Source of the DNA: Asparagopsis taxiformis
Lineage: Eukaryota > Rhodophyta > Florideophyceae > Bonnemaisoniales > Bonnemaisoniaceae
Length of the DNA stretch: 64,000 nt
Direction: 5' to 3'
Assembly: GCA_030407315.1 (NCBI GenBank)
Contig: JALQPE010002428.1
Location: forward strand, 1 to 64,000
Part shown: positions 1 to 64,000 of the stretch, one piece after another
Layout: each line of letters starts with the position of its first letter
Position numbering within the stretch: the first letter of the stretch is position 1
Notes under the pieces: generated by a model
What the model was told of the DNA's origin: nothing
The model's input: the letters and a program-made list of their open reading frames with translations, nothing else
Database searches by the model: none
Position numbers and translations under genes: made by a program

Positions 1-3000
1 TGACGTGGTGAGGTAAACGGGTTCGATTGCATATATGCGCTAGAGGTACATACTATTAGGTGTAGATTGATGGAAAGGGCTAAACGCTTTGTGGAGGTAT
101 CAGGATCAGGTAGAGTCAGAGGTGCTGAGCGGGTGCAGCGTAAGGTTCATCAGGACTGAACGTAGGTAGGGAATGTCTTGTCCGGACAGTATAATGAGGG
201 AAGCTGAGAGACGGGAAGCGCACTCGGAGGTACCACAATTGTGGATTTCATCGTCTACACAACATTCGAACAGAGAACCGATGAACGAACGAGATTGCAT
301 TCGGATTACAATGGGAGACAATAGTATCATGAATACTACAGCGGAGAAGAGCAATTCTCCTTCTGCTGAAGAGAAAAGCATCACTATTGCTCAGTACAGC
401 TCTTCTAAAGTGCAAAGTTGATCCTCGCAAAGTGAAATTTCCGACAGTGACCTCCCGTTTGGTGCGACCGGTCGTGTAAACGAACTGGCCAGCATTTCAT
501 GGATAGAGGTTTCTCTACCACTGGAACTATGATTACAGTCTGCAAAATGGGAGATAACGAAGGAGACGAGTTTTACTGCATCGATGGCTCTCATCGCATA
601 GCTGCTCTGCAACTATGCCTGGAGAAGTACTCAGGAAAGAACAGGGATTCCTTGGAATTGGTTTGGGTACAACAGTTGATTGCGCCGAACGGGCGTCTAA
701 TTTTCGATGCGCTGGAGGTTCTGAAACTGTCTCTCGAAGCCAATATACAAACTCACGATGTGTCGCTTCTGTGAGCATTGCCGACAATGTGTGTGCGGTC
801 ATAGAGTTTCTCAGGTTTTCCAACCAGATGGATCTCCTGTTGTCCGGCTTTTCCTATTCTGAAAGAAGTGAGCTATATTCTGCCGTCCGACAGGAACCGT
901 TCGGAGAACTCGTATAGGCAGTACATCAACATTGCGAAGGGGTTCAATCGCACAGACAGCGTTGCTTTCGTGTACTGGAGCTCTATCCTAGCGTTTCAAT
1001 GCTTTGGATAGGAACAGAGAAATCGAGGATGCAAGAACCGAGGGAAGAGATACGACTTTTTCGAATTGACTCTGCCGATATGTACGGGTGCGTGCTCGAT
1101 CCTGTCAATAACGCAATATTCCGCAATGGCACGGACGGACGCGGGACGCGCGATAAGGAGTGGTTCCAGTGGTTTGTGCTCGAGATGACAGCGTCGTGGA
1201 AAAAATGAGGAGGAAGAGAGGACTTGTCAGAAATATCGGAAGCGGAAGTCCGTTCACGATGCGCACTGGCTACTGGCTCTGTTGGGCCATCTATGATATG
1301 GCAGAGGTCGTCCGCAAATGGTTGAACTCTTCAACGATGGAGGAATTTGTGCGAACGGATTTGGCAGCAGAAAACGCGAAGGAGGTCGGGGATAATGATC
1401 ATCGCATTGGAGAGCGCATTGTATTCGTCCTTGTCGACTTTCATGACGACGTGGTAGACAGAAGCAGTCTGAGAACCAAGAACGGGATGTTTACAAACAG
1501 TTTTTACGACAAACTGGAATATGCTACGGGACAAAGGCAATGCAGGAGACGAAAGCGGAGGAGGAGGAGGAGAGGAACGGAATCGCATGACCCCCGGAGA
1601 AATAGAAAAAGCACTTGTTGTGGCGCCAAAGCAGAAGACGAAGAAGCACCTACTGCCGCAGAACAGGGAAATAATTCTACAGAGAAGGAAACGGTGGAAC
1701 TTCTGGTCCTGTTCAAGCAGAAGAAGGAGTATCTGCCGAAGCCCAAGTAGAGCAGGAAGTTTCTGCTGTTGTGGAGGAAGAACAGGAAATTACTCCCAAT
1801 GTGGTGGCTGAAGAAGTGATTCCTGCTGTCGCGACGAAAGCAATAGAAGAGGCACCTCTGAGCACCCCGAAAGAAGCAGAAAGACCGTCCTGCCGCAGCA
1901 AAAGAGGGAGGACAGGAACGTCCTGCCACGCGTCTTGCAGCAGCTGAGAAGAGGGAAGCAGAACGTCTGCTGTTCTCCAAAAAAGAACAGGAACGTCTTT
2001 CAGCTTCAAGGGCAGAGCGGGAAAGTCGTGCCAGGGATAATTTCGCCGGGAAGGATTGTCAGAGAAGATCTTCCTCAGGGAAGGAAAACAAGCGGCGATA
2101 CGCAAAGTCTGGATATCAACTTGGACAATAGTGGTCGCATGGACATAGACACGCCTGGACAACAAGCTGGAGATGCGCAGAACCGCTCTGTGATATTGAA
2201 ACTTCGAATCAGGACACCAGAAACTTACAGCACTAGCCCGGCCGAAGTGGACAAGGAGAATTCGGGAAGAAGCAGGAGTTCTGGTGGAAGCGGCGATGAA
2301 AACGAGTCCAGGTTGCATAAGAAGCGAAGAAGGGAAGATACTAGCGCGAAGTTTTCTGAGCCCAATACGCCGGATGACAACATTGAGATTGGGCCTCCCC
2401 GGGAAAAGAAGAGTAGAGTCAATGCAAGAAAACGAACGACTGGAGAAGAAGCACCACTCTTCAAGAGTGGTGCTTCTTAGTGAAGTTCACTGACGAGCAA
2501 GAAAACTCCCTTCCAGACCGCACATTCGCAGAGGACATACCTGAGAAGCTGCCTTTATGCGTTCCTTCCAACTCGAGAATGAAGTATTATATCACAGAAG
2601 AAGACATTGATACAATCCGGACGGAGATAATGGAAGCAGCTGCAGGGTACTCTACTTTAGTATGTCCCCTCGGTTCTTGTGAAAGCCAACAATACTTCAG
2701 CTACCAGAGAAGAATGATCGACGAGCTTGGTTACGTGGTGTTGCAAGACATTTTCTCTTCTACTACAGTGGGAGCAGCTACGCACGAGTTATTCACACAG
2801 ATGGCCAGCACATTCCAAGGTACACAAGGGCTCAAGTGCAAGTCAGAAGAACCCGTGGAAACCACTTCGACCAAAAAGACAGCACTGGTGTATTCAAGAC
2901 GGACCGGAAAAGCATCTGCGATGAACTTGAGCAAGAAAGCGCGCGGCAGTACAGGAACAAGCTGATTCTGGAGCTAGGTAAGGCGATTTGTGCGAAGAAC

Positions 3001-3432
3001 CTGAAGCTCGGGTTTGGAAGAGAAGAAGCGGTGGTCTTTCCAGAAACGGGTCTTCGTCTGATTTTGACCGCAGAAGGTAGTCAGGAGCAACTTATGCATA
3101 CCGATGTTCCCGTCCGTGAGGGAACTGGAACTGGTCCTCTCAACTCGCCATCATATTTCATGATGGCTGCTGGTGCGGATGGGTTCATCATTCGTATCGC
3201 CAAGTTCAGCCATGTGTGCCTAAGTCATCCAGCGAAAGACAAGTACCGCGTGCCAGTGACGAACGTGCGCATCCCACCGTATTCCCTGCTTGTATGCCGA
3301 ACGGACGTGTATCACGGAGGAATGGATTCGCAGAGGGTCGTTCTTCGGTGAGGTACCAGCATCCTATCCGGTCCCATCTATCACTGCGAGCTTCTACATG
3401 TTGCTACAGCCTCCCTTCAATGTCAACTACTG
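1..3432 (+). pseudogene. Degraded ParB-like/2OG-Fe(II) dioxygenase gene, inverted copy
   Basis: This stretch is a near-identical inverted copy of the gene at 34778-38142, starting at an ATG at 173. Read across frames it gives the same order: a ParB-like domain (IDGSHR motif near 580-600), a helical region (about 780-1500), a low-complexity Glu/Ala/Arg-rich linker (about 1530-2460), and a dioxygenase domain with the HTD motif near 3097-3105 and the distal VYHGG near 3307-3321. The frame is broken at least ten times, mostly by one-base differences in short homopolymers (for example near 417, 470, 497, 830 and 2399). A small inverted duplication near 2445-2480 has no counterpart in the other copy. 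Homology ends near 3432. The left end is cut by the window edge. It is either a decaying paralogue or a poorly polished copy; the domain assignment is firm, the pseudogene status less so. Confidence 0.8.
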
Positions 3433-3701
3433 GGAGCGTTTAGATATCTGATGAAATTAGTTCTTAATAGTATTCTATGGCAGGCATCAAGGCCGCCTTC
3501 AAGTAAACGATGAAAGTCAGGCTAGTACATGACGTTTGCGTATGTAGACGGGTCAGGAGATATACAATACTCAATTTAATATGAGAAGGGGAGGAAACTA
3601 TGGTGGGCACTACTAGAATAGAACAAGGTAATATCGCAGTCGTCTTTGGTTGCAACATTGAGGTGAGGAAGGCTTACAGATGATGCAGTTTCGCTGGGGT
3701 G

Positions 3702-3879
3702 CTGACAGCAAAGTCATCGTTACGATGACTTTGCTGTAAGAAATCAAATCATTACAGTGGCCACAATTTTTACCGGGTAAAAAATTCTTGCTGATTTTTT
3801 TACCCGGTAAAATTTTCTCACCACTGTAATCAAACCTTTCCTTACAGCAAAGTCATCGTAACGATGACTTTGCTGTAAG
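3702..3879. repeat. Pair of 39-bp perfect palindromes (type 1)
   Basis: Two copies, 3702-3740 (first arm slightly altered) and 3841-3879. Each has the arm CTTACAGCAAAGTCATCGT, a single central base (T or A), and the exact reverse complement of the arm. Between them lie nested palindromes TTTACCGGGTAAA and TTTACCCGGTAAA, bounded by ATTACAGTGG and CCACTGTAAT, so the whole block is an inverted-repeat structure. Confidence 0.9.
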
Positions 3880-4474
3880 CATCCCGGGTAAACAGCTTCG
3901 GCTGTAAGCGGTTGGGAGTTTCGTCCGTCCCCATCCCTGGGAAGGGTGAGAAGGGAAGTGTGGAGCCGGGAACATCGTACAACGATGGTTTGGACGACTG
4001 TTGACGGCTCTGGGGAGCACTCTGCGTCGTGCAAGCCTGGTTTGCGCTGGCTGCACTACCTGGTATTGAACGGTTCTGTGCGCAAAGTTTACTCATGAAG
4101 GAGGTAGGGTGTTGTGTACCACACCAACCATAGTTACTAACATTTGCAGGTACTCTAGTGATGTAATATTATTCTATTTCTAACTATACAATGATATTAA
4201 GTAAGTCAGATGTGCACAGAGCAGGTCTAAGCCTAGCACGGTAGAGAAAGATGGAAGAAGGATTGAAGGGTAGGCATGCAGAGGTATGAAGGCAGCAGTA
4301 TGTGTAGACTATGGCAGTGGTAAGAAAATATTTCATGCACCAAAGGGTGGGCAGAGTGACATTAGAGAGGTGGTGTGTAGGGGGAAGGTAGGTGGAGATG
4401 ATGAAGGAGGACAACAGAAACGAGAGCGAGGGTTGAGACCAACGGCTTACAGATGGAGCAGTTTACCAGGGATG

Positions 4475-4624
4475 CTTACAGCAAAGTCATCGTTACGATG
4501 ACTTTGCTGTAAGGAAGGTATCATTACAGTGGCCATGATTTCTTTACCCGTAAAAAAATTCTGGCCGCTGTAATGAAAACGTTTTCTTACAGCAAAGTCA
4601 TCGTAACGATGGCTTTGCTGTAAG
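4475..4624. repeat. Second pair of type 1 palindromes
   Basis: Copies at 4475-4513 (central T) and 4586-4624 (central A, one mismatch GATGGC in the right arm), separated by a spacer beginning with ATTACAGTGGCC and ending GGCCGCTGTAAT. The array sits about 230 bases upstream of the ATG at 4856, so it bounds that gene on its 5' side. A single copy at 30821 bounds it on the 3' side. Confidence 0.88.
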
Positions 4625-4855
4625 GATCCTTGGTAAAATGCCTGAGCTGTAATTGTCGTCCAACGAAAAGTGATGTGGAAGGTTCGGATTGGTCAACCGC
4701 TGAATATCATTACCAGGGTGTATACTAATAGATATGTCAGATCTCTAAGTTTCGCCTATCTTACTCAGCTTACGCAGCAAAACAGCTTGTCGTTTCAGAT
4801 CTTCTTCTCTCTTCTCAATCTTTCACTGTTCGTTTGTCAATCACTCACCAAAGCA

Positions 4856-5817
4856 ATGGCTCAACAATCCCAACGCTTTCGACCGCCAGGTGCGCTCTGC
4901 CAGCCGCCGTGACAAACGATTCTCCCACTCCTTCTCCTCTCCTTCTCCCTCTCCTCTCCTTCTCTGGCCCCCTGTCCCCATGGACGTTTGCGAAGCTGCT
5001 GCAGCGCGACCCAGCTCAGCCCAGCACCTAAGCCCGTCCCCTCCCCCCCTTCCGCTTCCGATCCCGCGGTTGTCCGACATCGACGCTGGCGTTCCCGCAA
5101 CTCCGCTTCCGGCTCAATCTGCCGAAGCGGCGCCAGCCGTCGAGGGATCTGGTGCTCCTCTGCCTAGTTCGCCTGCTCCGGACATGATCATCGCGTCGGG
5201 CAGGCACTTGGCAGAGGATGCGGAGAAGGTCGATGATCACAACGCTCGTGACATCGTACCGAACAGCCTCTCCGCAGCACAGGCTGGCCTACCCTGGCAC
5301 AGTGCCCACCCGGTGGATGTGGACTACGATATAAGTCCGGAGACCTGCCGAACATTCCAGTCTTCATTTCCCCCCTGGATGTTTCTCCTCCGCAGTCGTG
5401 TCCAGGGTGGTCAGGCCGCATCGCGTTGATGAGTTGAAGAAAACGTTTCTCACTCAGGGATTTTCCGTGATTGCTTCACGCGTGTCCGTCTGCGAGGTGA
5501 TTGATTCCAATGCAAAAGTACGACTGCAATATGTCGATGAGCTCACCGAGTGACCGCATTGAAGGCCATTCTCGAGTCGGCTGGACCTGCTCCTGCGAAG
5601 GACAGTCCAGAATGGGAGGAGTTTGTCAGTTCAGACATTGTACCGTCGATTTGGAACCATTCCAGTCGACTTTCTCCTCCCACCGACTCGGCTTGGCCGG
5701 GATGTCTTCTGCTCCGAAGAAGTACTCCCGCTTTCACGCTGATGAACTTCCACACCCACAATGTCAGCGAGGTAACAGTTGCTGACAATGTGTGCTCTGT
5801 GATGGAGTCATCAATAT
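4856..5817 (+). pseudogene. ParB-like/dioxygenase gene 2, 5' part, interrupted by element A
   Basis: An ATG at 4856 follows a CT-rich leader. The first ~500 bases code for a Pro/Ser/Ala-rich low-complexity region in the frame open over 4890-5429. The ParB-like domain follows at about 5400-5570: the reading VVRPHRVDEL...TQGFSVIASRVSV matches the same region of the gene at 38142, and an expected DGAHR motif is broken near 5534 where one G of GATGGAGCTCAC is missing. After it comes VTVADNVCSVMESS (about 5772-5813), matching SIADNVCAVIEF of the paralogue. Coding sequence stops abruptly at element A and resumes at 27646. At least two frameshifts plus the 21.8-kb insertion make this copy non-functional as it stands. 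Confidence 0.75.
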
Positions 5818-5960
5818 CGTCTGTGTTCTCGGAAATGGACGCGGACGTCCACAACCTCTAGTACACCTAGTATTACTAGGCGGACGTCCATGTTCTCCAG
5901 TATTTTTGGATGTCCGCCTAGAACTGGACGTCCATGCGGTCTAGTACGTCTAGTATTACT
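5818..5960. repeat. Left terminal inverted repeat and subterminal CTAGTA motifs of element A
   Basis: The terminus CGTCTGTG is followed by GGACGCGGACGTCC, then repeated CTAGTA/TACTAG words and GGACGTCC palindromes (for example near 5880-5890 and 5930). The same words occur at the right end and in element B, as expected for transposase-binding subterminal motifs. Confidence 0.8.
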
Positions 5961-6820
5961 AGGGCGACATTCAATGTTTCTAGTACCACGGATGTCCCCC
6001 TCGGGATGGACTTCCGCCATGTCTATGTCCACCTAGGACGGGCGCCGGTTCAGAAATTCAAAAATTTCGACCCCAGAAATTTCTGCCGCCGTGCTCGACA
6101 TGGATGTCCGCATCCATCACGGCGACCACTCTATTTTTCCTTGTCGGTCGACTCCAATTTCGTCTTTAATTTTTTCATCCTCTCGCTCACACCCCCTTCC
6201 TGTTGGTGCTCACCTCCCCCGTACTGTACCTCAAACACCCCCAATACCACTCTAGCACGCATTTTCAGATACCTATCCCCGCTTCCACGGTGCACACCTC
6301 CATTCCATACCTACTTTTCTGCTCTACCGTACAGATTTCGTATAACCAGTCCTCATACTACCTCAGAATAGGGCAAAACACCCCCTATCTCCTCGACCAT
6401 GCTCTCCCCCATCACCTTTGAAACGTATTGTTCTTCAGTACCCTCTCTCCTCTACCCTCAACCCCTCTCCTTCGCCCTCTACACAAACTTCCCCTGCAGC
6501 TTACTCTTCCAAAACCTCTCACTCCCCATCCCGTACCCGACCTGCTCCACCCCTCCCTCCCTCACCTGCTCCATGCCCCCACGCCATCCGCATCTTCGAT
6601 ACCGTATACACCACCACCACCGGCCCACGCTCCCGCACTGCGGGGTGGCTCCCCCGCCGTATCCCCAGAAACCTCCCCGCTCTGAAACACATATCAACCC
6701 CCCACTTCGCACCCTTCCTCCCACTCCCCTCCCTCCCCAAATACAATAACCCCCTTCTTCTCCATCACATCCCCACTCACCACAGCCAGAACAGACGCCA
6801 CCCCCTCCCCTTCTTTCTCC

Positions 6821-7155
6821 TCACTTTCCTAAAAACCCTCCTCTCGGCGCCTTCAACCGCACCCTCCTACGGTCCCACCTAAACACCTCCTCCGCCCTCA
6901 CTACCCCAACACCCCGCAGCGTCTCCCCAATCCCCATAATATGCTTGTCGGCACTCCTCTCCGAATCACAATCCATTCTAAACCCGCACTCCGTACATTT
7001 CCACCTCCCCCTGTACCATCCCAAGATTCCATCCCCCCACAGAACACATCCTCATACCACAGAAGAATTTTCTTCCTCTCATACCTCATCCTTAAAACCT
7101 CCATCAGCTCCATGTAAATTTCGATGAAAATATTTTCTCTACTATGCAATCTCAA
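6821..7155 (-). CDS. Small zinc-finger-like ORF at left end of element A (frameshifted)
   Basis: Read in two overlapping frames (6901-7155 and 6821-7024), this gives the same protein as the intact 129-residue ORF at 48154-48543 of element B: a basic/Glu-rich N-terminus (EVLRMRYERKKILLWYEDVF), then WKCTECGF...CDSERSADKHIMG, a Cys2-Cys-His pattern that could bind zinc. A basic tail (RWDRRRVRLKAPRGG) follows. Here the first codon is TTG instead of ATG and there is one frameshift, so this copy may be inactive. Function is unknown; conservation in both elements suggests a role for the element. Confidence 0.45.
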
Positions 7156-7619
7156 ACATGTATGAGCCTATGCCTTTCCGCTTTGTCAACCCTGAATATT
7201 GGTACTCATGTATTCATAAAATAGGGCCACCCACATCCCTATCCCGTTCTGCAAGCTTTACAAACCACTAGACGCATACTCCACAACTATACAACAAACA
7301 CTACTCGCTATTTCAGACGACGCGGTACACAAGTAGCGTAGTGTCAACCTTCCGTGACGCCTTCCCTGATGCGTACAAGTGGGAAACAAGTCTAGACGTA
7401 TATCAGAACTGAGTGCGGGAATTTTCGGCACAGGAGATGCTGGGCCACCAAATTGATTTTTCGGAAATTTTAGAATTTCTGGGCTGGCCAGCAATGCAAT
7501 CGAGCTGGACATCCACCGGACGTCCATTTCAGGTTGGTCGCGAGAGGGTGGGGCGGGACCATGATGAAACAAGGACCAAGACCTTTCCCTGACGTGTTGA
7601 GCCTGAAATCGACCCTTCG

Positions 7620-9000
7620 TGAGACGCGATTTTGGCTTACAGTTGGTGCTAATAGAAGCCAGTGATAGCCCCGATCGGGGCGGCAGCCGGCTCCGGCTTA
7701 CAGTTGGTGCTTACAGACGCCAGTGATAGCCCCCGATCGGGGCCGGCGGTCGGTTCCTGGGACCGTTGTGGCCAAATTAGACACCCTGATTTGAATTAAA
7801 ATTTGGGCTATTCTCAAAAACATGCACATGTGAACATGTTTTTGAGATGGGGGTGTGCCGTACGGCACAATCGACCGCCCAAATCGTTGATTTTTGCAAG
7901 ATTTTTTGTGCCCGAAATTTTAGAATTTCTGGGCTGGCCAGCAGTGCATCTGAGCTGGACATCCACCGGACGTCCATTTCAGGTTGGTCGTGTGCTGCCT
8001 ACATCCACGCATTGCAGAAACTAAGCCAGCGGGTTCACTACTAATACAAAGTACACGGAATATGAGTAACGTGATAGGTGAGTAGTGTTTGTGTTGAGGG
8101 AGTAAGGCGGGACCATGATGAAACAGGGAAAAAGATGTCACCCAAGCATAACTTAGGCTTCAAGCCTGGAATCGAACCTTCGTAAGACGCGATTTTGGCT
8201 TACAGTTAGTGCTTACAGAAGCCAGTGATGGCCCCGCTCGGGGCGGCGGCCGGTTCCTGGGGCCGTTGTGGCCAAATTAGACACCCTGATTTGAATTAAA
8301 ATTTGGGCTATTCTCAAAAACATGCACATGTGAACATGTTTTTGAGATGGGGGTGTGCCGTACGGCACAATCGACCCGCCCAAATCGATGTTTTTTGCAA
8401 TATTTTTTTGTGCCCGAAATTGTAGAATTTCTGGGCTGGCCAGCAATGCATCTGAGCTGGACATCCACCGGACGTCCATTTCAGGTTGGTCGTGTGCTGC
8501 CTACATCCACGCATTGCAGAAACTAAGCCAGCGGGTTCACTACTAATACAAAGTACACGGAATATGAGTAACGTGATAGGTGAGTAGTGTTTGTGTTGAG
8601 GGAGTAAGGCGGGACCATGATGAAACAGGGAAAAAGATGTCACCCAAGCATAACTTAGGCTTCAAGCCTGGAATCGAACCTTCGTAAGACGCGATTTTGG
8701 CTTACAGTTAGTGCTTACAGAAGCCAGTGATGGCCCCGCTCGGGGCGGCGGCCGGTGCCTGGGGCCGTTGTGGCCAAATTAGACACCTTGATTTGAATTA
8801 AAATTTGGGCTATTCTCAAAAACATGCACATGTGAACATGTTTTTGAGATGGGGGTGTGCCGTACGGCACAATCGACCGCCCAAATCGATGTTTTTTGCA
8901 ATATTTTTTTCTGCCCTGAATTGTAGAGTTTCTGGGCTGGCCAGCAATGCATCTGAGCTGGACATCCACCGGACGTCCATTTCAGGTTGATCGTGTATCG
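7620..9000. repeat. Tandem array of ~500-bp type 2 palindrome repeats
   Basis: About three head-to-tail units. Each contains GGCCAAATTAGACACC, then a hairpin with arms CTCAAAAACATG / CATGTTTTTGAG around CACATGTGAA, then the perfect 14-bp palindrome GTGCCGTACGGCAC, then GGACATCCACCGGACGTCC. Hairpins lie near 7813-7850, 8311-8348 and 8815-8850. The array lies downstream of the 3' end of the gene at 9332-13189. Short open frames inside it are products of the repeat. Confidence 0.9.
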
Positions 9001-9331
9001 TGCACGTCCACCCATTACCGGAAGCAAGTAGGCGATGAAGCACGTACAAACCCAATTGTTCTGCTATTTCTACCATAGACCATCGAGTCTAGAGATGTGA
9101 GGGAATCGTCCTGGAAATCATGCTCCAACCCACGAGGGAATGGACAATCTAGTTTGAAAGCATGGAACGGAAGTACATTATACTAGGTTCATAGATTGGA
9201 AGTGATAAAGGAGATGATTATATTCTCGATAATTGTTTACCAAAGTAGTAGTTGTTAAGCTATCTAGCCGTCGGAAAATTGTTCTTCCTCTTCGTCCTCA
9301 CTATATTCAGGATCTCCCGGCAGAATAGGCA
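9001..9331. other. 3' flank of the ParB-dioxygenase gene
   Basis: About 330 bases between the repeat array and the stop codon of the minus-strand gene. I see no gene here; it probably holds the 3' untranslated region. Confidence 0.5.
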
Positions 9332-12300
9332 CTATCGGGACCCTCTAATTGTGTAGGCTATATCCTTGCGAGGTTCTGTCGTCTTCATCCGCATGATTCC
9401 GAGCTGCCCTGTCTTCGGCCTACGATCTTTCTTGACCGGGATGGGAACAACTGTCTTGTGGCGAACATTGACAGGTGCCGGTTGACTTTGCCTGGCAGAC
9501 CGGCGCGGAGCATTGGCGATTACTTCTTCTTCGAATCCCAACCGCCTGATGAAACCAAACGAAACATTGTCGGGAATCGGATACGACGCATTCCTGAAAT
9601 ACGTGTGATACCTCGTTGTCGTGTGTGACACAACTCTGTCGACATGCCCTGCCCCGGCATGTTGTACATGGCCGTGACCGATGAAGACTGAACGTGGCGG
9701 AACGATTACCTTCTTCAGCTTCATCGTCTTGGCGTACATATCTAATTCCAGCGCTTTGGAAAAGACGTACTTGTGGGACCCTGGACACACCCAGATAGGG
9801 AATGGGTCATCTCCGTTGGCAATAACAAAGTAACCCGGAAGTTGATCTTTGCGGTCGCGAGGAGGAACAGGGAAATCATTGTGTGGGACCTGCCGAGGAC
9901 ACCCCTTTCCCGTTATCAAAAACCGTCCCCCAGATGCCGGCATGACAAGTTTTTCTCCCGGTAAACCGCACTCCTCCAGCCCTATCAGCCGGACAAGGAT
10001 TCCCAACCACACATCCAGCAGGGCTCGCCGCGTCACAAACTTGAACCGGTCGATATGCGTCTCATCGTTCTCGGCATAGTCAACCAGGCAGTGGCGCGTA
10101 GACGTGAAGCGAGCCCTCCCCTCATTCCGGTTCTTCTCATCTGTTTCATCGTCCCCAGTATTGACAATGGGACTCCACAGCTGCCGGTTCCCAGGGTCCT
10201 TGTGCACCTCCTCCCCCTCCCACGTTCCCAAAAAGTACCGAAACAATTCCTGGTTAGGAATTTCTTCCATGAGACCCAAGTCAAATGGGAACTTGTCCGA
10301 CGCATCGAGGTAGCTTACATCCGCGAAATTGTGCATCACCGTATACCCTCGCTCGTTGATTTCCGTTCGGCAATTGTGGAAGTACGCCATACCAGTGCCG
10401 GCCTCATACGAATCCTTCCAGCTTGTAGACATTCGCGCAACCTGGGCGAAGTCCAGCCTCGAGGGTAGAAACGTCGATGTAGGCTCACACATCGCCTTGG
10501 CAGCCATCTTCCACGCTGCGAAAAACATCGGATAGATGGTGTCGATCTCGAAAACAAGATGACGAGCCCGATGTTGTTCCGGAATATGCAGCCCCTCAAA
10601 CACAGGGTCCATCGCCACTTGCTTCAAATACCTCACCTCTCTGCCCTCCTCATCGATTTCCACACTCTCCAATAACAACCTGAGCTCAATCGGGGGCAGA
10701 CAGCCAACCCTCACCGATGCGATGACGTCCGCGGGACGCTGCGCCAGATGATGCCCTTCAGCTCGGTCTTTGACTTCGAAATCGTCGGGAAGAGATGGCA
10801 TCCGGTCGTCGAACAGGAGGTCGTGTTCAGAAGGAGAGTCACGAACGATGTAACCGTCTTCATCGACTTCCACTCCTTCCGGAACAGTGAATGTAATTGT
10901 CACTTCGCGGACCCCCTTGCTTTCGACTTGGCCCTCGTCTGCACCCTGTTTGTCTTCCTCGTCCGAAGCGGTATGGACAGATTCTTGGTTGGAGGGAGTC
11001 GCACCAGCACGTTGGTTATCTTGGGGGACAATCTCAACGGCAGAATCGGGGGAACGGGCGGAGTCTTCGTCAACCTCATCACCGGAAGCAGTGGCTTGTT
11101 GTTGATCGGTGGGTTTATCAACAACGGCCTGCTCTTCTTCCCCGGCGGATTGTTGTACCACAACCGGCTCTTCTTCCTCGAGGCGTGTGCTCCCCGTCGA
11201 GCGAAGTCGCTGTGAACGGCGGCGGATGCCATGCGAAGCAGGCTCATGTTCGACATTCCGCTGCTTCTTGTGAGTGAGTCTCACATTGGCAGCAGAAGGG
11301 CGGCGTTTGCGTCGAGCCTTAGTCTTCTTCTTCAATGTCGGATTGAAAAACTCTTTCAAGTTCGTTTCCAAATCCTGTAAACGCGTGGTTCTCCGTCGCA
11401 TTCGAACCTCACTGCTCCGGTCGTCCCCTCTATACATTGCAATGGCATTGGTGAGATGCCATTGCAACTCCTTCGGCTGCTTAACCGACCCAATTGCCAT
11501 CTCTGTGCTCAGAAATGACTTGCGCATAATACTCTTTGGGCGCCCATACGCAGCGTACAGAGAATTTGCTATTGCAGTCACGCGACGGACGTATGTATAG
11601 AAGTCGTTCACGTCAAAGCGTCCATCCGGACGTCCACCATGAGCAGGGTTCAAGTACTCCGAAAGACCACGCAAGACGAAGACAAAGTTTTCTTCCAGCA
11701 ACTCGCGCACTATCTTGTGGTCCAGGTGCGTTATCCCAATCTCGTTGCGGCGCTCGGAATTGTTCAGCTCACGCAACACTTCGTCGAGAACAGGATGCTT
11801 CAGCGTTGCTATAGCCAAACGCGTCCACCGCCGGGCCGTGTTCGTTGAATTCATCATCCCCATGAACTGCGCCTCGAACAATGTTCGGATGACATCAGAC
11901 TCACGCAAGTCGCCAGCGTTTTCCACGTTATTTGCAACAGCAATCGTACGGATGAACTGCTGGATGGACGACAAGATTCGAACCAGGGAGCGCTCCGTCA
12001 GTTGCGTCCCAGTCGTATGGTTCGACTCTGCACTCTTGTGGATGATCTCATGAGGCTGAAGATCACTGTCGTCCTTGCGGCGAAGGTAGTACACATCCAG
12101 AGGCTGAGTAACCCAGCGCAAGCGGTTTGCGTCCTGTGGCAGCTTGGTTCTGTGCATACGGGTGAGGCGCGTGAAGTCATCGGCAATGCTATGCATAGCA
12201 TTGAGACGATGCAGTCCGTCGATCACGGTCACGTTCGCATTGGCATGGAATTTGCCATTCTGGAACAGACGCGTGTCGGCGGGCAGATGCGTGTTCTGCG

Positions 12301-13189
12301 ACCTCAGCACCGTCACAGTGATACGCGAAGAGCTCACATACCCCACAGCCAACATATTGTTGCGCAGGTCCTCCACGTGGTCTTCTTTCACATCCCGAAG
12401 GGTCACGGCCGGTTCCACTAGCTGCCTCACCAACACAGTCGCTCCTTCTCCGACGTAATCCGACGTCACAAACTTGGGCACCGTAATTTGCGTCCCCTGC
12501 TGCTCACGAATGCTTTCCGCCACCTCCGGTTCGTCGTCCACTTCGGTTACGTCCTGCGTAGTAGCTTCGGTGACGTTGGAGCGAGCAGGGTGCTTCGTGC
12601 CTCCACTGGAGGGTCTTGCAGAGCGAGCAGGGCGCTTCGTGCCTCCCGAAACCGGGACGGAGCGTGCTGGATGCTTCGTACCCCCCGAACCAGTGATTTC
12701 GCCTGCCGGACCGGTACTGGGCATCCGTCCCGAGCTGGCCTGGTTCGTCGCTGCGTTGAAGTTTGACGCTGCAGCAGGGGTACGAATGTCGCTAGGGCCA
12801 TCCTCCGCAGCGGGGCGCATCATCCGAGTATCCCAAGGGTAAAACGCCGCGGCGTATGCTCCACCCATCGTCTCCGGCGGTCCCTCGGCGCCATCAAACA
12901 TGTACGGGAACGGGAGGTCCTTGAACTTGTCCTTAGTCGCAATGTTGCGCACGACGATATAGTCGGCCTCGTCGGTTTCCGGCAGCTTGTGGTTGTGCAG
13001 CGTGCGCGGAAGGCCAACATCGCCACCAGCAGTGCTCACCGAAGCCGTCCCAATATGCACAGCCGCACCGTCCACGTCCGCAAACAAATTGACATCGACG
13101 CCGCGCTTGAGTCCGCGCGACTCCGCTGACGCGCTCACTTGATCGCCGCAAACCGTTGAAAACAAACTGCTGAAATGCGTATCCGCCAT
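9332..13189 (-). CDS. ParB-like domain/2OG-Fe(II) dioxygenase fusion, 1285 aa
   Basis: The ATG at 13189 (protein begins MADTHFSSLF) is chosen because the open frame upstream of it lacks an ATG. Domains: disordered N-terminus with three SGGTK(H/R)PARS basic repeats (about 167-203); ParB-like domain (about 270-335) with VKEDHVEDL and VIDGLHR (D324, H327, R328); helical region (about 380-560); long acidic/basic linker (about 600-850); C-terminal double-stranded beta-helix dioxygenase with HND (H1103, D1105), a PGSHK turn, and a GHGHVQHAGAGH segment supplying the distal iron-binding His. These are the 2OG-Fe(II) oxygenase hallmarks; PGSHK resembles phytanoyl-CoA-dioxygenase-like members. The substrate could be a methylated base, histone or other protein and cannot be read from sequence. 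This is the only uninterrupted full-length copy in the window and lies in element A near an MTase-SET gene. Confidence 0.85.
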   Translation of the reverse strand: MADTHFSSLFSTVCGDQVSASAESRGLKRGVDVNLFADVDGAAVHIGTASVSTAGGDVGLPRTLHNHKLPETDEADYIVVRNIATKDKFKDLPFPYMFDGAEGPPETMGGAYAAAFYPWDTRMMRPAAEDGPSDIRTPAAASNFNAATNQASSGRMPSTGPAGEITGSGGTKHPARSVPVSGGTKRPARSARPSSGGTKHPARSNVTEATTQDVTEVDDEPEVAESIREQQGTQITVPKFVTSDYVGEGATVLVRQLVEPAVTLRDVKEDHVEDLRNNMLAVGYVSSSRITVTVLRSQNTHLPADTRLFQNGKFHANANVTVIDGLHRLNAMHSIADDFTRLTRMHRTKLPQDANRLRWVTQPLDVYYLRRKDDSDLQPHEIIHKSAESNHTTGTQLTERSLVRILSSIQQFIRTIAVANNVENAGDLRESDVIRTLFEAQFMGMMNSTNTARRWTRLAIATLKHPVLDEVLRELNNSERRNEIGITHLDHKIVRELLEENFVFVLRGLSEYLNPAHGGRPDGRFDVNDFYTYVRRVTAIANSLYAAYGRPKSIMRKSFLSTEMAIGSVKQPKELQWHLTNAIAMYRGDDRSSEVRMRRRTTRLQDLETNLKEFFNPTLKKKTKARRKRRPSAANVRLTHKKQRNVEHEPASHGIRRRSQRLRSTGSTRLEEEEPVVVQQSAGEEEQAVVDKPTDQQQATASGDEVDEDSARSPDSAVEIVPQDNQRAGATPSNQESVHTASDEEDKQGADEGQVESKGVREVTITFTVPEGVEVDEDGYIVRDSPSEHDLLFDDRMPSLPDDFEVKDRAEGHHLAQRPADVIASVRVGCLPPIELRLLLESVEIDEEGREVRYLKQVAMDPVFEGLHIPEQHRARHLVFEIDTIYPMFFAAWKMAAKAMCEPTSTFLPSRLDFAQVARMSTSWKDSYEAGTGMAYFHNCRTEINERGYTVMHNFADVSYLDASDKFPFDLGLMEEIPNQELFRYFLGTWEGEEVHKDPGNRQLWSPIVNTGDDETDEKNRNEGRARFTSTRHCLVDYAENDETHIDRFKFVTRRALLDVWLGILVRLIGLEECGLPGEKLVMPASGGRFLITGKGCPRQVPHNDFPVPPRDRKDQLPGYFVIANGDDPFPIWVCPGSHKYVFSKALELDMYAKTMKLKKVIVPPRSVFIGHGHVQHAGAGHVDRVVSHTTTRYHTYFRNASYPIPDNVSFGFIRRLGFEEEVIANAPRRSARQSQPAPVNVRHKTVVPIPVKKDRRPKTGQLGIMRMKTTEPRKDIAYTIRGSR

Positions 13190-13529
13190 GATTGTTGAGT
13201 TGGAAAGTAAAAGAGATGGTTGACGTTGACGTATTCGAGTGATGTGGATGGTAGGTTTCACGTTGCTTGAAGAATGGTCGTGAACGCCAATCGCTGGAAA
13301 TAATAACACAATACAACCGAAATTTTGTTAGGTACACACCTATCGTGACCGCTGGAATGCAAGACAGGCAATCGAGATGTGAGTGTCCGTTCGGAACGGG
13401 CCCGAGTCGGGCTCTCGAAACCTGACGAGGTGGCGTGAAGCAGGCAGTGTCCTTGATGTGTAATGTGTTAAAATTACAGCTGTCAAGCTAGGCGGCTTTT
13501 GGGGCGGCTGCGAGCACCCCTTTATCCGG

Positions 13530-14085
13530 GGAACACCCTGATTTGAGTTAAAATTTGGGCTATTCTCAAAAACATGCACATGTGAACATGTTTTTGAGAT
13601 GGGGGTGTGCCGTACGGCACAATCGACCCGCCCAAATCGTTGATTTTTGCAATTTTTTGTGCCCGAAATTTTAGAATTTCTGGGCTGGCCAGCAGTGCAA
13701 TCGAGCTGGACATCCACCGGACGTCCATTTCAGGTTGGTCGTGAGAGAGTGAGGCGGGACCATGATGGAACAAGGACCAAGACCTGTCCCTGGCGTATTG
13801 AGCCTGAAATTGACCCTTCGTCAGACGCCATTTAGCCTTACAGTTAGTGCCTACAGAAGCCAGTGACAACCCCACTCGGGGCGGCGGCCGGTGCCTGGGG
13901 CCGTTCTGGCCAAATTAGACACCTTGATTTGAATTAAAATTTGGGCTATTCTCAAAAACATGCACATGTGAACATGTTTTTGAGATGGGGGTGTGCCGTA
14001 CGGCACTTTCGACCGCCTAAATCGATAAAATTTTGCAATTTTTTTCCTGCCCGAAATTCTACAAGTTCTGGGCTGGCCAGTAATG
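13530..14085. repeat. Two type 2 palindrome units
   Basis: Two partial repeat units, with hairpins near 13566-13600 and 13952-13985 and GTGCCGTACGGCAC near 13608 and 13994. They lie upstream of the gene ending at 9332, so that gene is bracketed by repeats of one family in direct orientation. The second unit ends abruptly near 14085. Confidence 0.88.
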
Positions 14086-14339
14086 CATTAGCTATCTCCT
14101 CTAAACCGATTCTAACAAGCAGAAAGAATCCTCTCCTTCATGACGATGCTCTCCATCGTCTTTTCGAAGCCATTTCCGTACGAAAAATAATCGAAAAACA
14201 TATTTGACTTTAACCTAACAGCTATCGCGAGCACCGTACTCAGCTATATTTCCTCTGTAATTTCCTTCCTCCAACCAATCAATAGCCGCTTGGTCACAGG
14301 CTTAAAAGCCTTCCACTATCTGTCCTATCCATCGAAGAC

Positions 14340-15095
14340 CCTCGGAGGGTTCGATCCAGGCCTTGATCACCCATGATGGGTGTGCAACCCGAGAAAATGA
14401 AAATGGAACATATTGCGACAGGGACGAGATATCATTCCATGAAAGAGAACTTCTCTTTCGTTTACTTTTTTCTAACAAGATTCTAAACGTCTACAAACCC
14501 TATGTCGTCCGTCCGTTTTCATCCCGGAGAGATGTGGATGTGAGGTAAGACGCAGTGGTGATGTTGTGTTGATTCCCACAGACGGAGGTGGAGGAGGTGG
14601 CTACGGAGGAAGCCTGGAGAACTTGTCCGGTACTGACATCTCACATGTTGCCATTAACGGAGGTGGTGGAGGAGGCTATGGTGCAAGCCTGGAGAACATG
14701 TGACTCACATCTCGCAGATGTCAGTACCCATGGATGAGAAGAAAAGCATGTTGAGGTGCGGTTCGGATATTCGATCCATTAACGGAGGTGGTGGAGGAGG
14801 CTATGGTGGAAGCCTGGAGAAGAATAGAGTAGTCCTATACCCATGGATCACAAGAAGACGTTGTTGGGCTCCTTTTCGAAGCCCATTCGTCTCTTGAATA
14901 AATTTAGCACCCAAATCATATACGATTGCCGAGTTGACACCCCGTATGTCTCGTTGGTAGAAATAGCAGGGGTTCCACCACTCAGCTGGCGGGAAGTAGT
15001 TACTGATTATATGAGATATGGCTTAGCTCCCGCCAAAACCGATAGCTCTGGGCTCAGGTTCTCCAAATGTGGTTATACGAATGTGTTCTGACAAT
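14340..15095 (+). pseudogene. Fragment encoding Gly-rich repeats
   Basis: Three copies of a segment reading NGGGGGGYG(G/A)SLE(N/K) occur near 14580-14625, 14655-14700 and 14778-14822. They are separated by stops and frame changes and preceded by a possible intron (GTAAGA near 14544 to CCCACAG near 14580). The rest (for example 14843-15091) is a short open frame of unknown nature. It looks like debris of a captured or degraded gene; no function can be assigned. Confidence 0.35.
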
Positions 15096-15116
15096 GCTAG
15101 AAGACGAATATCTGCA

Positions 15117-15300
15117 TCCTGATTTGAATTAAAATTTGGGCTATTCTCAAAAACATGCACATGTGAACATGTTTTTGAGATGGGGGTGTGCCGTACGGCA
15201 CAATCGACCGCCCAAATCGATGTTTTTTTGCAATATTTTTTCTGGTCTGGCCAGCAATGCATCTGAGCTGGACATCCCCATGTCCAGTGGCCGTCCGGAT
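15117..15300. repeat. Type 2 palindrome unit, 5' of the MTase-SET gene
   Basis: A single unit with hairpin near 15147-15180 and GTGCCGTACGGCAC near 15187. With the inverted unit at 19017-19258 it brackets the MTase-SET gene; the two outer edges are CCTGATTTGAATTAAAATTT and its inverse, like terminal inverted repeats of a 4.1-kb cassette. I see no flanking target duplication. Confidence 0.85.
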
Positions 15301-15627
15301 GTCGCTCACCTGGTAAGCGTGATGCACCTGTGACAACCTATGTGACTGCAGTCACAGCCGCCATGGCGGCCGTGCAGTACAACCCTCAAAGACAGGGAAT
15401 CACAATCTTTTTAAAATTTTTGTCTACCACGTATCCGTCACAACTTATTACCTACACCGGTTACGGGTTTCAAGACCTTTCCAGTGCTGTGTACCCGTAT
15501 ACTCTGTTCCGTTCGATATCAACCAGTGTTCCTCACGAAAGAGTGCAAACGTCACGAGATACGTCGTCAAATTTGACTGTCTCGCCGAGCGGTCGCCATC
15601 CTGTACCGAATTTCCACTCATTCCATT

Positions 15628-18600
15628 ATGACGAATAAGCGCAGGCGCAACAGCAATCCGATCGTTGACGACGCAACCGTGCCAATTCTGCGCGAACCCG
15701 CTAGCCCTTGGGAGGATTCTAGTGACATGGGTACACGTCGAAACGTAGGTCGCGCCGCCCGCGAAACTACTCTCGCTGGCAAAGACTTCCTCCGCCTCTT
15801 GCTGGATTTGTTCGCCCACTCAAGTTTCGCAGACTTGACGGACAAGCCGGGAGGTTTCACATACGCGGACCTTGGCGCTTGGGTTGCGCAGGGCACGGAA
15901 GAACAATTTCTGGCGCTGCAAGGTCGACTCAGCATGGCCTTCAGCGGTCGTTCGAAGAATGCTGGAGTCGAGGCGGATGTTGCCGAAATCGTCATGGCAG
16001 AGATGAACGTTGAGCGAGCCAAGCAGATTGTTCGTCTGGCATTACCGATTGCCGAGTTTTCAAGACAGGATGAGCGTATCGGGCAATGGGTTGAGCACTG
16101 CATCCTTTCTGGGATCGTGCCGCAGACCTTCCTTATTGGATGTAACATGCTTCCTTCGCCACTACAGGCGCCGCAGCGCGGGGAACCAAGCGCCTTCGTT
16201 CTTGCTCCACCGGAAACGTTCGAGGTATTGATGTATTTCCAAGCGTTGTCTATCATCCGAAATCACAACAAGAACCTGCCGCGTCGCCGAATAGGCGACG
16301 CGGCCGAAGAGGGGAACGAAGCCGCACGCGTCCCAGCCCATCGGAAAAGCACTAATCGAGCTTGTTACGTGGTTCAAGTTTTATACCATGCTTGGACCGA
16401 TGTGGCCTTCGCCGCAAAGTTTTCCAGCTTCGAAGAGTTGATGGCGCCGTACATCATTTTCGACAGCAGTGAGCATTGGTTTGACGTGCTCGATGAAGGT
16501 CTATTCGCACCGATGGAGCAGAAGCTAGATCTCTACCACGACAAAGCTCCCCTATCTCATCCTGATGGATATGGTGGAAAAGTAGAGACAAGAACCAGTG
16601 CGCAGCACAGTGCATTTAGGGACCTTGTGAGGAAGTTCTTCGACCGGTTGCAGTTTCTTATCGTCAACCCGGACCTGTACACCTGGCCGGAGTCCGACCG
16701 CTGGGGGGCGCTGGAAATATACTTGTCAAGCGGAAATCCGGACAAGCTGCCAGCGTACTTTGACACCCTCGACGAAGACGTTATGGCTGTCCTCCGCCCG
16801 GCACCACAAGCCGCGGACGCAGAAAAGGTCCCCAAGCCGGTTGATGACACTCCCACTCGTCGCAACACAGGAGGGAGAGGTTTGGTTCCGTCGACAAGAC
16901 ACACAACCAGGCTTCAACTTGGACCTGGGAGGACCAGTCTTACTGCCCAAGGGCCGTCTCCCCCGTCACCGTCACCCCATGCGACAGAAGAGCAGGAAAG
17001 TGAAGGGCAGGCTCTCGCAAAGGACTTTCTTTCGAAAATGAGTCAGTATTGCCGGGTGTACGACGTCCCTTTCGAAGATTTGGTCAGTGCCGACGAGAGC
17101 CGAGAACACGTGCCCATCACGGGCAACGTTCAGCTCATTCTGACTGATCCGCCCTACAATGTTCGTCGTAAGAGGAACGATTCCAACTCTTCGTACGACA
17201 GGCTAACTGCAGAAGATATGCAGGCTAGCATCGAAGTGTTTGACGAGCTGTTGCGCCCCGGTGGCCACGGCATCGTGTTCTGCTCCGTTTTGCAGTTCTA
17301 CGAATGGTTCCATTACTTGGAAACGTACAAAGGACCGCAGTCAGAAGGCCCAACCGATGCTGCTGCCAGTGATGACGGGTCGGATGAAGAAGAGGTTACG
17401 TCCATGAATTCGGACTCCGAAGCATCGCAGCACAGTGGCGAAGAAAGTGCGGATGAGGAGGAGGAGGAGGACGAGGAGGAGGAGGACGTCGTTCGGAATT
17501 CAGTTTTCTTCGTTGACGAGGTACCTCTGTTGTTTGTCCGACTACCTGGGCACCTCTATCAAATGCCGGGGCGGAAGAGGTACCAACGCATGAACATGGC
17601 AGAGGTCGCTATCCACTTCTGGAAGCGAGGTGTTCCGTTCAAGACTGGAAGCGAGATGGTGGCCTATAGGAACCACGGATACATGGACGGCACGTACCCG
17701 GCGTGGTGCAACGTCACCATCAATATGCCCGCCATCGATTCGAATGAGATGGTGTGGCGAACAAGGAGCACAACCGGTGCTACGGTCAGAGTTCGTGCAG
17801 AGCAGAAGAGCGTCGCTCTCATGATGGAGTTGATCAGCCAGCATTCACAGCCTGGTGATATTGTTGTCGATCCATTCTCTGGCACTTTCGCAACGGGAAA
17901 AGCAGCTATGAGCTTGCCTGAGCACCGTGTTTTCGTCGGCAGTGACATGGACAAATTGTGTGTGGCACGATCGCTTCCAAAGCTGTGTGCAGTCATGTCA
18001 CGTGTAATTCTTTCAAACAACACTGACATGAGGGTCACGACAGAAGCGAAACAGAGTGCTGAGAAGTTCTTGGCGTCCCCCTCTGTCACGATGCGTACGC
18101 AGAGGGAACGCAGGATCATCGAACCCCCACCTGGCCTTCCCCTGTACCAGAGGTTCCCGAAATATATTCGGCAGTACCTCTGGCAGCTGTGCCCAGAGTC
18201 GATTGCGTCGCACGAGCACATGGAAAAACCGGTACATTATTGGCCACCTTCCCTGCGCCGCTGGTTGCAAACTGAAAACCCTCGCGTGATGCGGGCACAC
18301 GATTGTGTTGCGAAAAAATTGAGCGTTCGACCATCGCTGATTAAGCATCCAAATGCAGGAAGAGGGCTCTTCGCTGAACAGACATTTAATGTTGGCGACG
18401 AAGTATGTGCATACTACGGAACTGTTGTGTACTCTGATATGAGCAAGGAGTCGATGAGGTTCGCGTACGGAGAGGGTCACATGGCGATAACGAAGGAAAC
18501 ATTCTTGATGTATGCCATCAAGCTGTATGCAACAGCGGAGGACGACGAAAACATCGAGCATCCAATTTGGATTGTTCCGGCTCCGTTCTGTTCGGCGCAG

Positions 18601-18831
18601 TTCATCAACGACCCGCGGTATTTGCGAGGTGAGGACACTCCGGCGGAAGACACCAGGCGGATGGCCAACGTCGAGTTTGTCGAGAACTACAGCAGCGGTT
18701 CGACGGGGAAGAAGCTCAAGGCGAAGGACCTAGAAAATCCGAAGATCATTGTAGTACGTGCAATCCGCGATATCCGTCCGGGGCAGGAGCTCTACGTTCA
18801 TTATGGGACAGCGTTTAGAGCATGGAATTAG
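15628..18831 (+). CDS. DNA amino-methyltransferase/SET-domain fusion, 1067 aa
   Basis: The start is the ATG at 15628. The N-terminal ~400 residues are mostly helical and align by eye with the region after the ParB-like domain in the protein at 33422-34630 (for example VVQVLYHAWTDVAF...IIFDSSEHW against VVDRVLAAWDTGAR...MVFDPASLC), but no ParB motif is present. A DNA methyltransferase domain follows: catalytic motif IV LTDPPYN (D507-Y510) precedes the AdoMet-binding motif VVDPFSGTFATG (D748 on), the beta-class order of N6-adenine or N4-cytosine enzymes; an acidic insert lies near 590-625. A SET domain fills about 895-1067 (GRGLFAEQ near 911, FIND near 992, ELYVHYG near 1054-1060), the lysine-methyltransferase fold. 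Predicted dual DNA and protein methyltransferase, nuclear. The exact base and lysine targets are unknown. The frame is intact. Confidence 0.88.
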   Translation: MTNKRRRNSNPIVDDATVPILREPASPWEDSSDMGTRRNVGRAARETTLAGKDFLRLLLDLFAHSSFADLTDKPGGFTYADLGAWVAQGTEEQFLALQGRLSMAFSGRSKNAGVEADVAEIVMAEMNVERAKQIVRLALPIAEFSRQDERIGQWVEHCILSGIVPQTFLIGCNMLPSPLQAPQRGEPSAFVLAPPETFEVLMYFQALSIIRNHNKNLPRRRIGDAAEEGNEAARVPAHRKSTNRACYVVQVLYHAWTDVAFAAKFSSFEELMAPYIIFDSSEHWFDVLDEGLFAPMEQKLDLYHDKAPLSHPDGYGGKVETRTSAQHSAFRDLVRKFFDRLQFLIVNPDLYTWPESDRWGALEIYLSSGNPDKLPAYFDTLDEDVMAVLRPAPQAADAEKVPKPVDDTPTRRNTGGRGLVPSTRHTTRLQLGPGRTSLTAQGPSPPSPSPHATEEQESEGQALAKDFLSKMSQYCRVYDVPFEDLVSADESREHVPITGNVQLILTDPPYNVRRKRNDSNSSYDRLTAEDMQASIEVFDELLRPGGHGIVFCSVLQFYEWFHYLETYKGPQSEGPTDAAASDDGSDEEEVTSMNSDSEASQHSGEESADEEEEEDEEEEDVVRNSVFFVDEVPLLFVRLPGHLYQMPGRKRYQRMNMAEVAIHFWKRGVPFKTGSEMVAYRNHGYMDGTYPAWCNVTINMPAIDSNEMVWRTRSTTGATVRVRAEQKSVALMMELISQHSQPGDIVVDPFSGTFATGKAAMSLPEHRVFVGSDMDKLCVARSLPKLCAVMSRVILSNNTDMRVTTEAKQSAEKFLASPSVTMRTQRERRIIEPPPGLPLYQRFPKYIRQYLWQLCPESIASHEHMEKPVHYWPPSLRRWLQTENPRVMRAHDCVAKKLSVRPSLIKHPNAGRGLFAEQTFNVGDEVCAYYGTVVYSDMSKESMRFAYGEGHMAITKETFLMYAIKLYATAEDDENIEHPIWIVPAPFCSAQFINDPRYLRGEDTPAEDTRRMANVEFVENYSSGSTGKKLKAKDLENPKIIVVRAIRDIRPGQELYVHYGTAFRAWN

Positions 18832-19016
18832 GGTCACGAAAGATGTTTTCATTTCGACTACAAATAAAGCTACGTTCCAGAGTTGAAGTATATCATATAA
18901 TGCAGCATGTCCAGCCACCATTAGTCCAGGGTGAAACCTATTGAGCAGTACTCGCCTGTCAAAAACCAATCGTTCACACTCTAGGTGCACTTCGTCCGAG
19001 CAGTGAACCTGACTGC

Positions 19017-19260
19017 TTGGATGCTGTTATGCGTGCAGATGCAAAATACACGACCAAGTTGAAATGGACGCCCGGTGGATGTCCAGCTCAGTTGCATTGC
19101 TGTCCGGCCCAGAAATTCTACAATTCAGGGCAGAAAAAAATATTGCAAAAAACATCGATTTCAGCGGTCGATTGTGCCGTACGGCACACCCCCATCTCAA
19201 AAACATGTTCACATGTGCATGTTTTTGAGAATAGCCCAAATTTTAATTCAAATCAGGACG
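19017..19260. repeat. Type 2 palindrome unit, inverted
   Basis: Reverse-complement copy of the unit at 15117-15300: GTGCCGTACGGCAC near 19174, hairpin near 19198-19232, ending AATTTTAATTCAAATCAGG. It lies just 3' of the MTase-SET gene. Confidence 0.88.
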
Positions 19261-19490
19261 TCTTCCGGACATAGGGGTGCTCGCGGCCTAGCTCTACAGC
19301 TGTAATTGTACCTCATTAAATACTGTTGATGACTGCCTACCGTATACAATCTGGGCTGTTGGCGTATTATCCGGTACTTGACCTGACCTGAACGTTCATC
19401 GCAGACCGTTGTGGTTACCGACACTATACAGCAATCTTTTTTGTATCTCGTGCAACTCAATCGTTCCATCGCTTCCGGGAAAGCTTCATT

Positions 19491-21774
19491 ATGCCGCCGC
19501 GTATTGCGAAGAAAGCTCCAAAGCCTCCGGGCCTCCAGAAAACCCGGTCAGCAGCTGCTGTATCGAGTGCCCGACAATCCCGTGCGAAGAAGCGGTCTGG
19601 GCCTACCGGCAGCATTGAACCGCGGTCCGGTAGTCGCAAGACGGACCGGCGCAGAACTGGGGATCCGCAGCGAGAAAGTGAGGAAGGAGGAACGGCGCGG
19701 AGAGAGATGGGGCTTGACCGAGGCAAGCGTGCTCGCAGGGACAGTGAACATCATGATGATGACATGATAGTGGCTCAAAACATGTTGGAATTGCGGCAGA
19801 GTGCTATGGCAAAGGTAGTTCCTCCCGGGTTGGCAGATGCGGAGGTGCTGCAGACGGAGTCCCAGCCGGGGGTTCCGAGACACTGGAGGCTGTGACCCCC
19901 ACTGCGCCAACTATGCCGAGTACATCAGCCCCAGCAGGTAATGCAGTCAGGGACCCGAGGATAGCGGCAAGGGATGTTGTTTCTGAGCAACGTTCACAGG
20001 ATGCCAACTATCATCGGCGGTCAGGTGGTACTGAGGGGAGAGAGCAGCCGGAGTGCGGGCCTCGTCACAACAGACTGTCATTGGTGCCAAATATGCGCGT
20101 AACGCCCCCGCGACGTCAGGCTATTGCCGATGGAGGACATCATATTCCCGATAGCGTGCGAGATGGGGGGACGGTGAGGGCAGAGAGGTTGCATCCGCCG
20201 GAATCCATCGATTTAATGGCGAGTCGCATCAATGCGCAGAAGAAGAAGATCGCGGAGCTGGAAAAAAAGTGTTTAGCCAGGACATAGCAAACAAGGCGCT
20301 CACCACGGAGATAGTTGCGTTGGAGGCTAAGGTGAAGACTCTGCAGGCGGAAAATGCCAGCCTTACTGCAATTGCGAGAACAGGTAGAATCAGTGATCAC
20401 GGTGGCGGTAAGTCGAAAATACAGAAAGCCATTCCTGTGAAATACCTTGGAGTTCTTAGGGCGGTTGAGGAAAACCTGACAAAGTGGTGCAAGAACGAGA
20501 CTATGGAGCTGGACCCTATAGCGGAACAAACGCAGAGACGTTGGACTGGACGTACCATCGAGGTAGAGCCGGTAGAAGGGACACTTTGGAGCGAAAACGG
20601 TGTAGGATATATTGCTACCCCTCCGGGCTATATCATCAAGAATCTGCAGTGGTATACACCTTCGTACAGGGACGAGAGTGATCTGCTGAATGACTTGGTG
20701 CGACACGTACTGCGTCAAAGTCCGTGGTGTGATGTGTTTTCCGATGAGGAGCAGCGTGTGTGCTGTCAAGAGGCTGTGGCGGGGAGCAAGGAATTGAAAG
20801 TGAAGGTGACGCAGAAACTGTCCGACGTGATGAGTGCACGGAAGCGTAATGCGAGGGACAGATTGTTCGGTTCGCTGGGGTACACGAAATTAATGTCTAG
20901 ATGCACGATGCTGACGACGCGAGCTGAGATGGACGAGCGAGAGGATCAAAAGCGCGAAGCGTCTGAGAAGCTTTTGAAACGGGAAAGCAACGGTGATTTG
21001 GATATGGGGAGGTGGCGAACGGCACCGTTCTCAGAGCTGCGATACAGCAAAGGCTTGGTTCCTGACAGCTTCGAAATGGAAGTGAATGGTGATGCATGGT
21101 TTAACAACCGAGTAGCTGTGAATGTGCTGGACATCTTCAGGGGTTATTCGATACGACCAGAACAAGTAATGGACATAGAGACGAGCATACTAACGCTGGC
21201 GCGCCTGGATGCTTGGCTAGTGACTACTGTGGAGTGTTTGGATGAACCGAAGGGGAAAGGAGGTGCACGGCAGAAGGAGTTTACAAGGCGGTACAGTCAA
21301 TATGTGGGGGTAGCTTTTCAGCAATTAGTTGGTATGGTGGTGTACTGCATGTCTTGTCTCCAAGGCTCGCAAGCAAGGGAAGAAACGGACGTTGTCGAGA
21401 GCGAACAGCGGACTAGTGCACAGTCACGGCATGTGTTTGCAAGCCGTACTGTGACGAGAGAGGCTGTTGAAGTGTGGCAAAGCGGAGAGGGGTCTGGAAT
21501 TGTTCATGTCGTTGATGATGTAAACCGCTGCTCATCACTTGTTCTAGTGTCCGAGGATTGGATTCAATCGCATATTACGTCAAACCTCGGTGCTGTAATG
21601 GATTGTGTGATTGCGCAAGGACTAATTGGCGCAGAACTTTTCGTCGTTGACCCATATGCTGGACACCTGAGTGCAAACCTGAATGTCGAAATCAATGCCC
21701 CACAGTATGGGGGCATGGAGCGGCGCCATGCAGCCACTGCTGATAACGGTTTTGGCGTAATGGAGGATGGTTGA
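19491..21774 (+). CDS. Coiled-coil protein of unknown function, apparently frameshifted
   Basis: Three successive open frames (19491-19895, 19892-20287, 20269-21774) read as one protein of about 760 residues if two frameshifts are allowed, the second at an A7 run near 20264. The N-terminus (MPPRIAKKAPKPPG) is very basic and disordered and may hold a nuclear-localisation signal. A coiled coil crosses the second junction (RINAQKKKIAELEKK, then TTEIVALEAKVKTLQAENAS). The following ~430 residues are mixed helical, with no motif I recognise. The gene is convergent with the transposase at 21852-24892 and ends 78 bases from it. It could be an accessory transposition protein; that is inference from position only. 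Confidence 0.6.
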
Positions 21775-21851
21775 AATTAGTGCAGTAAATGTGACGTTGA
21801 CTAGAAGGTTTATCATGTAGTACATTATCAATAGAGTGCTGCGATTTAGAT

Positions 21852-24800
21852 TTATTCTTCTTCATTATCATCTGTGAACTGGTAATCAGTGTTGGTGTAG
21901 AAGCGGTTGAGATAGAAACGGTGGTCCGACCAGTGCATTTGTTTCGTAAATGGCTTGACTGGAAAGTTACTTCGTACGATGTGCACGGTGCCAGATATAG
22001 TAGATGCAGGAATGAGGTCAAACCAAGGACCACCTGCACTGTGGGATGCAGTGTCATTGCTGTCAACGGATCCGTTGTCCGGGTCCCATGTGGACCACTT
22101 TAAACAAATGCACCCAAGTGATTTTTCCACAGCGGTTTTTGGGGCAAAGCAGGTCATATACTGAACGAAAGCGAGTTCTACAGGTTGAAACAGGTTTGGA
22201 GACTGCAGGCGTACCAGTGCCAGGACGCGCCCTACCCATATGGTTCTGTAGTCATCGGCAGTTCCGGAGATGACGACAAAGGAGTACTGCGATCTCTTTG
22301 CGGGGCCGAACGATGAAGTTGCAAAGACGCGCTGCTGCTTGTGCCTCGACACGTTTGTGGGGCGAAGCATGCCACTGTGCGGGTCAAAGTCGTCGGCATC
22401 TGGGACGTACCCTCCCATGACGTAGGCGGACTTTACCACGGTGACGGAAATGTCCATGTCATGTATTGGAGGGCCTTCTGCCGTGGCGCGCAGTCTAGCG
22501 AGGGTGAGGAACGCTTGTGCAGCTGTGTCACCGAGTTGCTGGAATAGCGTTATGGTGCCAGACGGGAACGAGGAGTTGTGCAGAGGCAAAAGAGTGGCAG
22601 GATCGGGCTGTCCGTCGATATCTGCAACGAGGAGGGTTGCATCGGGCAGCAGGGAGGCAAAGTCGTGCAGTGCAACGGTGAATCCGTCGCGAACGAGTAC
22701 TGCACCGTCTGTGGGCGATATCATGCGTGCGTTTCCCAATGTGTTCGATGGGGTATGACCAGTTGGAGTGGCCAAGGAGAATTCCATGTGGCGAATAGTC
22801 TCTTCCATGGCTGTGGAGCGCCTTCGAGAGGTTTTCCTATAACTCTGTTTGAACAGAAGATGCGAGTGTTCGTAGGGGCCTGCATCAATGTGTTCCAGGG
22901 CGCCATATCTCTGCAAGTCACCGGGAAGATGGTCTAGAAGATGGAACTTGAAAGTTTTGAGACCTGTGGTGTGGAATGGGCCGAGGGTGGAGAGCATTGA
23001 TTGTTTGAAATAGGAAATGGAGTTCTGGAGGCTTTCTAGTTCGGCGGCAGTCCAGTGCTTGATGCGACCGCGTTTCATGACCCATGCGACGAGGTCAGAG
23101 TATTGCGTGCAGATGGAAGTGAGGGGGGCTGTATCTACTTCGTCACAGCATGTGTCAATGAATGCTGCGATGAAAGGGAACACCATGTCGACATGGTGAT
23201 AGTCTTTGGCTGCGAGCATGCCGCGTATGCCGTCCTCCGTGAAGAGGCCGTTCAAATTGGTGCCCTTCTCACCCTTGGAGAAGTCGACATGAAGACCGGT
23301 GATGTAGTAGTCGCGTTCGATAGCGGACAGAATGCTGTTTGAGCCGGCGAGGATGGATTTTTTCACCTTCTTGAAGGTGCGAGGTGTCCCGGAATGGGAG
23401 GCAGTGGTGGTGGTGAGGTCTGGGGAGCTGAGGCGGTGGACAATGCACTGTTTGATGAGCTTTGAGATGCCGAGGTGGAGATTGTGCAGAGGCTCGAAGG
23501 AGAAAATGTTGTAGGGGTCTAGGGGACTGTTGGTGGGTAAAAGAGCGGTCGATTCGAGGACAGAGTGTTGTTCGAGGAGGGAGAGAGCTTCGAGCGGAGC
23601 AGTTGTATGCTCCTGAGCGCTCTCTTGGCGTGCAGAGCGTGTATCATCGAGGGAGCGGGGCTGGTGTGGCGCGGTGGATTCAAGTTGAGTGGCGGGGATG
23701 TAGCAGCGGTGGCAGGGATGTGTGGTGGTAGTGCTGTTGCGAGTGCATGACAGCTCTTTGGCCTCTGGAAAGTCGCAGCAATAATTGGCTAGGATGGGAA
23801 AGCATTGGCGGGCAGTTGCAGTGGAGTCTGTGCAGGGGAACCCGGAAGAGAACGCGGTGGATAGGGACGAAAACACTTTTTCGAGTGCTTTATGAAGAAT
23901 ATCAATTTTGCGAGCGCGACTAGCAGAACTAGAGGTTGTCGGCATTTCATCACCGAACAAGGCGTTGGACGAAGGGTTAACAATGTACGGAAGATACCCG
24001 ACGATGGTGAGGCCGGTACGGATGCAGTGGCGACGGAGGGGGGCGGAGAAGTTGAGCAGTGTGACGTGTATGGGGTATGCGACGATTGCGGAGCTCTTGA
24101 GGCTTGTGCTGCTCTTGTCGGAGTACACTTGGAGGAGGCCGGCAAAGGAGGAAGGGTGGGATCAGTTTCCTCTGCCCATACGACCTGTGGATCTTCCGAG
24201 AGCTGCACGCGCTGTCTAGTAACCTGGTGCAGCGTTTTCGCGAATTCTGTGTGTAGGGGATGAGAAAATATTGCGGTGCCGTCTGGGGCGGTCTGTGGGG
24301 AGGGGTGGAAGAGAGTATTTTGGTCGTTAGCCAGTGCTAACTGCCTGCGGAGCATGTCGACTGGGTCGCGGAGGTACAGCTGTGCCGAGTACTTACCAGT
24401 TTTGTCTGGAATGATGTGGCTCTTGTAACCTTCGGTGCGGAAATGTGTTTCGACCATGGAAGCGGTAACGTGGCGACATTCTTCTACGGTGCGAACGGCG
24501 CTGTTGAACTTTTCTAGGGAGAATGCGGGGTCTTGTAGGATGGTGATGACTTCGCTCACGCGGCCAGCGCCGGCCTTGTACTCGAGGGTTGTGAGACTGG
24601 CGGCGAGGGATTGCACGAGGAGGTCTGCGCGGGAGGGGGTTGAGGTTGGTGGCAGTGAAGCGTCACAGGGTGAGTCGCTGGAGGAAGCACGACCAGATTC
24701 TGGGTCTGGGGAGCTGGGTTGCGGGGAATCATGGTCGCCGTTTCGAGCAGGCTCATGGGTGACGGCAGGGACACGAGCGTTGTTGAAATGTTGGGGAGAG

Positions 24801-24892
24801 GGGTTGAAACGGTAGCGACACGTTCGCTCATGCAGCGCGAGCGCATAAGCATCTACGCAGTAGTAGAAGCACCCTTCATACTTGCATTCCAT
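21852..24892 (-). CDS. D/D/E transposase, Plavaka/CACTA-like (one frameshift)
   Basis: ORF 23789-24892 begins with MECKYEGCFYYCVDAYALALHE, a Cys/His zinc-finger-like N-terminus, then a Ser/Pro-rich stretch. Near 24150 the frame shifts into ORF 21852-24128, which carries the core: YSDKSS...YPIHVTLLNF (first catalytic Asp), CCDFPEAKEL followed by CHRCY (second Asp, then a Cys-x2-Cys), IFSFEPLHNLHLGI, and a C-terminal helical segment FHLLDHLPGDLQRYGALEH with PYEHSHLLFK that may hold the catalytic Glu. This order is that of Plavaka-like members of the CACTA-type transposases. Total length would be about 1000 residues. It is the best candidate for the enzyme that mobilises element A. The shift lies in a CTTCCTCCTTTG run and may be a sequencing error. 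Confidence 0.7.
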
Positions 24893-24949
24893 GTCGAGTT
24901 TTGACGCAAAAGGGAGGATTGCGAGCTGAACAGGGGAGACTGTGCCGTC

Positions 24950-27165
24950 CAGATGCGACCAATTTTATTTTTGTGGTGCTTTCGAGACTTGGAATGTAAC
25001 GTGTTCGTAGTTTTTTGGGTAGTAGTTTTGTGCTCACTCCAGCTGACATCCCAACGGTGGAATTTAACCGAGAGTTCAATCATTTCCAACTGTTACATCA
25101 CATTGCGTGCTGGCAACGTGTGCATGGAAGGACGAACGACTGCCCTGGGAGATGAATTTTCAATTAATTCATTTGTAATAATAAACTTTTTTATTTCCAA
25201 ACTTCGTGGAATCTGAATGTGCTTTACAGCGGATATGCCACGGATCATGTAAGGAAAGCAAATGGATTCTCATATATATGATTATATGTTTATATTCGTT
25301 GTTCTCGATCCGGATCTCTTGTTCGGGGAATCAGAGACCATGGCTTGGGCCATACTCAATCTCACTGCCGGCGATGATTTCGAGTATGCACAGCAAGACT
25401 TAAGCGGACGCAGAAAGCTGTCCGGTCGACGCCGCAGGCTCCACTCCGCCCTCATCACCGACTGATCTTCTTTGACCGACTTTGCTTTGTACGTGCGCGA
25501 ATCTTGATCAAGATTCGCGCACGTACCTTCGTTCCATCCTCTACCCTCGAGGGTATGCGTTGAGGGAAGCGTGGGTTTTGAGTCTGACTATTTCCGTTGA
25601 TGCGATATTTTTCATGGGAAGCCTGTTGACTGATGGTGTGTATTGAGCGGAGGATGGAAGAGAGGTACGTGAAGTTTTGAAAGTATGCTGTGAGGGAAGG
25701 TTGATTTTGAGTCTGACTGTTGTGGTTGATTCCGATGTTGTGTAGATGATGCAGGAATGTTGATGACGGAAGGTAAGTTTCATTGAGTGCCAAGATGTGC
25801 TTTGCGAAGATATGGACTGCTGACTATGATTATTGTTCATTGCAAGGTTTTTGGATCATGGTTTGTATTGTGTGTAGGATGGATGAGAGGTACATTTGCG
25901 AGTTCTCAGGGTATGTAGCGAGGGAAACGTTGGTTTTCAATCTGACTGTTGCGATTGATTCCGATGTTGCGTAGGTGATGGAGGAATAGTGATGACGGAA
26001 GGTAAGTCACATTGGGCGCCCAGACCGGTTGTGCGAAGATGCGGAATGCTGACTACTTTTCTTGGCTACACGATTACGTGATTTATGGTTTTTATTGTGT
26101 GCAGGATGGAACAGGTAAAGTAAGTGTGCGAGTTTTGAAAGTAAGCAGCGAGGGAAGGTTGGTTTTGAGTCTGACTATTTCCGTTGATGCGATATTTTTC
26201 ATTGGAAGCCTATTGAGTCATGGTGTGTATTGTGTGGAGCGAAGGTAAGTGTGCGAGTTTTGAAAGTATGCTGTGATGGAAGGTTGGTTTTGAGTCTGAC
26301 TGTTGTGGTTGATTCCGATGTTGTGTAGATGATGCAGGAATGTTGATGACAGAAGGTAAGTTTTACTGAGCACCAAGACTTGTTTTGCGAAGATATGGAC
26401 TGCTGACTTTGATTATTCATTGCAAGGTTTTTGGATCATGGTTTGTATTTTGTGTAGGATGGATGATTCAGTCATCCTCTCGGAGAGGTAAGTAAGGGAG
26501 TTTCTAGGATATCTGTCGTGGTAAGCGTTGCTTTTGAATCTGACTGTTGTGGTTGATTCTGATGTTGTGTATGTGATGCAGGAGTGGTGAAGCAGGAACG
26601 GCAGGACTGAAGGAGAGTGAAGAAGGGATGTAGGAAGATGGGGAATGAAGCTGTGAGGTGTTTCTGGTATGTGTATATTTTGGGGCATACGATAGAAGTG
26701 AGAGTGCGTTTCAAGTGGTGTAAGATTTTGCTGACCATGTTCGTGTTTGATGTCTTGATGATTTAATGGGCTGGGGTGGTGTCGAGGAAAGCGGGGATGG
26801 TATTGGGAAGGAGCGTATTTTTTGTAATCTAGGTCGTGAGGGTTCTTGCAGTATGTGCGGATGGTGGTGCATGGCGTTCGGATGGTAGGGAGAACGCGAT
26901 AGTGAGGGAGATGGGTGATCGACGATATGCTGACAGGTATTTTGTATTCTGGCTGGATACGTATTTCCTATTCTAACCGGGTATTTATTTCCTATTCTAA
27001 CCGGGTATTTATTTCCTATTCTGACCAGATATGTATTCCCTATTCTAGAGAGACGTATTGTATACGAGCAGTTTCCTAAATGAGAGAATAAAATACGGTC
27101 CGATATGGGCCCTGAATTTACCATCCGCTGTAATTTCTTCCCTCCCGGTTTTCGCTGATATATTG
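24950..27165. other. Right subterminal region of element A with intron-like module array
   Basis: This region is shared with element B (56640-59210). Between about 25480 and 26620 a module is repeated on the plus strand: donor GTAAGT (for example 25773), branch-like GCTGAC, acceptor TGTGTAG (ending 25876), a 12-base mini-exon GATGGATGAGAG (25877-25888), a second intron-like segment to GCGTAG (25974), and a 27-base mini-exon (25975-26001) before the next GTAAGT. Apparent introns are about 85-105 bases. Some mini-exons contain in-frame stops, so a spliced non-coding RNA is at least as likely as a protein. The region 24953-25216 holds a short hydrophobic open frame also present in element B. Confidence 0.55.
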
Positions 27166-27167
27166 TA

Positions 27168-27515
27168 TACTGGATGTCGGGTCCTAGTATTCCGCCATAT
27201 GTACTAGAGAAAGTGGATGTCGGGTCCTAGTATTCCGCCATATGTACTAGAGAAAGTGGATGTCGGGTCCTAGTATTCCGCCATATGTACTAGAGAAAGT
27301 GGATGTCGGGTCCTAGTATTCCGCCATATGTACTAGAGAAAGTGGATGTCGGGTCCTAGTATTCCGCCATATGTACTAGAGAAAGTGGATGTCGGTCCTA
27401 GTATTCCGCCATATGTACTAGAGAAAGTGGATGTCGGGTCCTAGTATTCCGCCATATGTACTAGAGAAAGTGGATGTCGGGCCCTAGTATTCCGCCATAT
27501 GTACTAGAGAAAGTG
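27168..27515. repeat. Tandem 44-bp repeats near right end of element A
   Basis: Eight head-to-tail copies of a ~44-bp unit beginning GGATGTCGGGTCCTAGTATT and ending ATGTACTAGAGAAAGT, with almost no variation (one copy is a base shorter). The copies are contiguous, with no spacers. The unit contains CTAGTA/TACTAG words found at the left end. Confidence 0.95.
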
Positions 27516-27599
27516 GACGTCCGCATCCAAAAAATTTTTATTTTTTTTGGACGCGGACGTTCATTTGTTCTAGTAAATCTCGGGGCCGACTAGGACCCG

Positions 27600-27645
27600 T
27601 ACTAGAGAGACTGGACGTCCGCGTCCACTTCCGAAAACACAGACG
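27600..27645. repeat. Right terminal inverted repeat of element A
   Basis: The segment from GGACGTCCGCGTCC through CCGAAAACACAGACG is the inverse of the left terminus, with two mismatches in the outer 34 bases. Coding sequence of the interrupted ParB-dioxygenase gene resumes at 27646. Confidence 0.88.
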
Positions 27646-28342
27646 ATCCACCGCCTGGGAAAGAAGAAGATCGAGCCGACCGTTCAGTACATTAAAGAAC
27701 GGAAAGCGCTGAGCTGGATTCGTCCGAGACAGCTCATGCGCTACGTCTCCATCGCCCGAGGTTTCAAGACCATTGAAAGCCCTGCTTTCAAGTACTGGTC
27801 GAGCATCCCGAACAGGCCGGAGTTCGTGCAGTTCTCTTCGACCGAGGATCTGGCTGGTTGTACGGTGAACTTGTTGTTCAATGGGTCGTTCAGGAGTGCT
27901 CCGGATGTGCAGAAGTGTTTCATCCTGGAGATGACGGCGCGCTACACTTGTAGCCGTCGGTCGGCCGGGCTGAAACCGTACTCGGTTGGCACCATTGGGC
28001 AGGAATGGATTGCTGGTTTGTTGGAAATCTTCGGGTACGTGAAGGAGGTGGCCGAGTATTGGAACGTGTCGGATGTGTTGAGGATGCTGGATGGGTCAAT
28101 TCCCAGCCGGGGTGACCCGAGCAAGAGCTTCGACATTCGCTCGCGCGTTGTCGAAGTTCTTGCTCAGATGGTCCCCAAGAAGGGGTGCTGGGCAGAATTC
28201 CGTCCCAAGGAAGGCCCCCCGATGGTTACAAGTCGGAGAACATTTTTCCCCGTAAGAAGTCTGTCTTCGGGAAGGACGCCAGGAAAATGCTCCTGCGCGT
28301 CACTGGTTACCGCGACATGATTATGCGGAACGCTTTCACGCG
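27646..28342 (+). pseudogene. ParB-like/dioxygenase gene 2, middle part after element A
   Basis: Coding resumes in the frame ATC-CAC-CGC-CTG and runs through LMRYVSIARGFKTIES..FKYWSSIP, matching YINIAKGFNRTDSVAFVYWSSIP of the paralogue at 38142. This is the helical region between the ParB-like and dioxygenase domains. The long open frame is 27736-28320. Near 28200-28340 the reading passes through two more frames (GPPDGYKSENIFPRKK, then into 28343), so at least two frameshifts lie here. Joined to 4856-5817 it would complete the N-terminal half of the protein. Confidence 0.75.
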
Positions 28343-30316
28343 ATGTACCCAGACATCCCACATGCTGCGCTCCCAGCCACATGTGGTGATGATGCCCCCA
28401 TCCCTTCCTCTTCCAATTCCTTGCCCATCCCTTCATCCTCCATCCCTTTGCCCCCACCACCTCAACTGGAATCTTCCAGCAATTCCGAGGTTGCCCCTGT
28501 TCCTCTCACTACCCCTGCCGTGTCTGCATCCTCCCCTGCGGTGACCCCGGTCAAGCCGACTGCGCGTGGTCCCCAGGCTGGCAGTGAACAGTCTGGTCCA
28601 GTTTCCCACGCCGGGACTGGTACCCCCAACCGTCCTGTCCAAGCCGCGCAGGAGCAGGTCTCACCGGCTTCGCAGCCTGAGCCTGCGACTCCGGCTGCCG
28701 AGCAGCACCCTGCTGCTCCGGCCCCCGCTGTCGAAGCTTCCCGTTCTGCATCTGCTAACAGTTCGGGAAGCTCCAGCGATGACAGTTTCGTCCCTTCACC
28801 ATCCGGTGGGGTTGGACAGAAGACGGTTGCGAGGATTTCGACGGAGGGCCCTACTCCCGAGAATGTGGTCGAGGGCAGCAGTGCGAAGGGCGGTGCAGAT
28901 CCTGACGAAGATGTCATTGAAGTCAGTGATTCTGCACCGCCCGGAGTGGAAACTTCTGGGAGGAAAGTGATGCCCAGGAGGAGTACCCGCCTGCAAGCGA
29001 GTCGTTCCGGTCGTGGTGGAACGGCGGGTGGTGCTGTGGAGGTCGTCGAGCTGGAGAGCGCCCCCGAGGATGCGGGTGAAAACTCCATCCTCGGGAAGCG
29101 TAACTTGGAAGCCGCTTCTGCGACGCCCGAGCCTTCTACCAAAAAGAGAAGGCTCGGTGAGACTTCATCAAAGTCGTCGTCAAAGAAATCCAAGTCGGCT
29201 TCCCGAGGTCGCTCTCGGGAGCCGGTTCTCCAGTTCGACGACGCCCAGGAGAATCCCATTCCCGACAGCATCGTCTATGAGAATGTGGCCGCCGTTCTCC
29301 CCAGCGCAATTGCGTCTGGCAGCCGGATGAAGTACTATATGGAAAGTACGACGGTGGAGACGGTTCGGGCGGAAATGAGGGCGGCAGCATTCCAGGTAGC
29401 TGCATCGCCGGGTGCTGAGGATACGGTGGTGGAACAGTACTTTGCGGTGAAGCGGGCGTTGCTGGAAAACTTGGGGGTTATTGTTTTGGAACGCTTGTTG
29501 GAATCGTCCACGGCTGGGAGTGCGACGCATGAGCTGTTCGGTCACTTCGCTAGGCAGTTCCCGCTGGTTGAGGAGGTTGAAAAACCCTCCCAGCAGTCTG
29601 ATTCTAACGATGACGACAGGGAGCCACAGGACGAGCCGCCAGCTTTCGCAAAGCCCGGCTTCGATCCTTCGCCGTGGCAGTTCATCCACAACGTGGGTGA
29701 TGCGAAGGACTGCATAGATGGTGGTCGTGGGCGCCTCACTCTGCCGCGGCGTGAGTTGTGCGACAAGTTGGAGGAGGAAAATTTGGATATGTATAAGAAC
29801 AAGTTGGTGGCAGAGCTTGCTCTTGGTGTTTTTGCGGAGTTTCTCAAGCTGGGAATGGAGGGTGAGGATCCTGTCTTCTTCCCGAAGACAGGATTGCGGC
29901 TGCTTCTTACAGCAGATGGGGCTGCGGACCAGGATGGGCACACGGACTTCAAGGTAACGACGAAAAGTGTTGGAAGTCCTACCACGTCTCCATCATATTT
30001 CATGATGTCGAGCGGAGCCGATGGGTTCTCTATAGTAGTTGCCCCTTATAGTCATGTATGCCTGGCCAGTCCGGGCGCCGATATGTGGAAGGTTCCCCCT
30101 CTCATCTTTTGGGTGCCACCCTATTCCGTATTGGTTGGTCGCGGTGACCTTTACCATTACGGGGTCGGCTTCAGCCGAGGAGATCTTCCTGCAGGCGAGA
30201 AGTTAGTCTATGGCCTGCCCACGCGCGGCCACATCTACTTGAAGACGGAGAAGGACGTCCTCACGGACCACATCCACACCGTCGAATATTACAAGTACGA
30301 TAGGAGCAATAGATAG
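28343..30316 (+). CDS. 2OG-Fe(II) dioxygenase domain of gene 2, 657-residue open frame
   Basis: Residues 1-300 are a disordered Pro/Ser/Glu-rich linker. A conserved block follows, SRMKYYMESTTVETVRAEM (about 328-346), the same as SRMKYYITEEDIDTIRTEI in the paralogue. The dioxygenase double-stranded beta-helix is about 480-640, with DGHTD (H533, D535), SPSYFMMSSGADGF, and DLYHYGVGF (H605) as the distal iron ligand. ATG at 28343 is the first in frame, but the true start is probably upstream at 4856, before element A inserted. Alone this ORF could make a dioxygenase without the ParB-like part, if transcribed. It is bounded downstream by a type 1 palindrome at 30821. Confidence 0.8.
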   Translation: MYPDIPHAALPATCGDDAPIPSSSNSLPIPSSSIPLPPPPQLESSSNSEVAPVPLTTPAVSASSPAVTPVKPTARGPQAGSEQSGPVSHAGTGTPNRPVQAAQEQVSPASQPEPATPAAEQHPAAPAPAVEASRSASANSSGSSSDDSFVPSPSGGVGQKTVARISTEGPTPENVVEGSSAKGGADPDEDVIEVSDSAPPGVETSGRKVMPRRSTRLQASRSGRGGTAGGAVEVVELESAPEDAGENSILGKRNLEAASATPEPSTKKRRLGETSSKSSSKKSKSASRGRSREPVLQFDDAQENPIPDSIVYENVAAVLPSAIASGSRMKYYMESTTVETVRAEMRAAAFQVAASPGAEDTVVEQYFAVKRALLENLGVIVLERLLESSTAGSATHELFGHFARQFPLVEEVEKPSQQSDSNDDDREPQDEPPAFAKPGFDPSPWQFIHNVGDAKDCIDGGRGRLTLPRRELCDKLEEENLDMYKNKLVAELALGVFAEFLKLGMEGEDPVFFPKTGLRLLLTADGAADQDGHTDFKVTTKSVGSPTTSPSYFMMSSGADGFSIVVAPYSHVCLASPGADMWKVPPLIFWVPPYSVLVGRGDLYHYGVGFSRGDLPAGEKLVYGLPTRGHIYLKTEKDVLTDHIHTVEYYKYDRSNR

Positions 30317-31163
30317 CATATCAGAAGTATTAAAACCTATACTACTGTTCCCTGCTATAAAGTTCTGTCTTTCTCATCTCAACATTGTTACCTTAGCCCA
30401 TTTTTCAGTTCTCATCTATACATCTGTCCTTCATCTCATAGTTTAGTGCTACTCAGCAGATTGCTTGCTACTTTTTAATATTAGTCTACAACGTTATATG
30501 ATTTTACTAGCTAGGCCGTAGGGGGAGACTAGTTTCAACCCTTGACAACGCGCAGATTTCGACTACGAGAGCCGTCACTGTGATAAATTATTTGTAGAAT
30601 TTTCGTCTATCTTCCCACCTACACTAGGCTACCTATATATATACAGGGTATAACCTGAACAGAGACCACGTGAGGTAAAATACTCCTGAGAGCTGCTCAC
30701 AGCCGTACAGACCTTTGCTGAGCAATTTACCCGACTTCAAACTTCGCTTCTTACCTTTACCAGGATGAGAGAAGGACGAAACTCCCTGCTGCTTACAGCC
30801 GAAGCCGTTTACCAGGGTTCCTTACAGCAAAGTCATCGTAACGATGACTTTGCTGTCAGCATCCCCGGTAAACGGCCCGCACTGTAATGGGGTGACTGCT
30901 TCTCCTACATCGCTCTCTTACTGGTGTTCTACATGCTGCGTTGCTACACAATTTCGCACTCACATCTTTCTAGTTTCTCTCCCTTTCGTATCCATAGGTA
31001 TAGCAGTTGAAAAGTGGATAGTTTGCACTCCAGGCCGCAGATGCCTTCCTGCAGTCATGTCACGATTGTTGTAGTGTAGTCTATAATATCTAGCGCTCTT
31101 GGAAGATGATGCACAGTCTATTGTCTCTGTCAATGCGTGTTTACTCAAATCTATCAAAGTAGC
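30317..31163. other. Intergenic region with a type 1 palindrome
   Basis: AT-rich, no gene seen. It holds one type 1 palindrome at 30821-30859 (last arm ends CTGTCAG) preceded by GCTTACAGCCGAAGCCGTTTACCAGG, a sequence also found next to the copies near 3665, 3880 and 4445. The genes on either side converge on it. Confidence 0.7.
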
Positions 31164-33421
31164 TCAGTTAGCTGGCCAATATTTTCTACCATAGTCAGCA
31201 AATATCTCCTCATCAGCTTCAACGTCTCTGGTCAGAACGACCTTGACAGCATGGGGATTCTTGATATTTGAAGCAAAGTCCGGTTTGTCTATGGCATCGC
31301 CTTGTCGAAACTCGGCTGACTGTGTTCGACTCACCTCGGTCGCTTTCTCCGTTCCGTCAATGACCCGACAATCATTGAGGTAGCTGGTACAATTATAGAC
31401 CGCTGGAACGAGCCAGACCTTCCGAACAGGTGCACCCCTCCCTATGTACGTGGTTTCCAATTCCATGTTGTAGTCCTGGAACCTCTCTCCTGTGCACCCA
31501 AATCCTTCCGGGCCGTACATCACTGATCTCTGCGGTTCCGAGTCTCGAATCTTCGCATAGAAAATCGTCCCGTTGTACCAGCCAATGACCGTCCCCTTCT
31601 TCAGTTTCTTCGCCGCGAATACGCCAAACCCACCACCTCTTACCTCCGATTGCGAAACATAGACACCGTAGAATGCGGCATCAGCAGCCAGAATCGCGTC
31701 CGGGTCTATGCTCCAAAACGAGTGCATGTCCTCGGCCGGCCACTGGTCCATAGGCACCCCGCTCAATCTGTGAAGCATCGACCCGTCCTTCTTCATTGAC
31801 GCAACGAACACAAGCAGATGGTTCGGCAATGCTGTCACAGCAGGCAAACCTTCTGGTGCATCTGAGATGTGCTTCTGACGAAGCCTTGGAGCTTTTCCTG
31901 TGACCGGTACCGACTCGTCCCCAAGAATACTCTCCACCTCACGCTGCAAGATCCCCCCATATCGCCCGGCTTTCACCTCACTGACGAAAGCATGCAGTAT
32001 CCACTCCTGCGATGCATCGTGGCACCTTTTTTCCTTCTCACACCCAATGAACCGACGATACGTACCATCCCTCAACGTCATACACGCTATGGCTGTGCTG
32101 TATGTTCCCGAGAAGAAATCCATCACGATATCGTTCTGCTTCGAAAATCGTTCCAGAAGCTCACGAAGAGTGGTCAACGCCTTCTGCTCATGGCGCAGTC
32201 GGTTGTTCTGCCCATCGTATTGAGCTTCACCAGCCGACAACCTCGGAACATTGTCAATGGCGTTAGTGAACCCAGGGTGCCTCGATATGTCCGGATTGTG
32301 CAACCTGTAATCCACCATATCGTATGCAGCCATACCCTTCCCCCGCTTATACGCATGGATAACGAAATCGTGCATATTATGCAGTGTGCACGTTTTCGTC
32401 GATGGATTGGACGTAAAGCTGTGTGGTCGGCGAGATAGCACGACTGGAACACTGTCCACAATCATCTTGCCAGGCTCGGCATTTCTGATTGCATCCATCC
32501 ATGCCACGAGTTGGCGCACGCTGGAATAGATTAGAGCATGACCGCCAGGCCGAAGAACTCGAACTATTTCACACGCAACACTCGCCAACTCTTCCGGCTC
32601 CAGAATATCGTACTCCGAGTTTTCTCTGCCGCCTTCCCGCCTCGTGTTGAATGGAGGATCAGTGAGCACAAGCTGAACACTGTCCTCCAACACACCATCT
32701 TCCAGGAAATTAATTTTGTCCTCCACCTCTTTGGCTACATCAGTAGCGTCACAATTCACAGTGTGAATGTAACGCCCCATCACAGCTTCCAGCTTGGTGA
32801 CATATTCCGGCTTGGATTCCTTTCCGACGTCAACGAGCGGTGCTTCTGTAGGCGATACAGTGTCAACCTCCATAGCGTCATCCTCGGCCGCACCTTCTCT
32901 TGTTGCTGTTTCGCTAGCAACCGCCGCATTATCGTCCTCTCCACCACCGCGCTCCAGCCTAGCCTTCTTCCTCTGTGGCTCCAGACTATCCTCTTCTATA
33001 TCCTCGCTGCCATTGTTTGGCACTGCTGCGGATATTTCCATCTGCGCAGGTGCACCTTCAAGGATGCCAGGCTCGGGCGTATCCTCAAGACTGTGCAACT
33101 CATCCATGGTCAGAGGAAGCTTTCGTTGCTCTCGGGTTCGCAATAACCAAGCCTTCAGCCTCCTCTGACCATCCAGGGCATGAGACGTGTTCAACTTGGC
33201 TCGCATGAACGAGTTCAATCCGAACTTGTCAGGAGTGTCGAAAAGCAAGGCTCGAAGTCTCTGCATCAGCTGACCACGCTCGGCGAACACATTCACCTCA
33301 GTGACACATTGGCGTATCGACAGCAGGAAGGCGCTTGTCAATGATCGCAGCCTTGCATCCACAGCCACTGGAAGGTCGGCACAGAACCCGTTTTCACTGT
33401 CTACAGTTTTCGGGACAATGG
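31164..33421 (-). CDS. DNA amino-methyltransferase/SET-domain part of a ParB-MTase-SET protein
   Basis: The frame is open from 33421 down to the stop at 31164 with no ATG at its 5' end. It continues the protein at 33422-34630 after a one-base shift near the run GGAAAAACC at about 33425. Counting from the GTG at 33368, motif IV is LTDPPFN (D237-F240), followed by the AdoMet motif VMDFFSGTYSTA (D417 on): beta-class order as in the paralogue at 15628, with Phe replacing Tyr, a change tolerated in known enzymes. The C-terminal SET domain has GGGFGVFAAKKLKKGTVIGW, SYLND and EIFADYG. A helical region and an acidic linker precede the methyltransferase. Likely a nuclear dual DNA/protein methyltransferase; targets unknown. 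Confidence 0.83.
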
Positions 33422-34630
33422 TCAGGTTTTTCCGATGCTACTCGACCGCGCAGCCATCAGACCGATTCGGAGTGACCTGAAGCAAAGGCTCGCAGGATCG
33501 AATACCATGAACGGCCAGCACATCGATTCAACATCCTCATACCCCAACACTCTTGCCCCGGTATCCCACGCAGCTAACACACGGTCGACAACAAATCCAA
33601 GCTGGTTGGCTTGCGCACTGGATGTTGCAATTCCAACCATTCCACCACCACCAATGGCCCCGGATGTGGCTCTGGCCCGCCTAGATGGCGCACTGCCCAT
33701 CTCCTTACTGCGAATAGCCAAGATACACTGGCACATCATAACCATCAGCCTCCTGAACCGCTTCTGGCTAGCCTGCAAAGAATCTTGCATGTCGGATGTA
33801 GCGCCGTCTAGAAAGTACCTGCTCGAAAGCAGTTCGCGGTTCAGTGGAGAGGACAATTCTCCGCGGGGTGTCTTGCCAAACATTTCGACGGCACGAGAAC
33901 TAGTCACCCCCACCTGTTTCGGAAACTCAACCATCCTCGGAGAATCACCCATCTCTGCATTGAGTCCCCATGCATGACAAAACATTTGCCACAGACGCAA
34001 ATCAATCGAACTCGAATCTTCTGCTCGGTGATACGGCCGAAGCACAGCCAGGATAGACATGCATGAGCTGTACTGCGGTTTACCACTCAGGCTTGAAGCA
34101 ATTTGGCCGCTTGGATCGCAGGATTTGATCCAGCCCAACACATCAGCCATCCTCACAGACGAAATATGAGCGTACTTGTCCTTTCCGTTTTGGACCCAGT
34201 ACTCGTCTCTGAGATCAACGGCGATCATCAGATACTCAACAAACATCATGCGCCTTTGCAGGCCTGCAATGTCGTTGGATGTCGTCGCTCTCACACGGTC
34301 CAGCACAACAGCAGTACTGCTGTTGGTGTCCGCCACGATAGACTCTTCTCGCATAGGAATCGTAACGCCAGGAGGAAAGACGCCCTTCTCCATTCCACGT
34401 ACAATTGCCATGCAGCGGTGCGCTCCATCCAATATCTCCAGAACGCCTTCTCGAAACCTGCCAGTCACGGGATGAGCTGTGTCATAACCGCTGTTGCGAA
34501 TGCTCTCCATGAGCGCTTCCACATGACTTGCATCAACATCGCGAATCGATACGAATTTGCTGACTTGATTGGGGTCGATGAACACCCATCCGTCGTGCTT
34601 TTCACCGTGATTGTGGAACGTTCCTTCCAT
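33422..34630 (-). CDS. ParB-like domain plus helical region, N-terminal part of ParB-MTase-SET
   Basis: The ATG at 34630 (MEGTFHNHGEKHDG) is preferred. The ParB-like domain spans about 10-95, with VSIRDVDASHVEALMESIRN and ILDGAHRCMAIV (DGAHR at about 68-72), the classic ParB N-domain pattern. Residues ~115-400 are helical and match by eye the N-terminal half of the methyltransferase at 15628. The ORF ends SSIGKT-stop at 33422, but the next frame continues without a break into the MTase-SET ORF, and the alignment with the 15628 protein spans the junction. I read 31164-34630 as one gene of about 1160 residues with one frameshift (real or sequencing error). Confidence 0.78.
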   Translation of the reverse strand: MEGTFHNHGEKHDGWVFIDPNQVSKFVSIRDVDASHVEALMESIRNSGYDTAHPVTGRFREGVLEILDGAHRCMAIVRGMEKGVFPPGVTIPMREESIVADTNSSTAVVLDRVRATTSNDIAGLQRRMMFVEYLMIAVDLRDEYWVQNGKDKYAHISSVRMADVLGWIKSCDPSGQIASSLSGKPQYSSCMSILAVLRPYHRAEDSSSIDLRLWQMFCHAWGLNAEMGDSPRMVEFPKQVGVTSSRAVEMFGKTPRGELSSPLNRELLSSRYFLDGATSDMQDSLQASQKRFRRLMVMMCQCILAIRSKEMGSAPSRRARATSGAIGGGGMVGIATSSAQANQLGFVVDRVLAAWDTGARVLGYEDVESMCWPFMVFDPASLCFRSLRIGLMAARSSSIGKT

Positions 34631-34777
34631 GGCGAACAAAGGTAGAGTTTATAAGAAAGGGATAGTTGGTTGCTGCTTGACCAGGGTGGCGCAAAGCAGA
34701 AGTTGGTTGTTTAAAACAAAGTGTCAGCGAGTGGTAGCACTTCGGTGGCTGTTTCCTTTCCACCCCTGTCCGAACCT

Positions 34778-35761
34778 TTACAAGATAACTACATCGACTG
34801 TTAGCTCAATAATCAATGTAATACTAAAGTAATACTCAAAATATTTTTCCATGCAATTTATTGGGCCCCGTAACATCTCTAAGCGTATCTTTGTAGTCCA
34901 ACAGTAGTTGACATTGAAGGGAGGCTGTAGCAACTTCTCCCTGGAAGTTCGCAGTGATAGATGGGACCGGATAGGATGCTGGTACCTCACCGAAGAACGA
35001 CCCTCCGCGAATCCCATTCCTCCGTGATACACGTCCGTTCGGCATACAAGCAGGGAATACGGTGGGATGCGCACGTTCGTCACTGGCACACGGTACTTGT
35101 CTTTCGCTGGATGACTTAGGCACACATGGCTGAACTTGGCGATACGAATGATGAACCCATCCGCACCAGCAGCCATCATGAAATATGATGGCGAGTTGAG
35201 AGGACCAGTTCCAGTTCCCTCACGGACGGGAACATCGGTATGCAAAAGCTGCTCCTGACTACCTTCTGCGGTCAAAATCAGACGAAGACCCGTTTCTGGA
35301 AAGACCACCGCTTCTTCTCTTCCAAACCCGAGCTTCAGGTTCTCCGCACAAATCGCCTTACCTAGCTCCAGAATCAGCTTGTTCCTGTACTGCCGCGCGC
35401 TTTCTTGCTCAAGGTCATCGCAGATGCTTTTCCGGTCCGTCTTGAATACACCAGTGCTGTCTTTCGGTCGAAGTGGTTTCCACGGGTTCTTCTGACTTGC
35501 ACTTGAGCCACTTGTAGTACCTTGGAATGTGCTGGCCATCTGTGTGAATAACTCGTGCGTAGCTGCTCCCACTGTAGTAGAAGAGAAAATGTCTTGCAAC
35601 ACCACGTAACCAAGCTCGTCGATCATTCTTCTCTGGTAGCTGAAGTATTGTTGGCTTTCACAAGAACCGAGGGGACATACCAAAGTAGAGTAGCCTGCAG
35701 CTGCTTCCATTATCTCCGTCCGGATTGTATCAATGTCTTCTTCTGTGATATAATACTTCAT
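34778..35761 (-). CDS. 2OG-Fe(II) dioxygenase domain of ParB-dioxygenase gene 3
   Basis: Begins at the ATG in SRMKYYITEED, but the frame is open further upstream and belongs to the ORF at 35758-38142 after one shift. The dioxygenase fold shows LLHTDVP (H174, D176), SPSYFMMAAGADGF, FSHVCLSHPAKD, and DVYHGGMGFAEGRSS (H246, with a following Arg as a possible 2OG ligand). The last ~50 residues differ from the inverted copy, because homology ends just before them. The MKYY block and the dioxygenase are clearly homologous to 28343-30316. Confidence 0.8.
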   Translation of the reverse strand: MKYYITEEDIDTIRTEIMEAAAGYSTLVCPLGSCESQQYFSYQRRMIDELGYVVLQDIFSSTTVGAATHELFTQMASTFQGTTSGSSASQKNPWKPLRPKDSTGVFKTDRKSICDDLEQESARQYRNKLILELGKAICAENLKLGFGREEAVVFPETGLRLILTAEGSQEQLLHTDVPVREGTGTGPLNSPSYFMMAAGADGFIIRIAKFSHVCLSHPAKDKYRVPVTNVRIPPYSLLVCRTDVYHGGMGFAEGRSSVRYQHPIRSHLSLRTSREKLLQPPFNVNYCWTTKIRLEMLRGPINCMEKYFEYYFSITLIIELTVDVVIL

Positions 35762-38316
35762 TCTCGAGTTGGAAGGAACGCATAAAGGCAGCTTCTCAGG
35801 TATGTCCTCTGCGAATGTGCGGTCTGGAAGGGAGTTTTCTTGCTCGTCAGTGAAGAGTGGTGCTTCTTCTCCAGTCGTTCGTTTTCTTGCATTGACTCTA
35901 CTCTTCTTTTCCCGGGAGGCCCAATCTCAATGTTGTCATCCGGCGTATTGGGCTCAGAAAACTTCGCGCTAGTATCTTCCCTTCTTCGCTTCTTATGCAA
36001 CCTGGACTCGTTTTCATCGCCGCTTCCACCAGAACTCCTGCTTCTTCCCGAATTCTCCGTGTCCACTTCGGCCGGGCTAGTGCTGTAAGTTTCTGGTGTC
36101 CTGATTCGAAGTTTCAATATCACAGAGCGGTTCTGCGCATCTCCAGCTTGTTGTCCAGGCGTGTCTATGTCCATGCGACCACTATTGTCCAAGTTGATAT
36201 CCAGACTTTGCGTATCGCCGCTTTGTTTCCTTCCCTGAGGAAGATCTTCTCTGACAATCCTTCCCGGCGAATTATCCCTGGCACGACTTTCCCGCTCTGC
36301 CCTTGAAGCTGAAAGACGTTCCTGTTCTTTTTGGAGAACAGCAAGACGTTCTGCTTCCCTCTTCTCAGCTGCTGCAAGACGCGTGGCAGGACGTTCCTGT
36401 CCTCCCTCTTTTGCTGCGGCAGGACGGTCTTCTGCTTCTTTCGGGGTGCTCAGAGGTGCCTCTTCTATTGCTTTCGTCGCGACAGCAGGAATCACTTCTT
36501 CAGCCACCACATTTGGAGTAATTTCCTGTTCTTCCTCCACAACAGCAGAAACTTCCTGCTCTACTTGGGCTTCGGCAGATACTCCTTCTTCTGCTTGAAC
36601 AGGACCAGAAGTTTCCACCGTTTCCTTCTCTGTAGAATTATTTCCCTGTTCTGCGGCAGTAGGTGCTTCTTCGTCTTCTGCTTTGGCGCCATCAACAAGT
36701 GCTTTTTCTATTTCTCCGGGGGTCATGCGATTCCGTTCCCTCTCCTCCTCCGCTTTCGTCTCCTGCATTGCCTTTGTCCCGGTAGCATATTCCAGTTTGT
36801 CGTAAAAACTGTTTGTAAACATCCCGTTCTTGGTTCTCAGACTGCTACTGTCTACCACGTCGTCATGAAAGTCGACAAGGACGAATACAATGCGCTCTCC
36901 AATGCGATGATCATTATCCCCGACCTCCTTCGCGTTTTCTGCTGCCAAATCCGTTCGCACGAATTCCTCCATCGTTGCAGAGTTCAACCACTTGCGGACG
37001 ACCTCTGCCATATCATAGATGGCCAACAGAGCCAGTAGCCAAGTGCGCATCGTGAACGGACTTCCGCTTCCGATATTTCTGACAAGTCCTCTCTTCCTCC
37101 TCATCCTTGTCCACGACGCTGTCATCTCGAGCACAAACCACTGGAACCACTCCTTATCGCGCGTCCCGCGTCCGTCCGTGCCATTGCGGAATATTGCGTT
37201 ATTGACAAGATCGAGCACGCACCCGTACATATCGGCAGAGTCAATTCGAGAAAAGTCCGGATCTCTTCCCTCGGTTCTTGCATCCTCGATTTCTCTGTTC
37301 CTATCCAAAGCATTGTAAACGCTAGGGATAGAGCTCCAGTACACGAAAGCAACGCTGTCTGTGCGATTGAACCCCTTCGCAATGTTGATGTACTGCCTAT
37401 ACGAGTTCTCCGAACGGTTCCTGTCGGACGGCAGAATATAGCTCACTTCTTTCAGAATAGGAATAAGCCGGACAACAGGAAGATCCATCTGGTTGGAAAA
37501 CCTGAGAAACTCTATGACCGCACACACATTGTCGGCAATGCTCACAGAAGCGACATCGTGAGTTTGTATATTGGCTTCGAGAGACAGTTTCAGAACCTCC
37601 AGCGCATCGAAAATTAGACGCCCGTTCGGCGCAATCAACTGTTGTACCCAAACCAATTCCAAGGAATCCCTGTTCTTTCCTGAGTACTTCTCCAGGCATA
37701 GTTGCAGAGCAGCTATGCGATGAGAGCCATCGATGCAGTAAAACTCGTCTCCTTCGTTATCTTCCATTTTGCAGACTGTAATCATAGTTCCAGTGGTAGA
37801 GAAACCTCTATCCATGAAAATGCTGGCCAGTTCGTTTACACGACCCGGTCGCACCAAACGGGAGGTCACTGTCGGAAATTTCACTTTGCGAGGATCAACT
37901 TGCACTTTAGAAGAGCTGTACTGAGCAATAGTGATGCTTTTCTCTTCAGCAGAAGGAGAATTGCTCTTCTCCGCTGTAGTATTCATGATACTATTGTCTC
38001 CCATTGTAATCCCTGCAATCTCAGTTCGTTCAATCGGTTCTCTGTTCAAATGTTGTGTAGACGATGAAATCCACAATTGTGGTACCTCCGAGTGCGCTTC
38101 CCGTCTCTCAGCTTCCTCTCTTATACTGTCCGGACAAGACATTCCCTACCTACGTTCAGTCCTGATGAACCTTACGCTGCACCCGCTCAGCACCTCTGAC
38201 TCTACCTGATCCTGATACCTCCACAAAGCGTTTAGCCCTTTCCATCAATCTACACCTAATAGTATGTACCTCTAGCGCATATAATGCAATCGAACCCGTT
38301 TACCTCACCACGTCAA
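34910..38316 (-). repeat. Right arm of large inverted duplication (pairs with 1-3432)
   Basis: The sequence of 1-3432 reappears here in reverse complement, including upstream non-coding DNA (38143-38316 matches 1-172). The shared part stops just after the TGTCAACTACT shared by both copies at the 3' end of the gene. The arms are about 31 kb apart. The match begins at base 1 of the window, so the true arm may be longer. Confidence 0.85.
35758..38142 (-). CDS. ParB-like domain, helical region and linker of ParB-dioxygenase gene 3
   Basis: ATG at 38142 (MSCPDSIREEAERREAH). The ParB-like domain is about 85-160, with VTSRLVRPGRVNELASIF and CIDGSHRIAAL (D138, H141, R142). The helical region is about 200-450 (SIADNVCAVIEFLRF, YINIAKGFNR). 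An Glu/Ala-rich, low-complexity linker (about 470-640) is likely disordered or coiled-coil. The last ~45 residues are out of frame: near 35925 this copy has CCCGGG where the copy at 2399 has CCCCGGG, and restoring agreement makes the frame run on into 34778-35761. The full protein would be about 1120 residues. Confidence 0.82.
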   Translation of the reverse strand: MSCPDSIREEAERREAHSEVPQLWISSSTQHLNREPIERTEIAGITMGDNSIMNTTAEKSNSPSAEEKSITIAQYSSSKVQVDPRKVKFPTVTSRLVRPGRVNELASIFMDRGFSTTGTMITVCKMEDNEGDEFYCIDGSHRIAALQLCLEKYSGKNRDSLELVWVQQLIAPNGRLIFDALEVLKLSLEANIQTHDVASVSIADNVCAVIEFLRFSNQMDLPVVRLIPILKEVSYILPSDRNRSENSYRQYINIAKGFNRTDSVAFVYWSSIPSVYNALDRNREIEDARTEGRDPDFSRIDSADMYGCVLDLVNNAIFRNGTDGRGTRDKEWFQWFVLEMTASWTRMRRKRGLVRNIGSGSPFTMRTWLLALLAIYDMAEVVRKWLNSATMEEFVRTDLAAENAKEVGDNDHRIGERIVFVLVDFHDDVVDSSSLRTKNGMFTNSFYDKLEYATGTKAMQETKAEEERERNRMTPGEIEKALVDGAKAEDEEAPTAAEQGNNSTEKETVETSGPVQAEEGVSAEAQVEQEVSAVVEEEQEITPNVVAEEVIPAVATKAIEEAPLSTPKEAEDRPAAAKEGGQERPATRLAAAEKREAERLAVLQKEQERLSASRAERESRARDNSPGRIVREDLPQGRKQSGDTQSLDINLDNSGRMDIDTPGQQAGDAQNRSVILKLRIRTPETYSTSPAEVDTENSGRSRSSGGSGDENESRLHKKRRREDTSAKFSEPNTPDDNIEIGPPGKRRVESMQENERLEKKHHSSLTSKKTPFQTAHSQRTYLRSCLYAFLPTRE

Positions 38317-39221
38317 TTATCATTCATATTCCAACAACCTATTTCATCCACACTCTCCACCTCGCTTCTTCTTCCGTACCATTGATTCCTATCAATCGAT
38401 TCTACGTGAGTTTTATACATTTACTACGATCCACCTCTCCTACAAGTCTGAAAAATTCATTTCTACACTAACTTTTGCTACTCACAAATGAACGGTTCCC
38501 GTGCAGGCCACTGCTTGAATTTCTTCCTATTGGCGTACTCGGCTGCAAAGGATTCATAGACTATTTAAACGGTGATCATATAAATGGTTTTCAATGTGCT
38601 CCAATGGACAATACACCAAAGAACATCAATATGAATTCATTTCAACTACCTATTCACTACTGCGATTCAGTTTTCTTGCATACCAAATCTCATTGCGTTC
38701 CTACCCTAGTCGATTCAAAATGCTTCCTCTTCGTCAGTTGATCAATATTCCTTATTCCTTACAACGAGCAGGTCCTCTGGACATCCTAAAGTTGGTTACT
38801 TAACCTTAACTATCGATGAATTTGCTGTAATGAAACGTTTTCTTACAGCAAAGTCATCGTTACGATGACTTTGCTGTAAGAAAAGAAAACATTACAGCAG
38901 CCATGATTTCTTTACCGGGTAAAAAATGTGGCCGCTGTAATGAAACGTTTTCTTACAGCAAAGTCATCGTTACGATGACTTTGCTGTAAGAAAAGAAAAC
39001 ATTACAGCAGCCATGATTTCTTTACCGGGTAAAAAAATGTGGCCGCTGTAATGAAACGTTTTCTTACAGCAAAGTCATCGTAACGATGACTTTGCTGTAT
39101 GCATACCTCCCTCCATCCTCTCAGATCCTCTCCCCACTACTTTGCACCAATCCACCACCGCCCTAGAGTGTACAATTCATATGTGATGCATCTGGTTATT
39201 CATTTTATTCTTCCCTGAAAA
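38317..39221. other. Intergenic region with type 1 palindrome array
   Basis: No gene seen. 38317-38830 is unremarkable AT-rich DNA beyond the inverted duplication. The rest is the palindrome array at 38842-39101. Confidence 0.6.
38842..39101. repeat. Array of three type 1 palindromes in 110-bp tandem units
   Basis: Palindromes at 38842-38880, 38952-38990 and 39063-39101 (last arm ends GTAT). The intervening spacers are almost identical: AAAGAAAACATTACAGCAGCC, TTTACCGGGTAAA, GGCCGCTGTAATGAAACG. The array separates the ParB-dioxygenase gene from the transposase. Confidence 0.93.
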
Positions 39222-40484
39222 TCATGCAGCCCTCGGTGGAAATCCGTCTCGCCTACATAGTGCATATATCTCTCCACCCTCCAGCAGTCCGGGTCCGTGC
39301 CTTACCTCCCTCATGTTCTCATCATATTCGCATACACTACCATTGCAATAGTGCATACCAAACACCTCAGTGACTCCCTCACTCATCTCCACAATTACTG
39401 TTCGTCGCCTCTCTTCGACCTTGAACACTCCTTCATCAGTTTTTTGCAAACCCAGGCAAACTCCATAAGCTGTACCTTGCTCATCTCTCGCACTCTCGTT
39501 CCTCAGGATAAAGAACGCTAGAACAATAAAAAACCGCGGTTCATAATTAATTCTTCCCCGCATTATCTCTGATGTGAGACGAGACGCCGGGTACAGAATC
39601 GCTTGTGAAGTTGCACCATCCTCACATTTCATCTGTTCAGGGCAAACAGCATGGATGATAGCTCCTGATTCTAGAGAGCCAGACCTCTGCACTGTTTTCC
39701 TTCCCCACTCTGTCGTAGTGCTTCTAGAAACTCTTCTCACCCATTCGGCATACTTTCCACACCCGCTTGTTCCGCTTCCGTACCTTTCGGTAAAGAACCG
39801 TTTGAAAACACCTACAGAACCCTCTGCCATATCACATTTTCCATTCATGTACTCCTTGACCTCGTCAATAGATATACCTCCATGCCCTCTCCACGTCACA
39901 ATTTCACCATCCGCCGACAATATCTTTCCTCGACGCTGGGAGAGAAGCTGGAGAACCGGTTCCTGGAAGCAGTTTTTCACTACCTCGTCTTCCACATCTA
40001 TTTCTCTCCCTAGCTCCTGTGAAAGAACGTTGACCATTTGAGAGCATTCGGACGAGGACCAATGTTGTGGCTCCATGCCGATTTCGCGCAAAACAATGGC
40101 CACTCTCGTCTGCCAGTCATCCGCAAGAACTAATTCCAGCGCTGAAAGCTGTTCGCTTTGGTGATTGGACATTCTCACACCTTTCTTCAGCGGCTGATGC
40201 ATCCGTTCGAATATAAGCTCCTGCACGTGCTTCACAGAGCCGTAGGCAGGAAGCGTATGAACACAAAACTCGACAAGACGATGAACATTAGGCTTGTCCA
40301 AATGTGCTCCTGCTCCCTTCACTTTCCGACAATACTCATTCAACGTCTCCACGTAGTCTACAGTTCTTCCCAGAATGTATTCATTCCTGCCACCTTCTCC
40401 GTCAGCCGTCTCTACTTCATGTGGACCGTCTTTCCACCATACGGGCATGAAACTAATACACGAAACCAGCTTCTGAAACATCAC
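39222..40484 (-). CDS. C-terminal part of second D/D/E transposase (CACTA/TNP2-like)
   Basis: The frame is open upstream of the GTG at 40484 (through EKFDGAVKLVVMFQKLV) and continues the ORF at 40487-43024 after a one-base shift. It contains PNVHRLVEFCVHTLPAYGS followed by ELIFERMHQPLKK, the helical segment that in CACTA-type transposases carries the catalytic Glu near an H/E/R cluster. The remaining ~300 residues are mixed helical with no motif I know. Confidence 0.65.
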   Translation of the reverse strand: MMFQKLVSCISFMPVWWKDGPHEVETADGEGGRNEYILGRTVDYVETLNEYCRKVKGAGAHLDKPNVHRLVEFCVHTLPAYGSVKHVQELIFERMHQPLKKGVRMSNHQSEQLSALELVLADDWQTRVAIVLREIGMEPQHWSSSECSQMVNVLSQELGREIDVEDEVVKNCFQEPVLQLLSQRRGKILSADGEIVTWRGHGGISIDEVKEYMNGKCDMAEGSVGVFKRFFTERYGSGTSGCGKYAEWVRRVSRSTTTEWGRKTVQRSGSLESGAIIHAVCPEQMKCEDGATSQAILYPASRLTSEIMRGRINYEPRFFIVLAFFILRNESARDEQGTAYGVCLGLQKTDEGVFKVEERRRTVIVEMSEGVTEVFGMHYCNGSVCEYDENMREVRHGPGLLEGGEIYALCRRDGFPPRAA

Positions 40485-40486
40485 TA

Positions 40487-43024
40487 CTAGTTTGACGGCC
40501 CCATCAAATTTTTCACGATGACCTTCCCTTTCCCATCCATCATTCGAGCTGCGTTTTCGAATGCCATAGGTGCTATCAGCAGCACACTGAATATGTCACT
40601 CATGTTCATGGAAAGCAGATAGTTGGTTCCAAATAAACGGTTCTGCCTTCCCATCCTGAACTTCTTCAGAGCGCCCAGAATTTGCAATTCAGCTACCTCT
40701 CGAATTCGTGGGCTGGCAGCTGAAATACAAGCGTTCAGTACATCTTGTGCCAGTCCAGACAATAGATGGTCAGGTGCTATCACTGCGGAACGGTACGGGT
40801 CAAAAATTGCTGGGACAACTGAAACCCCGTTTTCCGTCTTCGGTACTTCTTCCTGCACTGCTTCCAAGGAAGTGCTCAGGACATGAAATGGTAAATCTTC
40901 CCCTTCTTCTGCAGCCAGTCCGAGAGTGCGAAGCTGGGTTTCTGTGGCATCCTTACGTGTCGATGCATTCCGATACTTGCTCCTGGCATGCGTCGATGTT
41001 TGCCCGTTCACTACCGAAGTGTATGCATTCTTCGTGCCACCAGTACTGCTCAGGTCATATTTGCGGAAACTGCAGATGTGGCACGGAGAGTTTGATGTGT
41101 GTCCAAGAACATCCAGGGTATGTGAAACTGCAGGATAGTCTCCAATGCTCCCCACTGGGTCTAGAAATACCACAATATCTTCTCCCTCTGCATTTTTCGT
41201 TGGGAAACCCTCTGTGCTTCCTCGCACTATATCTTGAACGATATATCGCAATACACAATTTGTGGACACTCCCGGAGGTGGCAAACCAATCACTCGAACC
41301 GCTTGGTAGCTTCCCCTTTTCCGAGGCGGTAGATTGAGAGGTAACATATAGCATCCACCAAAACTTCCCTTCCTGCTTGTGAATGGTTCAAAGTCATCCG
41401 TGTAAAGGAGAAATCGGTAAACAAAGTAGTTTCGACCATCCTCCAGCTTTCCCCAACATGGTGCATCTTCTCGCGGAGACGCTGGGTGCCATTGCGACCT
41501 GTGGTCTCCGAAACCATCCGAGAACACCCCTGAAACACGAATTTCTTCATAGTTGGGGCTTCCTAGTCTATCGGGCGGGTTTCTGGCTTCAGCAAAGCTC
41601 GCGCCCGGTGAAAAGCAAAGTAACATGGTGGATGCTTCTCCGACCTGCTCTTTCAAATACCTGTTCACCAATACGACGTGTGGAACAATATCACCCTCTT
41701 CCATTCCAATTGGTAATAGAACGGTTATCACGTCCCCAGCTCGTGTTCCTTTTCCCTTGGCTCCTGCTCCGATTACACATTGCGATATCGCTCGCAGAGC
41801 ATGCTGCCTCTCCCATTCCAATAGATGTGACATTCGCGGCTGCAGATATTTTTCGACATGCACATCATGCTCACCGTCGTGTCGAGCCTCATAGGTAACT
41901 ATGGTCCTAGCATGAAGTTCCCACAACGACGTAACCGCCACTCTTCTCCTCTTCGGTTTCCCACCATCTCTGTCATTCTTCCTGAACCCTTTTGCTCTTT
42001 CGATGACGGCAACCTGACGAGCTCCTGGATGACATCGGATTCGAATTGCTGTTCCATCAGGTACATAAATGTGCTTCAAACCCTTTTTCCCATCGCTGTC
42101 AATGGGAACAACTGCTGTGCGAACGAATGGGTCGCTCAAAACACCCCTCCTGCACTTTGCAATGAACGAATCTTCAATGCTGCACTCTGCGGTTGATTTT
42201 TCTCCTTCCGAGCTTCGATTGTTCGCATCACTGCGGAATGATTCAAAGATTGGTCGAGTCTGGACATCTTTCAGAGCCCATGTGCTTGGGAGTACAATAC
42301 GAACTTTCGCCATTCCTCCACAATTGTCTCTGTCATCTGTTGTTCCACGGGTTCCTACTGCACCTCGATGCTGTGCAGCTCTTGCTCCGCTCTTTCGAAG
42401 GTCTATCGGAAACTCGATGTCACAGCTCTTTGCATAGCAGTGTTTCCTCAAGAATGGTAGTATCTTCTGTCGCATCACAGAGTCCGACGGGACGTGCTCA
42501 CTTGGATCTCTGCGGAAATTCATTCCGAACAGGGTACCTTCATAGTGGGCTCTTGTCATTCTTTGAGTTCCACTCAGCTGAAGAGCCCCATACATCGCAG
42601 GCCATTGTAGTAATGCCTTGAAATCACCACATGCTTCATCCCCAGCATTTCGGTCTATCGGGCCTCCAGTTGAAATGGAATCAGAACCTCGTCCGGTTGC
42701 TTCTTCCGATTCCATTAGCGTGCTCGATGCTACGTAGATGTCACTTCCAGCTTCATCGTTGTTGCTGTACACATCAATACAACCTTCTATTGTGTCACCC
42801 ATAGGGATTGGGGACTCCAATAGGTCATCTGTGGTACACTCACGTCGTAGCTCATTACCTCTCGGGATTTCTTTGTTCATGCAGGCTGCATCACTGCTGC
42901 GGATTTCTCCCTGCAGTTTCCCAGGAAGCTGTTTACTGGGACTGGCCACATTGAGTGAATCGAATCTCGCCTTTGTCCTACGACTTGTGGTTTTCTTTCG
43001 AATAGGAGTCCGTCTCGGAGCCAT
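40487..43024 (-). CDS. N-terminal part of second D/D/E transposase (CACTA/TNP2-like), 845 aa
   Basis: ATG at 43024; the N-terminus MAPRRTPIRKKTTSRRTKAR is a likely nuclear signal. The core has FLLYTDDFEPF...GGCYMLPLNLPPRKR (first Asp, D543/D544) and IGDYPAVSHTLDVLGH followed by SPCHICSF (D629, then C648-x2-C651), the order of the first two catalytic Asp and the zinc-binding pair in CACTA/TNP2-type transposases. The stop at 40487 directly precedes the other-frame ORF carrying the third catalytic region, so these are one gene of about 1270 residues with one frameshift. It differs strongly from the element A transposase, so it probably belongs to the other kit (type 1 palindromes). Confidence 0.72.
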   Translation of the reverse strand: MAPRRTPIRKKTTSRRTKARFDSLNVASPSKQLPGKLQGEIRSSDAACMNKEIPRGNELRRECTTDDLLESPIPMGDTIEGCIDVYSNNDEAGSDIYVASSTLMESEEATGRGSDSISTGGPIDRNAGDEACGDFKALLQWPAMYGALQLSGTQRMTRAHYEGTLFGMNFRRDPSEHVPSDSVMRQKILPFLRKHCYAKSCDIEFPIDLRKSGARAAQHRGAVGTRGTTDDRDNCGGMAKVRIVLPSTWALKDVQTRPIFESFRSDANNRSSEGEKSTAECSIEDSFIAKCRRGVLSDPFVRTAVVPIDSDGKKGLKHIYVPDGTAIRIRCHPGARQVAVIERAKGFRKNDRDGGKPKRRRVAVTSLWELHARTIVTYEARHDGEHDVHVEKYLQPRMSHLLEWERQHALRAISQCVIGAGAKGKGTRAGDVITVLLPIGMEEGDIVPHVVLVNRYLKEQVGEASTMLLCFSPGASFAEARNPPDRLGSPNYEEIRVSGVFSDGFGDHRSQWHPASPREDAPCWGKLEDGRNYFVYRFLLYTDDFEPFTSRKGSFGGCYMLPLNLPPRKRGSYQAVRVIGLPPPGVSTNCVLRYIVQDIVRGSTEGFPTKNAEGEDIVVFLDPVGSIGDYPAVSHTLDVLGHTSNSPCHICSFRKYDLSSTGGTKNAYTSVVNGQTSTHARSKYRNASTRKDATETQLRTLGLAAEEGEDLPFHVLSTSLEAVQEEVPKTENGVSVVPAIFDPYRSAVIAPDHLLSGLAQDVLNACISAASPRIREVAELQILGALKKFRMGRQNRLFGTNYLLSMNMSDIFSVLLIAPMAFENAARMMDGKGKVIVKNLMGPSN

Positions 43025-43984
43025 CTTGATGTTTTTGTTCTTTTCTTCTTCGCTCAGTTTTGTTGCATAGAATACAACTCTAAACTTCTATGACATGACT
43101 ACTATCTCAATACAGTACTACTACTTTTAACCGTTACGAAACCTTTCCAGGCTTTCATTCGATCCAATGAACTGGTTCACCACAATGCTTTGCCCTATGC
43201 TCATTGCTTTATGCACATTGATTGCTATTTCATCCGGACTCAACATCGTTTTGCTATCTTGTATCGCATCCCCTAACCACAAACCCAGCCAAGATGTATC
43301 CATTTCCGGAAAACGGCCGTTTATTTCGCAGTGATGCTCTAGGCACTAATACTGAATCTGATTTTCTCATACACGTACTTCCTACTCGTATACTCTACCA
43401 TTTTCGGCCCTATTTACAAGTTGAAAGCACAATCTCTCGTTGAATCGTACTCGGTGTGATATCTTAAATTAGCATAAATTTATATATTGCAATGCAGATT
43501 CACTGCTCGCTTGCAACATGAAAATTATAAAATTTCTCCCACACTGCTGTTTCCTAGCCGCCCACATCCACGTGGCCCGCTTTGACTGCCTGCCAAGTGT
43601 GCTCAGAGCATGCAATGACGTCATCGATATATACCGTCCAAATCATCACTGGAAGCGCGGACTCCTCGTCCAGGAAAGTGCGCCATTTTTCCTACTCCTC
43701 GCCTCCCCCTTTCCAGTAGGCCCCATATGCTAGTGTTTTTCCTATATTTCTGTAGTGATGACGTCATTATAGACTAGAGAAGGCGGTAGAAGATACAATA
43801 ATTTTGCGCCTGTTCTGCCAGGTCATGTGCTTCAAAGCGTAATTCGCACCCTAGGTATCGTTTTTCTGGGCCTCCCATCGCACCGCTCCGTTTCAAATTC
43901 ATCCCTCTATTGTTAGAGTACACGTCATTTCCGCCCGCAGAGTGCTACTTAAACAACAGATTCTGGAGATCCCTGTTTCCATCT

Positions 43985-44125
43985 TCATATCCGTCGGAAA
44001 CAAAGCAACAACTCCGGCTGTGGAAGCAGTACAGATCATCTATACTGCTTCCAAAGCGTAAGTTGTAGATCATCAATACTGCTTCCAGAGCTGAAGTTGT
44101 TGCTTTGTCTCCGACAGATATGAAC
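43985..44125. repeat. Long hairpin (inverted repeat, ~55-bp arms)
   Basis: ATATCCGTCGGAAACAAAGC... on the left pairs with ...GCTTTGTCTCCGACAGATAT on the right with a few mismatches. A GGAAGCAGTA.AGATCATC segment occurs on each side of the centre. It may be a small foldback element or a structured RNA. Confidence 0.75.
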
Positions 44126-44825
44126 CATGATGGTACGTTTCCACAACTCACGCCACTAACCCAGTTTTCTATTCGTTTTCTCTTTCTCAGGTTTCCAGTC
44201 GGTGAGTGTTCCACTTCTACTTTCATTTATCTTTCTCTCTTACCACTTCTCCACTACTTTTCTTTTCTGCCTGTGAGTACATATCTCAATTTGGGATGCA
44301 ATGGTATTTGTTAAGGTACGTTAGTCTCCTAATCACCATCAATTTCCCTCTCCAATTCAACGTCACTAACTTGTTTCCTTTCTCTACATCATTTTTTCTT
44401 CTTCTCTTCATTTCCTAGCTTCTTCATGCAGCTCAATCAGTTGATAGATTTCTAGACTTTTCTAGTAGTTTTAGTTTTACTCGTCGGAATAGTGTTAGTT
44501 GTAGTAGCATTTTTAACATAGGGATTGTTTATTCGCAATGTAGCCTGCGCAAATAAACAAATCCAGAGTGAAGCTTCCCATATCGCACCCTCTTAGATTG
44601 CTACCTATCCTACCGCGTATACCTCTCGCTAGCTCATAGTCACTACGAAATAAAAATTCCTAGCCGTACTATTCTGTCCATTCCCATATGAATACCGTCC
44701 ATGCCCCATCCTCATAGCGCTAGAACTGCCTTCCTCTACCCCAGAAAGATGCCCACGACAGCGTGACGCTCCATCTCATCCACCACTCCCAGACACCGAA
44801 TTTTACTATATCAGGACACTACTTT

Positions 44826-45100
44826 TACTGTCTCCAGGTGCTGCCCAGGGCAGCACGAAATACTGTCTCCAGGTGCTGCCCAGGGCAGCACGAAATACTG
44901 TCTCCAGGTGCTGCCCAGGGCAGCACGAAATACTGTCTCCAGGTGCTGCCCAGGGCAGCACGAAATACTGTCTACAGGTACTGCCTAGGACAGTGAAAAT
45001 CACTGTCTCCAGGTACTGCCCAGGACAATGAAAATCACTGTCTCCAGGTACTGCCCAGGACAGTGAAAATCACTGTCTCCAGGTACTGCCCAGGACAGTG
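44826..45100. repeat. Tandem ~35-bp repeats (ACTGTCTCCAGGT)
   Basis: About eight contiguous units, each with ACTGTCTCCAGGT, a G/A-variable CTGCCCAGG, and CAGCACGAAAT or CAGTGAAAATC. The first four units are one variant and the later ones another; degenerate units run on to about 45320 (TACTGTCTGCAGACAGT). Each unit contains short inverted ACTGTC/GACAGT words. Confidence 0.92.
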
Positions 45101-46121
45101 CACCGTGTTGGTTCCATCTATTGTCCCAGGCAGCGTATTTCACTATCCGGCCATGCTGCCTTGGCCAATACAAAACACTATCCGCCAACACTGCCCAGTA
45201 CAGTAAATTACATCATATCCAACTATTGAATAAATCATTAATTTTTACTGTCTCCATTCACTGCCTCAGACAGTACTGTGAGACAGTGTTTTTTACTGTC
45301 TGCAGACAGTGTTCCGTACTGTCTGCCAGACAGTGCAAATTGTAGTATACGTGGCAATTCCGAAATTGCAAATATTTACGTTTTCCGCGGAATTCGAATT
45401 TCGGCGGATACGACCGGCGACAGCAATGCACGAACATTGCTGGCGCATGCGCGCGCGCAACCGGCACACGTGTGCAACGAACGTATTGGCAACGGCCAAC
45501 GGACCAACGGGTCCCTACGTGTGACCCACAAGGTCCTTTCCCATTCGGGGACGTTACGAGCAGTGTTTACACTGTAAAGCGATGCCATCGTGGCCATATA
45601 GGTATTGGCATCGTGCCGGGAGGGAAAGGGGACAAGACAACGATCGAGCAACGGCTCTAGTCTACGACTGACTTCTACGTTTACGTTTACGTTTTGCCTA
45701 GCGAGGCTTCGTCTCCGTCGAGCTGCGTACTCCCTACCCATCGCCGCACGTAAGGCTGATTGCGTGTAGTGCCTCCGGGCTTGGTTGAGAGCGCCTCCGG
45801 TGACGTACCACCTCGTTTGCTAACGTAATCCTCGCGTGGATTGTTGCGTCGTGACGCTCGTGTCTACTCGCTAACCTATCTCTACCGTCCTACCTAACAT
45901 ACAGTCAAAACACCAGCGGGTGGACTGCTCGTTTCGTTTCGTTTCGTAAGGACAGCATGTCCACTGGCTCGTACCAGCTACTTCTAGAACTAACGTGGTT
46001 CCACACTGGTCTTCCGACCTAGAAGTTGCTACGAGCATAACGACAACCAACGAGGTTGAGCTCTTTTACGTTAACGAAAAGCTACGTGCTACGCTACAGA
46101 CGACGGTCTATGAATTACGCT

Positions 46122-47230
46122 ATGTCGAATTCCAGCGCGTCGCCCAGGCAACCGTTGCCAACGTCAGCGGACGCCGAAGCCGACGTGGCCTTGTCAGCAG
46201 AAGCGATCTTCGCGACTGATCGATCTATCCCGCCGGATATCGAGGCGATCGGCCAGCTACCACGTACGGTAAGCCCGTTTGAGTCCGTGAGTATGGACCC
46301 CGCAACGCGCGGTCAGCTCAACGAAGGGAACGTGACTCCCACGGCACTACGTGTAGTGTACGAAGACCTTCGAGGTCACATCGAAAGGGCGAGCGACGCG
46401 GCCGTCGACGAAGCCGTAAGGCAGAGACTCGGAGTCTCGGAGCGCGAAGCTCGTGGGTTACGTGAACGCTCAGCGACCCTCGAACGGGAAAACGAAGATT
46501 TACGAAACCGCCTCTCCGCCGTGGAGGGAAGACTCGACTCGTTTGTCGTAGTATTCAACGAAATCGTCGCCGGACGTTCCGCTCCGCCGAGCGGAAGCGA
46601 TCCGAATTACGAAGGCTCGCGCGCCTATAACTCGCAATCCTCCCCGGCCGTTCCGGGAGGATACCCACCAACACCCGGTCCGACGACCCCGACAACGTAC
46701 GGAAGGGGGGCGACAGTGCAACGAGCCATCGCCCACCCCGACGAGACGCCACGAAGGCAATTACGTTTTAACGATACGCCAGACCACGCGCGGTCGGCGG
46801 ACGCAGCACGTGCTGCGCAATTCGATACGAGAGCTCCCCCGCCACGTGAGACGTACATTCCGTGGCTGGGTACGTTCGGCACGACGGACACGCGAGTCCA
46901 CGAAAACGAACGTGCCGACGCGGTACGCTTACCAGGGAACGCCCTCGGACCCGTTTGCCACGCGTTGGCAGAGCACACGACAATGCTCGACGCATTTGCG
47001 AACGTGGTGTCGTACCGCATGTACCGACTTAACGATGTACGTGAACATCTCTACGTGAACGAGAGTCAAAGCGTACATAAGCTCAAACGTGAGCTGGAGG
47101 GACTTTTCCCTACGTTGAAGCCGTTCTCCGGCCGGAATCCGATTACGTTACTCGGATTCCTCGCCCAAATACGTGATGGGTTCAGCACACTCGGAGTGTG
47201 CGAGGGAGTGGCAGTACGTGCGCTGCACTT
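46122..47230 (+). pseudogene. gag: Ty3 gag, 5' part, interrupted by element B
   Basis: ATG at 46122 (MSNSSASPRQPLPTSADAEA) is the likely start. A coiled-coil stretch follows (VSEREARGLRERSATLERENE), then a Pro/Gly-rich segment and the start of the capsid-like domain (LKRELEGLFPTLKPFSGRNP, then ITLLGFLAQIRDGFSTLGV). The frame runs into element B at ...VRALHF and resumes after it with FLDGDARRFYDS at 59661, so the join is clean. Confidence 0.85.
47177..47230. repeat. Left copy of 54-bp direct duplication flanking element B
   Basis: The 54 bases from TGGGTTCAGCACACTCGGAG to GTGCGCTGCACTT are present in identical form at 59610-59663, immediately outside the two ends of element B. The duplicated sequence is part of gag, and one copy is enough to restore the gag frame. 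Confidence 0.95.
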
Positions 47231-48153
47231 CGTCTGTGTTCTCGGAAATGGACGCGGACGTCCACAACCTCTAGTACACCTAGTATTACTAGGCGGACGT
47301 CCATGTTCTCCAGTATTTTTGGATGTCCGCCTAGATCCGGACGTCCATGCGGTCTAGTACGTCTAGTATTACTAGGACGACATTCATTGTTTCTAGTACC
47401 ACGGATGTCCCCCTCGGGATGGACTTCCGCCATGTCTATGTCAACCTAGGACGGGCGCCGGTTCAGAAATTCAAAAATTTCGACCCCAGAAATTTCTGCC
47501 GCCTTGCTCGACATGGATGTCCGCATCCATCACGGCGACCACTCTATTTTTCCTTGTCGGTCGACTCCAATTTTGTCTTTAATTTTTTCATCCTCTCGCT
47601 CACACCCCCTTCCATTTGGTGCTCACCTCCCCCGTACTGTACCTCAAACACCCCCAATACCACTCTAGAACGCATTTTCAGCTACCTATCCCCGCTTCCA
47701 CGGTGCACACCTCCATTCCATACCTACTTTTCTGCTCTACCGTACAGATTTCTTATAACCAGTCCTCATACTACCTCAGAATAGGGAAAAACATCCCCTA
47801 TCCCCTCGACCATGCTCTCCCCCATCACCTTTGCAACGTATTGTTCTTCAATACCCTCTCTCCTCTACCTTCAACCCCTCTCCTTCGCCCTCTCCACAAA
47901 CTTCCCCTGCAGCTTACTCTTCGACCTGCTCCACCCCTCCCTCCCTCACCTGCTCCATGCCCCCACGCCATCCGCATCTTCGATACCGTATACACCACCA
48001 CCACCACCACCGGCCCACGCTCCCGCTCCCCCGCCGTCTCCCCAGAAACCTCCCCGCTCTGAAACACATATCAACCCCCCACTTCGCACCCATCCTCCCA
48101 CTCCCCTCCCTCCCCAAATACAATAACCCTCTTCTTCCCCATCACATCCCCAC

Positions 48154-48543
48154 TCACCACAGCCAGAACAGACGCCACCCCCCTTCCCACCTCTTTCTCC
48201 TCACTTTCCTAAAACCCCCTCCTCTCGGGGCCTTCAACCGCACCCTCCTACGGTCCCACCTAAACACCTCCTCCGCCCTCACTACCCCAACACCCCGCAG
48301 CGTCTCCCCAATCCCCATAATATGCTTGTCGGCACTCCTCTCCGAATCACACTCCAATCTAAACCCGCACTCCGTACATTTCCACTTCCCCCTGTACCAT
48401 CCCATCCCAAGATTCCATCCACCCCCACAGAACACATCCTCATACCACAGAAGAATTTTCTTCCTCTCATACCTCATCCTTAAAACCTCCATCTCTTCCA
48501 TGTAAATTTCGATGTTAATATTTTCTCCACTATGCAAACTCAT
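48154..48543 (-). CDS. Small zinc-finger-like protein of element B, 129 aa
   Basis: Starts at the ATG at 48543 (MSLHSGENINIEIYMEEMEV). Contains WKCTECGFRLECDSERSADK followed by HIMGIGETLRG, a Cys-x2-Cys...Cys...His pattern, and a basic C-terminal half (RWDRRRVRLKAPRGG). It is the intact counterpart of the frameshifted ORF at 6821-7155. Being the only clearly conserved frame in element B, it may bind DNA or RNA of the element; this is a guess. Conservation could also reflect simple DNA-level similarity of the ends. Confidence 0.45.
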   Translation of the reverse strand: MSLHSGENINIEIYMEEMEVLRMRYERKKILLWYEDVFCGGGWNLGMGWYRGKWKCTECGFRLECDSERSADKHIMGIGETLRGVGVVRAEEVFRWDRRRVRLKAPRGGGFRKVRRKRWEGGWRLFWLW

Positions 48544-48819
48544 ACATGTATGAGCGTATGCCTTTCCGCTTCGTCAACCCTGAATATTTGTATTCATGTA
48601 TTCATAAAATGGAGCCACCCACATCCCTATCCCGTTCTGCAAGCTTTACAAACCACCAGACGCATACTCCACAACTATACAACAAACACTACTCGCTATT
48701 TCAGACGACGCGGTACACAAGTAGCGTAGTCTCAACCTTCCGTGACGCCTTCCCTGATGCGTACAAGTGCGAAACACGTCTAGACGTATATCACAAGTGA
48801 GCGCGGGAATTTTCGGCAC

Positions 48820-51800
48820 AGGAGATGCTGGGCCACCAAATTGATTTTTCGGAAATTTTAGAATTTCTGGGCTGGCCAGCAATGCAATCGAGCTGGACAT
48901 CCACCGGACGTCCATTTCAGGTTGATCGTGAGAGAGTAGGGCGGGACCATGATGAAACAAGGACCAAGACCTGTCCCTGACGTGTTGAGCCTGAAATCGA
49001 CCCTTCGTAAGACGCGATTTTGGCTTACAGTTGGTGCTTACAGAAGCCAGTGATGACCCCGGTCGGGGCGGCAGCCGGTTCCTGGGGCCGTTGTGGCCAA
49101 ATTAGACACCTTGATTTGAATTGAAATTTGGGCTATTCTCAAAAACATGCACATGTGAACATGTTTTTGAGATGGGGGTCTGCCGTACGGCACAATCGAC
49201 CCGCCCAAATCGATGATTTTTCACAATTTTTTTCTGCCCGAAATTTTAGAATTTCTGGGCTCGCCAGCAATGCAATTGAGCCGGACATCCACCGGACGTC
49301 CATTTCAGGTTGGTCGTGTGCTGCCCACATCCATGCATTGCAGCAACTAAGCAGGCGGGCTCACTACTCATACAAAGTGCACGGAATATGAGTAACGTGA
49401 TGTGTGAGTGTTGTTTGTCGTGAGGATGTAAGGTGGGACCATGATGAAACAGGGAAAAAGATGTCTCCCTAGCATAACTTGGGCTTGAAGCCTGGAATCG
49501 ACCCTTCGTAAGACGCGATTTTGGCTTACAGTTAGTGCTTACCGAAGCCAGTGACGGCCCCGGTCGGGGCGGCAGCCGGTTCCTGGGGCCGTTGTGGCCA
49601 AATTAGACACCTTGATTTGAATTGAAATTTGGGCTATTCTCAAAAACATGCACATGTGAACATGTTTTTGAGATGGGGGTCTGCCGTACGGCACAATCGA
49701 CCCGCCCAAATCGATGATTTTTCACAATTTTTTTCTGCCCGAAATTTTAGAATTTCTGGGCTCGCCAGCAATGCAATTGAGCCGGACATCCACCGGACGT
49801 CCATTTCAGGTTGGTCGTGTGCTGCCCACATCCATGCATTGCAGCAACTAAGCAGGCGGGCTCACTACTCATACAAAGTGCACGGAATATGAGTAACGTG
49901 ATGTGTGAGTGTTGTTTGTCGTGAGGATGTAAGGTGGGACCATGATGAAACAGGGAAAAAGATGTCTCCCTAGCATAACTTGGGCTTGAAGCCTGGAATC
50001 GACCCTTCGTAAGACGCGATTTTGGCTTACAGTTAGTGCTTACCGAAGCCAGTGACGGCCCCGGTCGGGGCGGCAGCCGGTTCCTGGGGCCGTTGTGGCC
50101 AAATTAGACACCTTGATTTGAATTGAAATTTGGGCTATTCTCAAAAACATGCACATGTGAACATGTTTTTGAGATGGGGGTCTGCCGTACGGCACAATCG
50201 ACCGCCCAAATCGATGATTTTTCACAATTTTTTTCTGCCCGAAATTTTAGAATTTCTGGGCTCGCCAGCAATGCAATTGAGCCGGACATCCACCAGACGT
50301 CCATTCTGGGTTGTTCGTATGCTGCTCACATCTACGCATTACAGCAACCACGCAGGCGGGCCCACTGCTCATACGAAGTGCACGTAGCATGTGCAGCATG
50401 ATGGATGAGCAGTGTTTGTCGTGAGAAAGTGGGGTGGGAGCATGTCGAAACAAGGACCAAAACTTCGCCCTGGCGTATTGAGCCTGAGCCTGGAATCGAC
50501 CCTTCGTGAGATGTGGCTTTGCTTACAGTTGGTGCTTACAGAAGCCAGTGACGGCCCCGGCGGGGCAGCAGCCGGTTCCTGGGGCCGTTGTGGCCAAATT
50601 AGACACCTTGATTTGAATTGAAATTTGGGCTATTCTCAAAAACATGCACATGTGAACATGTTTTTGAGATGGGGGTGTGCCGTACGGCACTTTCGACCGC
50701 CCAAATCGATATAATTTTGCAATTTTTTTCTGACTGAAATTTTAGAATTTCTGGGCTCGCCAGCAATGCAATTGAGCTGGACATTCACCGGACGTCCATT
50801 TCAGGTTGGTCGAGTATTGCACATGGATACAGTTTTGCAGCTATTTCTCAGCCCAACATTTTAGGATTTCAGGGCTGACCAGCAATGTAACCGAGCCGGA
50901 CTTCTACTGGACGTCCATTTCAAGTTAGGCTAGTGCTGCACATTTGCTCGCATCGCAGCAACTAAGCAAGTGTTGACAGCACCGAGATGCCATGCAGACA
51001 AGGGAGAATCGGCTGCAAACGGCTTCCCTGGTCGGCGGCTGGATGTCTGGATGTGAATGGCTGCAAGCATGGAAATCTTGCTACCGCACAGCGCATACAC
51101 ACTGCAGCAGCACATCACTGACGCATGCGAAAGTTGGGTGCTGCAGTGCGTGGTTGTTTGTGTGTTTGTGTGTTTGTGTCTTTGTGTCTTTGTGTCTTTG
51201 TGTCTTTGTGTGTGTATGACGAACCTTGTGGTATCCCTAGGCGTGCACTGGTACAAAAAGTTTGGACTGCCCCATCGGTCGTACTTTGGCGCATTTACAT
51301 GCATCGGAGAACGACCAAGGAGGTAGAGCAGCAATCGCTGTTGGCTGAGCGTCCAAACTGGAGGGCTTGGGGCAATGGTTCTATAGCAGTCATTTATAGG
51401 ACGCCCACCGTTGATGACTGAGATCCACGGTGGGTTTAGTATTCATGGTGTTGTCCTGCATTGGCGGACGTCGAAGACGAGTACTTCCAGTGAGCGTCCA
51501 AGGTGAACAGCTCAGCAGAGGATTATGATGTGGATGTGAAGGCATGGATGAGGCCAGCAGGAACGTTTCTGCAAGATGGGCGTGAGTGGGTAAGTGAGCG
51601 GGGAGGGGCCGCTCGGGGCGCTTGGTAGCTTCTGGGGCCGTTGTGGCCAAATTAGAATCAAGCCTATGTCCGGCGGACGTCCTGAATTGCTTTATTTTTT
51701 GGGCTATTCTCAAAAACATGCACATGTGAACATGTTTTTGAGATGGGGGTGTGCCGTACGGCACTTTCGACCGCCCAAATCGATGTATTTTTGCATTTTT

Positions 51801-51875
51801 TTTCTGACTGAAATTTTAGAATTTCTGGGCTCGCCAGCAATGCAATTGCGCTGGTCATTCACCGGACGTCCATTT
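48820..51875. repeat. Left arm of large inverted repeat in element B, with 501-bp tandem units
   Basis: Contains about five type 2 palindrome units (hairpins near 49139, 49640, 50141, 50637, 51712). Two units, from about 49017 and 49518, are identical 501-bp direct repeats. The arm pairs with 54495-56525 in reverse orientation and is longer because of the extra units. A (TGTGTTTG/CTTTGTGT) microsatellite lies at about 51153-51220, longer here than in the other arm. Confidence 0.9.
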
Positions 51876-54494
51876 CCATTTCAGATCTACTGGTTGCACT
51901 AGGCCTGAAAGTGTTTCTGGATAGGGCCGAATAACGACCTGGGCAGCACGCACTGCGTAAGATGATCTGTGTGATGCAGACTGCAAGGATTTCTATGGTG
52001 ATTCTGGCTGGGGAATGTGGTAAGCTTGATTGTTGCGTGGCTTTGTATCTCCTTGCCTGCCATTTTGCTTGGATATTTACACGAGCGATCAAACCGAAGA
52101 CGCCGACTCGGCACAACTACCAACTCTCCTAGCTTCGAGTCAGCGCCATCTAATTGCAACTTGTGACACTCAAGACGAATACGTTGTGCTGATCTCTGCA
52201 ATGAAAATTGAGTTAGTGCTGCAGTTCTTTTGGTCGATGCCAATATGCAGGGATACTGTTTACACCTTTTGGGAGTCAAGAAGTTCTCAGATTGCAAATC
52301 AAATCAGATCATGGTAGAATATCTGACTTTTCTCTCTTCCCTTCACCACATCTGCATCCGGAGCTGAGCCAAGCTGAGCTGGAGGGAACCCGGCCGCTGA
52401 CCCCTGTCATTCTCATAAAAATCTTTAATGCAATACTATTCGTGTATGGTAATGTAAGTGCTAATGAAAATGTATACAAGTCTAGAATAAACGTTGCAGT
52501 GGTTCTTTGTAGCTATCGATACTTGCTAAAAATCTGTAGCTTTTGCTTCTCGTATGGACGAGTTGCAGTCTTTGTGTTTGTTTCATTTCTGCCACAAACG
52601 AGAGGCAATCAGGGTCTGTGTGCACATAGAGAATGATTTAATATATGCGCTCATTGCCGTCGTAGATACTTTTAACAATGGCCAGTACGTTTCTCTCGGC
52701 CGCCGCCGGGTACGGTCGGACTGAAAGATCGGGGAGATGTGTGGAGAGTAGTGTTTGGATAGAGACGAACGTTGTGATGGATGGAATGGTGATGATTTCA
52801 TGCTGAAGCGATGGGAGATGGATGGATATGGTTGAATGAAATCTAGTATTCCGAAGGAGGCCTTTTCTCGAGGAAGAGGCATTATATTCTCACAAAGCAT
52901 GTAGATACTGGTTTCCAGTTTGGTATGCTATTGTAGCTCAATTCACATCTTATCTACACGTACGTATGGAGAGAGATCCAAGTGTGCGTGGCACAAGTCC
53001 AACGGTGAAACAACGCAGTATGAAACTACCACAGATAAGGCGGCGTACAAAATCCTCGACTCAAGGCAGCTCTCAGGCTTTCGTGAGCACCGACTTCGTT
53101 CCACCAAGATGTTGCGGAAATATGTGCTGGTCTAACTTGATACGACCATTGGACAGTTTTGCTCTCTAAGCAATGAGCGAAAAATCAATGATTGCGCGTG
53201 TCGTCGGTACGGTCTTGTAATGTTGGCTCAACCAATAACATCTAACGTTGAGTTATCCACCCTCCGCCGTGTCGTGTCGTAAATTTGCACAGAAAATTTG
53301 TTTCAAATCTTTGCTCCAATTATCAGCTCAAATACGGCATTGATCTCCAGCTTCATCTGGACAGAAACACCGATCGCTCGATGTCTGTCTCAGATAAACC
53401 GCAGTCAAACGCCATGCGGAAAGTTTCATCGCTTCCCGTTGCGACTGAATCTGCAAACGCCACACAAAAATTTGCCCTTTCCGCGTCCGGAACGAACGCC
53501 GACTACATGTCGTCAGGTTCCTGATCGACTGGATCGATGGAGCTTGCTCTGCAGGAGAGCAGGACAGGCGGTTTGTTATGCCTGGACAATTTCCATACCG
53601 ATCTCCCTTCTTGAGTGCAAAATTACGAGTCTAGAAATTGACCTGCATCGGCTGCTGTATCACATCTGTGCTAAGGATTGATGATACCCGTACCGCTGAG
53701 AAATTGCAGCTCTGGTAACGTGGGGATGATGTGCTGAACACGCAGAACGCTGATCCATAACGGGACTGCTTCATAGGCATAGTACGGAATGTATTGAGAC
53801 AGCCCAAGCGAATTCAGGAGGGAGCACCAGGGCAGTGCGCGGTGACTCAGCAGATACCAGTGGTGAGTGGTCTAAATGGGGCTACACACGAGTTTGTCAA
53901 TGAACAGTCTAGTTTAGTTTGGAAATGTGTCGGATGGATGGTATGTTGTAAATGTCGACAGATTTGAGGAAGCGATAGAAGCAATCAGCACCGTGTAGTT
54001 GCATCAAGGCTTTAGTGGCCATTGCTAGAGAACTTTCTCCAATGCCCTTATTGCAGGATGGGCAGAAAACCCGGCCGGCTTCGAGATTGAAGAATTCATT
54101 GCGCAGATTGAATGAATGCAATTGACGGAGAATGCAGAAGTATACAATGGTATCGTTTTGCAGGGTGACGTAGGGGAAACATGTTGGGCTTGTTGGAAAT
54201 GCTGAGAGCGATGATGAGATCCAGTCGTTTCCGTCGTAGATGGCAGTGCTTATTTTCTGCACGGCTAGCTTGTCTGCTGGGCGACTGGGCGGTATTGGCG
54301 TACGATGAAGCGGGACTGGTGGTGTTTAAATGACATTTTTTGTTTGAAGATGGATGTATGTGTGCGACTAGAATGTAGTAAGAGCATGAAAATGTTTATG
54401 TTTGATGGGCGTCGCATGTTGGGGGACTTTATGTCGTGTGGGGCAATAATGTCTCAGGTATTTGAAGCAGACAGCAGTCGCTTGAGCGCATATA
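51876..54494. other. Unique core of element B
   Basis: About 2.6 kb between the inverted arms, AT-rich, with no convincing gene apart from the weak minus-strand frame at 53909-54262. It may be captured host DNA. Confidence 0.5.
53909..54262 (-). CDS. Hypothetical 117-residue ORF, weak
   Basis: Starts MQKISTAIYDGNDWISS and contains FNLEAGRVFCPSCNKGIGE, a single Cys-x2-Cys pair. It lies in the unique core of element B. I recognise no family. The composition is protein-like, but there is no supporting paralogue in the window, so it may be a chance frame or a fragment of a captured gene. Confidence 0.25.
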   Translation of the reverse strand: MQKISTAIYDGNDWISSSLSAFPTSPTCFPYVTLQNDTIVYFCILRQLHSFNLRNEFFNLEAGRVFCPSCNKGIGESSLAMATKALMQLHGADCFYRFLKSVDIYNIPSIRHISKLN

Positions 54495-56525
54495 GACGTC
54501 CGGTGAATGACCAGCGCAATTGCATTGCTGGCGAGCCCAGAAATTCTAAAATTTCAGTCAGAAAAAAATGCAAAAATACATCGATTTGGGCGGTCGAAAG
54601 TGCCGTACGGCACACCCCCATCTCAAAAACATGTTCACATGTGCATGTTTTTGAGAATAGCCCAAAAAATAAAGCAATTCAGGACGTCCGCCGGACATAG
54701 GCTTGATTCTAATTTGGCCACAACGGCCCCAGAAGCTACCAAGCGCCCCGAGCGGCCCCTCCCCGCTCACTTACCCACTCACGCCCATCTTGCAGAAACG
54801 TTCCTGCTGGCCTCATCCATGCCTTCACATCCACATCATAATCCTCTGCTGAGCTGTTCACCTTGGACGCTCACTGGAAGTACTCGTCTTCGACGTCCGC
54901 CAATGCAGGACAACACCATGAATACTAAACCCACCGTGGATCTCAGTCATCAACGGTGGGCGTCCTATAAATGACTGCTATAGAACCATTGCCCCAAGCC
55001 CTCCAGTTTGGACGCTCAGCCAACAGCGATTGCTGCTCTACCTCCTTGGTCGTTCTCCGATGCATGTAAATGCGCCAAAGTACGACCGATGGGGCAGTCC
55101 AAACTTTTTGTACCAGTGCACGCCTAGGGATACCACAAGGTTCGTCATACACACACAAACACAAACACACAAACACACAAACAACCACGCACTGCAGCAC
55201 CCAACTTTCGCATGCGTCAGTGATGTGCTGCTGCAGTGTGTATGCGCTGTGCGGTAGCAAGATTTCCATGCTTGCAGCCATTCACATCCAGACATCCAGC
55301 CGCCGACCAGGGAAGCCGTTTGCAGCCGATTCCCCCTTGTCTGCATGGCATCTCGGTGCTGTCAACACTTGCTTAGTTGCTGCGATGCGAGCAAATGTGC
55401 AGCACTAGCCTAACTTGAAATGGACGTCCAGTGGAAGTCCGGCTCGGTTACATTGCTGGTCAGCCCTGAAATTCTAAAATGTTGGGCTGAGAAATAGCTG
55501 CAAAACTGTATCCATGTGCAATACTCGACCAACCTGAAATGGACGTCCGGTGAATGTCCAGCTCAATTGCATTGCTGGCGAGCCCAGAAATTCTAAAATT
55601 TCAGGCAGAAAAAAATTGTGAAAATCATCGATTTGGGCGGTCGAAAGTGCCGTACGGCAGACCCCCATCTCAAAAACATGTTCACATGTGCATGTTTTTG
55701 AGAATAGCCCAAATTTCAATTCAAATCAAGGTGTCTAATTTGGCCACAACGGCCCCAGGAACCGGCTGCCGCCCCGACCGGGGCCGTCACTGGCTTCTGT
55801 AAGCACCAACTGTAAGCAAAGCCACATCTCACGAAGGGTCGATTCCAGGCTTCAAGCCCAAGTTATGCTAGGGAGACATCTTTTTCCCTGTTTCATCATG
55901 GTCCCACCTTACATCCTCACGACAAACAACACTCACACATCACGTTACTCATATTCCGTGCACTTTGTATGAGTAGTGAGCCCGCCTGCTTAGTTGCTGC
56001 AATGCATGGATGTGGGCAGCACACGACCAACCTGAAATGGACGTCCGGTGGATGTCCAGCTCAATTGCACTGCTGGCCAGCCCAGAAATTCTAAAATTTC
56101 GGGCAGAAAAAAATTGTGAAAAATCATCGATTTGGGCGGGTCGATTGTGCCGTACGGCAGACCCCCATCTCAAAAACATGTTCACATGTGCATGTTTTTG
56201 AGAATAGCCCAAATTTCAATTCAAATCAAGGTGTCTAATTTGGCCACAACGGCCCCAGGAACCGGCTGCCGCCCCGACCGGGGTCATCACTGGCTTCTGT
56301 AAGCACCAACTGTAAGCCAAAATCGCGTCTTACGAAGGGTCGATTTCAGGCTCAACACGTCAGGGACAGGTCTTGGTCCTTGTTTCATCATGGTCCCGCC
56401 CTACTCTCTCACGATCAACCTGAAATGGACGTCCGGTGGATGTCCAGCTCGATTGCATTGCTGGCCAGCCCAGAAATTCTAAAATTTCCAAAAAATCAAT
56501 TTGGTGGCTCAGCATCTCCTGTGCA
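54495..56525. repeat. Right arm of large inverted repeat in element B
   Basis: Reverse complement of 48820-51875 with fewer internal units: hairpins near 54627-54660, 55673-55705 and 56173-56205, and a shorter microsatellite at about 55150-55190. The arm ends where GGCTCAGCATCTCC mirrors GGAGATGCTGGGCC near 48821. Confidence 0.9.
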
Positions 56526-56639
56526 GAAAACTCTCGCACTCATTTCTGATATACGTTTTGACGTGTTTTTTACTTTTAAGCATCAGGAAAGGCGTTACGG
56601 AAAATTGGGACTACGCCACTTGTGAGCCGCGTCGTCTGA

Positions 56640-59210
56640 GATAGCGAGTAGAGTTTGTTGTATAGTATTTATATTGTATTCCAAATGTGCGTTCGAGACC
56701 TCGTTTGTAATGTTCTCGTGGTTTTGTGGGTATCAGTTTTGTGCTCACTTCTGGCAGCCCAATGGTGGAATGTGCCTGAGCGATCAATCATCACCGCTAG
56801 GTCACACATTTTGCTGGCAACGTGCGCTTGGAAGGACGAATGACCGCCGTGGGAGATGGATTTTCAATTAATTCATTTGAAATAATAAAATTATATTAAT
56901 TGCGAACTTCATGGAATAAGTTTGTGCTTTACAGTGGATATTACAGGGATCATTTAAGGGAAGCAAATGGATTGTGATATATATGATTATACCATTCCGA
57001 TGTTCTCGATCCGGATCTCATCATTCGGGAGTTCAGAGACCATGGCTTGGGCCATTATTAATCTCAATACCGGCGATGATATGGAGTATGCACAGCAGGA
57101 CTTAAGCTGACGTTGAAAGCTGTCCAGTCGACGCCGCAGGTTAACCTGTGGAATTCCACTTCTCCGCCGTCACTGGCTGAGGTTCTTTGGTCGTGTTTCC
57201 TTTGTTTGGTGTAGAGGATAGAACGACGGTGAGTATGCCAGTTTGGAGAGTATGCAGCGAGGGAAGCGTGTGTTTTGAGTCGTACTGTTGTCGTTGATGC
57301 GATATTGATTCATTAGAAGCTTCGTGAGTCATGGTTTGCATGTTGTGAACCATGGGAGGCAGGTAAGTAAGTGAGTCTCGCGGGTGCGCAATAAGGGATG
57401 CATGGGTTTTTAGTCTGACTGTTCTGGTTCATTTTGATGTTGTATAGGTGGTGCAGGAATAGTGATGAAGTAAGGTAAGTTTCATTGAGCTTAAAGACGG
57501 GTTTCGCGATGAAATGGAATGCTGACTACATTTTTTCGTTGCACGATTTGTGAATTATTGGTTGTATTGTTTGTATGATGCAACGAGATGAAGAGGTTAA
57601 GTGCGTCCTGAGGGTATGAAGCGAGGGAAGTGTTTGTTTTAAATTTGACTGTCGTCTTTTATGCAATATTTATTTATTGGGAGCTTAGTGAGTCATAGTG
57701 CATATTTGCTGAAGGGTGGAAGGGAGGTAGGCGAGCATTTGAGGGGTGCAGTGAGTGGAATGTGGGTTTTGAGTCTGACTGCTGTGGTTGATGTTGATTT
57801 TGTGTAGGTGATTCTGGAATGGTGATGACGGAAGGTAAGTTACATTGAGCGCCTAGTTAAGTTGCGCGAAGATATGGAATGCTGACTACATTTTTTTGTA
57901 CAATTTTTGACTTATGGTTTCTATTGTGTGCAGGATACAACGAGGGTAAGTGAGTTCTGAGGGTATGCAGCGAGGGAAGCATGGGTTTTCAGTCCGACTG
58001 TTGTTGTTGATTTCGATTTTTTGTAGGTGATGCAGGAATGGTGATGACGGAAGGTAAGTTGCATTTAGCGCGCAGTCCGGTGGTGCGAAGATGCGGAATG
58101 TTGACTTCATTTGTTGGTTGTGAGATTTTCGACTTTTGGTCTGTATTGTGTGTAGAATGAAACGAGAGTAAGTGAGTTCTGAGGGTATGCATCGAGAGAA
58201 GTGTTTGTTTCGAATCTGACTATTGCAGTTGATGCGATATTTATTCATTGGAAGCTTATCCAGTCATGGTGCGTATTGTGTCGAGCGAAGGAAAGTGCGG
58301 AAGTTTTGAGAGTATGCTGAGAGGGACATGTGGGTTTTGAGTCCGACTGTTGTTGTTGATTTCGATTTTATGCAGGTGATGCTGGAATGGTGATGACAGA
58401 AGGTAAGTTTCATTGAGCGCCAAGACTTGTTTTGCGAAGATATGGACTGCTGACTTTGATTATTCATTGCAAGGTTTTTGCATCATGGTTTGTATTGTGT
58501 GTAGGATGGATGAGAGGTAAGTAAGGGATTTTCTAAGATATCTGGCGTGGTAAGCGTCGCTTTTGAATCTGACTGTTGGGGTTGATGTTGTGTATGTGAT
58601 GCAGGAGTGGTGAAGCAGGAACGGCAGGACTCAAGGAGAGTGAAGAAGGGATCTAGGAAGATGGGGAATGAAGCTGTGAGGTGTTTCTGGTATGTGTATA
58701 TTTTGGGGCATACGATAGAAGTAAGAGTGGGTTTCAAGTCGTGTAAGATTTTGCTGACCATGTTCGTGTTTCATGTCTTGATGATTTAATGGGCTGTGGT
58801 GGTGTCGAGGAAAGCGGGGATGGTATTGGGAAGGAGCAGATTTTTTGTAATCTAGGTCGTGAGGGTTCTTGAAGTATGTGCGGATGGTGGTGCATGGCGT
58901 TCGGATGGTAGGGAGAACGCGATAGTGAGGGAGATGGTTGATCGACGATATGCTGACAGGTATTTTGTATTCCGGCTGGATACGTATTCCATATTCTAGC
59001 TGGATACATATTCCGTATCCTGGCTGGATACGTATTTCCTATTCTAACCGGGTATTTATTTCCTATTCTGACCAGATATGTATTTCCTATTCTAGAGAGA
59101 CGTATTGTATACCAGCAGTTTCGTAAATGAGAGAATAAAATACGGTCCGATATGGGCCCTCAATTTACCATCCACTGAAATTTCTTTCCTCCCGGTTCTC
59201 GCTGATATAT
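56640..59210. other. Right subterminal region of element B with intron-like module array
   Basis: Counterpart of 24950-27165. Between about 57170 and 58640 the same modules occur: for example acceptor TTGTAG ending 58026, a 27-base mini-exon 58027-58053, donor GTAAGT at 58054, and GTGTAG acceptors followed by short GAT/AAT-starting mini-exons. Some mini-exons carry TGA or TAA. No long open frame crosses the array. Confidence 0.55.
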
Positions 59211-59217
59211 TGTATAC

Positions 59218-59480
59218 TGGATGTCGGGCCCTAGGATCCCGCCAAACGTACTAGAGAAAGTGGATGTCGGGTCCTAGTACTCCGCCGAACGTACTAGAGA
59301 AAGTGGATGTCGGGTCCTAGTATTCCGCCGAACGTACTAGAGAAAGTGGATGTCGGGTCCTAGGATCCCGCTGAATGTACTAGAGAAATTGGATGTCGGG
59401 TCCTAGTATTCCGCCGAACGTACTAGAGAAAGTGGATGTCGGGTCCTAGTATTCCGCCGAACGTACTAGAGAAAGTGGAC
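59218..59480. repeat. Tandem 44-bp repeats near right end of element B
   Basis: Six contiguous units of the same 44-bp family as element A, here mostly ending CGAACGTACTAGAGAAAGT. Two units carry TAGGATCCCG instead of TAGTATTCCG. Confidence 0.93.
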
Positions 59481-59609
59481 GTCCGCATCCAAAAAATTTT
59501 TATTTTTTTTTCGGACGCGGACGTTCATTTGTTCTAGTAAATCTCGGGGCCGACTAGGACCCGTACTAGAGAGACTGGACGTCCGCGTCCACTTCCGAAA
59601 ACACAGACG

Positions 59610-59663
59610 TGGGTTCAGCACACTCGGAGTGTGCGAGGGAGTGGCAGTACGTGCGCTGCACTT
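59610..59663. repeat. Right copy of 54-bp duplication flanking element B
   Basis: Identical to 47177-47230. It directly abuts the right terminus CACAGACG of element B and continues into the rest of gag. Confidence 0.95.
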
Positions 59664-60945
59664 CTTCCTCGACGGGGACGCCCGACGGTTCTACGATTCC
59701 CAGTGTACGACTGGCGTGATCACGACTGATCCGACGAAGAGGTTCTCGTGGCCTCACGTAATCAACGCGTTGATCAAACGATACCTGCAAGACGACGTGC
59801 TGCAGGAGGCCTACGAAAAGGTCACGATGATCACGCAGAGTCCTAACGAGGACGAGAATCAGTACGCTGATAGACTCGACACCGCCACGCGGGCGTGTAA
59901 CTACGTGTTTACGGATCGACTCCTCGTTCACCACTACGTGCGTGGTTTGCTGCCCTCGACGCGGGCAGCCGTGACGGAACGACTCCGGTCACTCCCCGAA
60001 CGAGAGAGGAACGACCTCACCGTTGTGAGACGATTGGCGACGGCCGAAGGAACGACCTTCCGTGCACGTACGGCAGCTGTCGCGTCAGCCGCGAAACCGA
60101 AAGTGCGGTTTCCGGTGAAGCCTACGTTGGCTATTTCCGACCACGAGTCGAGGAAGTTCGCGGACTACGATGAGTCCGCGTACTTACGTAACGAACGGGC
60201 TAGCGAGCCCAGTTACCACGATGGTAACCCGAACATCCCCGCGAGGGACGACGACGACGTGTCGCTCGCTGCGGTTCACGTTGCCGAGAATTTGGAGGCG
60301 ATCCTCTTCACGAACGGGCCGCCGCCCAACGATACGAAAACGGTAAACGAAAAGCCGGACGAGCTCGAAGCTCGATTGAACCGTCCATGCGAGGACGTGC
60401 CGAAGCTCACGTGCGAGCAGACGCAATTGGCGCACTCCGTAATCCCGAATGATTACTGGACGCTGTCGTGTTGGTCATGCCGCGAAGATGGCCACTCGAC
60501 GTTTACGTGTCCGCGTCTGACGCCAGATCAACGGATCTTTTTCGCGTACAAGTACTACCTCTTCCACGTGAAGAGCAACCCACGTCAGGCTGAGTACTTC
60601 CGCCAACGAATGGCCAAGCGTCACCAGGAACGACCTGATGAGCGAGGGAACGTGACCCCGCGGAGGTACGGCACGCCGCCTACGATACTCCGAAACCCCA
60701 ATCGTGACGGGGGAAGGCCCTTCGACAGGCGCCGCGGAGACTTTCGTAATGACCGACGTGACCCCCGCCCGTGGGCGAACGAACGAAATGGCCAGCGTAA
60801 TGGCCGCAGCGGAGTCTACGTGACGACCTCCGCTGACGAAACACCACTCGAGGTGGAAACGAGTCACGATGACGAACGAGCTTCGTGGGCTCACGACGAC
60901 GACGTGTCGAACGGCCCCGCGCCGGGAAACGACCAGGCGATGTAG
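59664..60945 (+). pseudogene. gag: Ty3 gag, 3' part, with CCHC zinc knuckle
   Basis: Continues the gag capsid region (DARRFYDSQCTTG, then WPHVINALIKRYLQDDVLQE and LVHHYVRGLLPSTRAAVTER) and ends with a nucleocapsid zinc knuckle CWSCREDGHSTFTC (Cys-x2-Cys-x4-His-x4-Cys) and an Arg/Asn-rich basic tail. Stop at 60945. The frame is intact but separated from its start by element B, so full-length Gag cannot be made from this copy. Confidence 0.88.
60924..60930 (+). promoter_or_regulatory. Candidate -1 ribosomal frameshift site between gag and protease
   Basis: The heptamer GGGAAAC lies in the gag frame as G-GGA-AAC, fitting the X-XXY-YYZ slippery pattern. It is 12 bases before the gag stop and within the overlap with the next frame. 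A -1 slip here passes from PAPGN into KRPGDVGHEPP of the protease frame. Confidence 0.6.
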
Positions 60946-61700
60946 GCCACGAGCCACCCACATCGCCTGAACCCTTACGTAAAAGGGGGACGACCGACGT
61001 CGATGATTGGTCCTCCGCAGGCTCACCGACGAACGAGAGTTACGTAAAGCTCACGGCCGCGAAGGCCAACTCGAGTCACACGACACCCGACGTGGGGGAA
61101 GAAACGAAGTCCGACGGGACGAACGAACCTCACACGAAGAGGAAGCCTCGCAGACGAGCGAGACGCGCTACCCGGAAGCACGACGCTTCCGAGCGCGAGA
61201 AAGCCAAACACGCGGCTTATACGAAGCGTGTCGACGCAAAAGAAGCCATACGGGCTCACACGACGAAGCGACGAACCGCTAACGAAGACGTAGACCGCGC
61301 GCCGGTCAGGACCGAACCGTTGGTCCTCGACGGGCATACGTGCCTACTTGCGTCGAAGCATTATATCGTGTCCGGAACGATCGGACTAGACCTCAACGTG
61401 ATGAGGGCGATTACCATCGCGATGGATACGTGCAGCGGCTACAACTTGATACGAACAAGTTTACTACCCTACGACTGGGTCGACCGCTGTCTACGTGACG
61501 AAGAGCTGCCGAAGCTCGGAGACGCCAACGGGCGACGTTTGCCTATCGAAGGCGCCATCCTGCTTCGTGTCAGGTTGGGGAACTCGCTGTTCCGCGTAAA
61601 ATTCTTCGTAGCCAACACGCTGGCTGTTCCCGTTATAATGGGTACGTCGTTCATGTCGAAGCATGTCGATGCTATACGCTGTCGAGCGCAGACAATCGAC
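60931..61700 (+). CDS. pro: Ty3 protease region
   Basis: Entered by the -1 shift at 60924. A long basic, Lys/Arg-rich spacer is followed by an aspartic protease core: ITIAMDTCSGYNLIR (catalytic DTCSG where DTGSG or DSGA is usual), GDANGRRLPIEG, and VIMGTSFMSKHVDAI. The open frame runs on to 61856, but homology to the Ty3 polyprotein moves to another frame near 61700 (run GGGGG), either by a second shift or by a base error. Confidence 0.75.
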
Positions 61701-64000
61701 CTCCATCGGGGGATACGATACCCATTATCGCGGAGGGCGATACGACGACTCCGTACGAGGAGGGGGAAGAGACGAATCCAAACGTGGAACACCCGAGACG
61801 CCGCGAGCGTAACGCGGCCTCGAATAGGCCGAGCCGAACGTTCTCGGTTCGCCTGACGAAGTACACGCGTGTACCGGCGATGTCGCAGCGGACCGTCAAC
61901 GTGACGACGGATGCGACCGGACTCGTGTTCCTCGAGCCGAAAGCGTCGGTGCAATTCCGGCATGGGCTGCGCATAGCCAACGGAGTGGTCGACGTAGGAC
62001 CGAGAGAGACGTTCTCTATTATCGTGTCGAACTTCACGAAGAAGGACCGCGAATTGCCGAAAGGCGCGACGATTGCGTACGCGGTACGCTCCCCGTTGGG
62101 AATCGTCCCACTCAAGCGGGAGGGCGGCGAAGCCCTCGCGAAGGTTTTGAACCTACCGCTAGTCGACGCGACGACGCGGACAACTACGAACGGGTTGGGC
62201 GACGCAACGCCAGACCCGTTGGTCAACGAAAAGGGGAACGACCCCGCCACGGATTGGCAGTCGACAATCGATTTGTCGCACCTCGACGACGAGGATTTAC
62301 GAAAGCGCATCAACGAGATGCTAGCTACACATTCGTCAATGTGGACGAGCGGACGCCTCGGCGAAATCAATGCTACGGAGCATCGAATCGAACTCGAACC
62401 GGGCACGCGGCCCATACGTTCAATGCCCTATCGTCAGGGTCCGGCTCTACGTACGATAGCCGAGGAGCAGATCACGAAGATGCTCAACGAAGGGGTTATC
62501 GAACCCGCGTCCAGCGAATGGGCGTCACCAATCGTGTTGGTGCCGAAGAAGGACGGATCCTTACGTTTCTGTGTCGACTACAGACGTTTGAACGCGAAAA
62601 CGATCGCTGATTCGTACCCGCTTCCTCGTATGGAAGACTGCCTCGATTCGTTGGGCGACGCCGCCATCTTCACGACACTCGATTGTAACGCCGGTTACTG
62701 GCAAGTGCCCGTCTCCGCCGAGGACCGTGATAAGACAACGTTTACGTCTTTCATGGGAACGTATCGCTACGTGCGAATGCCATTCGGGCTACGAAATGCC
62801 CCCGCTACGTTTCAGCGGACGTTGGACATCATCCTCTCCGGAGTACGTTGGCAATCGTGCCTGGTCTACTTAGACGACGTAATCGTCTTTTCGAAAGACC
62901 TCGAGTCTCACCTGGGTCACGTTGACCAGGTGCTTTCCCTGCTACGCGCAGCGGGAGTAACGTTAAAGCTCACGAAGTGCTCGTTCTTTCAACCACGAGT
63001 TGACTACCTGGGGCACGTGATTACCCCAGGGAAGCTGCACGTTGCAGCACGGAACAAGGAAGCCTTTCGTACGGCTACGTTCCCACGCGACAAGACGCAA
63101 TGTCGATCGTTTTTGGGCGCGGCCAACGTTTACCGCCGTTTCGTAAAGGCGTATGCCGAGATCGCTCGGCCACTCAACACGATGTTGAAGAAGGACGCCT
63201 CCCCCGATTGGACGAATCCAACTAACGCGCAAACGAATGCGTTCGAAACGTTGAAGACAATACTGGTGTCGCCACCAGTATTGCACCTTCCGAAGGCGGG
63301 ACGTCCGTTCATGATCGATACCGACGCGTCGGCGTATCAGCTGGGAGCTACGTTGCTCCAGCAGCAGAACGAGGACAAGCCCAACGAATGGGTGCCGATT
63401 GGGTACTGGTCGAAGACCCTCAACGAAACCGAACGCGGTTACTCGGCAACGGAGCGCGAGTGTTACTCCGTCGTCTGGGCGATAACGTCGCTCCGACCCT
63501 ACGTAGAGGGTCAGCGATTTACCGTACGTACGGATCACGAAGCCTTACGTTGGCTGATGACGTTAACGGACGCGTCCGGACGACTACTACGATGGAGGCT
63601 ACGCGTTGCCGAATTCGATTTCGAAGTTACGTACAGGCCTGGGCGCGTGCACCAGGTACCTGACGCTTTATCACGCGTGATATCTACGTATGACGACGGT
63701 CGACCCGTCGACGATGACGTACCATCGTACGGGGACGCAGTCCTCGTGACGACTCGCAGTCGGCGACAACCCACACGAAATGGGCAAGGACGAACGACGT
63801 CCGTACGTAAAAAGGCAACGAATGCCAGGGGTCACGACGACCCGTCGAACGAGACTCGTGATGAACGAACATCGGCCACGACGGCTGGCCACGATGGCTT
63901 CGAGTTCAACCGCGACGCGACGCTCGATGACGTTCTCGACGAGGAACCGGATTTCCTCGACGAACAGCGCGCTGCTGAAGACGATTCGGCACGCGTGCCA
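61700..64000 (+). CDS. pol: Ty3 reverse transcriptase/RNase H, partial at window end
   Basis: An open frame (codons starting at positions such as 61901 and 62462) runs to the window edge without a stop. Reverse transcriptase: ASPIVLVPKKDGSLRFCVDY, FTTLDCNAGYWQV (first Asp), VRMPFGLRNAPATFQR, and YLDDVIVF (the YxDD catalytic pair). The thumb/connection has VDYLGHVITPG. RNase H: FMIDTDASAYQLGATL, ATERECYSVVWAI and VRTDHEALRWL, supplying the Asp/Glu/Asp set. It ends GRVHQVPDALSRV, the usual border before the integrase zinc domain, which is not reached; an acidic/basic linker fills the last ~300 bases. Confidence 0.93.

Follow-up and report, generated by a model that had tools for sequence, protein, structure and literature searches.

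Two transposon families with unrelated ends carry matched modifier genes in the red alga Asparagopsis taxiformis (141 Mb genome in 3156 contigs), an anatomy of which we are highly confident and from which the fold of the dioxygenase is graded separately below. In the predicted proteins, a ParB-like domain is joined either to a dioxygenase-like domain or to a DNA methyltransferase (MTase) plus a SET domain. Beside these modifier genes lie arrays of near-invariant palindromes that differ between the two families, and such arrays are kept in a gene-less relative, element D. All six modifier loci of the window (the whole stretch analysed, i.e. the first 64,000 nucleotides of contig C2302) lie in nested, high-copy DNA transposons. 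A sequence-only reading had taken these loci for one epigenetic system; the effector kinds do travel together, but as cargo of high-copy transposons rather than as a host locus, since a host epigenetic gene cluster is ruled out by the high copy number, the TIR and the TSD. The elements and genes are as follows:

1 to 3432 (+): B dioxygenase gene, copy 1; frameshifted, an inverted 97% duplicate of 34902 to 38315
4856 to 5817 (+): C-type dioxygenase gene, 5' part, with the ParB-like domain; frameshifted and cut by element A
5818 to 27645: element A, a Plavaka-family transposon with a 34-bp TIR, CGTCTGTGTTYTCGGAARTGGACGCGGACGTCCA, and TSD AT
9332 to 13309 (-): A dioxygenase gene, a 1325-aa frame with its likely ATG at 13189; ParB-like domain (about aa 290-380), helical region, 2OG-Fe(II)-like domain
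15628 to 18831 (+): A MTase-SET gene, 1067 aa; helical region, N6_N4_Mtase, SET, no ParB seen
20269 to 21774 (+): 501-aa frame of element A, with profile matches only below cut-off
21852 to 24892 (-): A transposase frames; 21852-24128 matches Plavaka PF18759, and 23789-24892 overlaps it in another frame, with no profile match
27646 to 30316 (+): C-type dioxygenase gene, 3' part; helical region, 2OG-Fe(II)-like domain
31164 to 34639 (-): B MTase-SET gene; ParB-like domain, helical region, N6_N4_Mtase, SET; the frame, open in other copies, breaks after aa 390
34902 to 38315 (-): B dioxygenase gene, copy 2; ParB-like domain and helical region, joined by a linker to a 2OG-Fe(II)-like domain; the frame, open in other copies, breaks after aa 748
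39222 to 43024 (-): right part of B, with two frames taken as putative CACTA-type transposase genes; visual inspection shows a CxxC motif, but no profile matches
47231 to 59609: element D, related to A, with which it shares the TIR; 8 iterons

Element A (21.8 kb) is inserted in the C-type dioxygenase gene of element B, the two parts of which (4856-5817 and 27646-30316) are contiguous in an insertion-free copy of B that is also frame-broken further on. Insertion of elements into one another is not confined to this case, as copies were also found inside MTase-SET genes (flanks L043 and L057). Element D, which is located in a Ty3-like gag (PF03732, 1e-6), gave no alignment of 60 bp or more with the dioxygenase, MTase-SET or transposase genes of A. 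The window's B is rearranged: the B dioxygenase (+) at 1-3432 is followed by the C-type dioxygenase (+), the MTase-SET gene (-), a second B dioxygenase (-) from 34901/34902 onwards and the right part, which is broken near 45340. Contig C214 matches this arrangement and spacing, as judged from gene positions, while in contig C353 the MTase-SET gene (+) is followed by the C-type and then the B-type dioxygenase gene (both -) and, beyond these, by sequence that is collinear at both ends with the window's 39222-43024 (C353 18601-21599 lying outside the comparison). Nesting of B in a second B at 34901/34902 was ruled out by seven further copies, where two different sequences precede this point (one shared by five copies, the other by two), so that it is an internal breakpoint and not a terminus. 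Because 1-3432 (+) is an inverted 97% copy of 34902-38315 (-), the four loci described as ParB-like, helical and dioxygenase fusions come down to three different genes, one present twice and one split by a transposon. Elsewhere in the genome, an 8-kb stretch holds four long stop-free frames (a DEAD helicase, a PCI-domain protein with PCID2 as its best PDB relative, a protein kinase and an E2 enzyme), as in a compact eukaryote with intron-poor genes.

Assignment of A to the Plavaka family is based on its transposase, which matches PF18759 at 1.7e-22, and on a TSD of 2-3 bp; its termini (CGTCTG..CAGACG), however, fit neither TGT..ACA nor CATCA..TGATG, the reference termini given in the excerpt of PMC12730594. 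At up to 2 mismatches the TIR has 2734 genomic matches (1352 + 1382), as against 0 for the reversed control, and 10 other TIR pairs that were fetched showed a TSD of 2 bp in 7, of 1 bp in 1 and none in 2. The A dioxygenase gene is present in at least 35 stop-free copies at 99-100% identity and the A MTase-SET gene in at least 43. Median pairwise identity among 30 A dioxygenase genes is 99.87%, so that amplification is recent; the same copies hold 24 synonymous and 34 non-synonymous codon variants (neutral ratio 3.25), a selection signal that is weak because the copies were picked by protein similarity. A divergent MTase partner stands beside the A dioxygenase in at least 13 of the 35 copies listed, across a gap of 1957-2850 bp, and the A copies of contigs C254 and C1665 also have a divergent MTase-SET gene (counted by hand).

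The right end of B is of CACTA type and, when up to 3 mismatches are allowed, is matched 1065 times in the genome (control, 0); it reads ..CCGTAGTG, also given as ..CAACACCGTAGTG, in 8 copies. A search for the left end and the TSD of B did not find them, and for this reason, together with the absence of a profile match for the putative transposase frames, B is only provisionally labelled CACTA-type. Its MTase-SET gene has at least 103 matches, of which 70 of the 103 listed have an open frame of at least 1150 aa. Its dioxygenase has at least 57; among the 57 listed, 34 give 1087 aa (a hand count, with one of the 34, C2584, also TGA-flagged) and 17, including the window's 795-aa frame, give 787-795 aa, several with further stops. 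Compared with near-identical copies, the window has 408 aa of MTase-SET against a 1186-aa class, and 795 aa of dioxygenase against 1087. As those copies read through as one frame, the B fusions are real. The ParB-helical-MTase-SET protein claimed at 31164-34630 therefore exists in other copies, while its frame is broken in the window; likewise, the dioxygenase fusion claimed at 34778-38142 is intact elsewhere and falls into two frames here. At least 16 of the 57 listed B dioxygenases have a partner within 25 kb, 13 of these being convergent. SNRNP27 was also matched by 35758-38142, over 18 residues and below cut-off (0.0042), and this was set aside.

Both families harbor long palindromic iterons, whose sites were gathered at up to 4 (B) or 8 (A) mismatches to the core:

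3705 to 4621: B iterons, cores at 3705, 3844, 4478 and 4589 (the last with one mismatch)
7813 to 8870 (+): A iterons, sites 7813, 8313 and 8815
13565 to 15201 (+): A iterons between the divergent genes, sites 13565, 13951 and 15146
19174 to 19229 (-): A iteron downstream of MTase-SET
30824 to 30856: B iteron between the C-type dioxygenase and MTase-SET
38845 to 39098: B iterons, 38845, 38955 and 39066, between the B dioxygenase and the putative transposase frames

The B core, 33 bp in length (ACAGCAAAGTCATCGTWACGATGACTTTGCTGT), occurs in the window at 8 sites, of which 7 are perfect and one carries a single mismatch, and at 17 in the parts of C353 examined (16 perfect), always in non-coding stretches between the MTase-SET gene, the dioxygenase genes and the putative transposase frames. 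Conservation over the 17 C353 sites reaches 98.8% in the core, as against 54-66% in the 60-bp flanks, although this figure, like those for A below, comes partly by construction, the sites having been gathered by a mismatch limit to the core. The A iteron consists of a 34-bp inverted repeat (CTCAAAAACATGCACATGTGAACATGTTTTTGAG), an 8-bp gap and a 14-bp palindrome (GTGCCGTACGGCAC, 97.6%). Seven such sites are found in A and eight in D, none elsewhere in the window; all 15 share an identical 34-bp repeat, with flanks at 73-74% (far) and 93% (near left). A sequence-blind scan of the window for short-spaced inverted repeats (arms of at least 11) returned 13 loci, compared with 0 in five mononucleotide shuffles; 7 of them are the B core, and the 6 others are unrelated repeats of the same size class, some of them in coding DNA. 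Unguided repeat finding likewise placed the B core inside units only 68-85% alike (D18).

Arrays that share an element with a transposase could serve transposition itself, the palindromes and their methylation state signalling to the transposase that an end, or a copy just replicated, is free to move, and the dioxygenase resetting the signal. Movement of IS10 is governed by Dam methylation, the MTases are of predicted adenine type (see below), and GGACGTCC, a motif of the A and D ends, recurs inside the iteron-bearing repeat units of A. The palindromes, however, are internal and lie beside the ParB and MTase genes, the ends are marked by other repeats (GGACGTCC near the A and D ends, and 35-bp units at 44791-45175, which mark the end of B), and the SET domain is left unexplained, so that we regard control of transposition as an unlikely main function, at perhaps one chance in five. 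A role of the iterons for the transposase or as hairpins may nevertheless exist, given GGACGTCC in the iteron units of A and the capacity of both the A and B iteron repeats to fold as DNA hairpins.

The ParB-like region of the B MTase-SET protein matched phrog_4272 (1.7e-5) and phrog_1033, 'ParB-like partition' (0.003), among PHROG profiles, as well as a Leptospira phage ParB-like protein (5e-5) and a plasmid ParB (2e-3). Over 48 aa it also shares 44% identity (E 1e-7) with a protein that passes the PF02195 cut-off and adjoins a Mu-type transposase in a viral contig, the sole one confirmed among 76 pattern matches. Profile searching thus bore out the ParB-like assignment through these relatives, but none of the three ParB regions tested matched Pfam PF02195 directly; that of the B dioxygenase gave only DndB (0.11) and GmrSD_N (0.066), both below cut-off, and designed 'Pizza' repeats matched by the ParB profile among solved structures were taken as an artefact. 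A ParB-like DG-x-HR domain, a helical region and HxD...H do stand in a single frame at 9332-13309 (-), as had been read. The further proposal of a common ParB-helical front module stood for its first half only: the dioxygenase-type ParB profile aligns to the MTase-type ParB over 67 columns including DGxHR (hhalign P 6.5e-5, probability 64%), while no profile-level homology was found between the helical regions of the two types (hhalign probability 0.04-0.15%, P 0.39-0.86), so that one helical module in both effector classes was rejected at sequence level. Within classes, homology links the front of the B dioxygenase to that of C (probability 99.8%) and the MTase-type helical regions to each other, and the front of the A dioxygenase aligns to those of B and C over ParB only. 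ParB-like domains together with palindromic arrays also bring to mind partition, in which ParB-like proteins and parS-like arrays would maintain an extrachromosomal form of the element. With effectors fused to ParB, copies that are integrated (those of A with TIR and TSD) and no ParA-like match in the frames scanned, we consider this very improbable.

Pfam PF01555 matched the MTase of A at 15628-18831 (+) (3e-15) and that of B at 31164-33368 (-) (1e-16), and PF00856 (SET) followed at 1e-6 and 2e-6 (29.6 and 28.7 bits; cut-off, 22.4), in agreement with the earlier assignment of both domains to both proteins and with a sixth locus, 15628-18831 (+), where MTase and SET are present and no ParB was seen. 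DPPY precedes FxGxG in both window MTases, the beta-class amino-MTase order. Their nearest solved relatives include DpnA (9e-16), MboIIA, CcrM, RsrI and EcoP15I, the last two of which are adenine enzymes, and the MTase is accordingly predicted to be adenine-type from relatives that are adenine-specific by name or otherwise known as such. The hallmarks of SET domains are an NH motif and a catalytic Tyr motif; in our alignment the Tyr of DYG/HYG/SYG is kept in most rows and NH reads ND in most rows, and there is a weak match to EZH2 (6e-4). Besides the A MTase-SET copies listed, 44 further MTase-SET places were found on other contigs. The fusion probably exists beyond this genome, as a 1032-aa MTase-SET protein from another source (P0004, the sole one of P0002-P0008 compared) has no match here closer than 37%. 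A viral scan with MTase-SET yielded two MTase-like stretches. Two protein searches gave one protein each, both resembling the genome's own elements.

MTases of Type II-like character, two families with different palindromes and elements that insert into each other would also suit a label of self, in the style of restriction-modification, by which competing transposons mark their kin and protect them from attack by an element or the host. A weak GmrSD_N match over the ParB region of the B dioxygenase (0.066, below cut-off) points the same way. No nuclease match above cut-off was obtained in the frames scanned, however, and PADLOC, considering the best 25 matches per protein, returned MTases only, save for one weak mads_2 match over the MTase; self/non-self marking thus appears improbable to us.

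The dioxygenases of A, B and C are homologous (E 5e-13 to 8e-69), and an HxD...H facial triad with a downstream R is invariant among them (H1143-x-D1145...H1217...R1233 in A, numbered by hand). This motif on its own makes a 2OG-Fe(II) dioxygenase fold probable, with good though not full confidence. The profile search proposed as a check gave no support beyond the motif: the domain matched nothing in Pfam, NCBIfam, PHROG or PDB, no Pfam family, Tet_JBP included, was reached at E <= 10 with the three dioxygenase domains, and scans of viral and prokaryote contigs returned nothing useful.

Put together, these parts are best explained by chromatin editing that elements address to themselves against silencing, a function to which we give about even odds. 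The iterons of a family would be bound by that family's own ParB-like domain, together with the helical region that follows it and perhaps acting as a spreading clamp, which would bring the MTase-SET or dioxygenase effectors to the element. There, the MTase would methylate adenines of the element's DNA at N6 and the SET domain would methylate a protein close by, a histone being the simplest candidate, with permissive chromatin being favoured, and the dioxygenase would remove or oxidise a mark carried by that DNA or by its histones. Escape from silencing would result, similar to that afforded by VANC, with gene-less relatives served in trans. The complete scheme, in which unrelated superfamilies each possess a self-addressed write-and-oxidise system (parS-like palindromes that are read, adenine methylation, histone methylation, oxidative removal and action on relatives in trans), is put forward more tentatively, at somewhat less than even odds. 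Writer and oxidiser might also act on different marks. Adenine methylation accompanies permissive chromatin in many eukaryotes, according to PMC12695648, which concerns MT-A70 enzymes and not the present family, and a fungal transposon-related dioxygenase, CcTET, oxidises 6mA (excerpt of PMC12730594). One intron-blind search of the genome for a C5-methyltransferase gave no match (its control was positive in 10 of 14 genomes, all prokaryotes); if the enzyme is indeed absent, the substrate would more likely be 6mA or a histone mark than 5mC, which would then be improbable.

As the A-type MTase-SET protein has no ParB, it would need another route of targeting. The same lack of ParB, and the many possible substrates of such enzymes, would suit an action on the host at large (general de-repression, or modification of RNA or protein) to which the palindromes are unrelated; family-specific arrays kept in a relative without the genes speak against it, and we hold host-wide action to be improbable. 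If, as self-addressed editing supposes, the ParB module reads the palindromes, epigenome editing would gain a programmable component, and the way in which transposons escape silencing could be tested directly, in a genome where one search gave no C5-methyltransferase match. One transposon protein here joins a DNA-addressing domain of bacterial kind, a bacterial-type, predicted adenine methyltransferase and a eukaryotic SET domain, and its dioxygenase partner and candidate address sites sit in the same element.

Part of this inventory has precedents, so that the novelty claimed for the eukaryotic fusion set holds in part. ParB-MTase transposon proteins, TET+ Plavaka elements and SET-carrying transposons are already known; their combination we did not find in print, as no report of MTase-SET with ParB-dioxygenase partners or adjoining palindromic arrays was met in the literature covered, beyond which lie Petroll 2025 and Iyer 2011. 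The former reportedly features giant Plavaka elements. The closest parallel is Sola1-1_Ec32, a 21.5-kb giant DNA transposon of Ectocarpus, whose 1104-aa accessory protein (ParB-like plus N4/N6 MTase) is proposed to bind and modify its own element; similar ParB-MTase proteins of green and red algae are cited there, so that this half of the set had been reported, while its transposase belongs to another superfamily, and SET, a dioxygenase partner and palindromic arrays are unmentioned in the sections covered (PMC12477816). Fungal TET+ transposons resemble A and B in being Plavaka/EnSpm-type elements with a dioxygenase proposed to evade silencing, but theirs is of TET/JBP type, with no MTase-SET mentioned in the excerpt, whereas the A and B dioxygenases match no TET/JBP profile and carry ParB (PMC12730594). 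Phytophthora HarbingerS and MuDR elements, cited in the same excerpt, have a SET methyltransferase on a transposon, and a DNA MTase fusion goes unmentioned there (PMC12730594). In bdelloids, N4CMT is likewise a bacterial-type, permuted PF01555 MTase joined to a chromatin domain in a eukaryote, with transposons among its targets, but it is a host gene with a chromodomain, in contrast to the SET-bearing transposon cargo described here (PMC8885841, in part). In function, A and B are best likened to VANC of the Arabidopsis VANDAL elements, which is transposon-encoded and family-specific, with motif arrays in non-coding parts and a proposed co-evolution (sections of PMC5735166); A and B similarly have family-specific motif arrays in non-coding element DNA, yet where VANC21 binds a 9-bp motif, they have long palindromes and catalytic enzymes.

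The Plavaka transposase region of element A, the Plavaka-family transposon at 5818-27645, spans 21852-24892 and consists of two overlapping frames, being split in the window's copy. Upstream of these frames lies a lone 38-bp perfect palindrome (25489-25526), which is unlike the iterons, the family-specific palindromic repeat arrays of these elements. Tandem repeats of 43 bp are found close to the right end of element A (27085-27650) and likewise close to that of its relative, element D (59132-59569). The flanks of the two elements differ: on either side of element D (47231-59609), 54 bp of gag sequence are duplicated exactly, as opposed to the 2-bp TSD of element A. Elsewhere in the genome, at L043 and L057 (flanks of other TIR copies), A-family TIRs lie within MTase-SET coding sequence; one of these cases, judged by eye, is not of A type.

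Relative to copy 2, copy 1 of the element B dioxygenase gene carries an additional stretch at 2446-2478, which forms a perfect inverted repeat with 16-bp arms and looks like a templated insertion.

At L082:3890-6951, on a viral contig, the sole confirmed viral ParB relative immediately precedes a Mu-type transposase gene.
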